Below are positions 1-64,000 of a DNA stretch of 64,000 nt, in pieces. This stretch comes from Azohydromonas caseinilytica (GTDB taxonomy: Bacteria; Pseudomonadota; Gammaproteobacteria; Burkholderiales; Burkholderiaceae_C): NCBI RefSeq assembly GCF_012927045.1, contig NZ_JABBFW010000019.1:1-64000 (forward strand). The letters run 5' to 3'. The stretch's first letter is position 1; every line of letters begins with the position of its first letter. Under the pieces are notes generated by a model that saw only the letters and a list, made by a program, of their open reading frames with translations, was not told the origin of the DNA and ran no database searches. The translations under genes were made by a program, and so were the position numbers.

Positions 1-342
<342 letters not shown>

Positions 343-513
343 TCTTGAATATTACTGCTCAAAGGAAATCGAAGAAACTCTTCAACTTCACTGTCGAGCG
401 TTCGAGACACCAAAACAAGTCCAGCATCTCAGGACAGAGCCCAAAGACTCCACCCTCTTGTGTGAGACACCTTCCGTACCCGGGCCCGAACGCCCACGCT
501 TATCGGCTGTATG

Positions 514-526
514 TTTTTAAAGAGCT
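514..526 (-). promoter_or_regulatory. boxA antitermination element of the rRNA leader
   Basis: On the minus strand this reads AGCTCTTTAAAAA, close to the rrn boxA consensus TGCTCTTTAACA that recruits the NusB/NusE antitermination complex. It sits about 170 nt upstream of the 16S 5' end. An inverted repeat (GCTTCG/CGAAGC, 542-547 and 561-566) lies just upstream of it in the leader. Confidence 0.75.
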
Positions 527-571
527 TGCCGCTGTTGCAGCGCTTCGCAGTTTTGTTCAGCGAAGCTTGAA

Positions 572-600
572 ATTCTGACACATTCAAAAAACCTTGTCAA
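572..600 (-). promoter_or_regulatory. rRNA operon promoter, proximal (P2-like)
   Basis: On the minus strand a perfect -35 hexamer TTGACA (600-595) is followed after 17 bp by CAGAAT (577-572, 4 of 6 to TATAAT). The position, some 230 nt upstream of the 16S 5' end and just before the boxA leader, suits the inner promoter of a tandem rrn pair. Assignment is by consensus only. Confidence 0.6.
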
Positions 601-726
601 GCACTCGGAATTTCGAATCACTAACTAAGCTGGTTAGTTCAACAGCAACCATCAATGATGGCTGCCACACAAGCAGCACACCAACCGCACCGCTCGATCA
701 ACTCAACCCGCTCAGCGTGGCCGCAA

Positions 727-756
727 ATTATGACATCGCTTTAAATTTAATGTCAA
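727..756 (-). promoter_or_regulatory. rRNA operon promoter, distal (P1-like)
   Basis: On the minus strand TTGACA (756-751) is separated by 18 bp from CATAAT (732-727, 5 of 6). The spacer is A/T rich. This is one of the best sigma-70 promoters in the window. It lies between the tRNA-Val and the 16S gene and so probably drives the rRNA operon. The A/T-rich stretch upstream (about 757-810) could act as an UP element. No gene is seen in 603-827. Confidence 0.65.
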
Positions 757-827
757 CACCTCGCGGCGAATTTTTAGTAACACAAACACTTTCAAGTCAA
801 AAGCAACAATGGATGCTGCCGCTGGCC

Positions 828-902
828 TGGTGGGCGGTGCAGGGTTCGAACCTGCGACCCCTGCCGTGTGAAGGCAGTGCTCTACCGCTGAGCTAACCGC
901 CC
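828..902 (-). tRNA. tRNA-Val, anticodon CAC
   Basis: The minus strand folds as a canonical cloverleaf. The acceptor stem pairs GGGCGGT with ACCGCCC, the D arm contains TAGCTCAGCGGTAGAGC, and the anticodon stem CTGCC/GGCAG encloses the loop TTCACAC. The T arm is GCAGGTTCGAACCCTGC and the 3' CCA is encoded. Anticodon CAC reads the valine codon GUG. It lies between dnaQ and the rRNA leader on the same strand. Confidence 0.95.
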
Positions 903-938
903 GGGATTTGCGTTTCCTTCCTATCCCGGAAGACCGCC

Positions 939-968
939 ATTATGGCATGATTTTTTTCCAATGCGCAA
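939..968 (-). promoter_or_regulatory. candidate promoter of tRNA-Val
   Basis: On the minus strand TTGCGC (968-963) and CATAAT (944-939) are 18 bp apart, overlapping the last codons of dnaQ. This would start transcription about 30 nt upstream of the tRNA 5' end. The -35 is weak, so read-through from dnaQ is an alternative. Confidence 0.4.
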
Positions 969-1647
969 GTCCCCCACTGGATTTTTCCAGCTCGGCCAAA
1001 AGAGCCTCATGTGCCAAGCATTCGGACTCAGTGGCACTCAGCACTGGCAAAGTGAACTGTGTGAGGTCGATGGCTGGGATCTCTTCCTCCACCACCACAG
1101 TTTCCTCTTCCTCTTCCATGACCAACGCGTTCTGTCCGCGCGTCATGCGGATGTAGACCTCAGCCAGCAACCCCGCGTCCAGCAAGGCGCCGTGGAATGT
1201 ACGGCTGGTGTTGTCGACCTCCAGACGCCGGCACAGCGCATCCAGCGAGTTGGCCTTGCCCGGATAGAGTTCCCGCGCCATCAGCAGGCTGTCGGTGATC
1301 TGCGTCACATGCTGGCCCAGCGGAGGACGACCCAGCCGGCGCAATTCGTCGTTCAGAAAGCCCACGTCAAACGCGGCGTTGTGGATGATGATCTCGGCAT
1401 CCGCCAGGAACTCCATCAGCTCGTCCGCCACGGCAGCAAACACGGGCTTGTTGGCCAGGAATTCGTCCGTCAAGCCGTGGATGCGCACCGCCTCTTCGTG
1501 GTTCTTGCGCTCGGGGTTCAAATAGAAGTGCTTGTTGCGGCCGCTCAGGCGCCGCCCAACCATCTCGACGCAGCCGATTTCGACGATGCGGTCGCCGTTC
1601 TCGGGGCTCAGGCCGGTGGTCTCGGTGTCCAGAAAGATCTGTCGCAT
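940..1647 (-). CDS. dnaQ: DNA polymerase III subunit epsilon (3'-5' proofreading exonuclease)
   Basis: DnaQ removes misincorporated nucleotides while bound to the DnaE polymerase in the replisome. The 235-residue protein opens with the ExoI motif LDTETTG (D7, E9). The ExoII segment HNAAFDVGF follows near residue 90, and the C-terminal ExoIII-epsilon His/Asp segment FHGALLDAG near 155, so the catalytic DEDD/H set looks complete. An acidic run (EEEEE) near residue 180 precedes the C-terminal tail expected to contact DnaE. The start at 1647 is preferred because it puts MRQIFLDTETTG at the N-terminus as in homologs; the frame stays open a further 20 codons upstream into lgt. Only 10 bp separate it from lgt, so the two are probably cotranscribed. 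Confidence 0.95.
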   Translation of the reverse strand: MRQIFLDTETTGLSPENGDRIVEIGCVEMVGRRLSGRNKHFYLNPERKNHEEAVRIHGLTDEFLANKPVFAAVADELMEFLADAEIIIHNAAFDVGFLNDELRRLGRPPLGQHVTQITDSLLMARELYPGKANSLDALCRRLEVDNTSRTFHGALLDAGLLAEVYIRMTRGQNALVMEEEEETVVVEEEIPAIDLTQFTLPVLSATESECLAHEALLAELEKSSGGLAHWKKIMP

Positions 1648-1657
1648 GGCCGCGATG

Positions 1658-2455
1658 CTAGCCCGCACGGCGCGATGCAGTTGTCCACAACAGCACACCG
1701 GCGCCAATCATCGGCAGGCACAGCCATTGACCCATGCTCATGTTGAGCGCCAGCAGGCCCAGGAAGCTGTCGGGCTCACGGAAGTACTCGGCCACGAAGC
1801 GCAAGACGCCATAGCCGACCAGGAACGCGCCCGATACGCGGCCCAAGGGATGCGGCTTGCGCGCATACAGCCACAGCAGCACGAACAGCAGCACGCCTTC
1901 CAGCGCGAATTGGTAGAGCTGCGAGGGATGGCGCGGCAACGCCGAGCCGGACTGCGGGAACACCATGGCCCAGGGCAGCGACGGATCGGCCGCCCGCCCC
2001 CACAGCTCACCGTTGATGAAGTTGCCGATGCGTCCACAGGCCAGCCCGATGGGTATGCAGGGCGCGATCAGGTCCGTCACTTCCAGAAAGTGCCGTCGGC
2101 GCCGATGCGCATACAGCGCCATCGCCGCCAGCACACCGAGCAGGCCGCCGTGGAAGGACATGCCGCCTCGCCACACCATGAATACCTCCAGCGGGTGGCT
2201 GGCGTAGTAGCCCGGCTTGTAGAACAGCGCATAGCCCAGCCGCCCGCCGACGACCACACCCAGCACGCCAAAGAACAGCAGGTCTTCCACGTCCCGCCGG
2301 GTCCAGCCGGCCTGCGTGAACCAGGGCTGGCGCACGCGTCGCATGGCCAGCAGCAAGAACAGGCCAAAGGCCGCCATGTAGGTCAGACCGTACCAATGCA
2401 CCTGCAGCGGTCCGAGAGAAAGCGCGATGGGGTCGAACTGGGGATGCACGAGCAT
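1658..2455 (-). CDS. lgt: prolipoprotein diacylglyceryl transferase
   Basis: Lgt transfers a diacylglyceryl group from phosphatidylglycerol to the lipobox cysteine of prolipoproteins in the inner membrane, the first step of lipoprotein maturation. The 265-residue protein is strongly hydrophobic with about seven membrane segments. It carries the family signature [14 protein letters not shown] around residues 140-153, the HGG motif (SFHGGLLG) near 103, and the RHPSQLYQ segment near 175. Length and order match the family. The ATG at 2455 shares one base with the TGA of the upstream LysR gene (TGATG), so translation is probably coupled. Confidence 0.97.
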
Positions 2456-3378
2456 CAGCGGACTCCTCCTTCCAGGGCAGCGGATTGTCGCTGCACGTTC
2501 AGTTGCGCCTGTACGTGGCGGACGAAGCGCTGCACCACGGGTCCGTCCTCCTGCCACAGCAGGCTGGTATGCGCCATCGGCGCGTCACGCGCAATCTGCC
2601 GGTAGACCACGCCCGGACGCTGCAGTTGCGTCATCGATGCCGGCACCCAGGCCACGCCCATGCCGGCCGACACCAGGCTGACGATGGTCTGCAGCTGAAT
2701 CGCCTCCTGCACGATGCGCGGCGCGCAGCCGGCGACGTGGTAGCGGGCCAGCACCGCGTCGAACAGCGACGGCGCCACGGCCCGCGGAAAGATCAGCAAC
2801 GGTTCAGCCGACACGTCCTCGAAGCGCAAGGGCTCGGGCCCGGCTCCCGGATGATCCGCGGGCAAAGCCAGCACCAGCGACTCGCTCAGCACCGACAGCG
2901 CGTGCAGCGCCGCAGGCACTGCCGCCGGCGCATGCAGCACGAAGCCCGCATCAATGTCACCCGCAGCCAGCGCCTCAAGCTGCACATCCATGGTCGCTTC
3001 GCGCAATTGCAGCTCCACGTCGGGATGGTGTTCACGGAAGCTGCGCAGCCAACCCGGCAGCGGCCCGTAAGCAATGCTGGAAACGAAAGCCAGCCGCAAC
3101 CGCCCCGACAGCCCTGCCGCGGCCGCGCGCACCGCCTCGGGCAGCGCTTCGGCCTCGCGCAACAGGCGCCGGGCTTGCTCCAGCAAGGCTTGGCCCGCGG
3201 GCGTGAGCGCCACCGAGCGCCGCGTGCGCTGCAGCAGCTGCACTTGCAGCGTGCGCTCCAGCGCCTGCACGGCCTGGGTCAACGGCGGCTGGGTCATGTG
3301 CAGCCGCTGTGCGGCGCGTCCGAAGTGCAGTTCCTCCGCCACCGCGACGAATTGCCGCAAGGGCCGCAGCTCGATCAT
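2455..3378 (-). CDS. LysR-family transcriptional regulator
   Basis: A 307-residue LysR-type regulator. An N-terminal winged HTH (residues ~1-60, [21 protein letters not shown]) is followed by a linker helix and a periplasmic-binding-like effector domain (~90-290). The ATG at 3378 is chosen because it starts the canonical [10 protein letters not shown] sequence; a longer frame upstream has no family support. It is divergent from ilvD across 133 bp and has a perfect inverted repeat over its own start codon, so autoregulation and control of ilvD are reasonable inferences. The effector is unknown. It overlaps lgt by one base at its stop, an unusual partner for a LysR gene. Confidence 0.9.
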
Positions 3379-3399
3379 TGATCCGCTCCATGAATCAAT
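3377..3399. promoter_or_regulatory. inverted repeat, likely LysR-type operator between LysR gene and ilvD
   Basis: ATTGAT (3377-3382) and ATCAAT (3394-3399) form a perfect 6-bp inverted repeat with an 11-bp spacer, the T-N11-A geometry favoured by LysR-type regulators. It overlaps the start codon of the LysR gene and lies about 112 bp upstream of ilvD. Binding would fit negative autoregulation with activation of ilvD; this is inference from position and spacing. Confidence 0.55.
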
Positions 3400-3511
3400 T
3401 GCAGCTGACAAATATATTGGACTCGAATTTTTCAGCGGCGCCATACTGCCGCCCGCCGGCGTTGCCCGCGCCCGCAGGCCCGGCCGGCGCCATCCACCGC
3501 AGGAGTACCCC

Positions 3512-5191
3512 ATGAGCGACAACCGCCGTTCCAGGAACATCACCGAGGGCGTGGCGCGCGCCCCGAACCGGTCCATGTACTACGCCATGGGCTACACCGA
3601 GAGCGATTTCGGCAAGCCGATGATCGGCGTGGCCAACGGTCACTCCACCATCACGCCCTGCAACTCCGGGCTGCAGCGCCTGGCCGATGCCGCGGTGGAA
3701 GGCCTCAGGGCCGCCGGCGCCAACCCGCAGGTCTTCGGCACGCCCACCATCAGTGACGGCATGGCCATGGGCACCGAGGGCATGAAGTACTCGCTGGTGT
3801 CGCGCGAGGTCATCAGCGATTGCGTCGAGACCTGCGTGGGCGGCCAGTGGATGGACGGCGTACTGGTCATCGGCGGCTGCGACAAGAACATGCCCGGCGG
3901 CATGATGGGCATGCTGCGCGCCAACGTGCCGTCCATCTACGTCTATGGCGGCACCATCCTGCCGGGCCGCTACAAGGGTCAGGACCTCAACATCGTCAGC
4001 GTCTTCGAGGCCGTGGGCCAGTTCAGCGCCGGCAAGATGTCGGAAGAGGACTTCTGCGAGATCGAGAAGCGCGCCATTCCCGGCAGCGGCTCCTGCGGCG
4101 GCATGTACACCGCCAACACCATGAGCTCGGCTTTCGAGGCCCTGGGCATGAGCCTGCCCTACTCCTCCACCGAAGCCAACGTGCACGAGGAGAAGGTGGA
4201 GAGCACGCGCCGCGCCGCCGCGGTGCTGGTCGAGGCGGTGAAGAAGGACCTCAAGCCGCGCGACATCGTCACGCGCGAGTCCATCGAGAACGCCGTGGCG
4301 GTGATCATGGCCACCGGGGGTTCCACCAACGCGGTGCTGCACTTCCTGGCCATCGCGCATGCCGCGGGCGTGGAGTGGACCATCGACGACTTCGAACGCA
4401 TGCGCAAGAAGGTGCCGGTGCTGTGCAATCTGAAACCTTCGGGCCAGTACCTGGCGGTGGACCTGCACCGTGCCGGCGGCATCCCGGCGGTGATGAAGGA
4501 ACTGCTCGAGGCCGGCCTGCTGCACGGCCACTGCATGACCATCACCGGCAAGACCGTGGCGGAGAACCTGGCCGACGTGCCCGACCTTTCGCCCGATCAG
4601 GACGTGATCCAGCCGGTCTCGAACCCGATCTACGCGCAGGGCCACCTGGCCATCCTCAAGGGCAACCTCTCGCCCGAAGGCTGCGTGGCCAAGATCACGG
4701 GCCTGAAGAACCCGGTGATCACCGGCCCGGCGCGCGTGTTCGATGACGAGCAGTCGGCGCTGGCGGCGATCATGGCCGGCCAGATCAAGGCGGGCGACGT
4801 GATGGTGCTGCGCTACCTGGGCCCCAAGGGCGGCCCCGGCATGCCGGAGATGCTCGCACCCACCGGCGCCCTCATCGGCCAGGGACTGGGCGAGAGCGTG
4901 GGCCTGATCACCGACGGGCGCTTCTCCGGCGGCACCTGGGGCATGGTCGTGGGCCACGTCGCGCCCGAGGCCTACGAAGGCGGCAACATCGCGCTGGTGC
5001 AGGAGGGCGATGCCATCACCATCGACGCGCACCAGCTGCTGCTGCAGCTGCATGTCGGCGACGAGGAGCTGGCCCGCCGCCGCGCCCAGTGGAAGCAGCC
5101 CGTGCCGCGCTACACCCGGGGCGTGCTGGCCAAGTTCGCTCGCAACGCCTGCAGCGCCTCGTCGGGCGCGGTGCTGGACAAGTTCGATTGA
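3512..5191 (+). CDS. ilvD: dihydroxy-acid dehydratase
   Basis: IlvD dehydrates 2,3-dihydroxyisovalerate and its methylpentanoate analogue to the 2-keto acids, the penultimate step of valine and isoleucine synthesis. The 559-residue protein is full length. Three conserved cysteines expected to hold the Fe-S cluster are visible: C50 (TPCNSG), C123 ([10 protein letters not shown]) and C195 (GSCGGMYT). The C-terminal signature [10 protein letters not shown] is near residue 468. The start at 3512 has AGGAG six bases upstream; the frame is open further upstream but lacks homology there. It is divergent from the LysR gene, a likely regulator. Confidence 0.97.
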
Positions 5192-5311
5192 GCCCGTGAG
5201 CGCTGCGTCAGGGTCAGGTCAACCGAAACTCCTAAAATTGCGTTGCAGACTCTGCGCCCGCAGCGCACTTTTGCCAACCGCTGATCGAATTCCGCAGCCC
5301 GAAAGGAAATC

Positions 5312-5620
5312 ATGAAGTTTCTGCTTCCCGTGATCGTTGCCGCCGCCGCGGCCGTCTCTGCCCCGGCTTTCGCCAACCAGGAGCTGGCCCAGAAGAAGAA
5401 CTGCCTGGCCTGCCACGCCGTCGACAAGAAGCTGGTTGGCCCCGCCTACAAGGACGTGGCGGCCAAGTACGCTGGCGACAAGACCGCCGAAGCCAAGCTG
5501 GCCGAGAAGATCCAGAAGGGCGGCGCTGGCGTGTGGGGCCCGGTCCCGATGCCGGCCAACCCGCAGGTCTCGGCCGACGAGGCCAAGCAGCTGGCCAAGT
5601 GGGTCCTGAGCCAGAAGTAA
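5312..5620 (+). CDS. small periplasmic class I cytochrome c (c551/c552 type)
   Basis: A 102-residue secreted cytochrome. Residues 1-21 form a Sec signal peptide (K near the start, a hydrophobic alanine-rich core, cleavage after AFA). The mature part has one haem site, C31-L-A-C34-H35, and a probable axial methionine at M80 in PVPMPANP, with the closing helix KQLAKWVLSQK. It would shuttle electrons in the periplasm to an oxidase or reductase; the partner is not visible. AGGAAA lies just upstream of the start. It is monocistronic, with its own terminator at 5643. Confidence 0.93.
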   Translation: MKFLLPVIVAAAAAVSAPAFANQELAQKKNCLACHAVDKKLVGPAYKDVAAKYAGDKTAEAKLAEKIQKGGAGVWGPVPMPANPQVSADEAKQLAKWVLSQK

Positions 5621-5642
5621 TCCGGCTCCCCATTGACCACGA

Positions 5643-5667
5643 AGCCCTGCCCCGCAGGGCTTTTTTT
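5643..5667 (+). terminator. Rho-independent terminator of the cytochrome c gene
   Basis: AGCCCTGC (5643-5650) pairs with GCAGGGCT (5654-5661) around a CCC loop and is followed by a run of seven T. This is a textbook intrinsic terminator 22 bp after the stop codon. Confidence 0.92.
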
Positions 5668-5704
5668 CGTCTGCGCGGCTCCCGCGCCGCACAAGGGCGC
5701 CATG

Positions 5705-5732
5705 AAAAATGCCCCGCGCTGCGGGGCATTTT
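5705..5732. terminator. bidirectional terminator between cytochrome c gene and acs
   Basis: ATGCCCCGC (5709-5717) pairs with GCGGGGCAT (5721-5729) around GCT. An A run on the left and a T run on the right make it usable on both strands. It lies 19 bp past the acs stop and should end acs transcription on the minus strand. Confidence 0.85.
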
Positions 5733-5750
5733 CACTGGTCCTGAGCCAGC

Positions 5751-7721
<1,971 letters not shown>

Positions 7722-7826
7722 GAATCTGTCTCCTGCATTCCTCTGGATTGCGAGTAGCGGTGCCCGTGAAAACTGCCGCGGGCGAACGAATCCACTGTGT
7801 CCAAGACGGCTGACGAAGGGCTTACT

Positions 7827-7847
7827 CCTTGCTGCAGCGCAGCAAGG
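7827..7847. promoter_or_regulatory. perfect 9-bp hairpin in the acs / yqhA intergenic region
   Basis: CCTTGCTGC (7827-7835) and GCAGCAAGG (7839-7847) pair perfectly around a 3-nt loop, 43 bp before the YqhA-type start codon. There is no T run, so it is more likely a leader stem or protein-binding palindrome than a terminator. The rest of 7722-7890 should hold the two divergent promoters, but none is clear. Confidence 0.4.
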
Positions 7848-7890
7848 GAGAACCCTAGAATGCGGCGCCTTTCAACCCCCCTTCTTTGCC

Positions 7891-8487
7891 ATGGCCTCGC
7901 TTCAGGACCCGACCCAGGTGCGCATGCGCCCGCTGCCCAACATGATCTTCGCCAGCCGCTGGCTGCAGCTGCCGCTGTACCTGGGGCTGATCCTGGCGCA
8001 AGGCGTGTACGTGTTCCATTTCTGGGTCGAGCTCATGCACCTCGTGCAGGCCGCGCTGGGCGACACGCAGGCGCTGCAGTCGCTGGTCAACAGCATCGGC
8101 TACAAGGCCGGCCCGGACTGGGAGCCCAAGCTCAACGAGACGGTCATCATGCTGGTCGTGCTGGGCCTGATCGACGTGGTCATGATCTCCAACCTGCTGA
8201 TCATGGTCATCGTCGGGGGTTACGAGACCTTCGTCTCGCGCATGAACCTCGAAGGCCATCCCGACCAGCCCGAGTGGCTCAGCCACGTCAACGCCTCGGT
8301 GCTCAAGGTCAAGCTGGCCACCGCGATCATCGGCATCAGCTCCATCCATCTGCTCAAGACCTTCATCAACGCCGAGAACTACAGCGAGAAGGTCTTGATG
8401 TGGCAAACGGTGATCCACGTCGCCTTCCTGCTGTCGGCCATGGCCATCGCCGCCACCGACCGGCTGCTGAGCAACGGCAAGCATTGA
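7891..8487 (+). CDS. YqhA / UPF0114-family inner-membrane protein
   Basis: A 198-residue membrane protein with about four hydrophobic segments (roughly residues 25-45, 85-110, 140-160 and 170-190). The segment [12 protein letters not shown] and the following loop are typical of the UPF0114/YqhA family, whose function is not established. The ATG at 7891 is chosen because conserved sequence begins soon after it ([14 protein letters not shown]); the frame is open upstream toward acs without family support. No operon partner is evident: acs is divergent and fumarase starts 135 bp downstream after a hairpin. Confidence 0.85.
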
Positions 8488-8498
8488 GTTCCGGGCGC

Positions 8499-8517
8499 GG
8501 CATCACGGCGTGATGCC
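8499..8517. promoter_or_regulatory. perfect 8-bp hairpin downstream of the YqhA-type gene
   Basis: GGCATCAC (8499-8506) pairs with GTGATGCC (8510-8517) around GGC, 11 bp past the stop codon. No T run follows, so termination would need Rho; it may simply be a 3' stabilising stem. Confidence 0.4.
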
Positions 8518-8622
8518 TGCGGTGGTCCGCGCCATGGCGAGCGCAATGCCAGGGCGTCAGGCTGCCCTCAGGTCGGCCGTTAAACTTGACGGGTTTGCCT
8601 CAACACCCTCCCCGGTGCCCCC

Positions 8623-10149
8623 ATGACCACGATCATCAAGCAGAGCGATCTGATCGAAAGCGTTGCTGGCGCTTTGCAGTACATCTCGTACTACCACCCC
8701 GCCGATTACATCGCCCACCTGGCCCGCGCCTACGAGCGCGAGCAAAGCCCGGCGGCCAAGGACGCCATCGCGCAGATCCTGACCAACTCCAAGATGTCGG
8801 CCGAAGGGCACCGCCCGATCTGCCAGGACACCGGCATCGTCAACGTGTTCCTCAAGATCGGCATGGACGTGAAGCTCGAAGGCTTCACCGGCTCCATCGA
8901 GGATGCCGTCAACGAGGGCGTGCGCCGCGGCTACCTCGACCCGGACAACGTGCTGCGCGCCTCGGTGCTGGACGACCCCATCTTTGCCCGCAAGAACACC
9001 AAGGACAACACGCCCGCGGTGATCCACATGAGCGTGGTGCCGGGCAACACGGTCGACGTCATCGTCGCCGCCAAGGGCGGCGGCAGCGAGAACAAGACCA
9101 AGTTCGTGATGATGAACCCCAGCGACAACCTGGTGGACTGGGTGCTCAAGACCGTGCCGCAGATGGGCGCGGGCTGGTGCCCGCCGGGCATGCTGGGCAT
9201 CGGCGTCGGCGGCACCGCCGAGAAGGCCATGCTGCTGGCCAAGGAAGCGCTGATGGAAGACATCGACATGTACGAGCTCCAGCAGCGCGGCCCGCAGAAC
9301 AAGCTCGAGGAGCTGCGCCTGGAGCTGTACGAGAAGGTCAATGCGCTGGGCATCGGCGCGCAGGGCCTGGGCGGCCTGACCACGGTGCTGGACATCAAGA
9401 TCAAGACCTACCCCACGCACGCCGCTTCCAAGCCCGTGGCGATGATCCCCAACTGCGCCGCCACGCGCCACGCGCACTTCGTGCTCGACGGCACGGGCGC
9501 GGCCTACCTGGAGCCGCCGAGCCTGGACCTGTGGCCCGACGTGGCCTGGGCGCCCGACTACAACAAGAGCAAGCAGGTCAACCTCGACACGCTGACCAAG
9601 GAAGAGGTGGCGAGCTGGAAGCCCGGCGACACGCTGCTGCTCAACGGCAAGATGCTCACCGGGCGCGACGCCGCGCACAAGCGCATCCAGGACATGCTGG
9701 CCAAGGGCGAGCAACTGCCCGTGGACTTCACCAACCGCGTCATCTACTACGTCGGCCCGGTCGATCCGGTGCGCGACGAGGTGGTGGGCCCGGCCGGCCC
9801 GACCACGGCCACGCGCATGGACAAGTTCACCGAGATGATGCTGGCCAACACCGGCCTGATCTCGATGATCGGCAAGGCCGAGCGCGGCCCCGTCGCCATC
9901 GAGGCCATCCGCAAGCACAAGAGCGCCTACCTGATGGCCGTGGGCGGCGCCGCCTACCTGGTGTCCAAGGCCATCAAGTCGGCCAAGGTGGTGGGCTTCG
10001 CCGACCTGGGCATGGAAGCGATCTACGAGTTCGAGGTCAAGGACATGCCCGTGACGGTGGCCGTCGATGCCAACGGCACCAGCGTGCACCAGACCGGCCC
10101 CGCCGAATGGCAGGCCAAGATCGGCAAGATCCCGGTGGCCGTGGCCTGA
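8623..10149 (+). CDS. class I fumarate hydratase (4Fe-4S)
   Basis: Interconverts fumarate and malate in the TCA cycle with an oxygen-sensitive 4Fe-4S cluster. The 508-residue protein contains both the N-terminal alpha-type and C-terminal beta-type fumarase domains, as in FumA/FumB. Three cysteines sit in conserved settings suited to cluster binding: C67 (RPICQDTG), C186 (GWCPPGM) and C278 (IPNCAATRH). The C-terminal half carries the PGPVGPTT-like segment VGPAGPTTATRMDKF. The enzyme is a single gene with its own terminator. A class II fumarase elsewhere in the genome cannot be excluded. Confidence 0.95.
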   Translation: MTTIIKQSDLIESVAGALQYISYYHPADYIAHLARAYEREQSPAAKDAIAQILTNSKMSAEGHRPICQDTGIVNVFLKIGMDVKLEGFTGSIEDAVNEGVRRGYLDPDNVLRASVLDDPIFARKNTKDNTPAVIHMSVVPGNTVDVIVAAKGGGSENKTKFVMMNPSDNLVDWVLKTVPQMGAGWCPPGMLGIGVGGTAEKAMLLAKEALMEDIDMYELQQRGPQNKLEELRLELYEKVNALGIGAQGLGGLTTVLDIKIKTYPTHAASKPVAMIPNCAATRHAHFVLDGTGAAYLEPPSLDLWPDVAWAPDYNKSKQVNLDTLTKEEVASWKPGDTLLLNGKMLTGRDAAHKRIQDMLAKGEQLPVDFTNRVIYYVGPVDPVRDEVVGPAGPTTATRMDKFTEMMLANTGLISMIGKAERGPVAIEAIRKHKSAYLMAVGGAAYLVSKAIKSAKVVGFADLGMEAIYEFEVKDMPVTVAVDANGTSVHQTGPAEWQAKIGKIPVAVA

Positions 10150-10171
10150 CCAGGCTTTCAGCCATTGCATG

Positions 10172-10200
10172 AAAACGGCGCCCGCGGGCGCCGTTTTTTT
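10172..10200. terminator. bidirectional terminator between fumarase and MscS-family gene
   Basis: AACGGCGCCC pairs with GGGCGCCGTT around a GC turn, flanked by an A run on the left and seven T on the right. It lies 22 bp after the fumarase stop and close to the end of the convergent channel gene. Confidence 0.9.
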
Positions 10201-10218
10201 GTGCCTGTCCGCAACGCC

Positions 10219-11631
10219 TCAGGAAGGCACGCCGGGCGGCTGCGGTGCGGTGGCCGGCACCGGTGAGGACGGCGGCTGGGCGGCTGGCGTGGCCTGCGGC
10301 GGCTGCAAGGCCGGTGCGGGCGGCGTGCCCTGCAGCAGCTGCGCCGCGGCCTCCGCGCCCGGCGCGGCCTGCACCTGCACCACGCGCTGCGGGAACGGGA
10401 TGCCGATGTGCTGCCGGTCGAGCTCGCGCAGCAGCGCGCGGTTGACGTCGCTGCGCGCGCCGCCCAGGCCGTTTTCCGGGTCGCCGATCCAGTACGACAC
10501 CGTCAGCTCCAGGCCGTCGGCGGCGAAGCTCGACAGCAGCACCGCCGGCGCCGGGTCGGCCAGCACCCGCGGCACCTCGCGCACCACCTCGACCAGGCGC
10601 GGAATGAGCCAGTCGATGTCGGTGCCGTAGGGCACCTGCACCGTGCTGGTCAGCACCACGCGCGGGTCGGACAGTGTGAGGTTCTCCACCCGCTGCGTGA
10701 TCAGCAGCTCGTTGGGCACGATCGACTCGCGCCCGTTGAGCGCGCGCACCACGGTGAAGCGGGTGTTGATGTCGGTGATGCGGCCCTCGAAGTTGTCCAC
10801 CTTCACCACGTCGCCGATGCGCAAGCTGCGCTCGGCCAGGATCACGAAGCCCGAGACGTAGTTGGAGGCGAGCTTCTGCAGGCCGAAGCCGATGCCCACG
10901 CCTAAAGCGCCGCCGAACACCGACAGCGCCCCCAGCGGGATGCCCGCCGCCGACAGCGCCAGCAGCAGGCCCACCAGCAGCAGCAGCGCGCGCGTGGCGT
11001 TGGCGGCGATCTTGCGCAGCGACAGGTTGCCGCCGAAACCGGGCTCGCCGGCGCCGGAGAGCAGCCGCGTCTCGATGGCCGCGGACAGCCACAGCATCAG
11101 CACCAGCACCAGCACCGCCGAGAGACTGCCCTCGACCAGGCTGCGCAGCGTGACGTTGCCGCCGCCCACCTTCCAGTGGATCTGCTCCATCTCGCCCAGC
11201 AGCAGCGGCAGCGCGCCGGTGAGCCACAGCACCAGGCCGATCCACACCACCCACGACAGCGTGCGCTCCGCCACCCGCACCAGCTGCGACTTCGGAAAGG
11301 CCACCTCCAGCACCCGCACGCCCAGCCGGATGATCAGCAGCGAGGCCAGGATCGGCACCGCCAGCTGCAGCAGCGCCGGCCGCGGCAGCACCATGCCGGC
11401 CTGCAAGCCCCAGCGCGCCGCGAACACGCCCGCCAGCGCCAGCAACGGAAACAGCACGCCGTCCACGATGTGGTCGCCGAGCCAGACGCTCTGCGCGCTG
11501 GCGCTGCGCCGGCGCAGCAGCCACGTGATCAGCCAGGCCGCGCCCAGGCACGCCGCCAGCGTGCCCAGCTCGATGAGCAGCCCGCGCTGCGTCAGCGACG
11601 ACAGCAGCCGCTGCAGGTCAGTCGGATTCAT
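10219..11631 (-). CDS. MscS-family small-conductance mechanosensitive ion channel
   Basis: A 470-residue inner-membrane channel expected to open under membrane tension and release solutes on osmotic downshock. Several N-terminal membrane segments (about residues 20-35, 60-80, 90-105, 125-145 and 170-185) precede the pore-lining helix and the MscS signature GGALGVGIGFGLQKLASNYVSG near residue 250, written here only by its key Gly/Ala pattern. The beta domain follows (RIGDVVKVDNFEG, VPNELLI). The last ~50 residues are a Pro/Ala/Gln-rich tail. It ends toward the fumarase terminator and is not obviously in an operon. Confidence 0.93.
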   Translation of the reverse strand: MNPTDLQRLLSSLTQRGLLIELGTLAACLGAAWLITWLLRRRSASAQSVWLGDHIVDGVLFPLLALAGVFAARWGLQAGMVLPRPALLQLAVPILASLLIIRLGVRVLEVAFPKSQLVRVAERTLSWVVWIGLVLWLTGALPLLLGEMEQIHWKVGGGNVTLRSLVEGSLSAVLVLVLMLWLSAAIETRLLSGAGEPGFGGNLSLRKIAANATRALLLLVGLLLALSAAGIPLGALSVFGGALGVGIGFGLQKLASNYVSGFVILAERSLRIGDVVKVDNFEGRITDINTRFTVVRALNGRESIVPNELLITQRVENLTLSDPRVVLTSTVQVPYGTDIDWLIPRLVEVVREVPRVLADPAPAVLLSSFAADGLELTVSYWIGDPENGLGGARSDVNRALLRELDRQHIGIPFPQRVVQVQAAPGAEAAAQLLQGTPPAPALQPPQATPAAQPPSSPVPATAPQPPGVPS

Positions 11632-11755
11632 TCTTCCCCTTGTCGTTCATGTCAGGGCGGCCGGCCATGCCGCCGGCCGCCGCGCGGCGGCCACACAACC
11701 GGCCCGGGCGCGCGTTCCACCGGGCGTCATGCCGGTGACGCGCGCCGCGGCCGCC

Positions 11756-12697
11756 TCAGTGATCCACCTCGGCCAGCACCCGCAGGTGCGCCGCCACGCT
11801 GCGCGCCAGGGCGCCGAGGTCGTAGCCGCCTTCCAGGCAGGACACGATGCGGCCCTGCGCATGGCGGTCGGCCACTTCCTTGATGCGCTTGGTGATCCAG
11901 GTGTAGTCCGCCTCGACCAGGCCGAGCTGGCCCAGGTCGTCGTCGCGGTGCGCGTCGAAGCCGGCGGAGAAGAAGACCATCTGCGGCCGGAAGTCCTCCA
12001 GCCGCTGCATCCACATCGCCTCGATGAGGCTGCGCACCTCGGGCCCGCGCGTGTAGGGCGGCACCGGGATGTTGACCATGTTGGTGCCCAGCGGCACGGC
12101 GCCGCTGCCCGGATACAGCGGGTGCTGGAAGAAGCTCACCATCAGCACGCGCTCGTCGCCGGCGACGATGTCCTCGGTGCCGTTGCCGTGGTGCACGTCG
12201 AAGTCGACGATGGCCACGCGCTGCAGCCCGCGCACGTCCAGCGCGTGGCGCGCCGCCACCGCCACGTTGTTGAAGAAGCAGAAACCCATGGCCTGGTCGC
12301 GCGTGGCGTGGTGCCCGGGCGGGCGCACGGCGCAGAAGGCGTTGCGCAGCTCGCCGTCGATGACGGCGTCGGTGGCCGTCAGCGCGGCGCCGGCGGCGCG
12401 CAGCGCGGCGTCCCAGGTGGCGGGGCCGGCGTAGGTGTCGGGGTCGAGCGCCTTGCGCTCGCCCTCGTCGCGCAGGCGCTGCAGCAGGTCCCGCATCTGC
12501 AGCACGTAGTTGGCGCTGTGCGCGCGCTCCAGGGCTTCGATGGGGGCCGGTGGCGCCTCGCGCCAGTCCAGCGCGATGTCCAGGCCGGTGGCGCGCAGGT
12601 GGTCGGCAATGGCATCGAGCCGCTGCGGACATTCCGGATGGCCGGCGCCCATGTCGTGAGCGCGGCACGCGGGGTGGCTGTAGTAGGCGGTCGTCAT
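11756..12697 (-). CDS. histone deacetylase-like (acetylpolyamine aminohydrolase / class II HDAC family) hydrolase
   Basis: A 313-residue zinc amidohydrolase of the arginase/deacetylase fold. Catalytic signatures are intact: the histidine pair in RPPGHHATRD, the zinc ligands in DFDVHHGNGT, and SAGFDAHRDD. The ending SCLEGGYDL is also typical. Bacterial members act on acetylated polyamines or small acetyl-amides; the substrate here is unknown. The ATG at 12697 (MTTAYYSHP) is preferred over one four codons upstream because homologs begin at this point. It is divergent from the MoxR gene, only 31 bp away, so the promoters must overlap. Confidence 0.9.
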   Translation of the reverse strand: MTTAYYSHPACRAHDMGAGHPECPQRLDAIADHLRATGLDIALDWREAPPAPIEALERAHSANYVLQMRDLLQRLRDEGERKALDPDTYAGPATWDAALRAAGAALTATDAVIDGELRNAFCAVRPPGHHATRDQAMGFCFFNNVAVAARHALDVRGLQRVAIVDFDVHHGNGTEDIVAGDERVLMVSFFQHPLYPGSGAVPLGTNMVNIPVPPYTRGPEVRSLIEAMWMQRLEDFRPQMVFFSAGFDAHRDDDLGQLGLVEADYTWITKRIKEVADRHAQGRIVSCLEGGYDLGALARSVAAHLRVLAEVDH

Positions 12698-12728
12698 GGC
12701 AGGGACCATTGTGATTTAAGGTGCCCCC

Positions 12729-13655
12729 ATGAATGCGCGATCCGGAGAACTCCTTCAAAGGCTTGTGGCGCAGATCGACGGCGTGGTGGTGGGCAAGCGC
12801 GCGCAGGTCGAGGACTGCGTGGCCTGCCTGCTCGCCGGCGGCCACCTGCTGATCGAAGACCTGCCCGGCGTGGGCAAGACCACGCTGGCGCACGCGCTGG
12901 CGGTGTCGCTGGGCCTGCGCTTCGCGCGCGTGCAGTTCACGGCCGACCTGCTGCCCAGCGACCTGCTGGGCGTGGGCGTGTACGAGCGCAGCCGCGAGGC
13001 CTTCGTGTTCCATCCCGGGCCGGTGTTCACGCAAGTGCTGCTGGCCGACGAGATCAACCGCGCCGGCCCGCGCACGCAGAGCGCGCTGCTGGAGGCGATG
13101 GAGGAGCAGCAGGTCAGCATCGAGGGCCAGACGCGGGCGCTGCCCTCGCCCTTCTTCGTCATCGCCACGCAGAACCCCAGCGACCAGCTCGGCACCTTCG
13201 CCCTGCCCGAGAGCCAGCTCGACCGCTTCCTGATGTGCATCACGCTGGGCTACCCGGACCGCGCCAGCGAGCGCGCGCTGCTGGCCGGCGAGGACCGCCG
13301 CGGCGCCATCGCGCGGCTGGAGCCGGTGATGGGCCCGGAAGCGCTGCTGGCGGCGCAGCAGTCGGTACTGGGCGTGCATGCCTCGGACGCGCTGCTGGAC
13401 TACCTGCAGGCGCTGATCGCCGCCACGCGCGACGGGCGCTGGTTCGCCCAGGGCCTGAGCCCGCGCGCGGGCATCGCCTGGCTGCGCGCCGCCCGTGCCC
13501 GCGCCCTGCTGCAGGGCCGCGACTACGTGGCGCCCGACGACCTGCAGGCCATGGCCGTGCCGGTGCTGGCCCACCGGCTGCAAGTGCCCGGCGACAGCGG
13601 CCGCGGCCGCGCCGCGCAGGTGCGGGCCCTGGTCGAGGCCGTCGCCCTGCCCTGA
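12729..13655 (+). CDS. MoxR-family AAA+ ATPase
   Basis: A 308-residue AAA+ ATPase with Walker A GVGKTTL near residue 48, Walker B LLADEIN near 106, sensor-1 ATQNP near 145, and the ESQLDRF arginine-finger region. MoxR proteins act as chaperone-like ATPases that activate or mature partner proteins, often with a DUF58 protein encoded next door, as here. The three genes MoxR / DUF58 / transglutaminase are consecutive on the plus strand with 9-10 bp gaps, the usual arrangement. Which partner is matured here is unknown. Confidence 0.95.
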   Translation: MNARSGELLQRLVAQIDGVVVGKRAQVEDCVACLLAGGHLLIEDLPGVGKTTLAHALAVSLGLRFARVQFTADLLPSDLLGVGVYERSREAFVFHPGPVFTQVLLADEINRAGPRTQSALLEAMEEQQVSIEGQTRALPSPFFVIATQNPSDQLGTFALPESQLDRFLMCITLGYPDRASERALLAGEDRRGAIARLEPVMGPEALLAAQQSVLGVHASDALLDYLQALIAATRDGRWFAQGLSPRAGIAWLRAARARALLQGRDYVAPDDLQAMAVPVLAHRLQVPGDSGRGRAAQVRALVEAVALP

Positions 13656-13665
13656 GCCTCAGCGC

Positions 13666-14790
13666 ATGGACGTGCCGCACACCACCACGTCCGCCCGGGC
13701 TGAGCCCGTCGAAGCCCCCGGGTCAGCGCCGGCCCTTCGACAAGCCCAGGGCGAACGGGGCACGGCGCAGTCCGCCAGCCCTCGGCGCGGGCGGCTGCGC
13801 CGGCTGCTGCGGCGCTGGCTGCTGAAACGCCACCCGCGCAGCGCGCGCTGGAGCATCGAGCAGCGCTGCCTCTACATCGTGCCCACGGGCGCCGGCTGGC
13901 TGTTCGGCGGCACGCTGGCGCTGATGCTGCTGGCGGCCATCAACCTGCAGCTGGCGCTGGGCTACCTGATGTGCTTCGCGCTGGCGGGCGCGGCCTTCGC
14001 CTCCATGCTGCAGACGCACCGCACGCTGCGCGGGCTGGAGCTGCAGCTGCGCGAGCCGGTGCCGGGCTTTGCCGGGCAGCCGATGGCGCTGCAGGTGGAA
14101 TGCCTCAACCCCGGCCCGGCGCGCCACGGCATCGCGCTGGTGTGGGACGAGCCGCGCGCGCGCCCGGCCTGGGTGGACGTGCCGGCGCAGGGCCAGGCGC
14201 TGGTGGAGCTGCACTGGACGCCGCCGGCGCGTGGCCGCCACGAGCTGCCCACGCTGCGCGTGCAGACGAGCTATCCCTTCGGCCTGTTCCGCGCCTGGAC
14301 GCTGTGGCGCCCGGCGACGCTGCCGCTGGCCTGGCCGGCGCCGGAGCAGCCGGCGCCGCCGCTGCCGCGCCCGGAGCCGCGCCCCTGCGCCGGCACGCGG
14401 CCCGCGCGCGAGGACGGCGACTTCGCCGGCGTGCGTGCCTACCGCCGCGGCGACGCGCCGCACGAGCTGCTGTGGAAGAAGAGCGCGCACCACGGCGAGC
14501 TGGTCAGCCGCGAGCGCCAGGCCGGGCGGCCCGCGCCGCTGTGGCTGCGCTGGCAGGACGCGGGCGGCGGCGACACGGAGGCGCGGCTGTCGCGCCTGGC
14601 CGCCTGGGTGCTGGCCGCGTCGCGCGCCGAGGTGCCCTGCGCGCTGGAGCTGCCCGGGCAGCCCATCCCGGCCGGACTGGGCGCGGCGCACCGGCAGCGG
14701 CTGCTGCAGGCGCTGGCGCTGTGGGATGGGTCACTCGATCCTGGTGCGGGGGCCGCGCGTCAGCCTCGCTGCGGCGCCTCGGCGGACTGA
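13666..14790 (+). CDS. DUF58 domain protein of the MoxR operon
   Basis: A 374-residue protein: two membrane segments (about residues 72-90 and 96-115), then a von Willebrand-A-like DUF58 domain containing the hallmark EDGDFAGVRAYRRGD and LWKKSAHHGELVSR. It is thought to work with the MoxR ATPase at the membrane. The start is doubtful: residues ~8-33 are encoded by a dispersed REP-like palindrome (AEPVEA, ALRQAQGERG), and the typical family N-terminus (LRRLLRRWLLKRHPRS) begins just after it. Either the repeat is translated, or an alternative start codon downstream is used. Confidence 0.88.
   Translation: MDVPHTTTSARAEPVEAPGSAPALRQAQGERGTAQSASPRRGRLRRLLRRWLLKRHPRSARWSIEQRCLYIVPTGAGWLFGGTLALMLLAAINLQLALGYLMCFALAGAAFASMLQTHRTLRGLELQLREPVPGFAGQPMALQVECLNPGPARHGIALVWDEPRARPAWVDVPAQGQALVELHWTPPARGRHELPTLRVQTSYPFGLFRAWTLWRPATLPLAWPAPEQPAPPLPRPEPRPCAGTRPAREDGDFAGVRAYRRGDAPHELLWKKSAHHGELVSRERQAGRPAPLWLRWQDAGGGDTEARLSRLAAWVLAASRAEVPCALELPGQPIPAGLGAAHRQRLLQALALWDGSLDPGAGAARQPRCGASAD
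13692..13760. repeat. REP-like inverted repeat inside the 5' end of the DUF58 gene
   Basis: The arms GGGCTGAGCCCGTCGAAG (13697-13714) and CTTCGACAAGCCCAGGGCG (13735-13753) form an imperfect inverted repeat of the widely dispersed type with a TTCGAC core seen in intergenic regions of many Burkholderiales and other proteobacteria. Only one copy is seen in the window. Here it is in frame and would be translated. Confidence 0.7.
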
Positions 14791-14799
14791 GCACGGATC

Positions 14800-16896
14800 G
14801 TGTCCTCCCGCTCCTTCCCGGACCCCCTGCGCGGCGCCCCCACGCTGCCGCGCTCCACGCGCGACCTGCTGTTCCTGCTCATCGTCATCGCCTGGACGCT
14901 GCTGCCGCATGCCGCGCACCTGCCGGGCTGGTGCGGGGTGCTGGTGGCAGTGACGCTGCTGTGGCGCGCGGGCCTGGCCTGGTGGCGCCGGCCACTGCCG
15001 CCGCGGCCGCTGCGCTGGGCGCTGCTGGCGCTGGCGGTGACGCTCACCGCCTGGAGCCACGGCACGCTGCTGGGCCGCGACGCGGGCGTGACGCTGCTGG
15101 CGGTGCTGATGGCGCTCAAGACGCTGGAGCTGCACGCGCGGCGCGATGCGCTGGTGGTGTTCTTCCTGGGCTTCTTCCTGGTGCTGACGCACTTCCTGTA
15201 CGCGCAGACGCCGGGGCTGGCGCTGGCCATGGCGCTGTCGGCCTGGGGGCTGCTGACGGTGCTGGTGCTGGCGCACCGGCCGCTGGGCTACCCGCCGCTG
15301 CGCGAGGCCGCAGGCGTGGCCGCCGGCGCGGTGCTGCGCGGGGCGCCGCTGGCGCTGCTGCTGTTCCTGCTGTTCCCGCGCCTGGGGCCGCTGTGGAGCG
15401 CGCCGGCACCGGCGCTGGCGCGCACCGGGCTGTCGGGCACGCTGACCCTGGGCGGCATGGCGGCGCTGGGCCAGGACGACCGCGTCGCCTTCCGCGTGCG
15501 CTTCGACGGGCCGGTGCCGCCGCTGCAGTCGCTGTACTGGCGCGGCCCGGTGCTCTCCGCCTTCGACGGGCGCACCTGGACGCCGCGCCCCTCCAGCGAG
15601 CCGCCCGTGCCGCTGCAGGTGGACGGCCCGGGGCTGCGCTACGAGATGCGCCTGGAGCCCTCACCCCTGCCGCTGCTGCCGCTGCTGGAGCTCACGCCGC
15701 TGCTGGACACCTCGCAGCTGCCGGCACAGCTCGGCGCCCAGGGCGACTGGCTGCTGCACCGTCCGCTGTCGGGGCCGCTGACGCTGCAGGCCCAGGCCTG
15801 GCCCGACTACCAACTCGGCCCGCTGGAGCCCACGCCCGCGCTGCGCGAGGACGTGGCGCTGCCCGCGGGCTTCAATCCGCGCACGCTGCAATGGGCGGCG
15901 GACCTGCGCCGGCGCCTGCCCCAGGCCGACGCCGCCGCCCTGGTGACGGCGGTGCTGGGCCACATCCGCCTGGGCCGCTTCAGCTACACGCTGGCGCCGG
16001 CCGGCGGCGCGCCGGGGCCGCATGCGGTGGACGCGTTCTGGATCGACCGCCGCGAGGGCTTCTGCGAGCACTTCGCCGCCGCCTTCGTGGTGGTGATGCG
16101 CGCGCTGGACATCCCGGCGCGGGTGGTCACGGGCTTCCAGGGCGCCGACCCCTTCCCGCAGGACGGCTGGTGGACCGTGCGCCACCGCCACGCCCATGCC
16201 TGGGCCGAGGTCTGGATCGCCGGCCGCGGCTGGCAGCGCGTGGACCCCACCGCGGCCGTGGCGCCCGAGCGCGTGCAGCGCGGCGCGCTGCTGGAGGATG
16301 GCGACCTGCTGTCGCAGGCGCTGCAGCACTGGAGCCCGGCACTGCTGCGGCAGTGGCGCGGCGCCTGGGACGGTTTCAATGGCGCCTGGAACGGCGCGCT
16401 GCTGCGCTACTCGCGGGCCGACCAGTTCCAGCTGCTGCGCCGCCTGGGCATCGAGGCGCCGAGCACGCGCACGCTGCTGCGGCTGCTGGGGGGGCTGCTG
16501 GCGCTGGTGGGCGTGATCGGTGCCGTCGTGGCCGCGCGCGGCCTGCGGCGTCCGCGCGACCCGTGGCAGCGGCTGCAGCTGCGGCTGGCGCGCGCGCTGG
16601 CGCGGCTGGGCATCGACAAGGCGCCGCACGAGACGCCGCGCGCGCTCGCGGCCCGGGTGCGGCAGCGCCTGGGCGCGGAGGGCGCGCAGGTCGAGGCCGA
16701 GCTGCTGGCGCTGGAGACACTGCGCTACGCGCCGGGCGCGGCGGCCGACGCGCGCGCGCTGCGCCGCTGGCTGCGCTGCTTCGAGCGCGCGGTGGCCGGC
16801 GCCGCCGCCCGGGTCGGGACTTCCTGCGCGCCGGCGCCCACCGCGTTGGCCGCAGGGACGCCGCCGGGCCGGGAGGCGCCGGTGCGCTCGCCATAA
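14800..16896 (+). CDS. TgpA-type membrane transglutaminase (DUF3488 + transglutaminase-like + DUF4129)
   Basis: A 698-residue protein. About six to seven N-terminal membrane helices (residues ~20-200) form the DUF3488 region. A periplasmic transglutaminase-like domain follows with an apparent catalytic triad: Cys in EGFCEHFAAA, His in HRHAHAWAEVW, and Asp in QRVDPTAAV. One further membrane segment (~565-585) leads to a cytoplasmic DUF4129-like tail. Pseudomonas TgpA is essential and linked to the envelope; the reaction is not defined. It starts with GTG at 14800, 9 bp after the DUF58 stop, completing the MoxR operon. Confidence 0.92.
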   Translation: MSSRSFPDPLRGAPTLPRSTRDLLFLLIVIAWTLLPHAAHLPGWCGVLVAVTLLWRAGLAWWRRPLPPRPLRWALLALAVTLTAWSHGTLLGRDAGVTLLAVLMALKTLELHARRDALVVFFLGFFLVLTHFLYAQTPGLALAMALSAWGLLTVLVLAHRPLGYPPLREAAGVAAGAVLRGAPLALLLFLLFPRLGPLWSAPAPALARTGLSGTLTLGGMAALGQDDRVAFRVRFDGPVPPLQSLYWRGPVLSAFDGRTWTPRPSSEPPVPLQVDGPGLRYEMRLEPSPLPLLPLLELTPLLDTSQLPAQLGAQGDWLLHRPLSGPLTLQAQAWPDYQLGPLEPTPALREDVALPAGFNPRTLQWAADLRRRLPQADAAALVTAVLGHIRLGRFSYTLAPAGGAPGPHAVDAFWIDRREGFCEHFAAAFVVVMRALDIPARVVTGFQGADPFPQDGWWTVRHRHAHAWAEVWIAGRGWQRVDPTAAVAPERVQRGALLEDGDLLSQALQHWSPALLRQWRGAWDGFNGAWNGALLRYSRADQFQLLRRLGIEAPSTRTLLRLLGGLLALVGVIGAVVAARGLRRPRDPWQRLQLRLARALARLGIDKAPHETPRALAARVRQRLGAEGAQVEAELLALETLRYAPGAAADARALRRWLRCFERAVAGAAARVGTSCAPAPTALAAGTPPGREAPVRSP

Positions 16897-16903
16897 TCGC
16901 CCG

Positions 16904-18040
16904 ATGCCTTGCCGTACCCCCCTGTGCGCCGCCCTTGCCGCGGCGGCGCTGCTGAGCAGTTCCCTCCTCCTGTCCGCCTGCGCCGCGCCGCAGGCCGAGC
17001 CCAAGGCCCAGGCCGCCGCGGCGAAAACGGCGAAGACGCCGAAGACGCGTGTGGCGGCCGCCCCGCGCACAGTGCGCAACGACAGCGACCCGGACATCGT
17101 CACCTACGGCCGGCGCGAGGACGTGATGCGCATCGGCGCGGAGATCGCCGGCAAGTACGAGCTGGACGAGGCCTGGGTGCAGCAGCAGCTGGCGCAGGCG
17201 CGTTACCTCCCCAGCGTGGCGAGATTGATCATGCCGCCGCCCGTGGCCACGGCGAAGAACTGGGCCGCCTACCGCGCCCGCTTCGTCGAGCCGCGGCGCA
17301 TCGCCGCTGGGCGCGAGTTCTGGGCCGAGAACGAGCGCTGGCTGGCGCAGGCTGAAGCGCGCTGGGGCGTGCCGGCCTCGCTGGTGGTGGGGATCATCGG
17401 CGTGGAGACCTACTACGGCCGCAACATGGGCTCATTCCGCGTGCTCGATGCGCTGGCCACCCTCTCCTTCGACTTCCCCAGCGGGCGCAGCGACCGCAGC
17501 GGCTTCTTCCGCGACGAGCTGGCGCAGCTGCTGGTGTGGAGCCAGCGCGAGGGGCTGGACCCGGCCGAGGTGCGCGGCTCCTACGCCGGCGCCATCGGGC
17601 TGCCGCAGTTCATGCCCGGCAGCATCAACCGCTACGCGGTGGACTTCGACGGCGACGGCCACATCGACCTGATCAACAGCACGGCCGACGCCATCGGCAG
17701 CGTGGCGCACTACCTGCACAGCCATGGCTGGCAGCCCGGGCTGCCCACGCATTTCTCGGTGGCGCCGCCCGAGGACCGCGTCGGGCGCGCCACGCTGCTG
17801 GCGCCGGACATCCTGCCCACCTTCACGCCGGCGCAGTTCGCCGAGCATGGCGCCGCGCTGGAGCGCGCCGCGCGCGAGCTGCCCGGGCCGCTGGCGCTGG
17901 TGGAGCTGTTCAACGGCGACGCGGCGCCGAGCTACGTCGCGGGCACGCAGAACTTCTATGCCGTGACCCGCTACAACTGGTCCAGCTACTACGCGCTGGC
18001 CGTGATCGAGCTGGGCCAGGCGGTGGCGGCCGAGCGCTGA
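16904..18040 (+). CDS. mltB: lytic murein transglycosylase B family lipoprotein
   Basis: A 378-residue outer-membrane lipoprotein that should cleave peptidoglycan glycan strands to 1,6-anhydromuropeptides. The N-terminus has a signal peptide ending in a lipobox (LLSAC, Cys ~26), then an Ala/Lys-rich linker. The SLT_2 catalytic region carries the active glutamate in IIGVETYYGRNMG, followed by SYAGAIGLPQFMPGS and the DFDGDGHIDL segment. The ATG lies 8 bp after the TgpA-type gene, so it may be read through from the MoxR operon. An MltB-type enzyme beside a periplasmic transglutaminase would fit wall remodelling, but the link is inference. Confidence 0.92.
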   Translation: MPCRTPLCAALAAAALLSSSLLLSACAAPQAEPKAQAAAAKTAKTPKTRVAAAPRTVRNDSDPDIVTYGRREDVMRIGAEIAGKYELDEAWVQQQLAQARYLPSVARLIMPPPVATAKNWAAYRARFVEPRRIAAGREFWAENERWLAQAEARWGVPASLVVGIIGVETYYGRNMGSFRVLDALATLSFDFPSGRSDRSGFFRDELAQLLVWSQREGLDPAEVRGSYAGAIGLPQFMPGSINRYAVDFDGDGHIDLINSTADAIGSVAHYLHSHGWQPGLPTHFSVAPPEDRVGRATLLAPDILPTFTPAQFAEHGAALERAARELPGPLALVELFNGDAAPSYVAGTQNFYAVTRYNWSSYYALAVIELGQAVAAER

Positions 18041-18116
18041 GGGCACCGGCCCCCTGTGCCGGGAATGCCCACGGCGAGCACCGGGAGCCCGGGGCGCGGG
18101 CCCCGTGGCGGCGGGC

Positions 18117-19139
18117 TCAGCCCTCCATCGGCACGAGAAAATCGCGGCTGATGCCCACGCCCAGGTCGCCCACGCAGCGCAGGAACTCGACCAGGTAGTC
18201 GTGCAGGCCCTCTTCCATGATTTCCTCGATGGTTCCCCAGCGCAGCTGCGCCTGCAGCTTGCCGGCCAGGCGCATCGTCTCGGCGCTGTGCTCGTTGGCC
18301 ACCAGCTGCAGCTGCTCCATGATCCCGTTGAGGCAGGCCAGCAGCGAGCGCGGCATGTCCGGGCGCAGGATCAGCAGCTCCGCCACCTTGTCCGGCCGGA
18401 TCACGTTGCGATAGACCTTGCGGTAGATCTCGAAGGCCGACACCGAGCGCAGCACCGCGGACCAGTAGTAGAAGTCCACCTCCTGCGCCTCGGCCTGATC
18501 ACCCTGGACCTGAACCTGGCTCTGGCTCTGCCCGTTGTGGCCGTTGTGGCCGTTGCCGTTGTGCGGCAGCGTGAAGGCGCCGCCCAGGGCGTGCAGCTTG
18601 GCGTCGAGCAGCCGCGCGGTGTTGTCGGCGCGCTCCAGGAAGGTGCCCAGGCGCAGGAAGTACATCGCCTCGTCTTCCAGCATGGTGCCGGTGCGCACGC
18701 CGCGGCTCAGGTGCGAGCGGTACTTGACCCAGTCGAAGAAGGCGGCCGGGTCGCGCTCGAAGGCGCCGCTGTGCATCTGCTTGACGAAGCCCAGCCAGGT
18801 CTGGTTCTGCGTCTCCCACACCTCGGTCGTGAGCGCGCCGCGCACCGCGCGCGCGTTCTCGCGCGCCGCGCGCAGGCAGCACAGGATGCTGGAGAAGTTG
18901 CTCTCGTCGCGCACCATGAAGTTCATGACGCTCTGGGCATTGACCTCGCCGTACTTGCGCCTGAAGTTCTCCTCCAGCTCCGAGATGCCCAGCAGCCCGC
19001 GCCAGCCGGCCTCGGCGCGGTCGGCCGACTGCGGCAGCAGCGAGGTCTGCAGGTTGACGTCCAGCATGCGCGCCGTGTTCTCGGCGCGCTCCATGTAGCG
19101 GGCCATCCAGAACAGATGGTCCGCGGTCCTCGACAGCAT
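18117..19139 (-). CDS. alpha-E domain protein (DUF403)
   Basis: A 340-residue all-alpha protein that starts with the hallmark MLSRTADHLFWMARYMERAEN of the alpha-E (DUF403) family, given here only as a name for the motif around residues 1-21. Family members always travel with circularly permuted ATP-grasp and transglutaminase-like genes, as here, and have been proposed to take part in peptide synthesis or modification; no activity is proven. Residues ~192-212 are a low-complexity insert (GNGHNGHNG, then QSQSQVQVQG) not expected in the family core. It is last in the minus-strand run, 20 bp after the ATP-grasp gene. Confidence 0.9.
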   Translation of the reverse strand: MLSRTADHLFWMARYMERAENTARMLDVNLQTSLLPQSADRAEAGWRGLLGISELEENFRRKYGEVNAQSVMNFMVRDESNFSSILCCLRAARENARAVRGALTTEVWETQNQTWLGFVKQMHSGAFERDPAAFFDWVKYRSHLSRGVRTGTMLEDEAMYFLRLGTFLERADNTARLLDAKLHALGGAFTLPHNGNGHNGHNGQSQSQVQVQGDQAEAQEVDFYYWSAVLRSVSAFEIYRKVYRNVIRPDKVAELLILRPDMPRSLLACLNGIMEQLQLVANEHSAETMRLAGKLQAQLRWGTIEEIMEEGLHDYLVEFLRCVGDLGVGISRDFLVPMEG

Positions 19140-19159
19140 GACGTTGCGTCCTTTCCTTC

Positions 19160-20596
19160 TTATTCCTCGAGCACCCAGGTGTCCTTGGTGCCGCCGCCCT
19201 GCGAGGAGTTGACGACCAGCGAGCCCTCCTTGAGCGCCACGCGCGTGAGGCCGCCGGGCACCATCTGCACGCCGCCCGCGCCGCTGAGCACGAAGGGGCG
19301 CAGGTCGATGTGGCGAGGCGCGATGCCCGACTCCACGTAGGTCGGGCAGGTGGACAGGCTCAGCGTGGGCTGGGCGATGTAGTGCTGCGGGTGGGCGACG
19401 AGCTTGTCGCGGAAGGCCTCGATCTCGGCCTTGCTCGCGCCCGGGCCCACCAGCATCCCGTAGCCGCCGGCGCCGTGCACCTCCTTGACCACCAGCTCAT
19501 TGAGGTGCGCCAGCACGTACTTCAGCGACTCGGCCTCGCGGCACTGCCAGGTCGGCACGTTCTCCAGGATCGGCTTCTCGCCCAGGTAGAACTCGATCAT
19601 CCGGGGCACGTAGGGATAGATGGACTTGTCGTCGGCGATGCCCGTGCCCACGGCGTTGCACAGCGTCACGCGCCCCTCGCGGTAGGCCTGCATCAGCCCG
19701 GCGCAGCCCAGCGCGCTGTCGGGGCGGAAGGCCAGCGGGTCGAGGAAGTCGTCGTCGATGCGGCGGTAGATCACGTCCACGCGGCGGGGGCCCTGCGTGG
19801 TGCGCATGTGCACGCTGCCGTCCTGCACGAACAGGTCCGAGCCCTGCACCAGCTCCACGCCCATCTGCTGCGCCAGGAAGGCGTGCTCGAAGTAGGCCGA
19901 GTTGTACATGCCGGGCGTGAGCACCACGACGGTGGGCTCCTCCACGCCGGCCGGGGCCACGGAGCGCAGCGTGTCGAGCAGCAGGTCGGGGTAATGCGCC
20001 ACGGGCGCGACGCGCTCGGTGGCGAAGAGCTCGGGGAAGAGCCGCATCATCATCTTGCGGTTCTCCAGCATGTAGCTCACGCCGCTGGGCACGCGCAGGT
20101 TGTCCTCCAGCACGTAGTTGGTGCCCGAGCCGTCGGGGTTGGCGGCGCGCACCAGGTCGATGCCGGCGATGTGCGCGTAGAGGTCGTGCGGCAGCCTCAC
20201 GCCCGCCATCTCGGGCCGGTACTGCGCGTTGTTCAGCACCTGCTCGGCCGGAATGATCCCGGCCTTGAGGATCTCCTGCGCGCCGTAGACGTCGGCGATG
20301 AAGCGGTTGAGCGCCGTGACGCGCTGGCGCAGGCCCTGCGCCATGCGCTTCCACTCGGCGCGCGGGATCACGCGCGGGATGAGATCGAAGGGGATCAGCC
20401 GCTCGGTGCCGGCGCCATCGTCCTGCGCGCCGTAGACGGCGAAGGTGATGCCGACGCGGCGGAAGATCATCTCCGCTTCCTGGCGCCGGGCATCCATGAG
20501 CTCGCGCGGCTGGCGCTGCAGCCACTGGGCGAAGCGGCGGTAGTGCTCGCGGACGGCGTCTGGGTGCGGACGCATCTCGTCGAAGCTGGGTCTCAT
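19160..20596 (-). CDS. circularly permuted ATP-grasp protein (DUF404/DUF407)
   Basis: A 478-residue protein of the circularly permuted type 2 ATP-grasp family, expected to form amide or peptide bonds at the cost of ATP. Recognisable blocks are RRVGITFAVYG near residue 50, VLEDNLRVPSGVSYMLENR near 165, YRRIDDDFLDP near 255, and VVKEVHGAGGYGM near 370, which carries likely ATP-binding residues. The start at 20596 is chosen for its AGGAG at a good distance; a start seven codons upstream is less supported. It partners with the alpha-E gene immediately downstream. Confidence 0.9.
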   Translation of the reverse strand: MRPSFDEMRPHPDAVREHYRRFAQWLQRQPRELMDARRQEAEMIFRRVGITFAVYGAQDDGAGTERLIPFDLIPRVIPRAEWKRMAQGLRQRVTALNRFIADVYGAQEILKAGIIPAEQVLNNAQYRPEMAGVRLPHDLYAHIAGIDLVRAANPDGSGTNYVLEDNLRVPSGVSYMLENRKMMMRLFPELFATERVAPVAHYPDLLLDTLRSVAPAGVEEPTVVVLTPGMYNSAYFEHAFLAQQMGVELVQGSDLFVQDGSVHMRTTQGPRRVDVIYRRIDDDFLDPLAFRPDSALGCAGLMQAYREGRVTLCNAVGTGIADDKSIYPYVPRMIEFYLGEKPILENVPTWQCREAESLKYVLAHLNELVVKEVHGAGGYGMLVGPGASKAEIEAFRDKLVAHPQHYIAQPTLSLSTCPTYVESGIAPRHIDLRPFVLSGAGGVQMVPGGLTRVALKEGSLVVNSSQGGGTKDTWVLEE

Positions 20597-20693
20597 CGTT
20601 GAAGCTCCTTCCTGCACGGCTTTCGCAACTTGTGTGCCATGGCGTCACCCAAGGCCCCGCACACCGCTGCCGCGGCACGCGACGTGCCATGTA

Positions 20694-21767
20694 TCAGGCC
20701 GTGTCGGCGGCGCCCTCGTCCCCTTCCCGGCCCCAGCGCACGGTGTGCACGCGCACATCCAGCGCGTGCGTGCCGCCGCCGCGGATGACGCCGCGCAGCG
20801 GCGTGACGTCGCCGAAATCGCGCCCCACCGCGACGCGCAGGTGCTCGATGTCCGGGACGATGCGGTTGGTCGGGTCCAGCTCCAGCCAGGCGCCGTTGAC
20901 ACCCTCGTCGGCGTAGGCGCCGGGGCACCACACCGCGGCCCAGGCGTGCGAGGCGTCGGCGCCCACCAGCGCCGGGCGCCCTTCGGGCGGGCGCGTCAGC
21001 AGGTAGCCGCTGACGTAGCGCGCGGCCAGCCCCATGGCGCGCAGCGCGCCCACCAGCACGTGCGCGAAGTCCTGGCACACGCCGCGGCGCTGGGCCAGCA
21101 CCTCGGCCAGCGGGGTGTCGATCTGGGTGCTGGCGCTGCGGTACTCGAAGCCGTCGTGGATGCGCTGCATCAGCTCGATGGCGGCCTCGGCCAGCGGACG
21201 CCCGCGCGTGAAGCTGGGCGCCGCGAGCTCGCGCAGGGCCGGCAGCCGCGGCACGAACGGCGACCAGGCGCAGAACTCCACCGCCGGCTCCCAGCGCCAG
21301 CCGGCGCGGTAGCGCAGCCGCTGCCCCACCGCCTCCCAGGGCAGCGAGGCCCCGGGTTGCAGCGCCGTGGCGCGCGAATGCAGCCGCACCCGGCTGCGCG
21401 CACGCACCTCCAGCGCGTCATGCGGGCGCGCCAGGCTGAACAGCAGCCGCGGGTTGCCGTGCCGGTCCGGCGCCTCGCGCGCGTGGTCCGGCGGCGGCTC
21501 GATGCGCAGCTCGAAGTCCCGCAGCTGTTGCCAGGGTTCCTCGCGCGGGCGCAGCCACGCCACGTGGTGTGCCAGCTCCACCGCCGAGCCGTAGCGGTAC
21601 CGGGTGACATGCTCGACGGCCAGGCCCAGGTGGACGGGCTCGGCGGGCGTTGCCACGGCGTCTGCGGCGCCGGCCCGGGCATCGGCTGCGAGCACTGGAG
21701 CCTTGGGCGGGGGAGCGGCAGGGCAGGCCCCGGGCATGGCCGGCAGGGATTCGTCAGGCGGGCTCAT
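20694..21767 (-). CDS. transglutaminase-like cysteine peptidase-fold protein
   Basis: A 357-residue protein with a bacterial transglutaminase-like N-terminal beta region (from ~residue 45, LAVEHVTRYRYG) and a transglutaminase core. The triad is visible: Cys in RGVCQDFAHV, His in ASHAWAAVW, Asp in LELDPTNRI. The first 40 residues are a Pro/Ala-rich extension of doubtful status. No signal peptide is evident, so it is probably cytoplasmic. It overlaps the upstream ATP-grasp/alpha-E fusion gene by 14 bp, implying coupled expression. In this conserved neighbourhood it may hydrolyse or transfer the peptide bonds made by the ATP-grasp enzymes; this is unproven. Confidence 0.9.
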   Translation of the reverse strand: MSPPDESLPAMPGACPAAPPPKAPVLAADARAGAADAVATPAEPVHLGLAVEHVTRYRYGSAVELAHHVAWLRPREEPWQQLRDFELRIEPPPDHAREAPDRHGNPRLLFSLARPHDALEVRARSRVRLHSRATALQPGASLPWEAVGQRLRYRAGWRWEPAVEFCAWSPFVPRLPALRELAAPSFTRGRPLAEAAIELMQRIHDGFEYRSASTQIDTPLAEVLAQRRGVCQDFAHVLVGALRAMGLAARYVSGYLLTRPPEGRPALVGADASHAWAAVWCPGAYADEGVNGAWLELDPTNRIVPDIEHLRVAVGRDFGDVTPLRGVIRGGGTHALDVRVHTVRWGREGDEGAADTA

Positions 21768-24255
21768 GGGTCTGCAGCGGGTCGCTCACATGGGCAAAAA
21801 AACGCTTGCCGATGTCGTCGGAGAGCTGCGCGCCGGCGGCGGCAAGCTGCGTGGACAGCGCGGCCAGGGACTGGCGCAGGGCCTCGTCATCGAGCCCGCT
21901 GATGGCCTGCAGCGTCAGCCCCGGCCCCTGGGCGGGCAGGCCGGCCAGCAGCTCGTCGGCCACCTCGGGCGCGATGGGCAGCTTGCGCAGCTCGGTGCGC
22001 AGCCGGCGCAGCACGCAGGCCCAGGCGCGCGGGTTGTTGTCGTCCAGCACCAGCAGGTCCACCAGCGCGATCAGGTCCTGGTGCTGCTGGTAGCGGGCGC
22101 GGAAGGTGATGGTGCTGTCGTAGAGCTCCAGCAGCAGCGCGTTGCCCTCGGGCTGGCCCAGCGCGCCCTCGCGCAGCAGCACGCCGAACTGCGTGGCATG
22201 GCTGACCAGGCGTTCCAGATGGCGGCCCACGGCCAGCAGCCGCCAGCCGAAGTCGCGCGTCATGCGGTCGGACTGCGCGCCGGTGACGGCGGCCAGCTGC
22301 ACCGCCACCGCGTCCAGTGCGCGCAGCACCTCCGCCGCGCCGGGCGCGGCCCGGCCCTGTGGCAGCAGCGCCGCATGCAGGTCGCGGCCCATGCGCCGCA
22401 TCAGGCCCCACTGCTCGGGCGAGAGCCGCTCGCGCAGGCTGCCCGCCGAGCGCGACAGCGCCGCCAGCTGCGCGCCCACGCCGTTGTCCTCGGCCAGGGC
22501 CTTGACCAGCGCGCGCTGCAGGCTCGTGCGCGCCCCGGCCGGCGCCTGCGCGCCCAGCAGCCCGGCGCGCTGCAGCAGCGCGCGCAGCGCACGCAGCACC
22601 GGCGGCGAGGGCTCGCCCTCCTGGGTGCGCCGCAGCGCCGCGCGCGCCAGCCGCACCGCCTGCTCGGCACGCTCGGTGTAGCGGCCTAGCCAGTACAGGC
22701 TCTCGGCCGTGCGGCTGGCCACCGGGCCACGGCGCGCCAGGATGTCGTCCACGCCCAGGCGCCGCGTGAGCATGCTGAAGGTGTCCACCGTGCCGTCGGT
22801 GCGCACCCAGAGGTCCAGCGCGCTGCCGCCGCCGGGCAGCAGCGGCGCGTCGGCCTCGCCCGTGACGCGCGCCAGCCCGCTGGGCAGCACTTGCCAGTGG
22901 CCCGCGCCGTCGGCCACGGCGTAGACGCGCAGTCCCACCGGCACCGCCTCCAGCCGGCCCTCGCGCCAGCGCAGGGCCCGCGAGCGCCCGGGATGCTCCT
23001 GCAGCGTCCAGGCCTCGGGGTCCTCCTGGATGCGCCCCGCGTCGGGGCGCAGCGCACCGCCATCGGGCCCGAAGCTGGGGCGCATGCACAGCTTCGGCAA
23101 ATGCGGCTGCACGCCTTGCCAGGCCGCCGCCTCACCGCACCACCAGGAAGCCAGCGTGGGCAGCAGCAGCGGCTGCCCCAGCAGGGCCTGCGCGATGCCG
23201 GGCAGGAAGCCCGACAGCGCGGGCGACTCCAGGAAGCCGCTGCCCGGCGCATTGGCCAACGCCAGCCGCCCGGCACGCAGCACCTGCAGCAGCCCGGGCA
23301 CGCCCTGGTCGCCGGCGTGCTCCTCCTGCTCCAGCGGGTCGCACTGGGCGTCGTCAATCAGGCGCAGCAGCCCGTGCACCGGCGCCAGGCCTTCGAGCAT
23401 CTTCAGGTACAGGCGCTCGCCGCGCACCGTGAGGTCGCCGCCCTCCACCAGCGGCAGGCCCAGGTAGCGCGCCAGGTAGGCATGCTCGAAATAGCCCGGC
23501 GCGTCCGGCCCGGGCGTGAGCAGCGCCAGGCGCGGATGCGCATCGCCCGCGGCCAGCGCCGCCTGCGCGCGCAGCGACTGCAGCAGCCGCCGGAAGCTCG
23601 ACGCCATGTGCTGCACCCGCAGCTGCTCATACGCCTCGGGAAAGAGCCGCGACACGATCAGCCGGTGCTGCAGCACATGGCCCAGCCCGGCGGGGCCGCG
23701 CGTGCGCTGCGCCGTCACCCACCAGCGCCCGTCGGGCCCGCGCGCCAGCTCGAAGGCCACCACGTGCAGGAACTGCCCGCCCGGCGGCGTGAAGCCGTGC
23801 AGCGGGCGCAGGTAGCCCGGGTGGCGGAACAGCAGTGCCGGCGGCAGCAACGCGCGCTGCAGCAGGCGCTGCTCGCCGTAGGCATCGGCCAGGATGAGCT
23901 GCAGGAGCTGCGCGCGCTGTGCCACGCCGCGCTCGATGGCGGCCCAGTCGGCCGGCTCCATGACCAGCGGCAGCAGCTCCGGCGTCCACGACAACGACTG
24001 TTCCGTACCGTGTACGTTGTGTGTGGTGGCGTCGGTGCGCAGCTGCTGCGCCAGCTGCTGGGCGCGGCGCTGCAGCTCGGCGCTGAAGGCCTGCGGCCGC
24101 GCCGGCAGCGTGGCCAGGAAGCGCTGCCAGGAAGGGCTGAGGCTGCGGTCCGGCGCGCGCCACTCGTCCAGCGTGCCGGTGGGCGGCAGCCGCGCCAGCC
24201 AGTCGGCGGCGCTGGCGGCCGCGCGCGGGCGGCTGTGGGGCGTGACGGCGCTCAT
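21754..24255 (-). CDS. fusion of circularly permuted ATP-grasp and alpha-E domains
   Basis: An 833-residue protein. Residues ~50-500 form a circularly permuted ATP-grasp module (FLATLPARPQAF, LLTPGPDAPGYFEHAYLARYLGL, LWVRTDGTVDTFSMLTRRLG). Residues ~520-820 form an alpha-E domain (RTAESLYWLGRYTERAEQAVRL). It thus combines in one chain what the genes at 18117 and 19160 encode separately. The classical acidic ATP-site motifs are less clear than in the stand-alone ATP-grasp protein, so this module may be partly degenerate. It overlaps the next gene by 14 bp and follows the DUF2126 gene by 4 bp. Confidence 0.9.
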   Translation of the reverse strand: MSAVTPHSRPRAAASAADWLARLPPTGTLDEWRAPDRSLSPSWQRFLATLPARPQAFSAELQRRAQQLAQQLRTDATTHNVHGTEQSLSWTPELLPLVMEPADWAAIERGVAQRAQLLQLILADAYGEQRLLQRALLPPALLFRHPGYLRPLHGFTPPGGQFLHVVAFELARGPDGRWWVTAQRTRGPAGLGHVLQHRLIVSRLFPEAYEQLRVQHMASSFRRLLQSLRAQAALAAGDAHPRLALLTPGPDAPGYFEHAYLARYLGLPLVEGGDLTVRGERLYLKMLEGLAPVHGLLRLIDDAQCDPLEQEEHAGDQGVPGLLQVLRAGRLALANAPGSGFLESPALSGFLPGIAQALLGQPLLLPTLASWWCGEAAAWQGVQPHLPKLCMRPSFGPDGGALRPDAGRIQEDPEAWTLQEHPGRSRALRWREGRLEAVPVGLRVYAVADGAGHWQVLPSGLARVTGEADAPLLPGGGSALDLWVRTDGTVDTFSMLTRRLGVDDILARRGPVASRTAESLYWLGRYTERAEQAVRLARAALRRTQEGEPSPPVLRALRALLQRAGLLGAQAPAGARTSLQRALVKALAEDNGVGAQLAALSRSAGSLRERLSPEQWGLMRRMGRDLHAALLPQGRAAPGAAEVLRALDAVAVQLAAVTGAQSDRMTRDFGWRLLAVGRHLERLVSHATQFGVLLREGALGQPEGNALLLELYDSTITFRARYQQHQDLIALVDLLVLDDNNPRAWACVLRRLRTELRKLPIAPEVADELLAGLPAQGPGLTLQAISGLDDEALRQSLAALSTQLAAAGAQLSDDIGKRFFAHVSDPLQTHEPA

Positions 24256-24259
24256 CGGC

Positions 24260-27200
24260 TCATCCCGGGGTGCGCAAGTCCAGCGTGAACGGGAACTCCA
24301 GGCTCGGCCGCGCCGGCGCCACCTCCAGGCGGCCGGGCGTGTGCTCCAGCTTGAAGAAGCGCGCCAGGCGCCGGCTCTCGGCCTCGTAGGCGTTGACCGG
24401 GAAGGTCTCGTAGTTGCGCCCGCCCGGATGCGCCACGTGGTAGCGGCAGCCGCCCACCGAGCGTGACATCCAGCGGTCCACCAGGTCGAAAGTCAGCGGC
24501 GCGTGCACGCCGATGGTCGGGTGCAGCGCCGAGGGCGGCTGCCAGGCGCGGTAGCGCACGCCGCAGACGAACTCGCCCACGCGGCCCGTGGGCTGCAGCG
24601 GCAGCGCACGCCCGTTGACCGTGACCACATGCCGGTTGCCGTTGAGCCCGCTGACCTTCACCTCCAGCCGCTCCAGCGAGGAGTCCACGTAGCGCACCGT
24701 GCCGCCGGCAGCGCCCTCCTCGCCCATCACGTGCCAGGGCTCCAGCGCCGTGCGCAGCTCCAGCTCCGTGCCCTGCGTGGCCATGCTGCCGATGACGGGG
24801 AAGCGGAACTCGAAATGCGGCCCGAACCAGGCCGGATCAAAGCTGAAACCCGCCGCCTTCAGGTCGGCCAGCACGTCGTCGAAATCCATGCGCACGAAGG
24901 TCGGCAAGGTGAAACGGTCGTGCAGCGCCGTGCCCCAGCGCGTCAGGCGCGTGTCGCCGCGGCCGCGGCAGGGCTCGCGCCAGAACCACGCCACCAGCGC
25001 GCGCAGCAGCAGCTGCTGCGCCAGGCTCATGCGCGCATGTGGCGGCATCTCGAACGCGCGCAGCTCCAGCAGCCCCAGCCGGCCGGTGGGGCCGTCGGGC
25101 GAATAGAGCTTGTCGATGCAGAACTCGGCGCGGTGCGTGTTGCCGGTGACGTCGATGAGCAGGTTGCGGAACAGACGGTCCACCAGCCAGGGCGCCACGC
25201 CCGCCGGGCTGGCGCTCTGGCGCTCCAGCTCGGCCAGCGCGATCTCTAGCTCGTAGACCTGGTCGTCGCGCGCCTCGTCGAAGCGCGGCGCCTGGCTGGT
25301 CGGGCCGATGAAGAGGCCGCTGAACAGGTAGCTCAGGCTCGGGTGGTTGTGCCAGTAGGTGAGCAGGCTGGCCAGCAGGTCCGGGCGGCGCAGGAAGGGG
25401 CTGTCCGCCGGCGTGGCGCCGCCCAGCACCAGGTGGTTGCCACCACCCGTGCCGGTGTGGCGCCCGTCGAGCATGAATTTTTCAGTGGACAGCCGGCTCT
25501 GGTGCGCCGCGTCGTAGAGAAACTCGGTGTGGGCGACCAGCTCGTCCCAGCTGCGGGACGGGTGGATGTTGACCTCGATGACGCCCGGATCGGGCGTGAC
25601 CTGCAGGATTTTCAAACGTGGATCGCGCGGCGCCGGGTAGCCCTCCAGCACGATGCGCACGCCCAGCTCCGCCGCAGTGGCCTCCACCTGGGACAGCAGC
25701 GCCAGGTAGTCCTCCAGGTGCTGCAGCGGCGGCATGAAGACATGGATCGCGCCGGTGCTCGCCTTGGATGCCAGCTCGGCCTTGGGGCCGTTGGCGCGCG
25801 CGGTGTCGCGCACCTCCACGCACAGCGCGGTGCGCGTGATCCCGGAGGCCGACTCGTGGCGCGCGGGCGTGGCCTGCTGCACCTGGGCGCTGGCAAAGCG
25901 GCCGTCTTTCCCAAGGGTGCCCGTGCCGGCGCCGAGCGCGTCACCGACCCCGCCGGCGGCGCCCGACCCGCCATCAAAGCCTTGCCCCTCACCGGGCCAG
26001 GGCTGGCCCTGCAGCGCCACGGTGCCGCCCTCGGCCCAGCCGGTGCCGACATGGTGCGCGTCGTAGCCGGGGCGCTGCTGCACCGGCACGTTGGCCGGGG
26101 GCAGCGGGCCGCGCGGCGCGAAGGGGTCGGGCATGAAGTCCTGCTCCCGGTCCTCCAGCGAGGCCCAGGGCAGCGAGTCCAGCGGCAGCCTGAAACCCAT
26201 GGGCGAGTCGCCGGGCAGCAGGTACATCCTCTCGTCGCGCAGGAACCAGGGGCCGCTGGCCCAGGCGGCGCCGTCGCGGCGCAGCGGCAGCGCGTAGCCC
26301 ACCACGTGGTCCAGACCCTGCGCGAAGACGCGACGCAGCCGCACGCGCTCCAGTTCGTCATCGAGCTTGGCGTCGAAGGGATCGACGTTCACCGGCAGCC
26401 GGCGCTCGCGCCAGAGGTGGTACCAGCTGTCCTCGTAGCCGGGCATGACATGCTCGGCCTGGACCGCCAGCCGCGCCGCCAGCCGGGTGATGAAGCGCTG
26501 CGCGTCGGCCCAGGTGTAGGGTTGCGGCTCGCGCTCGTCGGCGAAGAGGCCGGGGTCGCGCCAGCAGGGCTCGCCATCGGCGCGCCAGGCGATGGTCATG
26601 GCCCAGCGCGGCAGCTGCTCGCCCGGGTACCACTTGCCCTGGCCGAAGTGCAGGAAACCACCTTGGCCGTACTCGGCATGCAAGCGGTGCAGCAATTCCA
26701 GGGCGCGACCGCGCTTGGTCGGGCCCAGGGCGTCGGTGTTCCATTCGGCGCCGTCGCGGTCGTCCACCGACACGAAGGTGGGCTCGCCGCCCATGGTCAG
26801 CCGCACGTCCTGCGCCTGCAGCCGCTCGTCCACCTGCGCGCCCAGCGCCAGCAGCTCGCTCCACTGCGCCTCGGTGTAGGGCTGGGTCACGCGCGGCGAC
26901 TCGTGGATGCGCGAGACGGCCATGTGGTGCTCGAACTCGACCTCGCACTGGCCCACCGCGCCGCTGATCGGCGCCGCCGTGGAGGGCTCGGGCGTGCAGG
27001 CCACGGGAATGTGGCCCTCGCCGGCCAGCAGCCCCGAGGTCGGGTCCAGGCCGATCCAGCCCGCGCCGGGCAGGTAGACCTCGCACCAGGCATGCAGGTC
27101 GGTGAAGTCGGCCTCGGCGCCGGAGGGGCCGTCCAGCGCCTTCACGTCGGGCACGAGCTGGATCAGGTAGCCCGAGACGAAGCGCGCGGCCAGGCCGAGC

Positions 27201-27778
27201 CGGCGCAGCACCTGCACCAGCAGCCAGGCCGAGTCGCGGCATGAGCCGCTTTTCTTTTCCAGCGTCTCCTCGGGCGTCTGCACGCCCGGCTCCAGGCGGA
27301 TGAGGTAGCCCACCTCCTGCTGCACGCGCCGGTTCAGATCGACCAGGAAGTTGACCGTGGGCTGCGGCTCGCGCGGGACGGCCTCGACGAAGGCGGCCAG
27401 GCGCGGTGTCAGCGGGAGGGTGGCCAGGTAGGGCACGAGGTCGCGCGCGCTGTCCTCGCTGTAGCCGAAGGGGAACTTCTCGGCCTGCGGCTCCAGGAAG
27501 AAGTCGAAGGGGTTGAACACCGACATCTCGGCCACGAGATCGACGGTGACCTTGAACTCCGTGGTCGGCTCCGGGAACACCAGCCGCGCCACGTGGTTGG
27601 AGAACGGGTCCTGCTGCCAGTTGATGAAGTGCTGGGCGGGCTCCACGCGCAGCGCGTAACTCAGGATGGGCGTGCGGCAATGCGGTGCCGGACGCAGGCG
27701 CACCAGTTGCGGCGACAGGCCCACGCGACGGTCATAGCGGTAATGCGTGACGTGGTGCAGCGCGACATGGATGGACAC
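24260..27778 (-). CDS. transglutaminase-like protein with DUF2126 domain
   Basis: A large 1172-residue protein. The N-terminal third is a transglutaminase-like domain (residues ~1-290) with its triad in SGSCRDSAWL, DLHAWCEVYLPG and GLDPTSGL. The remainder is the DUF2126 domain, including LTMGGEPTFVSVDDRDG near residue 330, HFGQGKWYPGEQLPRW near 380, and LDGRHTGTGGGNHLVLGG near 770. A glycine-rich stretch (~590-625) separates two DUF2126 halves. It is the first gene of the minus-strand run, which starts near 27778. DUF2126 may be a divergent amidoligase of the glutamine-synthetase type; this is a family-level prediction, not evidence from here. Confidence 0.92.
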   Translation of the reverse strand: MSIHVALHHVTHYRYDRRVGLSPQLVRLRPAPHCRTPILSYALRVEPAQHFINWQQDPFSNHVARLVFPEPTTEFKVTVDLVAEMSVFNPFDFFLEPQAEKFPFGYSEDSARDLVPYLATLPLTPRLAAFVEAVPREPQPTVNFLVDLNRRVQQEVGYLIRLEPGVQTPEETLEKKSGSCRDSAWLLVQVLRRLGLAARFVSGYLIQLVPDVKALDGPSGAEADFTDLHAWCEVYLPGAGWIGLDPTSGLLAGEGHIPVACTPEPSTAAPISGAVGQCEVEFEHHMAVSRIHESPRVTQPYTEAQWSELLALGAQVDERLQAQDVRLTMGGEPTFVSVDDRDGAEWNTDALGPTKRGRALELLHRLHAEYGQGGFLHFGQGKWYPGEQLPRWAMTIAWRADGEPCWRDPGLFADEREPQPYTWADAQRFITRLAARLAVQAEHVMPGYEDSWYHLWRERRLPVNVDPFDAKLDDELERVRLRRVFAQGLDHVVGYALPLRRDGAAWASGPWFLRDERMYLLPGDSPMGFRLPLDSLPWASLEDREQDFMPDPFAPRGPLPPANVPVQQRPGYDAHHVGTGWAEGGTVALQGQPWPGEGQGFDGGSGAAGGVGDALGAGTGTLGKDGRFASAQVQQATPARHESASGITRTALCVEVRDTARANGPKAELASKASTGAIHVFMPPLQHLEDYLALLSQVEATAAELGVRIVLEGYPAPRDPRLKILQVTPDPGVIEVNIHPSRSWDELVAHTEFLYDAAHQSRLSTEKFMLDGRHTGTGGGNHLVLGGATPADSPFLRRPDLLASLLTYWHNHPSLSYLFSGLFIGPTSQAPRFDEARDDQVYELEIALAELERQSASPAGVAPWLVDRLFRNLLIDVTGNTHRAEFCIDKLYSPDGPTGRLGLLELRAFEMPPHARMSLAQQLLLRALVAWFWREPCRGRGDTRLTRWGTALHDRFTLPTFVRMDFDDVLADLKAAGFSFDPAWFGPHFEFRFPVIGSMATQGTELELRTALEPWHVMGEEGAAGGTVRYVDSSLERLEVKVSGLNGNRHVVTVNGRALPLQPTGRVGEFVCGVRYRAWQPPSALHPTIGVHAPLTFDLVDRWMSRSVGGCRYHVAHPGGRNYETFPVNAYEAESRRLARFFKLEHTPGRLEVAPARPSLEFPFTLDLRTPG

Positions 27779-27866
27779 GACGACGTTCCCTCTTCAATGA
27801 AAGAACGAGTGGGAATGCAATTGTTGCACCCGGGTTATCCCCGGCCGCCCGGCGGTGGCTCGATGC

Positions 27867-30359
27867 TCAGCGCAAGCGGTGGCGCCAGTAGCGCGGCTGC
27901 AGTGCGCGCTCGCAGGCGGCTTGGCCGTCCCGCCAATGCCAGGCGCCGCAGTCCGGGCTCTGCACCACCTCGGTGCCGAGGGCTTGCAGCCGCTGCACCA
28001 CTTCGGGCGCCGGATGGCCGAAGCGGTTGTGGTGGCCGGCCTGGATCACGGCCACGGCCGGTGACACCGCATCGACAAAGCCCGCGCTGCTGGAGCCGCG
28101 GCTGCCGTGGTGCGGCACCAGCAGCAGCGCGCTGCGCAGCGCGGCAGGGTCGCGCTCCAGCAGCGCCGCCTCCTGCGCCGCGCCGATGTCGCCGGTGAGC
28201 AGCAGGCGGCGCCCGGCGGCATCGCGGACCTGCAGCACGCAGCTCAGCGCGTTGGTGGGCAGGCGCGGCTGCGCGTAGGCCGCGGCGCCGGGGTGCAGCA
28301 CGGTGAAGCTCACGCCGTCGCGCTGCCACTGCTGGCCGGCCTCGCAGCGCCGGTGCGGCGTGCCGCCCTGGCGCAGCGGGTGCTGCGGCTCCAGCGAGCT
28401 CAGCAGTTCCCCGACCGGGAAGGCAGCCAGCAGCGAGGCGCCGCCGCCGGCATGGTCCATGTCGCGGTGGCTGAGCACCAGGGTGTCGATGCGGCGCTCG
28501 CCCAGGGCCTGCAGCAGCGGCGTCAGCACGCGTTGCCCGGCATCGCGCCCGGGGCCGTACTGCGGGCCGCTGTCGTAGAGCAGCAGCGAGTCGTGGGTAC
28601 GGATCAGCACCGCGCTGCCCTGCCCCACGTCGGCGGCGAGCACCTCGAACTGCCCCGGGGGCGGGCGCTGCGGCGGCGGCAGCACCAGGGGCAGCAGCAG
28701 CGGCAGGCCCAGCAGGCGCAGCCGCCACGGCAAGGGCACCACCAGCAGCAGCCCGGCCAGCAGTCCCGCCGCCTGGACCCAGGCCGGCGCCGCCGCGGCA
28801 CTCCACACCGCCCCCGGCACGGCAGCCAGCGCTGACAACACCGCCACCAGCGCCGACAGCAGCGCCGCCGCCACGCTCCACAGCGGCGCCCACAGCACGC
28901 CCAGCAGCGCCAGCGGCGTGATCACCAGCGTCACCAGCGGGATGGCCAGCAGGTTGGCCGCCAATCCCACCACCGACACCTGCTGGAACAGCAGCAGCGT
29001 CAGCGGCGCCAGCCCGACGGTGGCAATGAGCTGCGTGCGCAGCCCGGCGCGCAGCAGCGCGGCGCCGCGCCGGGCCAGGCCGACGGCCGGGCTGTCGGCC
29101 GGCGCATCGGCCGCGGCACCGGTGCTCTCGCTCACGGCCGGCCGCGCCGGCTCCGAGGCCATCAGCAGGCCCACGGCCGCGAAGGACAGCCAGAAGCCCG
29201 GCTGCAGCAGCGCCCAGGGGTCCAGCGCGCCGACCACCAGCGCCGCTGCCATGAGCCGCAGCGGCCAGGGCCAATGCAACCCCAGCGCCTGCAGCAGCGC
29301 GGCGCTGGCCAGCATCCACACCGTGCGCTGCGCCGGCACGCCCCAGCCCGCCAGCAGCGCGTAGGCGGCAGCCAGCGCCACGCCGCCCCACAGTGCCGCG
29401 CGCGGCGCCGGCCACCAGCGCAGCACCGGGCCGCGCCGCCAGGCCGCGCCCACGGCCAGCGCCGCCGGCCAGGCGAACATGGTGATGTGCAGGCCGCTGA
29501 TCGCCATCAGGTGCGCCGTGCCGGTGGCGCGAAACAGCGCCCAGTCGGCGCGGTCGATGGCGGCCTGGTCGCCCACGGCCAGCGCGGCGAGCACGCCGGC
29601 GGCGCGGGCATCGTCCACCTGCGCCTCGATGGCGTCGCGCACCCGCTGGCGCGCGCGCTGGATGGGATAGCCCGCGGCCTCGTCCAGCAGCCGCGGCGCC
29701 GCGGGCTCGGCGCGCACGCTGCCCGTGGCGCGGATGCCGCGCTCGAACAGCCACAGCTCGCCGTCGAAGCCGTGTGGATTGAGCAGCGCATGCGGCGCCT
29801 GCAGCCGCGCCCACAGCCGCCAGCGCTGCCCGGCGCGCAGCGTGGTGCCGGGTGCGGACAGCGCCGGCTCGTCCGGCCCGCCACGGCTCCAGGCCAGCGA
29901 CACCTGGTGCGGCACTGCGGCGGCCGTGCCGTCAGCGCGCCGCGCCTGCTCCACCGCCAGCACGAAGCGCAGCCCTTCGGCGCTGTCCTGCGGCAGCTCC
30001 GCCACCAGCCCGGTGAGCTCGACCGGCTGCCGCTCCAGTTCCGGCGCCAGGGCATCGGCCAGGCGGGCGCGCGCCTGCAGGCTGGCGTTGGCGGCGCCCA
30101 GCGCGGCCAGGGCCGCCAGCGCCAGGACGAACGCGCCTCGATGCCGGCGCAACCGCCAACCCACCAGCAGCAGCAGGGGCGCCACGATCAGGAGCGCGGC
30201 ATCCAGCGCCGTGGACCACAGCCGCGGCTGCTGGAGCTGCCATGCCGTGCCCAGCAGCCCTGCCGCGGCCAGGGCGGCCAGGCGCAGGCCCTGGCCGTCC
30301 CCCCAAAAGGGCGGTGTAGGATTCCGCGCCTTTTTCACCCCCTGCACAGGCTTTGCCAT
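27867..30359 (-). CDS. comEC: ComEC/Rec2 competence DNA-uptake channel
   Basis: About 830 residues. N-terminal membrane helices and the DUF4131 region (to ~residue 200) precede the Competence domain (~210-520, with TAHLMAISGLHITMF). A C-terminal metallo-beta-lactamase-like domain (~590-830) carries LSHRDMDHAGG and LLVPHHGSRGSS. ComEC moves single-stranded DNA across the inner membrane during transformation. The exact start is unclear: the ATG at 30359 overlaps the ridA start on the other strand, and GTG codons 4 and 7 codons further in are alternatives; the open frame upstream of 30359 lies inside ridA. Confidence 0.93.
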   Translation of the reverse strand: MAKPVQGVKKARNPTPPFWGDGQGLRLAALAAAGLLGTAWQLQQPRLWSTALDAALLIVAPLLLLVGWRLRRHRGAFVLALAALAALGAANASLQARARLADALAPELERQPVELTGLVAELPQDSAEGLRFVLAVEQARRADGTAAAVPHQVSLAWSRGGPDEPALSAPGTTLRAGQRWRLWARLQAPHALLNPHGFDGELWLFERGIRATGSVRAEPAAPRLLDEAAGYPIQRARQRVRDAIEAQVDDARAAGVLAALAVGDQAAIDRADWALFRATGTAHLMAISGLHITMFAWPAALAVGAAWRRGPVLRWWPAPRAALWGGVALAAAYALLAGWGVPAQRTVWMLASAALLQALGLHWPWPLRLMAAALVVGALDPWALLQPGFWLSFAAVGLLMASEPARPAVSESTGAAADAPADSPAVGLARRGAALLRAGLRTQLIATVGLAPLTLLLFQQVSVVGLAANLLAIPLVTLVITPLALLGVLWAPLWSVAAALLSALVAVLSALAAVPGAVWSAAAAPAWVQAAGLLAGLLLVVPLPWRLRLLGLPLLLPLVLPPPQRPPPGQFEVLAADVGQGSAVLIRTHDSLLLYDSGPQYGPGRDAGQRVLTPLLQALGERRIDTLVLSHRDMDHAGGGASLLAAFPVGELLSSLEPQHPLRQGGTPHRRCEAGQQWQRDGVSFTVLHPGAAAYAQPRLPTNALSCVLQVRDAAGRRLLLTGDIGAAQEAALLERDPAALRSALLLVPHHGSRGSSSAGFVDAVSPAVAVIQAGHHNRFGHPAPEVVQRLQALGTEVVQSPDCGAWHWRDGQAACERALQPRYWRHRLR

Positions 30360-30819
30360 GTCCACTGTCCAAGACCGTCTGAATGCCCTGGGCATCACGC
30401 TGCCGCCGGTGGCGGTGCCCGCCGCCGCTTACGTGCCCTTCGTGCAAAGCGGCAAGCTGGTCTTTCTCTCCGGCCACATCGCCAAGAAAGATGGGAAACC
30501 CTGGGTTGGCCAGCTCGGCGCCGACATGGGCACCGAGGAAGGTGCCGCCGCGGCGCGCGCGGTGGCCATCGACCTGCTGGGCACGCTGCAGGCGGCCGTG
30601 GGCGACCTCTCGCGCGTGGCGCGCATCGTCAAGGTGCTGAGCCTGGTCAACAGCGCGCCCACCTACACCGAGCAGCACCTGGTGACCAACGGATGCTCCA
30701 ACCTGCTGGGCGAGGTGTTCGGGCCTGAAGTCGGCGCGCATGCCCGCAGCGCCTTCGGCGTGGCGCAGCTGCCGCTGGGCGCCTGCGTGGAGATCGAGCT
30801 GATCGCCGAAGTGCAATGA
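30358..30819 (+). CDS. RidA / YjgF-family protein
   Basis: A 153-residue member of the RidA family, whose best-studied members hydrolyse reactive enamine/imine intermediates from PLP enzymes. The protein aligns along its whole length (FVQSGKLVFLSGHIAKKDGKPW, LGTLQAAVGDLSRVARIVKV, ARSAFGVAQLPLGACVEIELIA). The catalytic arginine expected near the C-terminal third is replaced by the sequence HARSAFGVAQLP typical of the YjgH-like subgroup, so activity is uncertain. A TAGGAT -10-like box lies at 30317. It overlaps dsbB by 4 bp (ATGA). Confidence 0.9.
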   Translation: MSTVQDRLNALGITLPPVAVPAAAYVPFVQSGKLVFLSGHIAKKDGKPWVGQLGADMGTEEGAAAARAVAIDLLGTLQAAVGDLSRVARIVKVLSLVNSAPTYTEQHLVTNGCSNLLGEVFGPEVGAHARSAFGVAQLPLGACVEIELIAEVQ

Positions 30820-31328
30820 ACCTCGCTTCGCCCTCCGCGGGCAGCAGCGCCTCGATGTGGCGCGACCCGCTGCCCGGGCTGATCACGCTCGCCAGCGCGG
30901 GGGCCATCGGCGCGGCACTGGTGTCGCAGCATGTGTTCGGCATGGAGCCCTGCCCCTGGTGCGTGCTGCAGCGGCTGATCTTCGCCCTGATCGCGCTGGC
31001 CGGGCTGGCGGCCTGGACGGCGCAGGCGCGGCTGCTGCGCGCCATGGGCCTGGGGCTGGTGCTGGTGCTGGCGCTGCTGGGCGTGGGCGCGGCGCTGTGG
31101 CAGCACTTCGTGGCGGCCAGCTCCACCTCCTGCAACCTGACGCTGGCCGACCGGATCATCGCCATGCTCGGCCTGGACGCCAGCCTGCCTGAGATCTTCC
31201 AGCCCCGCGCCAGCTGCGCCGACGCCGCGGTGGACCTGCTGGGCCTGCCCTACGAGTTCTGGAGCCTGGCGATGTACCTGCTGCTGGGCGCGGCGGCCCT
31301 GCTGGGCCTGCGCCGCCCGGGCCGCTGA
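30816..31328 (+). CDS. dsbB: disulfide bond formation protein B
   Basis: A 170-residue inner-membrane quinone reductase that re-oxidises DsbA. Four membrane helices are visible (about 20-40, 50-70, 75-95 and 145-165). The first redox pair is CPWC near residue 46. The second pair is split between SCN (~108) and SCADA (~131) in the periplasmic loop, and GLPYEFWSL precedes the last helix. The ATG overlaps the ridA stop by 4 bp, so the pair is cotranscribed. Confidence 0.95.
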   Translation: MNLASPSAGSSASMWRDPLPGLITLASAGAIGAALVSQHVFGMEPCPWCVLQRLIFALIALAGLAAWTAQARLLRAMGLGLVLVLALLGVGAALWQHFVAASSTSCNLTLADRIIAMLGLDASLPEIFQPRASCADAAVDLLGLPYEFWSLAMYLLLGAAALLGLRRPGR

Positions 31329-31382
31329 TAAGAGGCCGCGGCGCGGCGGCCACACCACCACGGCGTGCACCGCGCGCCCAGC

Positions 31383-31422
31383 CACCGCGGCATGGGCTGC
31401 CGTCCCGGCAGCCGCCGCGGTG
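31383..31422. terminator. strong hairpin between convergent dsbB and PEP-CTERM genes
   Basis: CACCGCGGC (31383-31391) pairs with GCCGCGGTG (31414-31422), and inside it GGCTGCC (31395-31401) pairs with GGCAGCC (31407-31413). No U run follows on either strand, so it may act as a Rho-assisted or 3'-stabilising stem between two convergent genes. Confidence 0.45.
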
Positions 31423-31441
31423 CCTGAAAACAAAACGCGAT

Positions 31442-31981
31442 TTACTTGGCCGAGCGGCGCTGGCGCATGCGGCGCGCCAGCGGCAGCAGCGCCGCACCCA
31501 GGGCAAACATCGCGTAACTCGCCGGCTCGGGCACCGGCGCAGCCACATGACCGAGCGCGCTGTCCGCCACGAGATTCGAGGTCAGCGTATAGCCGGCCCC
31601 GCTGGCGCCCGTGGTGCCGGTGATCAGGTAATAGTATTTCTTGCGGCCCTCGATATGCTCGAAACTGAAGGTCAGCGGGCCTTTGGAAAGATCGCCCACA
31701 AATGAGCCCAGATATTTGTCGGGCCCATAATAATCCCCATAGAAATCGACCTTCAGCGAACCGATGGTGCCCCGGGTCAGCGCAAAAGTGGCCTTGACCC
31801 CGGTGGTGCCGCTCTGCAGCGGCGTCAGGATATAGCGGGCGTCGTCCATGAAAGTGACGCTCTTGCCGACATTCCTGACGAAGGTTTCCGTATCTCCATG
31901 GTTATCCCAACTGTAGTCGAGGGCGTGCGCCGAGGGTAAAAATACTGCGGCAGCCACCCATGCAATCGCACGAAACTTCAT
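31442..31981 (-). CDS. PEP-CTERM sorting domain protein (exosortase substrate)
   Basis: A 179-residue exported protein. A signal peptide (residues 1-21, cleavage near SAHA) is followed by a beta-rich, Gly/Tyr-rich domain without a recognised family. The ending is a classical PEP-CTERM signal: VPEPASYA at ~151-158, a hydrophobic helix, then the basic tail RRMRQRRSAK. Exosortases cut such tails and move the protein outward. The exosortase gene in this window (51565) is the obvious candidate partner. The ATG at 31981, with AAGGA upstream, is preferred over one eleven codons earlier. It is monocistronic, with low-GC flanking DNA. Confidence 0.92.
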   Translation of the reverse strand: MKFRAIAWVAAAVFLPSAHALDYSWDNHGDTETFVRNVGKSVTFMDDARYILTPLQSGTTGVKATFALTRGTIGSLKVDFYGDYYGPDKYLGSFVGDLSKGPLTFSFEHIEGRKKYYYLITGTTGASGAGYTLTSNLVADSALGHVAAPVPEPASYAMFALGAALLPLARRMRQRRSAK

Positions 31982-32014
31982 TTGAATCGTCCTTGCTGAA
32001 AAATAACGGGACAT

Positions 32015-32580
32015 GTTTTCACGCCGGAACGGCTACTCCAATCTGATTCTCCGGCCACCTAGGGTCAACCCCGTAATCGCATGACGCAGATGGGCGGCGC
32101 GAATTTGCAATATCTTTCAGCCATTTACAAATGATGGCAGACATTGCGTTCGCCATATAGAACAGGCCTCGGCAGGCGGCACAAAAAGATACATCAATTT
32201 GGTTGCAGGCACTGACAGCCGGATTTTCCGCAACAACAGCAGGGGTTTAAGACAAATTTTCGGCGAGGCACCGCCGTGTTTTCTTTTTGAAATATTTCTC
32301 GCACTGCCCCGGCACCGCAAATTGGTGGCTTGCCCATCTTCGGGAATCCCTTTTGCCGCCATGGCCACCGGCCCGGGCCGGACAGCGTCGATGCCGCAGC
32401 CCAGCCCGGGTACACGACGCGCGGGGTGCAGGCCGCCGGCTCATGCCACGTCAGGAGTGCGGACGCGGCGCGTGGGGCACCGCGACGGACAGCCAGGACG
32501 TGGCCGCGAGGCGCTTGCGCCGGCTCCGGCCATCACCCCGCGATCAAGTTGGGTGCCGAAACAGCCGGATCGGCAGCTCC
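32015..32580. other. gene-poor region upstream of the PEP-CTERM gene and the cysD transcript
   Basis: About 600 bp without a credible gene. Small open frames on both strands here (for example 32117-32368) lack a ribosome site, family resemblance or consistent codon use. The left half is less GC-rich than the surrounding genes. The promoter of the PEP-CTERM gene must lie at its left end, but no clear -35/-10 pair was found. Confidence 0.5.
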
Positions 32581-32583
32581 TCC

Positions 32584-32589
32584 TATAAT
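32584..32589 (+). promoter_or_regulatory. perfect -10 box of the cysD-cysNC transcript
   Basis: TATAAT stands alone as a perfect sigma-70 -10 box, 46 bp before the GTG at 32636. No good -35 is found at 16-18 bp upstream, so the promoter probably needs an activator (CysB-type control of sulfur genes is the usual case). An inverted repeat starts inside this box. Confidence 0.55.
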
Positions 32590-32610
32590 TAAGCACATTA
32601 AATGCTTAAT
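32588..32610. promoter_or_regulatory. 8-bp inverted repeat over the transcription start, candidate operator
   Basis: ATTAAGCA (32588-32595) and TGCTTAAT (32603-32610) form a perfect inverted repeat with a 7-bp spacer. It overlaps the end of the TATAAT box and the expected start point, a classic place for a repressor site. The HTH-containing protein encoded immediately downstream is a candidate ligand; binding is inference. Confidence 0.55.
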
Positions 32611-32635
32611 GACGAATAGTCATATTTAAATTTCA

Positions 32636-34618
32636 GTGGCTGAAGATAGCGTCGTTCTGGAGTCGAGCGTCCAGCAGCTCAATGCGCGGCGGCGCCGCGC
32701 GGTGGAGCTGCGCCTGGAGGGCCGCTCGCTGCAGCAGATCCGGGCCGAAACCGGCCTGAGCGCGCCGACCGTCATTGCCGCGCACAAGGCTTTCCTGGCC
32801 GGCGGCTGGAGCGCGGTGGCGGTGCGCGGGCGCGGGCGCCAGCAGGGCGAAGGTCGGGCCCTGAGCGCGGCGCAGGAGCAGGCGCTGCGCCGCCTGGTGC
32901 TGACGCAGCCGCCCGAGGCCAGCGCGCCGGGCACGCCGCTGTGGCAGCGCGAGGCGCTGGGGCGCTGGGTGCAGCAGGAGCTGGGCGTGGCGCTGGGCGA
33001 GCGCACCGTCACGCGCTACCTGGAGCGCTGGGGCCTGCGCCTGTGCCCGCTGCAGGACGCGGCCGACACGCCGGCCACGCAGCAATGGCTGCAAGAAACA
33101 TTGCCGCAGCGGGTGCGCCAGGCGCGGCAGCAGCATGCGGCCCTGTACTGGTGCGGCGAGCTGCGCGTGGGCGAGGCCGGCGCTGCGCCGTCGCGGCTGC
33201 TGGTGGCGCTGAGCCTGCGCGGCAGCCTGCTGTGGTTGCCGCTGGCGTCCGGCCAGCCGGGCGCGCAGGCCGACTTCCTGCAGCGGCTGCAGCGCGCCGC
33301 CGGCGGCCCGGTGCTGGCGCTGATGCATGGCCTGGACGCCGACAGCCCCGCCACCGCGGCGTTGCGCGAGCAACTGCGGCCGCTGGGCATCACGCTGCAC
33401 GCCTGCCCCGTGGCGCTGCGCCGGGTGACGGCCGCCGCGCCAGTGGCTTCCGCGCCGCCGGCGCCGCTGCGCAGCGCGGCACCGCGGCCGGCGGCGCAGC
33501 CCGGCGTGCCGCCGGCGCCGCGCGCCCTGCCCCCCGCGCCGCCGCCGGCCATCCTCAGCGCGCCCGCGTCGGCCGCCAAGGCCGCCGCCCGCGCGCCCGC
33601 TCCCTGGCGGCCCGCCACGCCGGCGGCGGCCGCCCCGTTTCCGAGTTCGAAGCCGACTTCATCGGCCGCGCGCGCCGCGGCCGCCGTTTTCCCCTCCCCC
33701 AAGAGAGAGCAGCCCGCCATGAAACTGACCCATTTGCAACGCCTGGAGGCAGAGAGCATCCACATCATGCGCGAGGTGGTCGCCGAGGCCGACAAGCCCG
33801 TGATGCTGTACTCCATCGGCAAGGACAGCGCGGTGATGCTGCACCTGGCCAAGAAGGCCTTCTATCCGGCGCCCCCGCCCTTCCCGCTGCTGCACGTGGA
33901 CACCACCTGGAAGTTCCGCGACATGTACGCCATGCGCGAGCGCATGGCGCGCGAGCTGGGCATGGAGCTGCTCGTCTACCAGAACCCCGAGGCCAAGGCG
34001 CTGGGCATCAACCCCTTCGACCACGGCTCGCAGATCCACACCGACATGTGGAAGACGCAGGGCCTGAAGCAGGCGCTGGACCATTACGGCTTCGACGCGG
34101 CCTTCGGCGGCGCGCGCCGCGACGAGGAGAAATCGCGCGCCAAGGAGCGCATCTTCAGCTTCCGCACCGCGCAGCACCGCTGGGACCCGAAGAACCAGCG
34201 CCCCGAGCTGTGGAAGCTCTACAACGCGCGCAAGCACAAGGGCGAGTCGATCCGTGTGTTCCCGCTGTCGAACTGGACCGAGCTCGACATCTGGCAGTAC
34301 ATCTACCTGGAGAACGTGCCCATCGTGCCGCTGTACCTGGCCAAGGAGCGCCCGGTGGTGGAGCGCGACGGCACGCTGATCATGGTGGACGACGAGCGCT
34401 TCCCGCTGCGCCCCGGCGAGATGCCGATGATGCGCAAGGTGCGCTTCCGCACGCTGGGCTGCTACCCGCTCACGGGCGGCTTCGAGTCCGAGGCCGACAC
34501 GCTGCCGGCCATCATCCAGGAGATGCTGCTGGCGCGCACCTCCGAGCGCCAGGGCCGCATGATCGACCACGACGCCGCCGCGTCCATGGAGAAGAAGAAG
34601 CAGGAGGGCTACTTCTGA
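32636..34618 (+). CDS. continuous frame: inactive IS630-transposase-like HTH protein joined to CysD
   Basis: One open frame of 660 codons beginning with GTG. Residues ~16-150 resemble the two helix-turn-helix units of IS630-family transposases ([20 protein letters not shown], then [20 protein letters not shown]). Residues ~165-260 resemble the DDE domain, but two expected catalytic aspartates look lost: YWCGELRV stands where D-E is usual, and [12 protein letters not shown] where LDNHR-like sequence is usual. A ~95-residue Pro/Ala linker leads to a complete CysD that has its own ATG at 33719. Either a true fusion is made, or an upstream protein frame simply lacks its stop and CysD starts internally. 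No stop codon separates the two. The ribosome site before 32636 is poor. Confidence 0.5.
33719..34618 (+). CDS. cysD: sulfate adenylyltransferase subunit 2
   Basis: CysD, with CysN, adenylates sulfate to APS. The 299 residues from the ATG at 33719 cover the whole family from [14 protein letters not shown]. The PP-loop SIGKDS sits at 32-37, [17 protein letters not shown] follows near 140, and the C-terminus is the usual KKKQEGYF. Purine-rich AAGAGAGAG lies 10-20 bp upstream. This internal start is the conventional gene; the same frame is open 361 codons further upstream (see the fusion entry). It is followed by cysNC after 68 bp. Its position beside a sulfotransferase-rich polysaccharide locus suggests that PAPS for sulfation is one product. 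Confidence 0.93.
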
Positions 34619-34686
34619 GCCCGTGCGCCGCGCCCGTTGCGCGCGCACCCGAGCTCCAGCCCCCCGAACTCTCATAAGGACACACC

Positions 34687-36591
34687 ATGGCCCACGTTTC
34701 CGACCTCATCGCCGACGACATCGAGAAGTACCTCAAGCAGCACGAGCACAAGAGCCTGCTGCGCTTCATCACCTGCGGCAGCGTCGATGACGGCAAGAGC
34801 ACCGTCATCGGGCGGCTGCTGTACGAATCGAAGATGCTGTTCGAGGACCAGCTCGCCGCCATCGAGGCCGACTCGCGCAAGTGGGGCACGCAGGGCGGCG
34901 AGATCGACTTCGCGCTGCTGGTGGACGGCCTCGCGGCCGAGCGCGAGCAGGGCATCACCATCGACGTCGCCTACCGCTTCTTCAGCACCGACCGGCGCAA
35001 GTTCATCGTGGCCGACACTCCGGGCCACGAGCAGTACACGCGCAACATGATCACCGGCGCCTCCACCGCCGACGTGGCCGTGATCCTGATCGACGCGCGC
35101 AAGGGCGTGCTCACGCAGACCCGGCGCCACAGCTACCTGGTGAGCCTCATCGGCATCAAGAAGGTGGTGCTGGCCATCAACAAGATGGACCTGGTGGGCT
35201 ACTCCGAGCAGACCTTCCGCGACATCGAGGAGCAGTACCGCGCCTTCGCGCGCCAGATCGGCCTGACCGACATCACCGCCATCCCGCTGTCGGCGCTGCG
35301 CGGCGACAACATGCTGCAGCACAGCGACGCCACGCCCTGGTACCACGGCCCCACGCTGATGGGCTACCTGGAGACGGTGGGGATCGAGGAGCAGGCGCAG
35401 CAGCAGGGCGCCTTCCGGCTGCCGGTGCAGTGGGTCAACCGCCCCAACCTGGACTTCCGCGGCTTCGCCGGCACCATCGCCAGCGGCGTGATCCGCCCGG
35501 ACGACCGCGTGCGCGTGCTGCCTTCGGGCCGCGAGAGCCGCGTGGCGCGCATCGTCACCGCCGACGGCGACCTGGGGCAGGCGGTGGCGGGCCAGTCCAT
35601 CACGCTGACGCTGGCCGACGAGATCGACATCTCGCGCGGCGACGTGATCTGCAAGGCCGAGGCGCCCGCCGAGGTGGCCGACCAGTTCGAGTGCACCATC
35701 GTCTGGATGACCGAGGAGCCGCTGCTGCCCGGGCGCCCCTACCTGCTCAAGCTCGGCACCAGCACCGTCAGCGCCACCATCACCGAGCCCAAGTACAAGG
35801 TCAACGTCAACACGCTGGAGCACCTGGCGGCCAAGAAGCTGGAGCTCAACGAGATCGGCGTGTGCAACCTGGCGCTGGACCGCCCGGTGCCCTTCGACGC
35901 CTACGGCGCCAACCGCGACACGGGTGGTTTCATCCTCATCGACCGCATGACCAACAGCACGGTGGGCGCGGGGATGCTGCACTTCGCGCTGCGCCGCGCG
36001 CACAACATCCACCTGCAGCCGGTGGACGTGAACAAGGAGGCGCGCGCGCTGGCCAAGGGCCAGAAGCCCGCGGTGCTGTGGTTCACGGGCCTGTCGGGCG
36101 CGGGCAAGTCCACCATCGCCAACCTGGTGGAGAAGAAGCTGCACGCCCTGGGGCGCCACACCTACTTGCTCGACGGCGACAACGTGCGCCACGGCCTGAA
36201 CAAGGACCTGGGCTTCACCGAGGCGGACCGCGTGGAGAACATCCGCCGCGTGGCCGAGGTGGCGCGGCTGATGGCCGACGCCGGCCTGATCGTGATGACG
36301 GCCTTCATCTCGCCCTTCCGCGCCGAGCGCGAGCTCGCGCGCAGCCTGCTGGCCGAGGGCGAGTTCATCGAGATCCACGTGGACACGCCGCTGGAAGTGG
36401 CCGAGGAGCGCGACGTCAAGGGCCTCTACCGCAAGGCGCGCCGCGGCGAGCTGCTGAACTTCACCGGCATCGACAGCCCCTACGAGCCGCCCGAGGCGCC
36501 GGAGCTGCGCGTCAACACGCTCGACACCACCGCCGAGCAGGCCGCCGACATCGTCATCGCCAAGCTGCGCGAACTCGGTTTCATTAACTGA
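34687..36591 (+). CDS. cysNC: bifunctional sulfate adenylyltransferase subunit 1 / adenylylsulfate kinase
   Basis: A 634-residue CysN-CysC fusion (NodQ type). The GTPase half has the P-loop GSVDDGKST at 31-39, DTPGH at 110-114 and NKMD at 165-168, then two beta-barrel domains to ~450. The APS-kinase half starts near residue 460, with its P-loop GLSGAGKST at ~468-476 and the [16 protein letters not shown] signature after it. Together with CysD the product takes sulfate to PAPS, the donor used by sulfotransferases. The upstream RBS is weak (AAGGAC). Such fusions are common where PAPS serves sulfation, as in rhizobial Nod-factor synthesis. Confidence 0.96.
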
Positions 36592-36888
36592 CAAATATCC
36601 CGGCCCCGGCCGCCACCCTGGGAAGGGCGCGGCCTTAAAACCTTATCGCGGGGCTGGAAATAAACCTGGGCCGCTGTCGTGGATTCGGCAGCGGCCCAAC
36701 TTCATTGGGCATCACCTTGTCAAGGTTTTTGCTCGGCGTGCCCGCATCCCGCCGCGGCACCAATACTCGCCAAATAAATTAACCAATTACCCCCGCCCTT
36801 GCGTGGAGCGTAATTAAGGGTAAACATGGCTTGCAAAGCTGCGCATGGGCTAAAACACGCCCATACTATTCCTTCCACCGGAAGTACC
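36592..36888. other. intergenic region between cysNC and the sugar-lipid genes
   Basis: 297 bp with no gene. A 9-bp hairpin (GGGCCGCTG at 36668-36676, CAGCGGCCC at 36689-36697) without a T run may end cysNC transcripts. A second inverted repeat, ATGGGC-N8-GCCCAT (36845-36864), lies 24 bp before the next start codon and could be an operator. Base composition falls abruptly here compared with cysNC. Confidence 0.45.
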
Positions 36889-37263
36889 ATGAAGCTCAGC
36901 ACCTTTGCATTGATTCTTTGCGGTGTCCTTCTCAATGCAGCGGCCCAACTGTCATTGAAAGCCGGCACCCGGGTATTGGGTTTCATCGGGTTCGATGGCC
37001 GCCACAGCCCCGTGGAGCTGGCCCTCAGCGTCGGCACGCAGCCCTGGATCATGGCCGGCATGGCCTGTTATGTGGTCAGCCTGGTGCTCTGGATCGCGGC
37101 GCTGTCGCGGGTGGACGTGATGGTGGCTTATCCCATGCTGTCCATCGGTTACGTGGTCAATGCCTTCATCGCCTGGCAATTCATGGGCGAGGCCCTGACG
37201 CCGCATCGGCTCATCGGTATCGGCGTGATCATGGTGGGCGTCATCATTCTTTCACGCGGCTGA
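36889..37263 (+). CDS. small four-helix transporter (EamA/SMR-like, ArnE-type flippase subunit)
   Basis: A 124-residue protein with four predicted membrane helices spanning nearly its full length (about 4-24, 45-65, 72-92 and 99-119). The first helix LILCGVLLNAAAQLSLKAG and the last IGIGVIMVGVIILSRG resemble small drug/metabolite transporter halves such as ArnE, which flips an undecaprenyl-phosphate sugar. Upstream of sugar-lipid genes, a role in moving a lipid-linked sugar across the inner membrane is likely. The ATG at 36889 has GGAAG seven bases before it; a start 21 codons upstream is not supported. Confidence 0.75.
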   Translation: MKLSTFALILCGVLLNAAAQLSLKAGTRVLGFIGFDGRHSPVELALSVGTQPWIMAGMACYVVSLVLWIAALSRVDVMVAYPMLSIGYVVNAFIAWQFMGEALTPHRLIGIGVIMVGVIILSRG

Positions 37264-37273
37264 GGCAGAAAAT

Positions 37274-38221
37274 ATGCGCATTCTACTCACCGGTGCCAAC
37301 GGGTTTCTGGGTGGATATTGCGCCGCCCGGTTGCGAGAGGTCGGCCACCAGGTCACGACCACCGATCTCGCCGGCCCCATGGATTTGCGCGGCGACCTGG
37401 CGGATGCCCATTTCACCCGCCAATTGCCCGTGGTGGACGCGGTGGTGCACGCGGCGGCCGTTCAATATGTATCCCCGAATTTGCCGCTGCTCGGCCGCGT
37501 GGGCTGGTTCAGGCGCAACAATATCGAGGCGACCCAGCGGCTGGTGGACCGTTACCGTGACGAAGACACCCATTTCGTCAATATCGGCACCAGCATGATG
37601 TACGCGCAAAACGGCGCGCCGCAGTACGGCACCGACAGCCTCATGCAGGGTCAGGGCGTCTACAGCCATTCCAAGCTGGCGGCGCAGGGCTTCGTGGAAC
37701 AGGGCATGGCGCGCTGGGCCACGGTGATCCCTTGCATCATCGGCGGCCCCGGGCGCGAAGGGCTGTTCCGCAATTTCGTGCGCGCCATCGCCCGCGGCCG
37801 GCCGGTGCTGGTGCCCGGCCGGGCCGACCATCCCGTGGCCATGGTGCATGTCGAGGACGTGGCACGGCTGGTGGACACCGTGGTGCGGCAACGCGCGCGC
37901 GGCTTCTACAACGCCGCCGCGCCCAGGCCGCTGTCCATCAACGACTGGGTGCGGGAGATCCAGCAGGAAATCAGCGCGCCGCCGGCGCGCATCGTGCACC
38001 TGCCCCTGAAGCCGCTGCAGTGGCTGGCGGCGCTGAGCGGCTGGCGCCTGCTGGCGCGCGAGCAGGTGCTGATGCTGACCTGGCCGCATGTGCTCGATAT
38101 AGACCGCTCCCTGGCCCTGGGCTGGCAGCCCCGCCACGACAACGCCCTCATCGCGCGCCATATCGCGCGCCACATTTACGGCAGCGAGTTTCAGCCTGTC
38201 CGTGCAGGAGCCCGCCATTAA
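37274..38221 (+). CDS. NAD-dependent epimerase/dehydratase (extended SDR)
   Basis: A 315-residue extended short-chain dehydrogenase. The Rossmann motif GANGFLGG is at 7-14, the active-site Y130-x-x-x-K134 (YSHSK) is intact, and a catalytic Ser/Thr region lies before it (NIGTSMMYA). The C-terminal part matches sugar-nucleotide epimerases. Its place between a small flippase gene and a UbiA-like gene suggests epimerisation of a lipid-linked or nucleotide pentose. It is 10 bp after the transporter gene and nearly touches the next one. Confidence 0.88.
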   Translation: MRILLTGANGFLGGYCAARLREVGHQVTTTDLAGPMDLRGDLADAHFTRQLPVVDAVVHAAAVQYVSPNLPLLGRVGWFRRNNIEATQRLVDRYRDEDTHFVNIGTSMMYAQNGAPQYGTDSLMQGQGVYSHSKLAAQGFVEQGMARWATVIPCIIGGPGREGLFRNFVRAIARGRPVLVPGRADHPVAMVHVEDVARLVDTVVRQRARGFYNAAAPRPLSINDWVREIQQEISAPPARIVHLPLKPLQWLAALSGWRLLAREQVLMLTWPHVLDIDRSLALGWQPRHDNALIARHIARHIYGSEFQPVRAGARH

Positions 38222-38228
38222 ATCCGCC

Positions 38229-39689
38229 ATGAATACCGCGGAGGCGGCCGCAGCGCCTTCCCTGCCGCTTTACGTCGATCTCGACGGCACGCTCATCGCC
38301 ACCGACCTGCTGCATGAATCGGTGTTGCGGCTGGTGCGCAGCGACCCGCTGGCCTTGCTGAACCTGCCGCGCTGGCTGTTGCAGGGCAAGGCGCAGCTCA
38401 AGCATGAGATCGCGCAGCGGGTGGAGCTCGACGTCAGCAGCCTGCCCTACCGCGAAGAGGTGCTTGAGCTGATTCGCGAGGCGCGCGCCGAAGGCCGGCG
38501 CGTGGTATTGGCCACGGCCTCCAACCTGAAATTTGCGCAGGCCGTGGCCCAGCACCTCGGCCTGTTCGATGCCGTGCTGGCTTCGGACGGGCACAGCAAC
38601 ATGAGCGGCGCGCGCAAGCTGGCCGCCATTCGTGAAGACGCGCGCGCCCATGGCGATCAATTCGCGTATGTGGGCGACCAGCCCGTGGATTTGCCCATCT
38701 GGCGTGAAACCTCGGAAGCGCTGCTCATCACCCGCTCGGCCGCGCTCGAATCCTCGGCGCGCGCGGTGGCGCCCGTGACCTGCGTCATCCGCCCGCCGCG
38801 TGCCCGGCTGATGGACGTGCTGTACGGGCTGCGGCTGCACCAGTGGCTCAAGAATCTGTTGATCGCCCTGCCCTTGCTGCCGATCCTGCCGTCGGCCTCG
38901 CAATTGGGCACCGCCGCGCTGTTGCACGTGCCGCTGGCCATGCTGGCCTTTTCCCTGATGGCCTCCGCCATTTACGTGGTCAACGACCTGCTGGACCTGG
39001 AGGCGGACCGGCGCCATGTGCGCAAGCGCCACCGTCCTTTTGCCAGCGGGCTGATTTCCATTCCCAGCGCTTTGGGCATGAGCGCCGCCCTGTTCATCGG
39101 TTCGGTGGGGCTGTCGCTGGGCCTGCTGCCCGGGCGATTCACGCTGTGCCTGCTGGTCTACATGGGATTGAGCCTGTCCTATTCGCTGCGGCTCAAACGG
39201 CGGGCGGTGGTGGACGTGTGCGTGCTGGCCCTGCTCTATACCCTGCGCATCGTCGCCGGCGCGATGGCGCTGGGCGTGCCGCTGTCGCTGTGGATGTTCA
39301 GTTTCTCGGTGTTCCTGTTTCTCAGCCTGGCCTTTGCCAAGCGCTACGTCGAAATCGCCATGACGCTGCCCACCGATACCGCGGCCTTGCGCTCGCGCGG
39401 CTACCTGATCGGTGACCAGACCTTCGTCATCGCCGCCGGCGCCGCCGCGGGGCAGCTGGCCGTGGTGGTGCTGCTGCTCTACCTGAACGACCCCCTCACC
39501 GCCCAGCGTTTCAAGCATCCGCAGTACTTGTGGGCCCTGGGCCCGATCCTGCTGTTCTGGCTGCTGCGCCTGTGGCTGAAGGCGAACCGGCGCCGCCTGC
39601 ATGACGACCCGGTGGTGTTCGCGGCGCGGGACTGGGTCAGCCGGGTGTTCGTGCTGGTTGCCATCGGGCTGATCTGGCTCAGCGCCTGA
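38229..39689 (+). CDS. HAD phosphatase-UbiA prenyltransferase fusion (polyprenyl-phosphate phosphoribosyltransferase-like)
   Basis: A 486-residue two-domain protein. Residues ~1-185 are a HAD-type phosphatase (D17-L-D19-G-T-L; GDQPVDLPIW near 150). Residues ~195-486 are a UbiA-type membrane prenyltransferase with about eight helices and the NDLLDLEADRRH motif at ~252-263. UbiA relatives of this type attach 5-phosphoribose to a polyprenyl phosphate, and the HAD domain could remove the 5-phosphate, giving polyprenyl-phospho-ribose. A GTG at 38202 is an alternative start overlapping the previous gene; the ATG at 38229 is chosen because it starts just after that gene's stop. Confidence 0.85.
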   Translation: MNTAEAAAAPSLPLYVDLDGTLIATDLLHESVLRLVRSDPLALLNLPRWLLQGKAQLKHEIAQRVELDVSSLPYREEVLELIREARAEGRRVVLATASNLKFAQAVAQHLGLFDAVLASDGHSNMSGARKLAAIREDARAHGDQFAYVGDQPVDLPIWRETSEALLITRSAALESSARAVAPVTCVIRPPRARLMDVLYGLRLHQWLKNLLIALPLLPILPSASQLGTAALLHVPLAMLAFSLMASAIYVVNDLLDLEADRRHVRKRHRPFASGLISIPSALGMSAALFIGSVGLSLGLLPGRFTLCLLVYMGLSLSYSLRLKRRAVVDVCVLALLYTLRIVAGAMALGVPLSLWMFSFSVFLFLSLAFAKRYVEIAMTLPTDTAALRSRGYLIGDQTFVIAAGAAAGQLAVVVLLLYLNDPLTAQRFKHPQYLWALGPILLFWLLRLWLKANRRRLHDDPVVFAARDWVSRVFVLVAIGLIWLSA

Positions 39690-39709
39690 GCTTTGCATTG
39701 GCTCCGGGC

Positions 39710-41353
39710 ATGAGCAGCACCTGCGTCACGGAACACCCGCCCCGACACGGCCGGTCGGCAGCGACCCCGGTCATCGTCCTGGCCCTGCTGCTGTTTCCGG
39801 TGCTGTCCGGAGACCACCAGGGGTTCGAAGGCGACGGCTTGGCCATGCTGTTCGGCATGAGCCAGTTCGACAGCCTGGGACGCGCCGGCGTGTACCGCTA
39901 CCACTGGCAGCCGCTGTCCTACGAGCTGCTGTCCGCGCTGTACCCGCTGCTGGACCGGCCCTTTTCCCTGGCTTATGTCGCCCAGCTTTTCGGCGGCGCG
40001 GCCCTGGCGCTGCTGTATCTGCTGCTCACCCGGATCTTCAAGGGCGTGGCCTATGCCCGCGGCCTGGCCCTGGCACTGACGCTGTGCCTGACCGAACTCT
40101 GGGTCACGACGCTGTATTTCAATACCACGGCCCTGGCCCTGCCGTTCATCACCGCGGGGCTGCTGCTGGCCCACCGGGCCGACAGCTCCCGAAGGCCGGC
40201 GTTCACCATGGTGCTGGCCGGCATGGCCACGGGGCTGGGCTGCCTGTTCCGGCTGGATTTCCTGGCCATGATCCCTGCCGCCCTCGTGCTGCAGGCCTTC
40301 TGGACCAGCCACAACCCGATCCGGCGCGCCCTGCTGCTCATCGCCGGCGGCATTCTGGTCGCCCTGGCTTTTCTGGCCTGGCAACCGGATTTCATCCAGG
40401 AGGCCGCCGCGATCCTGCGGCTTTATGGCCAGGGCGAGCATGACGTCAATCTGCTCTACCGCCTGAAAATCATCCTGTTTTCCATGGGGCCGGCACTGGT
40501 GGTGCTGCCGCTGCTGTGGTGGGCCTGCCACCAGCCGGGGCCTGGCCTATTGGACAAAAGGCAGACGCGACTTTGGATTCTGCTGGGCCTGGCCCTGCTC
40601 CCCACACTGGCCCCATTGAAGAATCTCTACTCCGGCAAATACCTGATCCCGTTCTTTCTGTGCCTGGTCGTCGCGCTGGCCCAGGCGCTGGCGCGGGCCG
40701 CTCAAGGCCGGTCACGCTCCCAGCCCCAGGCATTGATGGATTCCACGCTGCGCACGGGCGTCACCTTTTCACTGGGCATTTTGGCCGGCCTGCTGTTGTT
40801 CGGCATTCCCGCTCCCAGTTCGCTGAAACAGCGCCCATTGACCGCCTGGGCCGAAAGCCCCCTGATCGTCGGCACCCATGACGGCGCCCGCTCCGCCGGG
40901 GCGTACTTGAGTTTCCTGAAGCAGATCGAGAATTTCGAGGTCCCGCAAAACAGCGTGCTTTTCTACAAGCAGCTGGCCGAATTGGTGAACGGCTGCCAGT
41001 CCGATTTGACGGTGGTGATGTCACCCGTGCCCCGTTTCGGGCAGAACGTCTGGAGCTGGGGCTGGCTGCCGCTGTACCTGACCCAGTCCGACTGGCAATT
41101 GCTGGAATACGACGCCGGCAAGGAGGCGCGGCTGCGGCACCCGGTATCGGGCCGCCAGGTCCGCATCCTGAGCAGCGATCAACGTGCCGCAGTCAAAACC
41201 CCCGGCGTGCTGGACCTGGGCTTGATCGGCAACCGGGAGGACTATGCCTTCTGGAGTGCCGGCCTGAGCTGGCTGCATCATCCAGCCACACAGGCAATTT
41301 GCATGCGCCCGGCGTCTGCGTTGCCATCCAGCACAGCAACATCGGCCCGCTGA
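39710..41353 (+). CDS. multi-spanning membrane protein, probable GT-C glycosyltransferase
   Basis: A 547-residue protein with about ten hydrophobic helices followed by a ~150-residue soluble C-terminus. An acidic first external loop (GDHQGFEGDG, residues ~38-47) fits the acidic loop used for catalysis by GT-C enzymes that take lipid-phosphate sugars. No named family was recognised with confidence. As the last gene of this four-gene plus-strand set it could use the lipid-linked sugar made upstream. The ATG at 39710 is preferred to a TTG at 39698. It is convergent with the acetyltransferase gene. Confidence 0.65.
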   Translation: MSSTCVTEHPPRHGRSAATPVIVLALLLFPVLSGDHQGFEGDGLAMLFGMSQFDSLGRAGVYRYHWQPLSYELLSALYPLLDRPFSLAYVAQLFGGAALALLYLLLTRIFKGVAYARGLALALTLCLTELWVTTLYFNTTALALPFITAGLLLAHRADSSRRPAFTMVLAGMATGLGCLFRLDFLAMIPAALVLQAFWTSHNPIRRALLLIAGGILVALAFLAWQPDFIQEAAAILRLYGQGEHDVNLLYRLKIILFSMGPALVVLPLLWWACHQPGPGLLDKRQTRLWILLGLALLPTLAPLKNLYSGKYLIPFFLCLVVALAQALARAAQGRSRSQPQALMDSTLRTGVTFSLGILAGLLLFGIPAPSSLKQRPLTAWAESPLIVGTHDGARSAGAYLSFLKQIENFEVPQNSVLFYKQLAELVNGCQSDLTVVMSPVPRFGQNVWSWGWLPLYLTQSDWQLLEYDAGKEARLRHPVSGRQVRILSSDQRAAVKTPGVLDLGLIGNREDYAFWSAGLSWLHHPATQAICMRPASALPSSTATSAR

Positions 41354-41387
41354 CCGAAAGCGACGTTGAATCAGACCCGGTCGGGTT

Positions 41388-41843
41388 TCAAACCAATTCC
41401 GCCGCCGAAATATCTTCCTTGGCGTCCACCACCTTCTTGCCGGCGATCCGGACCACGCGGGCCGGAATGCCGACCACGGTGGCGTCGTCCGGCACATCCT
41501 TGACGACCACCGCATTGGCGCCGATGCGCACCCGGTTGCCGATGCGGATCGCGCCGATGATCTTGGCGCCGGCGCCAATTTGCACGTCATCGCCGATGAC
41601 CGCCCCGCCCCCTTTGCCGCCGGCAATGGTGACCTGATGCCGGATCTTGCAGCGCTGGCCCACTTTCACCCGCTTCCCCATCATGATTCCCTGGCGGTGG
41701 CCGAAGGACACACCCGGCCCGATGTCGGCCTGGTAGGGAATGGAGGCATGGAAGAAGAACCGAATCATCAATTCGATCAGCTTGGGCAAAACAGGAATCT
41801 TTTTCAGGTAAAGGTAGTGCGACAAGTAGTAGAGCTTTTCCAT
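41388..41843 (-). CDS. hexapeptide-repeat acetyltransferase (CysE/WcaB-like)
   Basis: A 151-residue left-handed beta-helix acyltransferase. After an N-terminal helical part (1-40) the chain shows repeating [LIV]-G-x-x units (VSFGHRQGIMMGKRVKVGQ, VIGDDVQIGAGAKIIGAIRIGN) and the closing VPDDATVVGIPARVV typical of serine-acetyltransferase-like sugar O-acetyltransferases. It probably acetylates the polysaccharide or a precursor. It is last in the minus-strand eps run, 50 bp after a sulfotransferase gene. Confidence 0.88.
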   Translation of the reverse strand: MEKLYYLSHYLYLKKIPVLPKLIELMIRFFFHASIPYQADIGPGVSFGHRQGIMMGKRVKVGQRCKIRHQVTIAGGKGGGAVIGDDVQIGAGAKIIGAIRIGNRVRIGANAVVVKDVPDDATVVGIPARVVRIAGKKVVDAKEDISAAELV

Positions 41844-41893
41844 AGCGCACTCCTGAATTCACGAAACCTTGGCATCCATGGCCATATTCTCGG

Positions 41894-42853
41894 TCAGCGC
41901 GCAGGCTGCACTTTGAGCGAACCGGCCGGCGCAGCCGACGACGGTGCCTGCCAGCTGCCGGGTACGGCGGCCTCGCCCACGATGCCGGCCAATTGCCGAA
42001 TGCTCGGCTCGTAATAAGCCTGCAGCTGGTCGCGCATGGGCGCCGGCATGGCCGGATAACCTTGGCGGGCCTGGTTGAATTTCTTGTACAACCCCACCAG
42101 GCCCCGTTTCAGGCCGGGCCGGGCCCGCAATACGGGCTCCAGCATGTGGTTGAGTTTCAAGGCGTACCGGTGCAGCCCTTCGAAGCGGCTGGAGAAGGTG
42201 ACGTTGGCAGCCTGGAAGGTGTAGTCGTCAAAATAGGCGGCGTCGATGCCCAGGAAGACGCACAACTCCTTCATGAAGGCGCGCTCGTCGCACTGCAGTT
42301 CCTCATAAAACATGATGCGAATGCGGGCCGCGGGAAAGCGCTCCAAAAAAGGTTCCAGGTGCGGCGCGTAGCGGCCGAAATCCAGTACCTGCAGGAACCA
42401 GCGGCCAATACCCAGCTTTTCCGCCGGCACGCCCCGATCAAACTGCAGGCAGCGCTCCACATAATCTTCGAAGCTCAATTCGGCCGGCAATTCGAGCCGG
42501 GCCTTGTGGAAATTGAAGGAGGAATAAAGCCGGTCCACCGGGTTGCGCAGGATGAACAGCAGCTTCACCTCATCCTTCAACAGCGCCTGCATGCGCGGCG
42601 CCACGGTGCGGGACTCGCCCAGATAACCCGGCGAGGCCTCCATCACCACGCGCGCCTCGCGCGACTTGCAGTGCGCGAAGTAGGCGGCATAGGCCTCGGC
42701 GCTGCGCCCCGGATCGGCGCCATCGTCCTGGCGGAAGAAATCAGTCTCCTTGACCTTGGAGCCGCACACCTGGGGATGGGACAGCAGGTAAGTGAAGACC
42801 GAGGTGGTGCCCGCCTTCTCGGTACCGCCAATGATGAAGTTGGGCAGTGTCAT
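41894..42853 (-). CDS. sulfotransferase 1 (PAPS-dependent, Sulfotransfer_1-like)
   Basis: A 319-residue sulfotransferase. The 5'-phosphosulfate loop is GGTEKAGTTSVF at residues ~9-20, and the 3'-phosphate-binding segment FILRNPVDRLYSSF is near 105-118, both as in heparan-type and related carbohydrate sulfotransferases. A Pro/Ala-rich tail (~295-319) has no counterpart in the family. It would transfer sulfate from PAPS to a hydroxyl or amino group of the polysaccharide. The ATG at 42853 is chosen because homology begins at once; the frame is open far upstream without support. Gap to the preceding gene is 50 bp. Confidence 0.9.
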   Translation of the reverse strand: MTLPNFIIGGTEKAGTTSVFTYLLSHPQVCGSKVKETDFFRQDDGADPGRSAEAYAAYFAHCKSREARVVMEASPGYLGESRTVAPRMQALLKDEVKLLFILRNPVDRLYSSFNFHKARLELPAELSFEDYVERCLQFDRGVPAEKLGIGRWFLQVLDFGRYAPHLEPFLERFPAARIRIMFYEELQCDERAFMKELCVFLGIDAAYFDDYTFQAANVTFSSRFEGLHRYALKLNHMLEPVLRARPGLKRGLVGLYKKFNQARQGYPAMPAPMRDQLQAYYEPSIRQLAGIVGEAAVPGSWQAPSSAAPAGSLKVQPAR

Positions 42854-42903
42854 GAACGCTCCATGCAAGGTCCAGCCAGGAGGGGCCGCGCGGCCCGGAA
42901 GTC

Positions 42904-43884
42904 TCAATAGCGGTTGACGCGGTCCTGCGCCACCGCTTCCCGGGCGCGCAGCATGAAAGCGCGCACGCCGGCAGCGCGCTTGGTGTTCACCAGGTGCATG
43001 CGCGTCATGCGCGCCCAGTCCATCCACTTCAGGCAGCCGAGCCGCCAGGCCGCCGGGTCGGCATCGCCGCGCTGTTCCACCCGGTAGCCGGCGTCGTGCA
43101 GCATGCGGCCGGCCACGGCTTCGAGCTGCGCCACCGTGCCGCTGTTGAAGTAGGTGCGCCAACGCTCGGAGTTGCGCACCATCGCGCCGGTGCCGGCCTG
43201 GGCCGAGCTCGGGTCGAAGTAGCGCATGCGCGACTTCAGCACCTCGGCCGAGAACGGCAGCTCCAGGAAGTCGCACAGCTGCCGCATCCAGCGCTCCGGG
43301 TCGGCCGTGAGGTCCTCGTACTTCACCTCGGTATAGCGCGCGCCCAGCTGCCGTCCCTGCTCGCGCCCGGTGGCCACCGCCTTCTTCCAGCGCCAGATGG
43401 AGCGCAAGGGCGACAGGCTCCAGCGCCGGTGGAAGGACTGCGCGCAATCGCGGCCGTCGCGCAGCACATGCACGAAGCGCGCGTCCGGAAAGGCCCGGCC
43501 CAGCAGCGCCAGGTGCTGCACGTACATCGGCGTCTTGTCGCCCCAGCGTGCCTTGCCCTCGCGCCGGGCCATGTGCAGGTAGACCCGGGCCATGGCCTCG
43601 GCGGCATGGCCGGCACCGGCGAGCTCGTCGTCGCCGATGAGCACGGGCTGATCCCCGTTTTCGCGCCAGAAGGCCTTGCTGCGCCCCAGCTCGTGCGCGA
43701 GCGCCTTCAACCCGTCGCCCGCCAGCGCCTGGGGCGTGCCGTACTTGTGCAGCAGGCTGGGCAGCACCCGGGTTTCACGCGGCAGCATGTACAGGGCGGG
43801 ATGGTTGCCCAGCGCATCGGCCAGCATGGTCGTGCCCGACCCGTTGACCCCGACCACGAACACCGGACCCGCTTCGGACTTCAT
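42904..43884 (-). CDS. sulfotransferase 2 (Sulfotransfer_3-like)
   Basis: A 326-residue sulfotransferase with the PAPS 5' loop VGVNGSGTTMLADAL at ~11-25 and the 3'-phosphate segment FVHVLRDGRDCAQSF at ~145-159. It differs in sequence from the other four sulfotransferases here, so it is probably not a recent duplicate. GGGGG lies just before the ATG at 43884. The start codon overlaps the stop of the flippase gene (ATGA), indicating translational coupling. Codon use is very GC-rich, like the core genome. Confidence 0.92.
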   Translation of the reverse strand: MKSEAGPVFVVGVNGSGTTMLADALGNHPALYMLPRETRVLPSLLHKYGTPQALAGDGLKALAHELGRSKAFWRENGDQPVLIGDDELAGAGHAAEAMARVYLHMARREGKARWGDKTPMYVQHLALLGRAFPDARFVHVLRDGRDCAQSFHRRWSLSPLRSIWRWKKAVATGREQGRQLGARYTEVKYEDLTADPERWMRQLCDFLELPFSAEVLKSRMRYFDPSSAQAGTGAMVRNSERWRTYFNSGTVAQLEAVAGRMLHDAGYRVEQRGDADPAAWRLGCLKWMDWARMTRMHLVNTKRAAGVRAFMLRAREAVAQDRVNRY

Positions 43885-45443
43885 GCCACCCCCTTGCGAT
43901 CGACATACACCAGCGCGCGCAGCCAGGTCGCCAGCCGCCCCTTGAGCAGGCCCGACATGATCGTGAACTCGCTCTCGCGCAGCGGCTTGCACAGCACCAT
44001 GGCGCCGGCCGTGAAGAGCCCCAGCATCACCAGGGCCACCCAGGGCCCCAGCAGGGCATGCAAGGCCGCGGCCAGCAGCACGGCCACCGCCATGGCGACG
44101 GTGATGCGGCCCAGCGCGTGCAGGTCATAGGCAAGCCGGATGCCCTGCCGCCGCAGCCACCAGATCGCGAAGCTGTTCTTGATGCCATGCGTGATCGCGA
44201 TGCCGGCAGCCACACCGGACATGCCGTAGGGGCTGCCCAGCGCCACGCCCAGCGGCACCAGCAGGAACAGCAGGCTCTGCGCGCGCAGCTGCTGCGTCAG
44301 ACCATAGAGTTGCATGCACATCGAGATGGTCTGGCCCTGCGTGGTGGCACCCAGCCCCAGCAGCATCAGCAGCAGCACCAGGCCCGTGTCGGTGAAGCGG
44401 CCGCCGCTGGCATGCGCCAGCAGCGCCTCGCCGCTGACGCCCACCGCCGCCAGCCACACCACCAGCACCATCAGGTTGGCCTTCCACAGCAGCTCCAGCA
44501 CGCCAATGACGGTTTCGTGCTCACCCTGGGCATGGCGCGCGGCCAGCACCGGACGCACGATGCTGCCCAGCACCTGGGTCGGCATGTAGCGGCCCACCAT
44601 CAGCAGCAGCTGCTGGATGAAGGCAAACATGCCGGCGGCTTCCAGGCCCAGGAAGCGCGCCACCAGCAGCCGCAGCGCGCCGATGCTGGCCGTGGCCTGC
44701 AGCAGGTTCACGCCGGTCATGTGCCAGGCGAAATTCAGCACCTCGCCGAAGCCGGTCGAGGCCGGCGGGCCTTCGGGAATCTCGTGCACCTTGCCCCAGA
44801 GCGCCCACAGCGCGGCCACGAGAAACGCCATGGCGATGGCCGCATCGAGCAGCAGCAGGTGCGGCAGGCTCAGCGCATCCCAGCCCATCAGCACGCCCAC
44901 GCCGACGATGCGCACCAGCGGCATGGCCGCATGCAGCGACTGCGACCATTTCTGCTCCAGCAGCGACTCCAGCATCTCGCTGACGAAGCGGAAGGCCGGC
45001 ACGCTGCAGATGACGGCGATGGCGCCGAAGGCCGCGAGGCCGCCGCCGAGGTCGCGCGCCTCCACGCCCAGGAAGCGCGTCACGGCCGACCAGGCCAGCG
45101 CCAGCACCGCCGCCCAGCCCAGCAGCAGCGCCAGGCGCACCACCACCACGCCGCGCACGAACGGCAGCACTGCCTGGCGCGAGCCCGCCTGCGCCAGCAT
45201 GGGCAGGTAGCGGCGGGTGGCTTCGAGCAGGCCGAAGGAGCTCAGCGGCACCATCAGCTCGACCATGCCCCAGATCGACATGTAGGCGCCGTAGTCGCGC
45301 GCGGACAGCACGCGCACCAGCAGCAGCGTCAGCAGCAGGAAGGTCAGGGCCTGGGCGCCGCGGCCGACCAGGAAGTACAGCAGGGCCCGGCGCACCCGGG
45401 CGGCCGAGTAGCGGCCATGGCCGTGATGCTTGGCGCCGCCCAT
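43881..45443 (-). CDS. Wzx-type polysaccharide flippase (MATE/MVF fold)
   Basis: A 520-residue membrane protein with about twelve to fourteen hydrophobic helices. The start MGGAKHHGHGRY leads into RRALLYFLVGRGAQALTFLL, typical of oligosaccharide flippases. It should move undecaprenyl-diphosphate repeat units to the periplasmic face for polymerisation. ATGA overlaps link it to the sulfotransferase downstream, and TGATG links it to the glycosyltransferase upstream. No other classical Wzx gene is seen in the window. Confidence 0.9.
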   Translation of the reverse strand: MGGAKHHGHGRYSAARVRRALLYFLVGRGAQALTFLLLTLLLVRVLSARDYGAYMSIWGMVELMVPLSSFGLLEATRRYLPMLAQAGSRQAVLPFVRGVVVVRLALLLGWAAVLALAWSAVTRFLGVEARDLGGGLAAFGAIAVICSVPAFRFVSEMLESLLEQKWSQSLHAAMPLVRIVGVGVLMGWDALSLPHLLLLDAAIAMAFLVAALWALWGKVHEIPEGPPASTGFGEVLNFAWHMTGVNLLQATASIGALRLLVARFLGLEAAGMFAFIQQLLLMVGRYMPTQVLGSIVRPVLAARHAQGEHETVIGVLELLWKANLMVLVVWLAAVGVSGEALLAHASGGRFTDTGLVLLLMLLGLGATTQGQTISMCMQLYGLTQQLRAQSLLFLLVPLGVALGSPYGMSGVAAGIAITHGIKNSFAIWWLRRQGIRLAYDLHALGRITVAMAVAVLLAAALHALLGPWVALVMLGLFTAGAMVLCKPLRESEFTIMSGLLKGRLATWLRALVYVDRKGVA

Positions 45444-46663
45444 CAGCAGGCCGCTCCCTGCCCCACCAGGCGCCGGTAGGCGGCGTCCACCTGCTGCGCG
45501 ATCACGTCGTAGGTGCGGTGCCGCCGCACCCACTCCGGGCCGCGCGCGGCCATGGCCTGGGCGGCGGCCGGCTCGTCCAGCAGCCGGCAGATCTCGGCCG
45601 CGAAAGCCTCCTCGTCCCAGGCCACGCAGCGGCCCGCGCCGCTCTCTTCCATCACCAGCGACTGCTCGGGATGCTCATTGGCCACCACGCACTTGGCCAT
45701 GGCCAGGTACTCGATGAGCTTGGTCGGCGAGGTGGATTCGAGCACCGGAATGGGCTTGAACGGCGAGATGCAGACGTCGGCGCGCTGCACCCATTCCCAG
45801 GCCTGCTCCATGGGCAGGAAGCCGGTGATGGTCACGGCGTCCTGCAGCCCCAGCCGGGCGACCTCCGCTTCCAGGGCCTGGCGGTCGGCGGCCGTCTGCC
45901 CCTCGCCCACGAAGGCCATCGAGGCGCGCGGGTAGCGCTGGCGCACCAGCTGCAGCACCCGCAGCAGGAATTCCGGGCTGCGGATGCGCAGGATGATGCC
46001 CAGGTGCAGCAGCAGCGGCGCCTCGCGCGAGGGCGGGCGGGCGTCCGTGGGGACGCCGACCTTGTCGGCCCGGATGCCCATGGGCACCGGCGAGAGGCGC
46101 GCGGGGTCGATGCCGCGCGCGGCCACGTCGCGCCGCATGCGCTCGCTCTGCACGAACACATGGTCGGCCGCGGGCAGGATGGCGCGGTACAGGGTGGCCT
46201 GCATCAGCCGGCCCTTCAGGCGCAGCAGCCAGCGGTAGCGCGCCCGCGGGTTCTGCGCCAGCTGCAGCTTGGACTCGGCCAGCGGGTAGGACATCCAGAA
46301 CACGAACTTGGCCTTGGTGAGCCGCGCCGCCAAGGCCGCCACCAGCCCGGCGAAGAACTTGTCGCGCACCTGGATGACGTGGTAGCCGCGCCGCGCCAGC
46401 CCCAGGATGCGCAGGTCGTTGAGCAGGCCCTTGAGGTTGCGCGAGACGCGGCCCAGCAGCCCGTCGCCCGCGGCATTGCGCGCCAGGAACACCCGGCTGC
46501 CGAGCCACTGCGTTTCGGCGCCGATGTCCGGGCTGGCCGAGGCCACGTCCATCACCCAGTCGATGGTGTAGCCCCGCGCCACCAGCTGCCTGGCGAACAG
46601 CTCGACCACGTCGACCCGGTACGGCGGAAAGGTGTCTTCCGTGATGTAGAGCAGCTTGAGCAT
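45443..46663 (-). CDS. GT4-family glycosyltransferase
   Basis: A 406-residue GT-B enzyme. The N-terminal domain starts LLYITEDTFPPYRVDVVELFARQL, and the C-terminal donor-binding domain contains the signature PVLESTSPTKLIEYLAMAKCVVA with the conserved E-x7-E spacing around residues 305-325. Retaining transfer from a nucleotide sugar to the lipid-linked repeat unit is expected; donor and acceptor are not readable. It overlaps the flippase start by one base (TGATG) and follows a sulfotransferase by 3 bp. Confidence 0.92.
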   Translation of the reverse strand: MLKLLYITEDTFPPYRVDVVELFARQLVARGYTIDWVMDVASASPDIGAETQWLGSRVFLARNAAGDGLLGRVSRNLKGLLNDLRILGLARRGYHVIQVRDKFFAGLVAALAARLTKAKFVFWMSYPLAESKLQLAQNPRARYRWLLRLKGRLMQATLYRAILPAADHVFVQSERMRRDVAARGIDPARLSPVPMGIRADKVGVPTDARPPSREAPLLLHLGIILRIRSPEFLLRVLQLVRQRYPRASMAFVGEGQTAADRQALEAEVARLGLQDAVTITGFLPMEQAWEWVQRADVCISPFKPIPVLESTSPTKLIEYLAMAKCVVANEHPEQSLVMEESGAGRCVAWDEEAFAAEICRLLDEPAAAQAMAARGPEWVRRHRTYDVIAQQVDAAYRRLVGQGAAC

Positions 46664-46666
46664 GGA

Positions 46667-47599
46667 CTAGCGGTAACCCAGCGCGGCGTTCATGCGCCCG
46701 CCTCGACCGTCGAAGAAGGAAAGCTCGCCCGGCGCCAGGTCGCGGCGCCAGCGCTCGTCCAGCGCGATGCCCTTGCCCGGCGCGAAGCGCGTGGCGTTGC
46801 CGTTGACCATGTGCCGCACCACGCCGTCGAGCTGCAGCATCGAGGGCTGGAACTGCAGCCCCACGAAGTCGCACAGGGTACGGCCGGCGGCCTCGGGGTC
46901 GCCGGCGATGTCCTCGTACTTGAGCTGCATGCGCGCGGCCGGCGGCACATGCCGCTCCAGCAGCACCAGCGCACGCGCGTAGTAGCTCAGCCAGCCCTTG
47001 ACGCTCTCCTCCCGGTCGCGCCCGCTGCTGCGGCGCGACAGGTACACGCCGCGGCCGTCGCGCGTCACCAGCAGGATGCGCACGGTGTCGGGATGGCGCT
47101 GGTAGAGCTCGACCGCCTCGCGCACGTTCTTCGACGAGTCGATCACCAGCTGCTTGTCCCAGGCCTGCGCCACCGCCTCATACAGCCGCATCTTGTTGGC
47201 CAGCGCCTGACGGTACGCCGGCGGCACCGGGCACAGCGCCCGCGCCGGGGGCGGCACGAGGTCGCGCGCCGCCATCCAGGCCTTGCGCAGCTTGACGGCG
47301 GCCAGGAAAGCCTGGGTCTGGTGCGCGCTGTCGATGTAGGTCCAGGCCACCGCATCCCACAGGCGGAAGCGATAAGGGTCCTGCAGGTCGAAGCCCCAGC
47401 GGCCGAGCCGCCCGTACACCGCCTCCCACTGCGGGCAGTCGCGCACCAGCGCGCCGCAGGAGCAGCGCTCGCCCACCTTGATGGCCTTGGCCAGGAAATT
47501 GATTTCGCCCAGCGACGTGGCTTGCGGATGCCCGCCCAGGAACATGTCGGTCAAGGTCGAGCCACAACGGGCCGCCGAGCAAACGTAAAGCACCTTCAT
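46667..47599 (-). CDS. sulfotransferase 3
   Basis: A 310-residue protein with an N-terminal PAPS-type loop CSAARCGSTLTDMFL at ~7-21 and a 3'-phosphate segment ILLVTRDGRGVYLSRR near 175-190. The middle contains two closely spaced cysteines (RCSCGALVRDC, ~45-55), which may bind metal or form a disulfide and are unusual among the five sulfotransferases. It lies 9 bp downstream of sulfotransferase 4 and 3 bp upstream of the GT4 gene, so it is within the operon. Confidence 0.88.
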   Translation of the reverse strand: MKVLYVCSAARCGSTLTDMFLGGHPQATSLGEINFLAKAIKVGERCSCGALVRDCPQWEAVYGRLGRWGFDLQDPYRFRLWDAVAWTYIDSAHQTQAFLAAVKLRKAWMAARDLVPPPARALCPVPPAYRQALANKMRLYEAVAQAWDKQLVIDSSKNVREAVELYQRHPDTVRILLVTRDGRGVYLSRRSSGRDREESVKGWLSYYARALVLLERHVPPAARMQLKYEDIAGDPEAAGRTLCDFVGLQFQPSMLQLDGVVRHMVNGNATRFAPGKGIALDERWRRDLAPGELSFFDGRGGRMNAALGYR

Positions 47600-47608
47600 G
47601 GACAGGCC

Positions 47609-48322
47609 TCAGAAACAGTATCCGAATTGCTCGATATCGCGCTGGTAGATTTCCTCCACGCGCCGGCGGCTGGCGTCGCTGTAATAGTCGCGGTAGCCGG
47701 TGCGCTGGCTGGCGTTGACCTGCGGCAGATGGCAGGAGCGGCCGATCTGTTCGGTCACGTAGGCAAAATCCTCGGGCAGCCGTTCGAAGCGCCCCACGAA
47801 ATCCATGCAGATCTTGTCCTGGGTGCCGACCACGAATTCCCACTGCGGCACGAAATGGATCTGGGTGTAGATGTTGCGGCGGTCCAGCCAATCCATCACG
47901 AATTCGTCAAAGGACGAGTAACGCCCCAGCACCCGCCGCCCCCATTCCCGGTCGCGCTCATTGGCGCCGCCCTGGGACAAGAAGGTATAGGCCGACACCA
48001 GGCGATCCCATGGATTGCGCACGAAGGTGAACTTGAAATAATCCGAGAAGGTCTGCGCACCGAACAATGCCCGGTAAGCGCGGGCCGTCAAATGCCCACC
48101 GCCCTTGCAGCCGAAAAGTGCCGTGCACAGCGAAATTCCCGCCGTCTTCGGAATGTGCACGAAAATGCAGCGATTGTCGTCAAACGGTGCCAGGCAATAA
48201 TCTTCGGCGTCCGGCCGCGTGCGCAACTGCTGCAACGGCCCATTGGGCTTGTACGCCCGCAGCAACTGGCGATAGCTCCAAGGCACGGAGCGCTGGTATA
48301 TCGAATGAATCATGGCATGCAT
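47609..48322 (-). CDS. sulfotransferase 4 (Sulfotransfer_2 type)
   Basis: A 237-residue sulfotransferase of the type seen in chondroitin, dermatan and heparan 2-O-sulfotransferases. IFVHIPKTAGISL (~53-65) forms the PAPS 5' loop, and FKFTFVRNPWDRLVSAY (~95-111) the 3'-phosphate site. This family is the most specific pointer to carbohydrate sulfation in the locus. The ATG at 48322 has AGGAG five bases upstream. Base composition is lower in GC than the neighbouring sulfotransferase 3 and GT4 genes. Confidence 0.92.
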   Translation of the reverse strand: MHAMIHSIYQRSVPWSYRQLLRAYKPNGPLQQLRTRPDAEDYCLAPFDDNRCIFVHIPKTAGISLCTALFGCKGGGHLTARAYRALFGAQTFSDYFKFTFVRNPWDRLVSAYTFLSQGGANERDREWGRRVLGRYSSFDEFVMDWLDRRNIYTQIHFVPQWEFVVGTQDKICMDFVGRFERLPEDFAYVTEQIGRSCHLPQVNASQRTGYRDYYSDASRRRVEEIYQRDIEQFGYCF

Positions 48323-48376
48323 CTGCGCTCCTGCTGACTGCTGTTGCCGCGGTGGCCGAGGGCCTTGGCCACCACC

Positions 48377-49276
48377 TTATGCATAACCCCAGCGGCTCAA
48401 CATGTCGCGCTGCAGGGCGGTCACGGTTTCACAATCGACCGCGGACCATTTGCGCCGCCACGAAGCTTCCACGGGCCTGATGGACAGCGAGCTGATGAAA
48501 TCCTCGTATTCCGGGTGCACCGATGTGTTCACACCCATGAACTGGAACAATTTGCGCAATTCGGCATGGGGGGCGGCCAACAACTGCTCATAATGCAGTG
48601 TGTATCTCATGTCCGGCTCCACATGGCGCAGGCCCTGTTCGATTTGCCGCATGCCCTCGACCCAATTGCGGGCCGCAATATGCAGATCATTGGCGCCTTC
48701 GGCCTTGAGCTCGCGCGGCGTCTTGCCGGCCCAAAACAATTGGTGATCCGACCACCAGCCCACCCGCACCAGGGAATCCGCGACGCTGCGCCCGTCACGC
48801 ACCAGGTGAATGAACTTGCAGCGCGGAAACACTTGGCGCAGCACCCTGACCCGCCGATTGTTGGCCGTGCGCTTGCACACCAGCACATCCCCGCCCCCGT
48901 ACTGCAGCACGGAGCCGAAGGTGTCGCGCAGGCGCTGCACGTTGCGCTCATCCAGCACGAAACTGTCCGCCGGCGTGTGCGGCACGTTCGCGCGCTCGAA
49001 CACGCTTTCGGCTTCCGCCGGCGCGGGAATCCAGAACTGCGACCAGCTGCGCCGACCTTCGAAATAGGCGTTGCCCTGGCCGCCAAACCAGGCCCGGCGT
49101 TTCATGCCCAGCAGGTTGCGCGGCACCCGGTGCATGGCGGCCAAGCTCGGCAACGCCGGCACACGGCTCTGGTAATTGCTGAGATAACCCACGCCGGGAT
49201 GCGCGGCCAGCAGCTTGTAGAGCAAGGTGGTCCCGGACCGCCCGGAACCCAGTAGAAAAACGACCTTGTCATCCAT
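48377..49276 (-). CDS. sulfotransferase 5 (Sulfotransfer_3-like)
   Basis: A 299-residue sulfotransferase with FLLGSGRSGTTLLYKLL at ~7-23 as the PAPS 5' loop and FIHLVRDGRSVADSLVR at ~150-166 as the 3'-phosphate site. It resembles sulfotransferase 2 more than the others, but the two diverge well outside the loops. The ATG at 49276 has GAGG upstream and overlaps the end of the polymerase/ligase gene by 8 bp. The 54-bp gap to sulfotransferase 4 is one of the larger gaps in this operon. Confidence 0.9.
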   Translation of the reverse strand: MDDKVVFLLGSGRSGTTLLYKLLAAHPGVGYLSNYQSRVPALPSLAAMHRVPRNLLGMKRRAWFGGQGNAYFEGRRSWSQFWIPAPAEAESVFERANVPHTPADSFVLDERNVQRLRDTFGSVLQYGGGDVLVCKRTANNRRVRVLRQVFPRCKFIHLVRDGRSVADSLVRVGWWSDHQLFWAGKTPRELKAEGANDLHIAARNWVEGMRQIEQGLRHVEPDMRYTLHYEQLLAAPHAELRKLFQFMGVNTSVHPEYEDFISSLSIRPVEASWRRKWSAVDCETVTALQRDMLSRWGYA

Positions 49277-50849
49277 GGCTATACCTCGGGGTCTGATGCT
49301 GAGCATGGGCTGCGATTTGGGAAGGAGTCCCGCCGTGCACGGCACCCTCAGACCGGCCGGCTCGGGCAAATTGCGCCACCCGCGTGATGCGCCACCAGTA
49401 CGCCGAATAACCGAGCAAGAACACCATCAGAAACTGCGAGGGCGGAGCACGCAGCGCGAAATTGCTGTAGGGCAAGGTGACGGCATAAAGCACCAATCCG
49501 GCCGAAGCGGCCTCCAGCATGGCCTTGTGCATCGCCGGCACCGCGTTGGAGCGCACGCTGGTATTGCAATTCCTGGCGGCCAGCAGCAAGGCCAATACCA
49601 GGAGCAAATGGCCCACCAGGCCCGTTTCCCATAACAGGATGGCGGTCCCGGTCATGTCCAGCGAATAAGGCATCTTGGTCACCAGCTCGCCCATGCCGAT
49701 GGTGGACAGCTGCGTGGCACCGACGCCGTAACCCAGGAGCGCGTGGTAAGGGTCGCCGTAGCGGACATTGCGCTGCCACCAGTCCGCCATGCGCGCCGCC
49801 CGGCTGACGATCACCCCGCCTTCGGAACGGGTGTGCATTTGCTCGGGATTGAGCTGGTTCTGGACCGCGGCCAACGGCGAGGTGGGCAATTTGCCCGAAA
49901 GGGTCATGCCCCGGTTGGCATAGAAGGTGTTTTCATATACCGCGAGCAAGGTGCCCATCAGGCCCACGGAAATCACCACCGCGCCCACGCTCAGCAACGG
50001 GCGGCGCAGCAGCTCGCGGTAATACACCAGCGCGAACACCAGCGGCATGATCAATACCGCGGCCTTGACTTCGGCCAGGGCCAGGGTCGCCAGGATGGCC
50101 AGAAAAATTACCACCGCCAGGCTGCGGCGAATCTGCCGGGTCCGCCACAAGGCCAATACCGCCGCCATGACGACCAGGAGAAAAATTCCCATGCCATGGC
50201 TGGCGCCCCCGCCGTCCATGTTGCCGGGAAAGGTGCCCACCACCGCATCCCAGGGCGACAAGCGGTTGGAAATCTTGGCCACCACGAAATACTGGTAAAT
50301 CGCCACCGGCAACTGCAGCACGGCACAAACCATCAGCGCCTTCCAGGCCAGCAGCATGTGGGACTGCGACACCATGCCCACCGCCAGCGCCAGCGCGATG
50401 GACCAGAACGCGAGATAGGCGCGCGAGGCCACCAGCACCTCGCCCAGCCGGGGGTCACCCAGCGCCGTGCTGAAGGCCGCGGCCACCAGAAACAGGCTCA
50501 GCACAAAAAACCAGAGCGGCCAGCCGACTTCGGGCGCGGCCCGGCGTGGCTTCAGCACATGCGCCACCAAGGGGACGTAAAGCGCCAGGCCCAGCAAGGG
50601 CGGCAACCAGCGCGCGTTCTCGATATGGCCGAAATACATCACCGGCCCGACCACGAACATCGACCCCACCAGCAGGGACCAGAACATCCACGGCGACGGG
50701 ATGACGAACAGCGTCGCCAGCCCGATCAGGCCGATGAAGGGCGCCAGCAGCAGCGGCCGCCCCAGGCCGGCCACGGCCCCCAGGAAAAGGGCCATAAACA
50801 GGCTGGCCACCAGAATCGGCAGCGTGCCGCGCAGTGGGCTGGCGGTCAT
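49269..50849 (-). CDS. O-antigen ligase / Wzy polymerase-like membrane protein
   Basis: A 526-residue membrane protein with about ten to twelve helices and a large periplasmic loop (~residues 310-400, containing SRAARMADWWQRNVRYGDPYHA). This loop and the helix pattern match the O-antigen ligase/polymerase superfamily, so it is the best Wzy candidate of the locus. It sits between epsI and sulfotransferase 5 and overlaps both. The last 40 residues are soluble and His/Gln-rich. Confidence 0.82.
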   Translation of the reverse strand: MTASPLRGTLPILVASLFMALFLGAVAGLGRPLLLAPFIGLIGLATLFVIPSPWMFWSLLVGSMFVVGPVMYFGHIENARWLPPLLGLALYVPLVAHVLKPRRAAPEVGWPLWFFVLSLFLVAAAFSTALGDPRLGEVLVASRAYLAFWSIALALAVGMVSQSHMLLAWKALMVCAVLQLPVAIYQYFVVAKISNRLSPWDAVVGTFPGNMDGGGASHGMGIFLLVVMAAVLALWRTRQIRRSLAVVIFLAILATLALAEVKAAVLIMPLVFALVYYRELLRRPLLSVGAVVISVGLMGTLLAVYENTFYANRGMTLSGKLPTSPLAAVQNQLNPEQMHTRSEGGVIVSRAARMADWWQRNVRYGDPYHALLGYGVGATQLSTIGMGELVTKMPYSLDMTGTAILLWETGLVGHLLLVLALLLAARNCNTSVRSNAVPAMHKAMLEAASAGLVLYAVTLPYSNFALRAPPSQFLMVFLLGYSAYWWRITRVAQFARAGRSEGAVHGGTPSQIAAHAQHQTPRYSHG

Positions 50850-51568
50850 AGCACGGGCGCCTTGATTTCGGCTGCAGGCTCGGACACGGCACCGAACAGG
50901 CGCTGGCGGGCCGGCGCGCTCAGGCTGGCGGCCATGGCGCGCACGAAGGCTTCATGCCGCGCAAAAGCCGCCTCCGGATCGCGCTCGATGCTCGAAACCC
51001 GCACCAGGACCCCATCCGGAATGAATCCGCGAATGCCGTAGCGGAGCTGGACCATTTTCATGCCGCTGCCCGAGGTCACCGCCTTGTCGCCCACGACGAT
51101 CCAATAGGTGATGGGCTCATGCCGCGTTGCCATGCGCGCGCGCAGGCGGCGTACCGGCAAAACCTGCTCATCGACATTCATGGTGCCCACTCGGTTGTAG
51201 ATGATTTCCAGCCCCTGGGCGGGATAACAAACTTCGGGTTTGTGGGCCGTCGTGCCGTCGGACTGGTCACCGCCATAGGCGATCGACAGCATGATGCGGT
51301 AACCCTGAGCGTCCACATAAGTCCGTGACAGGACCTGGTTGTAAATGCGGTCCAGTTTTTCCTGCACTTCCGGGGAAGGCAATATGGCCGGCAGGCTGTC
51401 GTCAATATGCCAATCGCCGAAGCGCGAGGGCACGATTTCTTCCAAGGTGCCCATCGGTCGGGTGTCCGCGATACGCACCGACGGCCGGAACGCGTGGGCC
51501 AACCAGGACGCCAGCGCCATCGCGATGAAAACGACCAGCACCCGCACGCGCAATGCCACCGGGCTCAT
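50846..51568 (-). CDS. epsI: EpsI family protein (exosortase-associated)
   Basis: A 240-residue protein of the EpsI family (DUF3485), which is either fused to or encoded next to exosortases in PEP-CTERM systems. One N-terminal membrane anchor (~8-26) precedes a periplasmic domain with the characteristic LSIAYGGDQSDGTTAHKPEVCYPAQGL region (~90-117; key residues H-K-P-E-x-C-Y-P). Function is unknown; it may help cargo or polysaccharide export. It overlaps both neighbours by 4 bp (ATGA). Confidence 0.93.
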   Translation of the reverse strand: MSPVALRVRVLVVFIAMALASWLAHAFRPSVRIADTRPMGTLEEIVPSRFGDWHIDDSLPAILPSPEVQEKLDRIYNQVLSRTYVDAQGYRIMLSIAYGGDQSDGTTAHKPEVCYPAQGLEIIYNRVGTMNVDEQVLPVRRLRARMATRHEPITYWIVVGDKAVTSGSGMKMVQLRYGIRGFIPDGVLVRVSSIERDPEAAFARHEAFVRAMAASLSAPARQRLFGAVSEPAAEIKAPVL

Positions 51569-52437
51569 GCTGCCGCCCTCCTTTCCGGGAACAGGCGGCC
51601 AAGCGGGTAATCCACCGCCAGCATCAGCACCAGGGCCACCAGGAACAGCACCAAGCCGGCAAAACCGTGGATGAAACCCTGCCCCGCCGCATCACCAAAG
51701 TGATAAGTCACCAGGACCAGAATCATGACCCGGATCACGTTGGCGCAGAATGAAATTGGAATGATGCAAATCGCCAGCGCGACGTTGCGCGCCACCGACT
51801 TGTAGTTCATGAGATTCATGTACAGCAAGCCCAGCGATTCCAGCGTGAACATGGAATTCAATCCGGCGCAGGCATCGGCCACGAACAACTGGTATTGCCC
51901 GATGCTGAGCATCGCGCCCGTGCGCGCCACCGGGTAACCCACGCTGTAGAGCACGGTTTCCGCCACGGTGGACACGGCGGATTTCAAGGGTGCCGTCAAG
52001 GCCGCCACGACGGCGCCGGGCAGAGGCGCCATGAAAATGAGGAAAAACAGCGGAAACCACAGTATCCGGACCGCCGGGAAGCCTCGGAAAATGAGCAGCA
52101 CCCCGGTCCAGAGAAAAATCTGCGAGCCGACCTCGAAGGCGATGATCGACTGGGAACGGCCGAACACGTAAAGGAACCAGCCCACGGCAAACACCAGGGC
52201 GCCGGCCAGCGGCCTGGGCACCGCCGGCGTGGCCATCAATTCATGCCGCTTGCGGTAGGCCAGCCAATAACTGACGACCAGGATGATGGGCCCATGCCCC
52301 TGCTCGTCCGACGCCCAGATCGTGCGCGAGAGGTCCGCGAAGGTGGGCAGGTACAGCAGGCCGAAGCCCAGGCACAGCAGCGCGAACGGCCACCATTGCG
52401 CAGCGACCGGGAAACCGGAAAGAGCCGGAGCTTTCAT
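51565..52437 (-). CDS. xrtB: exosortase B, PEP-CTERM processing transpeptidase
   Basis: A 290-residue, multi-spanning (about eight helices) exosortase. The active-site cysteine is in VADACAGLNSMF near residue 185, the conserved arginine in CANVIRVMIL near 233, and the histidine in GFIHGFAGL near 256, the archaeosortase/exosortase triad. It would cleave PEP-CTERM tails such as that of the gene at 31442. Its position between the EpsG-type kinase and EpsI is the arrangement of the XrtB/eps systems of betaproteobacteria. A TTG at 52470 that overlaps the kinase stop is an alternative start. Confidence 0.93.
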   Translation of the reverse strand: MKAPALSGFPVAAQWWPFALLCLGFGLLYLPTFADLSRTIWASDEQGHGPIILVVSYWLAYRKRHELMATPAVPRPLAGALVFAVGWFLYVFGRSQSIIAFEVGSQIFLWTGVLLIFRGFPAVRILWFPLFFLIFMAPLPGAVVAALTAPLKSAVSTVAETVLYSVGYPVARTGAMLSIGQYQLFVADACAGLNSMFTLESLGLLYMNLMNYKSVARNVALAICIIPISFCANVIRVMILVLVTYHFGDAAGQGFIHGFAGLVLFLVALVLMLAVDYPLGRLFPERRAAA

Positions 52438-52466
52438 GCTGTACTGCCGCACCGCCCGAAGGCGGC

Positions 52467-53408
52467 TCAATATTCATTCATCACCACGCCGCACAGGCGC
52501 ACGGGCACGCTGCGCAGTGCCGTGGTGAGGTCCTGGAGAGCCGTGGCCCGGCTTCGGCCCGCGCGCACCATGGTCAGCACGCCATCGCAGCGCGCCGCGA
52601 TGACGGGTGCGTCCGAGCCGTGCACATAGGCCGGCGTATCGACCACCACGTAATCGAATTTGGCCGACAGCTCCCGCATCAGCAGGCCGAAGGCCGGCCG
52701 CTCCACCAGTTCCAGCGGATTGGGCGGCACGGCGCCCACGGGCAGCAGGTACAGGCTGGGCAACTCCTCCACCGGCCGGATGACATTCACCAGCGTGCGG
52801 CCCGACAAAACACCGGACAAGCCGGCCGTGTTGTCCACGCAAAACACCTCGTGCTGGCGCGGATTGCGCATGTCGGCATCGATGAGCAGCGTGCGCCCGC
52901 CCAATTGGGAAAAGGCAATGGCCAGGTTGGCGGAGAAATAGGTCTTGCCGTCGCCGGTATCCGGGCTGACCACGGCCAGCGAGCGCGCCCCGCCCTCATC
53001 CGTGAACAATTGCATCATCAGCTGGCTGCGGATGGCGCGAAAAGCCTCGGAGCGGAAGGAAAAGGGGTCACGGGCCGTCACCAGCTCGCTGCTGAGCAGG
53101 CTCTTGGAATTGGCCGGATAGGGATAGTGGAATTGCTGCGACAGGGCCCACAGCACGTCGTTGCCGCTGGCCACGCCCAATTCGATGGCGGCTTCGCCGA
53201 ACCGGATGCCGCGCTCCTTCTGGTGCTGGAGCACGCGCTCGATTTGCTCATCACTGAGCTGGTTGGCCGCCTTGATGATTTCGCCGAGCGGCTTTTCCTT
53301 GGCCGCGTCGTTGTCGTCCACCGCGTTGCCTTGGTCGGTCCGGTAATTGAAAGACGAACCCGAGGTGCCGTCGCGCTGCGCCGTGGTCGGAATGCGATGA
53401 AGTTCCAT
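52467..53408 (-). CDS. epsG: chain-length determinant tyrosine kinase EpsG (BY-kinase)
   Basis: A 313-residue CpsD/CapB-type bacterial tyrosine kinase. Residues ~35-95 look like an MshEN/T2SS-E N-terminal domain (LGEIIKAANQLSDEQIERVL). The kinase has a Walker A VSPDTGDGKTYFSANLA near 150, Walker A' LLIDADMRNPR near 175, and Walker B VVVDTPAY near 255. The usual C-terminal tyrosine cluster is reduced to one Tyr as the last residue (MNEY). It controls polymer length with EpsF. The start codon shares a base with the epsF stop (TAATG). Confidence 0.92.
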   Translation of the reverse strand: MELHRIPTTAQRDGTSGSSFNYRTDQGNAVDDNDAAKEKPLGEIIKAANQLSDEQIERVLQHQKERGIRFGEAAIELGVASGNDVLWALSQQFHYPYPANSKSLLSSELVTARDPFSFRSEAFRAIRSQLMMQLFTDEGGARSLAVVSPDTGDGKTYFSANLAIAFSQLGGRTLLIDADMRNPRQHEVFCVDNTAGLSGVLSGRTLVNVIRPVEELPSLYLLPVGAVPPNPLELVERPAFGLLMRELSAKFDYVVVDTPAYVHGSDAPVIAARCDGVLTMVRAGRSRATALQDLTTALRSVPVRLCGVVMNEY

Positions 53409-54826
53409 TAGACCGCCCTTCCGTGATAACCGACCAGACGCGTTTGCATGGAGCCCGGACGCCCGACGCGGAACCAATTCTTCCGGTCGGGTTTGGGGAG
53501 CACACCAATCACCTGCATATCGACCAGCTGAACGATGTCGCTGGGAGAGCGCACACGGCGATTCATGAATTCCAGAACCAGGGCAGCGCCGACGGCCAGC
53601 AGGGAGCCCACGAAAGTCGCGACGATGACGTTCAGGGTGATTTGCGGCGACGAGGGCGCGATCGGTTCGGTGGCCTTGGAAAACTCGATCAGGTTCGTCA
53701 TGGTGGCCTGGCTCTCGATGCTGGTGGTGTTGAGCCGCGCCAGCACGGTGTCGTAGGCCTTTTGCGCGTTGTCCACGTCGCGCAGCAGCGAGGCCATGCC
53801 GTCGCGCTGTGCCTTGAGCTTGAGCACGCGCTCGCGCTGGCTTTCCAGCGCCGTGCGGATCTCGGCCTCGCGGGACTGGTTGATGCGGTTGCTGACGCCG
53901 ACGCCGCCGGCGACGCGGGCCACCTCGTTGTCGAGGCGGGTGCGCAAGCTGGCGATGGCGGCCTTGGCTTCCCGGACCTGCGGATGCGCATCGCCCAGGC
54001 GGGCGCTGAGCTGGCTCAGGCTGGCCTCCTGCCGCGACAGCTCGCCGCGCAGCTGGTTCACCACGCCGCTGTTGAGCGTGTCCTGCAGGCGGTCGCTGGC
54101 CCCGTTGGCCGCGGCCTGGCGGCTGCGGGATTCGGCAGCCAGCGCCTGCACCGCCACCAGCTGCGAGGACAGCTCGTTCAGGCGCGCCGTCTCGATGTCG
54201 ATGCGCTCGTCCGTGGCCACGATGCCGTTGTCCTGCTGGTACTTGGACAGGGCCATCTGCGCCTTGTCCAGCTGCTGCCGCAGGCTCTTGGCGCGCTCAT
54301 CGAAGAACGCGGCCGACTGCCGAGCCGGATCGACCCGCAGCTCCAGCGCCGTTTCCAGGTAGGCCTGGACGAAGGCATTGGCCGTCGCGGCGGCCAGCTT
54401 GGGGTCGGGCGACTTGTAGTTGACGGCGATGATGTTGGACTGGCTGGGCACCACCTGCAGGTTGATCTGCAGCATGTCGCCCAGCCAGGCCTCGAAGGCG
54501 CCCACGCCCTGGGTCGCCTCCTGCCATTGCGCGCGCAAGTCGGCGTTCTCGTTCAGGCGCATCAGGCGCACCGCCCGCTGCGCCACCCGGTCGCTGCTGA
54601 GGATCTCGACCTGGCTGGTGATGACCTGCGGCACGAGCTGGCTCGACAGGCCGATGCCCGCGATGGGGTCCGGCACCGCCACCTGCACCAGCACCGAGGC
54701 GGAGCCGGTGTAGCTCTTGGGCAGCAGCAGGCTGATGCCGATGGTGGTGAGCACCGTGGCCAGCAGCACGGCCAGCACGACTTTCCAGCGTGCCAGCAGG
54801 ATGGCCAGGAACTGGGCGATGGACAT
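53408..54826 (-). CDS. epsF: chain length determinant protein EpsF (Wzz family)
   Basis: A 472-residue polysaccharide co-polymerase. Two membrane helices (about 15-35 and 395-418) flank a large periplasmic region with coiled-coil segments (~180-260 and ~310-370) and the GNVR-type loop before the second helix. The protein sets chain length together with EpsG, whose gene it overlaps by one base. It follows epsE after 9 bp. Confidence 0.94.
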   Translation of the reverse strand: MSIAQFLAILLARWKVVLAVLLATVLTTIGISLLLPKSYTGSASVLVQVAVPDPIAGIGLSSQLVPQVITSQVEILSSDRVAQRAVRLMRLNENADLRAQWQEATQGVGAFEAWLGDMLQINLQVVPSQSNIIAVNYKSPDPKLAAATANAFVQAYLETALELRVDPARQSAAFFDERAKSLRQQLDKAQMALSKYQQDNGIVATDERIDIETARLNELSSQLVAVQALAAESRSRQAAANGASDRLQDTLNSGVVNQLRGELSRQEASLSQLSARLGDAHPQVREAKAAIASLRTRLDNEVARVAGGVGVSNRINQSREAEIRTALESQRERVLKLKAQRDGMASLLRDVDNAQKAYDTVLARLNTTSIESQATMTNLIEFSKATEPIAPSSPQITLNVIVATFVGSLLAVGAALVLEFMNRRVRSPSDIVQLVDMQVIGVLPKPDRKNWFRVGRPGSMQTRLVGYHGRAV

Positions 54827-54835
54827 GCTCGATCC

Positions 54836-55720
54836 TTAGAAAATGCTTTCGCGGACGTACACGACGTCCCCATCGCGCAACGGTTCGCTCATCGACGGCT
54901 GCAGCACCTCGACATGCCCGTCAGACGCCTTGCGATGCACCTTCAGGCCGCGATCGGTGCCGCGGGCCGTCAACCCGCCCCCGGCCGCTAGGCCCTGCAG
55001 CAGCGTCATGCCCCGCTCCACGCGCAGCGGCCCCGGTCGCTGGACCTCGCCGTAGATGTAGGCCGTGGGCGCCCGGTCCACGTACACCACGTCGCCGTCC
55101 TGAACCCGCGTGTCGAAGGCGCTGTCGAGCTGCCCGGCGGCCAAGGCGTCGGACAGGCTGATCTGGGTCTTGAAGGGACGGCCATCGCGCACGCCCACGA
55201 GCGTGACCACGTCGGAGCCGGACTCCGCCACCCCGCCGGCCACGGCCAGCAGGTCGGTCAAGCGCATCTGCGCCAGCTCCAGCGGATAGCGGCCGGGCCG
55301 GTTGACGTGGCCGAGCACCGCCGCCTGGTTGCCCCGGACCTGCATGATCAGGATGGACACCTGGGGCTGCTTCACGAAATTGCCGCTGCTCAGCGCATTG
55401 GCAATGCGTTGTTCGGCCTGGGGCACGGTCAGGCCGCCAATCTTCACGGCGCCGATCAGGGGATAGGTCACCATCCCCGTGTCCGTGATGCGCGTTTCCA
55501 GCGCCAGGTCGGGATTCTGGAACACGGAAATCTTGATGCCGTCGCCGGGGCCGAGGCGGTAATCCGCGACATTGGCCGCCGAGGACGGCGCGGCGGCCAT
55601 GGCCGCCGGCGTCAGGGCGGCCTGCCGGGTATTTGATTTGTCGCCCTGCGCCTGGGCGGTCGCGCACGCCGCCAAAATGAGAGCCAGCCCGATTCGCGTG
55701 CTGCGGTACGAAATATTCAC
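54836..55720 (-). CDS. epsE: polysaccharide export protein EpsE (Wza-like, SLBB domains)
   Basis: A 294-residue outer-membrane export channel subunit. A signal peptide with lipobox-like LILAAC (Cys ~19) precedes the Poly_export domain (DYRLGPGDGIKISVFQNPDL near 55) and two SLBB domains (~135-210 and ~215-290). It would form the pore for the finished polymer. It overlaps epsD by 4 bp (ATGA). Confidence 0.94.
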   Translation of the reverse strand: MNISYRSTRIGLALILAACATAQAQGDKSNTRQAALTPAAMAAAPSSAANVADYRLGPGDGIKISVFQNPDLALETRITDTGMVTYPLIGAVKIGGLTVPQAEQRIANALSSGNFVKQPQVSILIMQVRGNQAAVLGHVNRPGRYPLELAQMRLTDLLAVAGGVAESGSDVVTLVGVRDGRPFKTQISLSDALAAGQLDSAFDTRVQDGDVVYVDRAPTAYIYGEVQRPGPLRVERGMTLLQGLAAGGGLTARGTDRGLKVHRKASDGHVEVLQPSMSEPLRDGDVVYVRESIF

Positions 55721-56691
55721 TTGTTTACCCCCAATCCATGGTCAATTGACGAGGCTCCCGGCCCTGCCGCCGGGACGTTCGACGTGTCGGTTTCACCGGG
55801 CCCGTTCGCCGCTTGGTTGCCCCCCGTGTTTTGCGGTTTTTCAGCAAACTTGCCGACCAGCTCGATCTTGGCCGCGCTGCGCAAGTCCTTGATATCCCGC
55901 TCGACCAGCTCGCGCTTGCGCTGGGTGCTCAGATATTGATCAATTGCCGGCCGGGCCTTTTCCAGCGACACCGGCTGGCTCTGCGAGCCGGCAAGCGCGA
56001 TGACGATGGCGCCATTCGCGGTGGGTATCAGACGGGCCTGCCCGTCATTCATGCGGGCAAATTCATCGAGCTGTTCCAGCGGCAATTGCTCGGCGGCACG
56101 GACGGCTCGGTTTTGCACGAACCGGATGTCGCTGGATTGCAGGTATTTCGTGAATTCGCCCAGGTCCTTGGCCGCGGACAGCCGCTTGCCCACCTCGGGC
56201 AAACGATCCTGCCCGACCTGGATATTGATTTCGTGCAGTTGGTAAATGCGGCGCTCGCTGAACAGCGCGGGCTTGTCCTTGTAGAACTTCTCGACTTCCG
56301 CCGCCGTCGGCTTGGCGGCGGCCTCGGCGACGCGCTCCAGGTAGGCCCGGGCCAGCACGTCGCGCTTGGCGGCCTCCAGGGCCTGCAGCACGGCGGGCTG
56401 CCGGTCGATCTTGAGGTCCAGCGCCTTCTGCAGCGCCAGCTCCTGGTCGATCAGGCGATCGAGCACCTGCCGGCTGGCCGCCTCCACCGAGTCCTGCCGC
56501 ACGTCCTGCTGCTGCAGCACGTAGTTGAGCTGGTGGACGGAAATCTCCTTGTCATTCACCCGGGCTGCGACCTGCGTTGCCGGCTTGTCCTTTTTGTCGC
56601 CGCAGGCCGCCAAAAGCCCAAGCAGCAACGGCGCCATCACCACGGCGCGCAGCAGATTTTGACCAACAGCCCGGGGCATTAACGGCGACAT
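55717..56691 (-). CDS. epsD: EpsD family peptidyl-prolyl cis-trans isomerase lipoprotein
   Basis: A 324-residue lipoprotein (signal peptide, lipobox LLAACG, Cys ~30). A SurA/parvulin-like N-terminal helical region (VNDKEISVHQLNYVLQQQDV) precedes a parvulin-type rotamase domain (~150-260). It belongs to the EpsD family found with XrtB exosortase systems and probably folds export or PEP-CTERM proteins. It is the first gene of the long minus-strand operon; AGGAGG lies 8 bp before the ATG at 56691. A longer frame upstream is unsupported. Confidence 0.92.
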   Translation of the reverse strand: MSPLMPRAVGQNLLRAVVMAPLLLGLLAACGDKKDKPATQVAARVNDKEISVHQLNYVLQQQDVRQDSVEAASRQVLDRLIDQELALQKALDLKIDRQPAVLQALEAAKRDVLARAYLERVAEAAAKPTAAEVEKFYKDKPALFSERRIYQLHEINIQVGQDRLPEVGKRLSAAKDLGEFTKYLQSSDIRFVQNRAVRAAEQLPLEQLDEFARMNDGQARLIPTANGAIVIALAGSQSQPVSLEKARPAIDQYLSTQRKRELVERDIKDLRSAAKIELVGKFAEKPQNTGGNQAANGPGETDTSNVPAAGPGASSIDHGLGVNK

Positions 56692-57083
56692 GGGTCGTGT
56701 CCTCCTGATAGCTATTTGCACGAACCGCCAGCCCGAATTTGACGAGTCAACGTGAGAACCTGCAGCTGGATGCACTCGATGGGGCGAAGTAAACCCTTTT
56801 CAACAATCCAGCGGCAGCCCCGTGAACACGGGTACTAACGAGAACAGGGGTTTCCCGTAGAAATAGTCCACCCTCACTTCGGTAGCGAATCAGGCATCCC
56901 GGAATGCTAAGGTTTATCGGGACCCGCGAAATACGCATGAAAATGTGCATGAGGTAAATCTTTGAAACATCACTTTTCCATGCTCAGAGTTTTGTGCTTT
57001 CGCATGTCTCGGCAGCATCCCTGTTATAGCAATGGGTACTGCAAAAAGTTCTGCTGCTTTCACCTTTTTGCCGGAGCCCTCCC
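56692..57083. promoter_or_regulatory. divergent control region of the eps operon and the right-hand glycosyltransferase gene
   Basis: 392 bp without a gene. It must hold promoters in both directions. A palindrome CCCGTG-AA-CACGGG lies at 56819-56832, 128 bp before epsD, and is a candidate operator. No consensus sigma-70 or sigma-54 promoter stands out. The DNA is clearly richer in A/T than the flanking genes. Confidence 0.5.
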
Positions 57084-58178
57084 GTGAAAGTCTTGCATGT
57101 CATCAACGGGGAATATTACGCAGGGGCCGAAAAGGTTCAGGACCTGTTGGCCATGGAATTGACGGCGCTGGGCCACGAGGTGAGTTTCGTGTGCTTCAAG
57201 CCGGACAAATTTCCCGCGCTGCGTACGAGCCGCCATATTTGCCTGCACTCCATGCCCATGCGGCACCGTTTTGATTTGGGCTGCGCCCGGCAGGTGGCGG
57301 CGCTGGTGCGCCAGGGCGGTTTCAGGCTGCTGCACACGCATTCGCCGCGGGGCGCGATGGTAGGCCGGATGGTGAGCACGCTGACAGGCGTGCCGATGGT
57401 CCACCATGTCCACAGCCCGGCGGCGCGCGACACGGAAACGCCCCTGATGAACCGCATCAATTGCGTGGTCGAGCGGCTGAGCGCCTCGTCCATCGAGGCG
57501 CTGATCCCGGTGTCGCGCAGCCTGGAGCGCTACCTGGTCGATCAGGGATTCGCGCGCCAGCGCATCTTCACGGTCCCCAATGGCGTGCCGACGCCGGGGC
57601 CGCTGCCTTCCCGCGACAAACCGACCGCGCCCTGGCGTATCGGCGCGGTGGCGCTGTTCAGGCCGCGCAAGGGCATCGAGATATTGCTGCGCGCCGCGGC
57701 TCAGTTATTGCAGCAGGGCCGGCCGTTGCGGGTCGTGGCCGTGGGAGGTTTCGAAACACCGGCGTACGAGCAGGAAATTCGCGCGCTCTGCCGGAGCCTG
57801 GGTATTTCCGATCATGTGGACTGGCTGGGTTTTACCCGGGACGTCAATGGCGCCCTGTCCCGGCTCGACGTGATGGTATTGCCCAGCCTTTATGGCGAAG
57901 GCATGCCCATGGCGGTATTGGAAGCCATGGCCGTGGGCGTGCCGGTGGTGGCCTCCGATGTGGAAGGTATTCCCGAGGTCCTGGAGCATGGCCGCACCGG
58001 CCTGGTCGTGCCGTCCGGCAATGCGACCGCCCTGGCCATGGAATTGGCCGCGCTGATGGATGGGCGCCATGACTGGGCCCGCATCCGGCAGGACGCCTAC
58101 CGCGTGCAATGCGAGCGTTATTCCTCGGCAAGCATGGCGCGCGCCGTCTCCGATATTTATGCCCATGTGCTTTCCTGA
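57084..58178 (+). CDS. GT4-family glycosyltransferase
   Basis: A 364-residue GT-B enzyme starting VLHVINGEYYAGAEKVQDLL, with the donor-site signature PSLYGEGMPMAVLEAMAVG (E-x7-E around residues 275-285) and the usual close GIPEVLEHGRTGLVV. It probably adds a sugar to the lipid-linked repeat unit. It heads a plus-strand set with a dehydrogenase and an Alg14/13-type enzyme, and is divergent from epsD. Confidence 0.93.
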   Translation: MKVLHVINGEYYAGAEKVQDLLAMELTALGHEVSFVCFKPDKFPALRTSRHICLHSMPMRHRFDLGCARQVAALVRQGGFRLLHTHSPRGAMVGRMVSTLTGVPMVHHVHSPAARDTETPLMNRINCVVERLSASSIEALIPVSRSLERYLVDQGFARQRIFTVPNGVPTPGPLPSRDKPTAPWRIGAVALFRPRKGIEILLRAAAQLLQQGRPLRVVAVGGFETPAYEQEIRALCRSLGISDHVDWLGFTRDVNGALSRLDVMVLPSLYGEGMPMAVLEAMAVGVPVVASDVEGIPEVLEHGRTGLVVPSGNATALAMELAALMDGRHDWARIRQDAYRVQCERYSSASMARAVSDIYAHVLS

Positions 58179-58217
58179 ATTCGGGGCGCATGCCTTTTTG
58201 CATTTTTGGAACCTGCG

Positions 58218-59315
58218 ATGATCAAAACTGCGGTAGTGGGCCTGGGCAAGATGGGGCTGTCTCATCTGGCCATCGTGCGTGCGCATCCCGATATAGAGCT
58301 GGTGGCCGGATGTGATTCATCCGGCTATTTGACGGATGTGCTGTCCACCTATTCCGGCCTGAAATGCCATGCCGATTTCGACCGGCTGCTGGCGGAGGAG
58401 CAGCTGGACGCGGTGGTGATCGCCACGCCCTCCCGCTCCCATGCCGCGATGGTGACGAAGGCGCTGGAGCGCGGGCTGCACGTGTTCTGCGAGAAGCCCT
58501 TCGTGCTCGACCCCGCCGATGGCGTGCGCCTGGTGGAGCTGGCGCAGCAGAAGCGCGTGGTCAACCAAGTGGGCTATCACTACCGCTTCGTCGGCGCCTT
58601 CCAGGAGGCGGCGCGCATCGTGCGCAGCGGCGCGCTGGGTGAGGTGCACCATGTGCGCGCCGAGGCCTACGGGCCGGTGGTGCTGCGTCCCAGCGGCTCC
58701 ACTTGGCGCTCGACCAAGGTGGAAGGCGGCGGCGCGCTCTACGACTACGCCTGCCACGCGCTGGACCTGCTGAACTACGTGGCCGGCAAGCCCTCCGGCG
58801 TCCAGGGCGTGGTGCGGCACAACGTGTTCTCGCGCGACGTGGACGACGAGGTGTACGCGCTGTTCCGCTATCCCGGCGGCGCCAGCGCCCAGCTCAGCGT
58901 CAACTGGAGCGACGACAGCCACCGCAAGATGTCCACGTCCATCACGGTCTGGGGCACGCGCGGGCGCCTCACCGCGGACCGGCAGGAATGCCAGCTGTTC
59001 CTGCGCCAGAGCCACGACGCCCTGCCCGGCGTGCCCAAGGGCTGGTCGGTGCGCTACACCACCGACCTCACCCAGGAGGTCTGGTATTACCTGCGCGGCG
59101 AGGAGTATTCGGCGCAGATCGATTACTTCGTGCAAAGCATCAGGCAGGGCCGCACCGACGGCGAAAACACCTTCCGCTCCGCGCTGGAAACCGACCAGCT
59201 GGTAGCGATGCTGCTGGAGAGCGAAGCCGGGGCGCCGCAGCGCGCGTACGAGCCGGCGGCCGTGCCGGAGCGGCGCGGCGGGCTGTGGTCGCGCCTGATC
59301 GGGGAACGGCCGTGA
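58218..59315 (+). CDS. Gfo/Idh/MocA-family oxidoreductase
   Basis: A 365-residue NAD(P)-dependent sugar dehydrogenase. The Rossmann motif GLGKMG is at ~8-13, EKP is at ~93-95 in HVFCEKPF, and GYHYRF follows near 120. It likely makes a modified nucleotide sugar for the polysaccharide. The first ~60 codons use more A/T than the rest, which is strongly GC-rich. The ATG at 58218 is taken because the Rossmann motif begins at once. Confidence 0.9.
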   Translation: MIKTAVVGLGKMGLSHLAIVRAHPDIELVAGCDSSGYLTDVLSTYSGLKCHADFDRLLAEEQLDAVVIATPSRSHAAMVTKALERGLHVFCEKPFVLDPADGVRLVELAQQKRVVNQVGYHYRFVGAFQEAARIVRSGALGEVHHVRAEAYGPVVLRPSGSTWRSTKVEGGGALYDYACHALDLLNYVAGKPSGVQGVVRHNVFSRDVDDEVYALFRYPGGASAQLSVNWSDDSHRKMSTSITVWGTRGRLTADRQECQLFLRQSHDALPGVPKGWSVRYTTDLTQEVWYYLRGEEYSAQIDYFVQSIRQGRTDGENTFRSALETDQLVAMLLESEAGAPQRAYEPAAVPERRGGLWSRLIGERP

Positions 59316-59396
59316 TGGCCGGGCGCCTTTCCGATTCGCAGGCCTTCGGCCTCGAATTTCGCCTTTGCCTTTAACGCCTTGCCGGGGTCAGCTTTC

Positions 59397-60266
59397 ATGG
59401 ATCGAGTGCTTTTCGGGGATAACCAATTTTTCGGCGTGAACCACATGTCCGAGGAAAAGGCGCGGGCGCAGGCCATGCGCTTTCAGGACAACGCCGCCAT
59501 CATCAAGGTCTTGGATGCCGCCTACCAGGAGGGCATTCGCACTTTCATGTGCACCACGCATGACCGGGTGGCCGAGATTTGCGATCACTTTCGCACGCAT
59601 CGCGACAAGTATCCGGATTACACCTTCTACCCTTGCATGCCCTATGCACACAAGTATGCGAATGCCGTGACCGAATACGGGATGATCGAGGCGCTGCGGC
59701 GTTTTTTGCCCGATGAAAATTCACTGGGCGCCATGCTGAAAGGCGGCATGGCGCTGGCCAACAAGGATATCGATAAAATCCTGCAATTGCTGGTCGATGC
59801 CGAAATGAAAATGTTCCGCGGCCTGCCCACGCCGGTCATTTTCATTCAAAACGTCATCACCGACCTGCTGCTGGGCCTGAATCTCAAGCCGGTGCTGCGC
59901 ATGTTCCATGACCATGTGCGCAAGGCCTATGGCGCCGAGCCGGGTTTCATCACCATGAATTTGCCCAAGCTGCTCGACGTGCTGGACGAATTGGGTATCG
60001 AAAACCCGATCGTCTGCGCCAACATCAACAAGATCGGTTTTCGCATGTGCGGCGGCATCGCGGCTTACGAGGATGCGATCGCGAAAAGGCGCTTCCGGCC
60101 CGTGGCGATGTCGGTCCTGGCCTCGGGGGCGATCGCGCCCAAGGAAGCCATCGACTATGTCTGCCGCCAGCCGCGCATCGAGTCCATCGTTTTCGGCGCT
60201 TCGTCGCAGGCCAATATCCGGCACACCAAGCAGCTGATCGATGAATTGAGCTTGGCACCGCAATGA
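59397..60266 (+). CDS. TIM-barrel-like protein of unknown function (distant aldo/keto-reductase resemblance)
   Basis: A 289-residue protein not assigned to a family with confidence. It starts DRVLFGDNQFFGVNHMSEEKA, and its C-terminus (SVLASGAIAPKEAIDYVCRQ, then SIVFGASSQANIRHTKQLID) has the rhythm of an aldo/keto reductase or related TIM barrel. The catalytic Asp-Tyr-Lys-His set of AKRs is not evident. A Met-rich middle section and several His are notable. It lies between the dehydrogenase and pssD-like genes, overlapping the latter by 4 bp, so a sugar-related task is likely. Codon use has lower GC than its neighbours. Confidence 0.75.
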   Translation: MDRVLFGDNQFFGVNHMSEEKARAQAMRFQDNAAIIKVLDAAYQEGIRTFMCTTHDRVAEICDHFRTHRDKYPDYTFYPCMPYAHKYANAVTEYGMIEALRRFLPDENSLGAMLKGGMALANKDIDKILQLLVDAEMKMFRGLPTPVIFIQNVITDLLLGLNLKPVLRMFHDHVRKAYGAEPGFITMNLPKLLDVLDELGIENPIVCANINKIGFRMCGGIAAYEDAIAKRRFRPVAMSVLASGAIAPKEAIDYVCRQPRIESIVFGASSQANIRHTKQLIDELSLAPQ

Positions 60267-60727
60267 AACTCGTCGTCGGCGCCTCCGCAGGCGGGCATGC
60301 CAACGAGCTGCAGATCCTGCTGCGCAACGCCCGCGGCCTGTGGCCCGCGGAACCGGCGGCCTACATCACCACCATGGCGATCGCGGCCTCCGGCTTCGAC
60401 AGCGGCGGCCGCCCGGTGCACGTCATCGGCGAGTGCGATCGCCGCAAGCCCTTGCAGGCCGTGGGGGTGCTGGGGCGCACGCTGTGGCTGGCCTGGCGCG
60501 AGCGGCCGGACGTGGTCGTGACCACGGGCTCGATGCCGCTGGCCCTGTTCTGCATCTGGGCCAAGCTGCTGGGCGCCAAGGTGGTGTGGATCGACAGCGT
60601 GGCCCAGATCGAAAAGCTCTCGGTCAGCGGGCGGCTGATGCGCCGCGTGGCCGACCTGTGCCTGGCGCAGTGGCCGGCCGTCGCGGCGCGCTACCGGGGC
60701 GTCGAATACGCGGGGGAGGTGCTGTGA
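60263..60727 (+). CDS. Alg14/PssD-like glycosyltransferase membrane subunit
   Basis: A 154-residue protein of the Alg14 family, the membrane-anchoring half of a split GT28-type glycosyltransferase. ASAGGHANELQILL (~7-20) replaces the usual GSGGHxxE start, and TTGSMPLALFCIWAKLLGAKVVWIDS is typical of the family. It pairs with the Alg13-like protein encoded immediately downstream, with a GTGA overlap. Confidence 0.88.
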   Translation: MKLVVGASAGGHANELQILLRNARGLWPAEPAAYITTMAIAASGFDSGGRPVHVIGECDRRKPLQAVGVLGRTLWLAWRERPDVVVTTGSMPLALFCIWAKLLGAKVVWIDSVAQIEKLSVSGRLMRRVADLCLAQWPAVAARYRGVEYAGEVL

Positions 60728-61215
60728 TCCTGCTCACCGTCGGCAGCATGTTTCCCTTCGACCGGCTGGTGCGCGAGGTGGACGCCCTGGTGGCGGCCGG
60801 GCGCATCGGCGAGGAGGTGGTAGCGCAGATCGGCGACGGCCAATACGAGCCGTGCCACATGCCTTTCCACCGCTTCCTGTCCCGGCTGGAGTTCGAGGCG
60901 CTGCTCGGCCAGGCTTCGATGCTGGTCAGCCACGCGGGCGCCGGCACCATCGCCATGGCGCTGCAGCACCACAAGCGGTTGCTAGTGGTGCCGCGGCTGG
61001 CACGCTTTGGCGAGCATGTGAACGACCACCAGATCGCCACGGCGCGCCGCTTCGAGGAGCTGCAGCACGTGCTGGTGGCCTACGAGCTGGAGCAGCTGCC
61101 CGAGCGGCTGCAGGCGCTGCGGCAGTTCGAGCCGCGCCGGCGCGAGGCCTCGCCGCAGCGGCTGGCCGAGCGCATCGGCCAGTTCCTGGCTACCGAGTGC
61201 GGCCCGCGCGGCTGA
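60724..61215 (+). CDS. Alg13/PssE-like glycosyltransferase catalytic subunit
   Basis: A 163-residue protein starting with GTG inside the stop of the previous gene. It begins ILLTVGSMFPFDRLVREVD and contains SHAGAGTIAMALQHHKRLLVVPR, the GT28 donor-site segment of Alg13/PssE. With the Alg14-like protein it would form one glycosyltransferase that adds the second sugar to a lipid-linked primer. It is the last gene of the polysaccharide locus. Confidence 0.88.
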   Translation: MILLTVGSMFPFDRLVREVDALVAAGRIGEEVVAQIGDGQYEPCHMPFHRFLSRLEFEALLGQASMLVSHAGAGTIAMALQHHKRLLVVPRLARFGEHVNDHQIATARRFEELQHVLVAYELEQLPERLQALRQFEPRRREASPQRLAERIGQFLATECGPRG

Positions 61216-61250
61216 CAGGGGCCGTCCGTTTCAGGCGCCGGCGGCGCCGC

Positions 61251-61982
61251 TCAGCACTTGATGCCCACGTGCAGCGCCACCACGCCGCCGGTGAGGTTGT
61301 GCACGTCCACGTGGCCGAAGCCGGCCGACTTCATCATGGCCTTGAGCGTGCCCTGGTCCGGGTGCATGCGGATCGACTCGGCCAGGTAGCGGTAGCTGTC
61401 GGCATCGCCGGCCACGATCTGGCCCAGGAAGGGCAGCACCTTGAACGAGTAGAGGTCGTAGACCTTCTGCAGCGGCGCGGCCACCTTGGAGAACTCCAGC
61501 ACCAGCAGCCGCCCGCCCGGCTTGAGCACGCGCGCCATCTCGGCCAGCGCCGAGTCCTTGTGCGTCATGTTGCGCAGGCCGAAGGCCACGCTCACGAGGT
61601 CGAAGGTGGCGTCGCGGAAAGGCAGCTTCTCGGCGTCGCAGATGGAGCTCGGCAGCACCTTGCCCTCGTCGAGCAGCCGGTCGCGGCCCTGGCGCAGCAT
61701 GGCCTCGTTGATGTCGGTGTGCACCACCAGGCCGCTGGCGCCCACGCGCGGCGCGAAGGCGCGGGCCAGGTCGCCCGTGCCGCCGGCGATGTCGAGCACG
61801 CGCTGGCCTTCGCGCAGGTTGGCCACCGCCACGGTGTAGGCCTTCCAGGCGCGGTGCAGGCCCATCGACATCAGGTCGTTCATCACGTCGTACTTGGACG
61901 CGACGGAATCGAACACGCCGCGCACGCGGCTGGCCTTCTCCTGCTCGTCGACGGTCTGGAATCCGAAATGGGTCTGGCTCAT
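61251..61982 (-). CDS. ubiE: ubiquinone/menaquinone biosynthesis C-methyltransferase
   Basis: A 243-residue SAM-dependent methyltransferase acting in ubiquinone synthesis. The SAM motif is [13 protein letters not shown] near residue 62, followed by motif [19 protein letters not shown] near 115, which carries the UbiE signature. Length fits the family. The ATG at 61982 (MSQTHFGF) is preferred over one four codons earlier. It sits 8 bp after a DUF971 gene, a usual neighbour in Burkholderiales. Confidence 0.95.
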
Positions 61983-61990
61983 GGATCGCT

Positions 61991-62401
61991 TCAATGGTGG
62001 TGGCCGCAGGACGAGCCCGCTTTCTCAGGCATGGCCGCGTCACGATCGACGCCGGCCGCCTGCAGCCGTTGTTCGTAGTCCTGCCACAGCCGCTCCTGCT
62101 GCGAGCCGAGGAAGTACAGGTAGTCCCAGGTGAAGATGCCGGAGTCGTGGCCGTCGGAGAAGCTGGGCTGCACCGCGTAATGGCCCACGGGCTCGATGCC
62201 CACGATCTCCACGTCGCGCTTGCCGGTCTGCAGCGTCTCCTGGCCGGGGCCATGGCCCTGCACCTCGGCCGAGGGCGAATACACGCGCATCAGCTCGAAG
62301 GGAATGCGAAAGCTCGCGCCATCGTCGAAGCTGATTTCCAGCTGCCTGGACTGCTGATGCACGGTGAGTGAGGTGGGCTGGTGCTGGAGGCTGCTGCTCA
62401 T
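61991..62401 (-). CDS. DUF971 (gamma-butyrobetaine hydroxylase-like N-terminal) domain protein
   Basis: A 136-residue protein consisting of one DUF971 domain (~10-105; [31 protein letters not shown] and [14 protein letters not shown]) and an extra tail that ends in CGHHH. The domain is a small metal-binding fold found at the N-terminus of gamma-butyrobetaine hydroxylase and in Fe-S scaffold-linked proteins. The Cys-His3 tail looks like an added metal site. It is cotranscribed with ubiE. Confidence 0.88.
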
Positions 62402-62492
62402 GATGGCTCCGGGAATTTCGGCGCGCCCTGGGCGCGTGCGGGCCCGATTATCCCGCTGGCTAAGATCGCCCCATTTGCCCCGCGCCCGCCCC

Positions 62493-63482
62493 ATGACCGC
62501 CCTGCCCCGCCGCCGCCTGCTGCAAGCCGCTTCCGCCTCGTTGCTCACGCCACTGTTTCCGCTGGCGGCCCATGCCGAGGAGGCCGCCTGGCCTTCGAAA
62601 CCGATCCGCTGGGTGGTGGCCTACCCGGCCGGCGGCGGCTCCGATTTCCTGGCGCGCCAGCTCGCCCCGCAGATCGGCCGCCAGCTCGGCCAGACCATCT
62701 ACATCGAGAACCGCCCCGGCGCCGCCGGCATCATCGGCACCGACAACGCCGCCAAGGCCGCGCCCGACGGCTACACGCTGCTCACCGGCGACAACGGCGC
62801 GATGGTGTTCCACCAGGCGATGTACAAGCGCCTGCCCTACGACCCGCGCGACTTCGCCCCGGTGGGCTTCATGGCGCGCTTTCCGCTCATCGTGGTCGTG
62901 AATCCGAACGCCGGCTTCAGCGACGGCCGCCAGTGGCTGCAGGCGCTCAAGGCCAATCCGGGGCGCTACAGCTACGCCTCGCCCGGCATCGGCAGCCCGC
63001 ACCACCTGGCGATGGAACTGCTCAAGGAGCGCACCGGCAGCTTCGTGGTGCACGTGCCCTACCGCGGCACGGCCTTCGCGTCGCAGGACGTGATCGCCGG
63101 CCAGGTGCCCATGACGGTGCTCGACACCGCCGCCGGGCTGCCGCTGATCCGCAGCGGCAAGCTCAAGGCGCTGGCCGTGATGTCGGCGCACCGCATCCCC
63201 ACGCTGCCGCAGGTGCCGACGCTGCAGGAGCTGGGCCTGCGGGATTTCGAGGCCACGGCCTGGCAGGCGCTGTTCGTGCCGCGCGGCACGCCGGGGCCCA
63301 TCGTGCAGCGGCTGTCCGTGGAGATGCGCAAGGCGATCCTCGCGCCCGAGGTCAAGGCGCGGCTGGAGGACTTCGGCCTGGAGGTGCTGCCCGGCGACGG
63401 CCCGGCGCTGGCCGCCTTCCTGCAGAAGGAAACGGCCTTCTGGCACGCGCTCATCAAGGCCCGCCGCCTCGCGGCCGAATGA
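62493..63482 (+). CDS. Bug-family (tripartite tricarboxylate transporter) substrate-binding protein
   Basis: A 329-residue periplasmic receptor. The N-terminus looks like a Tat-type signal (RRRLLQAAS followed by a hydrophobic stretch, cleavage after AHA). The mature part begins WPSKPIRWVVAYPAGGGSDFLAR, the hallmark of Bug proteins, and continues with IENRPGAAGIIGTD. Bug receptors bind carboxylates and are very numerous in Burkholderiales. No TctAB membrane genes are adjacent, so it is an orphan receptor. Ligand unknown. Confidence 0.93.
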   Translation: MTALPRRRLLQAASASLLTPLFPLAAHAEEAAWPSKPIRWVVAYPAGGGSDFLARQLAPQIGRQLGQTIYIENRPGAAGIIGTDNAAKAAPDGYTLLTGDNGAMVFHQAMYKRLPYDPRDFAPVGFMARFPLIVVVNPNAGFSDGRQWLQALKANPGRYSYASPGIGSPHHLAMELLKERTGSFVVHVPYRGTAFASQDVIAGQVPMTVLDTAAGLPLIRSGKLKALAVMSAHRIPTLPQVPTLQELGLRDFEATAWQALFVPRGTPGPIVQRLSVEMRKAILAPEVKARLEDFGLEVLPGDGPALAAFLQKETAFWHALIKARRLAAE

Positions 63483-63574
63483 GGGGGTGAGGCGCCGCGG
63501 CAGGCTTTTGGCTTGCTGTGCGCGTCGCTCATGACAACAAACGGTCTTCGGTGTGACGCCGATGCGTCGGTGCG

Positions 63575-64000
63575 ATGAGCTGGGCCCAGGTGCTGAAGAC
63601 GATCGAGTCGGAGTTCGTGGACCTCTCCGACGTGGAGCAGCTCACCCGGGCCTGCACGCGGCTGACGGTGGCCATCCTGCTCGGGGCCGCCATCGGTTGG
63701 GAGCGCGAGCGGCGGCGCAGCGCGGCGGGGCTGCGCACGCACATGCTGGTGGCCCTGGGCGCGGCGCTGTTCGTGCTGGCGCCCGCGCAGGCCGGCCTGG
63801 AGGAGGACGGCCTGAGCCGCGTGCTGCAGGGCGTGATCTCGGGCATCGGCTTCCTGGGCGCGGGCGCGGTGCTCAAGCTCAGCGAGCAGGGCGAGATCCG
63901 CGGGCTCACCACTGCGGCCAGCATCTGGGCCACCGCGGCCATCGGCGTGGCGGTGGGGCAAGGCCGCGAGGCCACCGCGCTGCTGGCCACGCTCATCGTG
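63575..64000 (+). CDS. MgtC/SapB-family membrane protein, truncated by window end
   Basis: The frame is open from the ATG at 63575 to the window edge (142 codons). The translation shows MgtC-type helices: RLTVAILLGAAIGWERERRR, GLRTHMLVALGAALFVLAP and GIGFLGAGAVLK, then GLTTAASIWATAAIGVAVG. In this family the conserved acidic residue of the first helix region (WERE) and the RT-H motif are retained. Members of the family influence Mg2+ homeostasis and ATP synthase; many have no defined role. The 3' end lies outside the window. Confidence 0.88.
   Translation, partial: MSWAQVLKTIESEFVDLSDVEQLTRACTRLTVAILLGAAIGWERERRRSAAGLRTHMLVALGAALFVLAPAQAGLEEDGLSRVLQGVISGIGFLGAGAVLKLSEQGEIRGLTTAASIWATAAIGVAVGQGREATALLATLIV

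Follow-up and report, generated by a model that had tools for sequence, protein, structure and literature searches.

The window, a stretch of 64,000 nucleotides from Azohydromonas caseinilytica, contains a run of 15 genes, all on the minus strand (41388-56775), hereafter the eps run. Its 5' part codes for the EpsD peptidyl-prolyl isomerase (55717-56775, profile score 235 against a cut-off of 109), EpsE (54836-55720, Poly_export/SLBB) and EpsF (53408-54826, TIGR03017, 491 against 423), i.e. both an outer-membrane export protein and a chain-length protein are present. They are followed by an EpsG-like tyrosine kinase with an N-terminal MshE-type c-di-GMP motif (52467-53408, NF053729 39.2 against 38), which stays under the EpsG equivalog cut-off (276 against 314), by exosortase B, XrtB (51565-52470, TIGR03113, 373.7 bits against 275), and by EpsI of the B type (50846-51568, 285 against 220). 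Residues C201, R247 and H268 of XrtB are invariant in 13 sequences, and we take the conserved Cys, Arg and His to be the catalytic residues. The remaining genes code for a Wzy-like polymerase or ligase (49269-50849), the sulfotransferases STe (48377-49306), STd (47609-48322) and STc (46667-47599), a GT4 glycosyltransferase (45443-46663), a Wzx-like flippase (43881-45443), the sulfotransferases STb (42904-43884) and STa (41894-42853), and a hexapeptide acetyltransferase (41388-41843); the GT4 protein and the acetyltransferase are profile matches.

CysD, the ATP sulfurylase small subunit (33719-34618, 550 against 413), and CysNC, the large subunit fused to APS kinase (34687-36591, 1082 against 715), are coded on the plus strand. 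In Azohydromonas, cysD/cysNC and the eps run lie about 5 kb apart in opposite orientation. In the window the gap from cysNC is 4.8 kb, in agreement with the distance given by the sequence-only reading of this DNA, and is filled by four plus-strand genes: a small 4-TM ArnE/ArnF-like transporter scoring under the equivalog cut-offs (36826-37263), an NAD-dependent epimerase/dehydratase (37274-38221, profile match), a HAD phosphatase-UbiA prenyltransferase fusion of the kind found in lipid-linked pentose synthesis (38202-39689, NF006088 575 against 351), and a polytopic membrane protein that is, on a weak basis, a putative GT-C (39698-41353). Beyond the 5' end of the run, a divergent promoter region (56776-57083) leads to five more plus-strand genes. 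These are a GT4 glycosyltransferase (57084-58178) and a GFO/IDH/MocA sugar dehydrogenase (58206-59315), both profile matches, a protein without Pfam or NCBIfam match that is paired with the GFO gene (59379-60266; the pair also lies 3' of cysDNC in L244), a PssD-like glycosyltransferase subunit (60263-60727, 78.5 against 110), and a PssE-like catalytic subunit of the PssDE/WelK type, glucuronosyltransferase-like (60724-61215, NF041548 121.6 against 120).

The gene names of the sequence-only reading are confirmed by profile for cysD, cysNC, EpsD/E/F/G (EpsG under its cut-off), XrtB, EpsI, GT4 and the acetyltransferase. Its Wzx flippase and ligase/polymerase hold up as multi-TM proteins, with 10 and 12 membrane segments by a crude hydropathy count, and their profile support is weak. 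Neither has a Pfam match of its own, one of six Wzx homologues matches Polysacc_synt (E 1.6e-7), one of seven Wzy homologues matches Wzy_C weakly (E 0.016), and the Wzx profile matched none of the solved structures. The sequence-only reading had also seen no clear initiating phosphoglycosyltransferase in the window. A search for the PF02397 family found none on this contig, and five elsewhere in the genome.

The five sulfotransferases belong to three Pfam families, PF00685 (STa), PF13469 (STb, STc, STe) and PF03567 (STd), all exceeding the Pfam cut-offs, which bears out the earlier count of at least three subfamilies. We take PF03567 to be a family that includes carbohydrate sulfotransferases. 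Genome-wide, these three families match only these five proteins (E<=0.001), all inside the eps run. STa is NDST/3-OST-like and resembles heparan sulfotransferases. A likeness to tyrosyl-protein sulfotransferases is seen in the sequences of STb and STe and in the fold of STc. Typically, PAPS-dependent sulfotransferases carry an R-x7-S motif at the 3'-PB site and a basic residue in the 5'-PSB loop. The R-x7-S motif is kept in all five (4-7 sequences compared per enzyme). The basic residue is present in STa, STc, STd and STe of this species, and a distant STc homologue (L163) has a His at the position. In STb the loop reads NGSGTT, without a basic residue, in 5 out of 5 sequences, and its activity is unsure on this evidence. 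A lack of PAPS-binding residues, named in the sequence-only reading as a refutation, is not seen in four of the five, while STb is without the basic residue. The predicted structure of STc, which has a conserved CxC...C, has a pLDDT of 87.7 and in a fold search matches PAP-bound sulfotransferases with a TM-score of about 0.5 and an rmsd of 8-12. For STd the prediction, made from 4 sequences, has a pLDDT of 41 and the fold is unusable; by sequence STd matched no solved structure. None of the five contains a hydrophobic segment by the crude hydropathy count, and their pairwise dN/dS is 0.11-0.34.

CysD is the C-terminal 299 aa of a 660-aa frame (32636-34618). The extension (32636-33718), in frame with CysD, consists of a winged-HTH, an IS630-transposase-like region and a Pro/Ala-rich linker; PF13592 HTH_33 exceeds its cut-off and the IS630 match (52.8 bits) is under its cut-off of 100. 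The fused frame was found in nine further genomes and recurs in other genera, and a literature search for such a fusion returned, by title, only unrelated work. Outside Azohydromonas, cysQ adjoins HTH-cysD in six of the seven such loci examined; in L241 it was not seen there. Just 5' of the frame lies a perfect inverted repeat, CATTAA-ATGC-TTAATG (32596-32611), a candidate operator. It occurs once in the window, A. lata and A. australica have it in the same position, and in 2.87 Mb compared it occurs solely upstream of cysD. The divergent eps promoter region has conserved blocks. The block at 56824-56844 is present in all four species examined and nowhere else in the 2.87 Mb. A shared eps/cysD operator was rejected, as the two promoters carry different conserved motifs and none in common. 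An RpoN-type eps promoter was rejected as well: the pattern, with at most one mismatch, gives two sites in the window, both near 20.6 kb, fewer than expected by chance.

Divergent from cysD is a minus-strand gene for a 190-aa PEP-CTERM protein (31442-32014), a candidate exosortase substrate, which the sequence-only reading did not list. It scores 17.1 bits with TIGR02595 (cut-off 16), has a signal-like N-terminal segment by eye, and ends in VPEP...ARRMRQRR. The arrangement is kept in all three Azohydromonas species with that flank covered; A. lata (L100) and A. australica (L223) have the orthologue in the same position. The proposed connection between sulfation and PEP-CTERM sorting thus gains a physical basis, and not a functional one. 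Elsewhere in the genome there are 25 PEP-CTERM matches at E<=0.001, a threshold too strict to recover the gene at 31442-32014 itself. A second exosortase-like gene is found on contig C12.

According to the genome search, there is one CysD and one APS kinase, that of CysNC, and neither Sat nor a further CysD was found elsewhere. Judging from this gene content, cysD/cysNC must therefore also feed sulfur assimilation, and the earlier claim that they are dedicated to the polymer falls as stated; the second cysDN set that the sequence-only reading suggested looking for was not found. CysH narrowly passes the APS-reductase model TIGR02055 (236.2 against 235.3) and fails the PAPS-reductase model TIGR02057 (125.6 against 254.2); it also passes the broad NF002537, named phosphoadenylyl-sulfate reductase (256 against 154). 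CysH of the APS-reductase type carries two cysteine pairs, and the translation shows CC and CxxC. Because CysH scores as an APS reductase, PAPS and the APS kinase would have no evident assimilatory role in this genome. For the same reason we do not read the single cysDNC set as refuting sulfation. The sequence-only reading had named a sole set without co-regulation as a refutation; the set is the only one found, and no conserved motif common to the two promoters, of cysD and of the eps run, was detected. The link between PAPS and the sulfotransferases is stronger than that reading proposed, but different in kind.

The five sulfotransferases, XrtB and cysDNC have the same content and order in all four Azohydromonas species examined, a genus with named strains that includes the industrial polyester producer A. 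lata. Among 200 genomes of the family, mutually related and with a Fisher value uncorrected for kinship, a strong APS-kinase match is found in 33 of the 36 with PF13469 and in 10 of the 164 without. The kinase is within 20 kb of PF13469 in 18 of the 33. Of the three sulfotransferase families, this count covers PF13469; 18 first-look candidates were scored per genome, weak matches are partly unlisted, and among the 43 kinase matches the one in G048 is truncated where its contig ends. The ten kinase genomes without PF13469 give 12 regions. Sulfotransferase-like frames adjoin the kinase in G185, G116 and one of two regions of G081, the region of G010 has one weak match (16 bits), and the window-derived profiles found no sulfotransferase in the others.

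A comparison of XrtB neighbourhoods, suggested in the sequence-only reading, covered the best 80 of at least 579 confirmed loci, 16 of them with less than 8 kb of downstream sequence. A sulfotransferase was detected in the flank of seven and undetected in 73, using profiles from the window genes and near relatives that more distant families may escape. Judging from this sample, sulfation therefore does not belong to the XrtB system in general. A full-length APS kinase is present in 7 out of 7 XrtB genomes with a sulfotransferase and in one of five chosen XrtB genomes without. In L113, from another lineage, a single strand carries, in this order, cysD, cysNC, an SLC13-like permease, epsD...xrtB, epsI, wzy and four sulfotransferases, the permease gene immediately preceding epsD. 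In L222 cysDNC and sulfotransferases share a contig, in L112 cysDNC is 32 kb from XrtB, and in L111 and L163 the two are on different contigs. L115 has no sulfotransferase within the flank, yet there is an APS kinase in the genome.

We conclude, with a probability of about 0.82, that this is a locus for a Wzx/Wzy-type exopolysaccharide and that its repeat unit receives sulfate while still in the cytoplasm. The sulfated polymer of the sequence-only reading is well supported, as a prediction, by gene content, synteny in four species, PAPS motifs, confinement of the sulfotransferases to the operon and co-occurrence with APS kinase. From the observed genes, domains, motifs, synteny and co-occurrence we infer the substrate, the order of the steps and the sulfate on the product as follows. 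Cytoplasmic CysD/CysNC would convert sulfate and ATP to APS and then to PAPS, APS entering assimilation through the APS-reductase-type CysH and PAPS serving sulfotransfer. A phosphoglycosyltransferase encoded elsewhere probably begins the repeat unit, to which the GT4 and PssDE enzymes would add further sugars, glucuronate possibly among them. As many as five soluble, PAPS-dependent sulfotransferases may place sulfate on its lipid-linked sugars. The Wzx-like protein would then flip the unit, the Wzy-like protein polymerise it, and EpsF/G/E/D govern length and export. XrtB/EpsI would belong to the same envelope system, perhaps acting on the neighbouring PEP-CTERM protein.

The tyrosyl-protein likeness of STb, STe and STc, and the PEP-CTERM gene adjoining cysD, also fit a reading in which some or all of the enzymes, STb and STe in particular, have a protein or small molecule as their substrate, e.g. 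tyrosines in a secreted protein or a PEP-CTERM protein, with the polymer un- or lightly sulfated. A tyrosine sulfotransferase is reported from a bacterium, RaxST of Xanthomonas. However, STa is heparan-sulfotransferase-like, STd belongs to PF03567, and all five genes lie within a polysaccharide operon, with wzy on one side and the acetyltransferase gene on the other. Lacking a hydrophobic segment, the enzymes would have to modify exported proteins before export, and five enzymes for one protein seem unlikely. We find a protein target rather improbable. Another glycan made with this machinery, such as lipopolysaccharide/O-antigen or a glycolipid, could instead be the acceptor, in place of a free exopolysaccharide. 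Gene 49269, one of whose homologues weakly matches Wzy_C, a family described as O-antigen ligase, could code for a ligase and not a polymerase. The adjacent genes for the ArnE/F-like protein, UbiA and the possible GT-C belong to a type involved in decorating lipid-linked or outer-membrane glycans. EpsE, EpsF and the EpsG-like kinase, however, together make up a set for polymer export, and the part of PMC1569441 available associates PEP-CTERM/EpsH systems with exopolysaccharide. We regard this acceptor as distinctly improbable.

Finally, cysD/cysNC might sit here only as the assimilatory ATP sulfurylase, with the sulfotransferase neighbourhood incidental, as is consistent with their being the only ATP sulfurylase found and with the lack of a conserved motif common to both promoters. 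Against this, the APS kinase is retained although CysH scores as an APS reductase, and 154 of the 164 family genomes without PF13469 are also without a strong APS-kinase match. The gene order of L113 and the contig of L222 repeat the association of cysDNC with sulfotransferases, and cysQ stands next to HTH-cysD in most of the loci examined outside Azohydromonas (6/7). An incidental neighbourhood is thus very improbable.

The sulfated exopolysaccharide may be part of something larger, a reading we regard as doubtful. CysD with its domesticated IS630-like HTH would be a transcription factor sensing sulfate activation, acting on CATTAA-N4-TTAATG and controlling the PAPS genes. The PEP-CTERM surface protein next to cysD, sorted by the XrtB system, would bind or anchor the polymer patterned by the five sulfotransferases, perhaps in a way comparable to the matrix proteins of animals and their sulfated glycans, and the whole would be a self-contained betaproteobacterial sulfated-matrix module. 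Independently of this, five sulfotransferases in one conserved operon of a betaproteobacterial genus would clearly widen the known bacterial sulfated polysaccharides, and bacterial sulfotransferases suited to heparin-like polymers might be drawn from the five predicted enzymes. For the family, a useful pointer is that a strong APS-kinase match accompanies PF13469 in 33 of 43 genomes.

Sulfate decoration of polysaccharides is common in animals and algae and rarely documented in bacteria. Betaproteobacterial XrtB/EpsI loci of the methanolan type have the order EpsD-E-F-G-XrtB-EpsI, which is the order found here, but 73 out of 80 are without a detected sulfotransferase. In NodPQ/NodH and RaxPQ/RaxST, PAPS supply of the CysD/CysNC type is coupled to a single sulfotransferase whose acceptor is a lipo-oligosaccharide or a peptide, whereas here there is a five-enzyme polymer set. 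By title, the listed matches on Azohydromonas polysaccharides include no such locus, and a search for exosortase with sulfotransferase returned, in the records retrieved, only the synechan paper and an Acetobacteraceae survey. The accessible part of a marine exopolysaccharide review (PMC4189415) covers sulfate-bearing marine polymers and no betaproteobacterial locus.

The synechan (xss) cluster of Synechocystis PCC 6803 is among the closest known systems, with Wzx/Wzy exopolysaccharide genes and sulfotransferases of distinct subfamilies in the cluster and a reported sulfated product. It differs in having two sulfotransferases against five here, in its cyanobacterial host and in its own regulators XssQRS, and the words exosortase and PAPS are absent from the main text as available, where sulfated polysaccharides among bacteria are stated as known only from cyanobacteria (PMC8205485), a statement also made in a second paper. 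In wps-1 of Actinoplanes missouriensis a Wzx/Wzy cluster contains two predicted sulfotransferases of different families and sulfation is predicted, but the host is a Gram-positive actinomycete and the available text lacks the words PAPS and cysN (PMC13390465). PAPS genes with sulfotransferases in one cluster are described, in the portion of PMC11641403 consulted, as a hallmark of sulfated polysaccharide, and this combination, cysD/N/C near sulfotransferases, is present at our locus. PAPS genes are reported for the clusters of two marine capsules (PMC11641403, PMC11766843). That of Vibrio sp. KMM 8419 has cysD, cysN, cysC and sulfotransferases in the cluster and a sulfated product studied by NMR, but there cysDNC are second copies, against the only set here, export is by an ABC transporter (Kps), and the accessible text mentions no exosortase (PMC11641403). 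That of Cobetia marina KMM 1449, with a cysNC fusion, cysD, cysQ, a sulfate permease and a sulfotransferase, is close to the L113 set, whereas its capsule uses an ABC transporter with KpsSC and, in the text available, no exosortase locus (PMC11766843). Sulfated-polysaccharide clusters with PAPS genes are already known, and what appears to be new here, judged from the genes, is the exosortase-B chassis.

The window occupies the first 64 kb of a contig of 101 kb in a genome of 6.65 Mb. Fifteen minus-strand genes (41388-56775), spaced by at most about 55 bp or slightly overlapping, encode in ascending coordinates an acetyltransferase, the sulfotransferases STa (41894-42853) and STb (42904-43884), a Wzx-like protein, a GT4, the sulfotransferases STc (46667-47599), STd (47609-48322) and STe (48377-49306), a Wzy-like protein, EpsI, XrtB, EpsG, EpsF, EpsE and EpsD. 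XrtB, EpsI, EpsF and EpsD pass the curated NCBIfam cut-offs, and EpsG is slightly under. Profiles, gene order and whole-genome searches confirm what the sequence-only reading had observed, an eps/exosortase locus with five sulfotransferases and cysD/cysNC. The closest XrtB among named genomes (best 80 of at least 579 confirmed) belong to Azohydromonas lata, A. australica and A. aeria, with 78-80% identity, and the entire gene block is common to all four species with its order unchanged.

A divergent unit (57084-61215) encodes a GT4, a GFO/IDH dehydrogenase, a protein without a family and a PssD/PssE pair. PssE is above its model cut-off (121.6 against 120) and PssD below (78.5 against 110). 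Both also match, under the cut-off, the WelK model, which is named glucuronosyltransferase, so an acidic polymer backbone is plausible. The dehydrogenase and its neighbour without a family (58206-60266) recur in another genus shortly 3' of cysD-cysNC with one gene between (L244:11563-13570), hinting that the two may be part of a sulfated-sugar pathway. Between cysNC and the eps operon lies a lipid-linked pentose cassette (36826-41353), consisting of an ArnE/F-like small transporter, an epimerase, a HAD-UbiA fusion resembling decaprenyl-phosphate phosphoribosyltransferase, and a possible GT-C. It has this position in all four Azohydromonas examined and was not seen in the stretches examined at other sulfotransferase-bearing loci.

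All five sulfotransferases exceed Pfam cut-offs (STa PF00685; STb, STc and STe PF13469; STd PF03567), and they are the sole matches to these families in the whole genome (E<=0.001). When the sequences are compared with solved structures, STa matches the bacterial sulfotransferase 3rnl (E 1e-19) as well as heparan N- and 3-O-sulfotransferases, STb and STe group with tyrosyl-protein sulfotransferases (TPSTs) and CurM-type domains, STc has a weak match to the CurM type, and STd matches no solved structure. The fold of an STc model (pLDDT 87.7, seven sequences) matches CurM, Ols and PAP-bound TPSTs, with a TM-score of about 0.5 and an rmsd of 8-12. In STc a CxC...C arrangement (C46, C48, C55), possibly a metal site, is invariant in seven sequences.

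The 3'-phosphate motif R-x7-S is present in all sequences compared, four to seven per enzyme including the window's own. Four of the enzymes (STa, STc, STd, STe) have a basic residue in the 5' PAPS loop. In STb this loop is replaced by NGSGTT in five of five sequences, making its activity the least sure; the change may be a natural variant or may indicate altered activity. A crude hydropathy scan detects no hydrophobic stretch in any of the five, and pairwise comparison with two species gives dN/dS values of 0.11-0.34. The five have the look of soluble enzymes kept under purifying selection, and sulfation likely takes place on the cytoplasmic side, ahead of the Wzx step.

The frame containing cysD spans 32636-34618 on the plus strand, with CysD proper starting at 33719, and is followed by cysNC (34687-36591, plus strand). 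Only two proteins in the genome match PF01507, this CysD and a CysH on another contig, and the single PF01583 match is the APS kinase of cysNC; a profile search of the genome finds no Sat (PF01747). CysH narrowly passes the APS-reductase model (236.2, cut-off 235.3), fails the PAPS-reductase model TIGR02057 (125.6, cut-off 254.2) and also passes a broad model named phosphoadenylyl-sulfate reductase. It has the CC and CxxC cysteine pairs that characterise the APS reductase type. In the 3.5 kb around CysH, cysDN is absent, a uroporphyrinogen methyltransferase is found on one side, and on the other are genes that, by eye, we take to be look-alikes of sulfite reductase and a DUF934 protein.

The earlier proposal that cysD/cysNC are dedicated to the polymer is not upheld. 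The searches with PF01507, PF01583 and PF01747 reveal no second cysDN set elsewhere in the genome, and because CysD is single, Sat is not found and CysH scores as an APS reductase, the ATP sulfurylase is shared with assimilation, leaving an APS kinase with no evident assimilatory role. It is PAPS, unlike cysDNC, that is probably dedicated to the polymer.

The link between PAPS supply and sulfotransferases was examined in 200 genomes from the family, the window's own included. A strong APS-kinase match (>150 bits) is found in 43 genomes, PF13469 in 36 and XrtB above the cut-off in 59. Kinase and PF13469 occur together in 33 genomes, PF13469 alone in 3 (two of them 76-78% complete), the kinase alone in 10 and neither in 154. 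For these genomes, which are related to each other, Fisher's test gives p 2e-25, or 1.5e-23 without the three genomes of the window's genus. The two genes are within 20 kb in 18 of the 33 genomes, farther apart on the same contig in seven and on separate contigs in eight. The association of PF13469 with XrtB is weaker (20/36 against 39/164, p 4e-4).

Among the best 80 of at least 579 confirmed XrtB loci from named genomes, 64 with at least 8 kb downstream, sulfotransferases flank XrtB in seven: three Azohydromonas (five each), L111 (2), L112 (2), L113 (4) and L163 (4). On a quick XrtB tree of 81 rows with many weak branches, the sulfotransferase label requires 4 changes compared with 7.8 for shuffled labels, and none of 500 shuffles is as low. 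In this tree the bearers fall in the Azohydromonas clade, in a clade of L111, L112, L113 and L115, and at L163; no sulfotransferase was seen in the flank of L115. A full-length APS kinase is present in all seven bearer genomes and in one of five non-bearers chosen from the nearer ones, namely L115. L113 carries on one strand an HTH-cysD, cysNC, an SLC13-like permease (PF03600, PF00939), epsD, epsE, epsF, epsG, xrtB, epsI, a wzy-like gene, a pyruvyl transferase, two sulfotransferases, a GT2, a wzx-like gene and two further sulfotransferases. L112 has cysDNC on the XrtB contig at a distance of 32 kb, while in L111 and L163 it is on a contig other than that of XrtB; in the L163 genome that contig (L222) also has two sulfotransferases and a PssDE-like pair.

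At its N-terminal end the CysD frame carries an in-frame extension of 361 aa that matches winged-HTH profiles and, below the cut-off, an IS630 transposase (52.8 bits). In the loci examined, which were selected because they carry cysNC or XrtB, the extension shares a reading frame with CysD wherever it is matched. The HTH-CysD frame occurs in the window and nine other genomes (A. lata, A. australica, L113/L221, L237, L238, L241-L244), all with cysNC; HTH profiles were found in nine of ten frames searched against Pfam, and the extension is absent from the other CysD frames examined, for example L216, L218, L224, L239, L245, L246 and L248. The divergent neighbour is cysQ, a PAP phosphatase, in L221, L237, L238, L242, L243 and L244 (269-283 bits against 228.8); it was not seen beside HTH-cysD in L241. 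The extension is possibly a domesticated transposase regulator, with the protein either fused or CysD restarted at its own methionine.

In the window the gene divergent from cysD (31442-32014) encodes a 190-aa PEP-CTERM protein (TIGR02595, 17.1 against 16), which a genome-wide search at E 0.001 does not recover. A. lata and A. australica have orthologues at this position, and the A. aeria contig stops before it. PEP-CTERM-like C-termini are also found near L112 and L113.

In the eps divergent promoter a non-coding block (56824-56844) is conserved in all four Azohydromonas examined and nowhere else in the DNA searched. A different element, a perfect palindrome, is found at the cysD promoter in all three species with that flank. 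As these conserved elements differ, a single operator shared by eps and cysD is not supported. The earlier interpretation is supported in part: the gene content fits a sulfated polymer, but cysDNC is not dedicated to it. The N-terminus of EpsG (52467-53408) has a marginal MshE-type c-di-GMP motif (39.2, cut-off 38), which suggests that polymer export may be under c-di-GMP control.

According to the synechan paper, sulfotransferase genes were, to its authors' knowledge, not found in other bacterial exopolysaccharide clusters, and sulfated polysaccharide was unreported in other bacteria (PMC8205485). Later papers describe capsules of Vibrio sp. KMM 8419 (PMC11641403) and Cobetia marina (PMC11766843) that are sulfated and come with cysDNC and sulfotransferase genes, and another suggests a sulfated polymer for Actinoplanes (PMC13390465). 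With these publications the principle is already known; no paper on a locus like the present one was found among the matches listed in the open-access literature. Azohydromonas is a non-marine genus, unlike the marine capsule hosts. Compared with the Vibrio, Cobetia, Actinoplanes and synechan clusters, the locus differs in being betaproteobacterial, in its exosortase-B chassis with five sulfotransferases of three families, and in that the sole ATP sulfurylase found in the genome adjoins the sulfotransferases.
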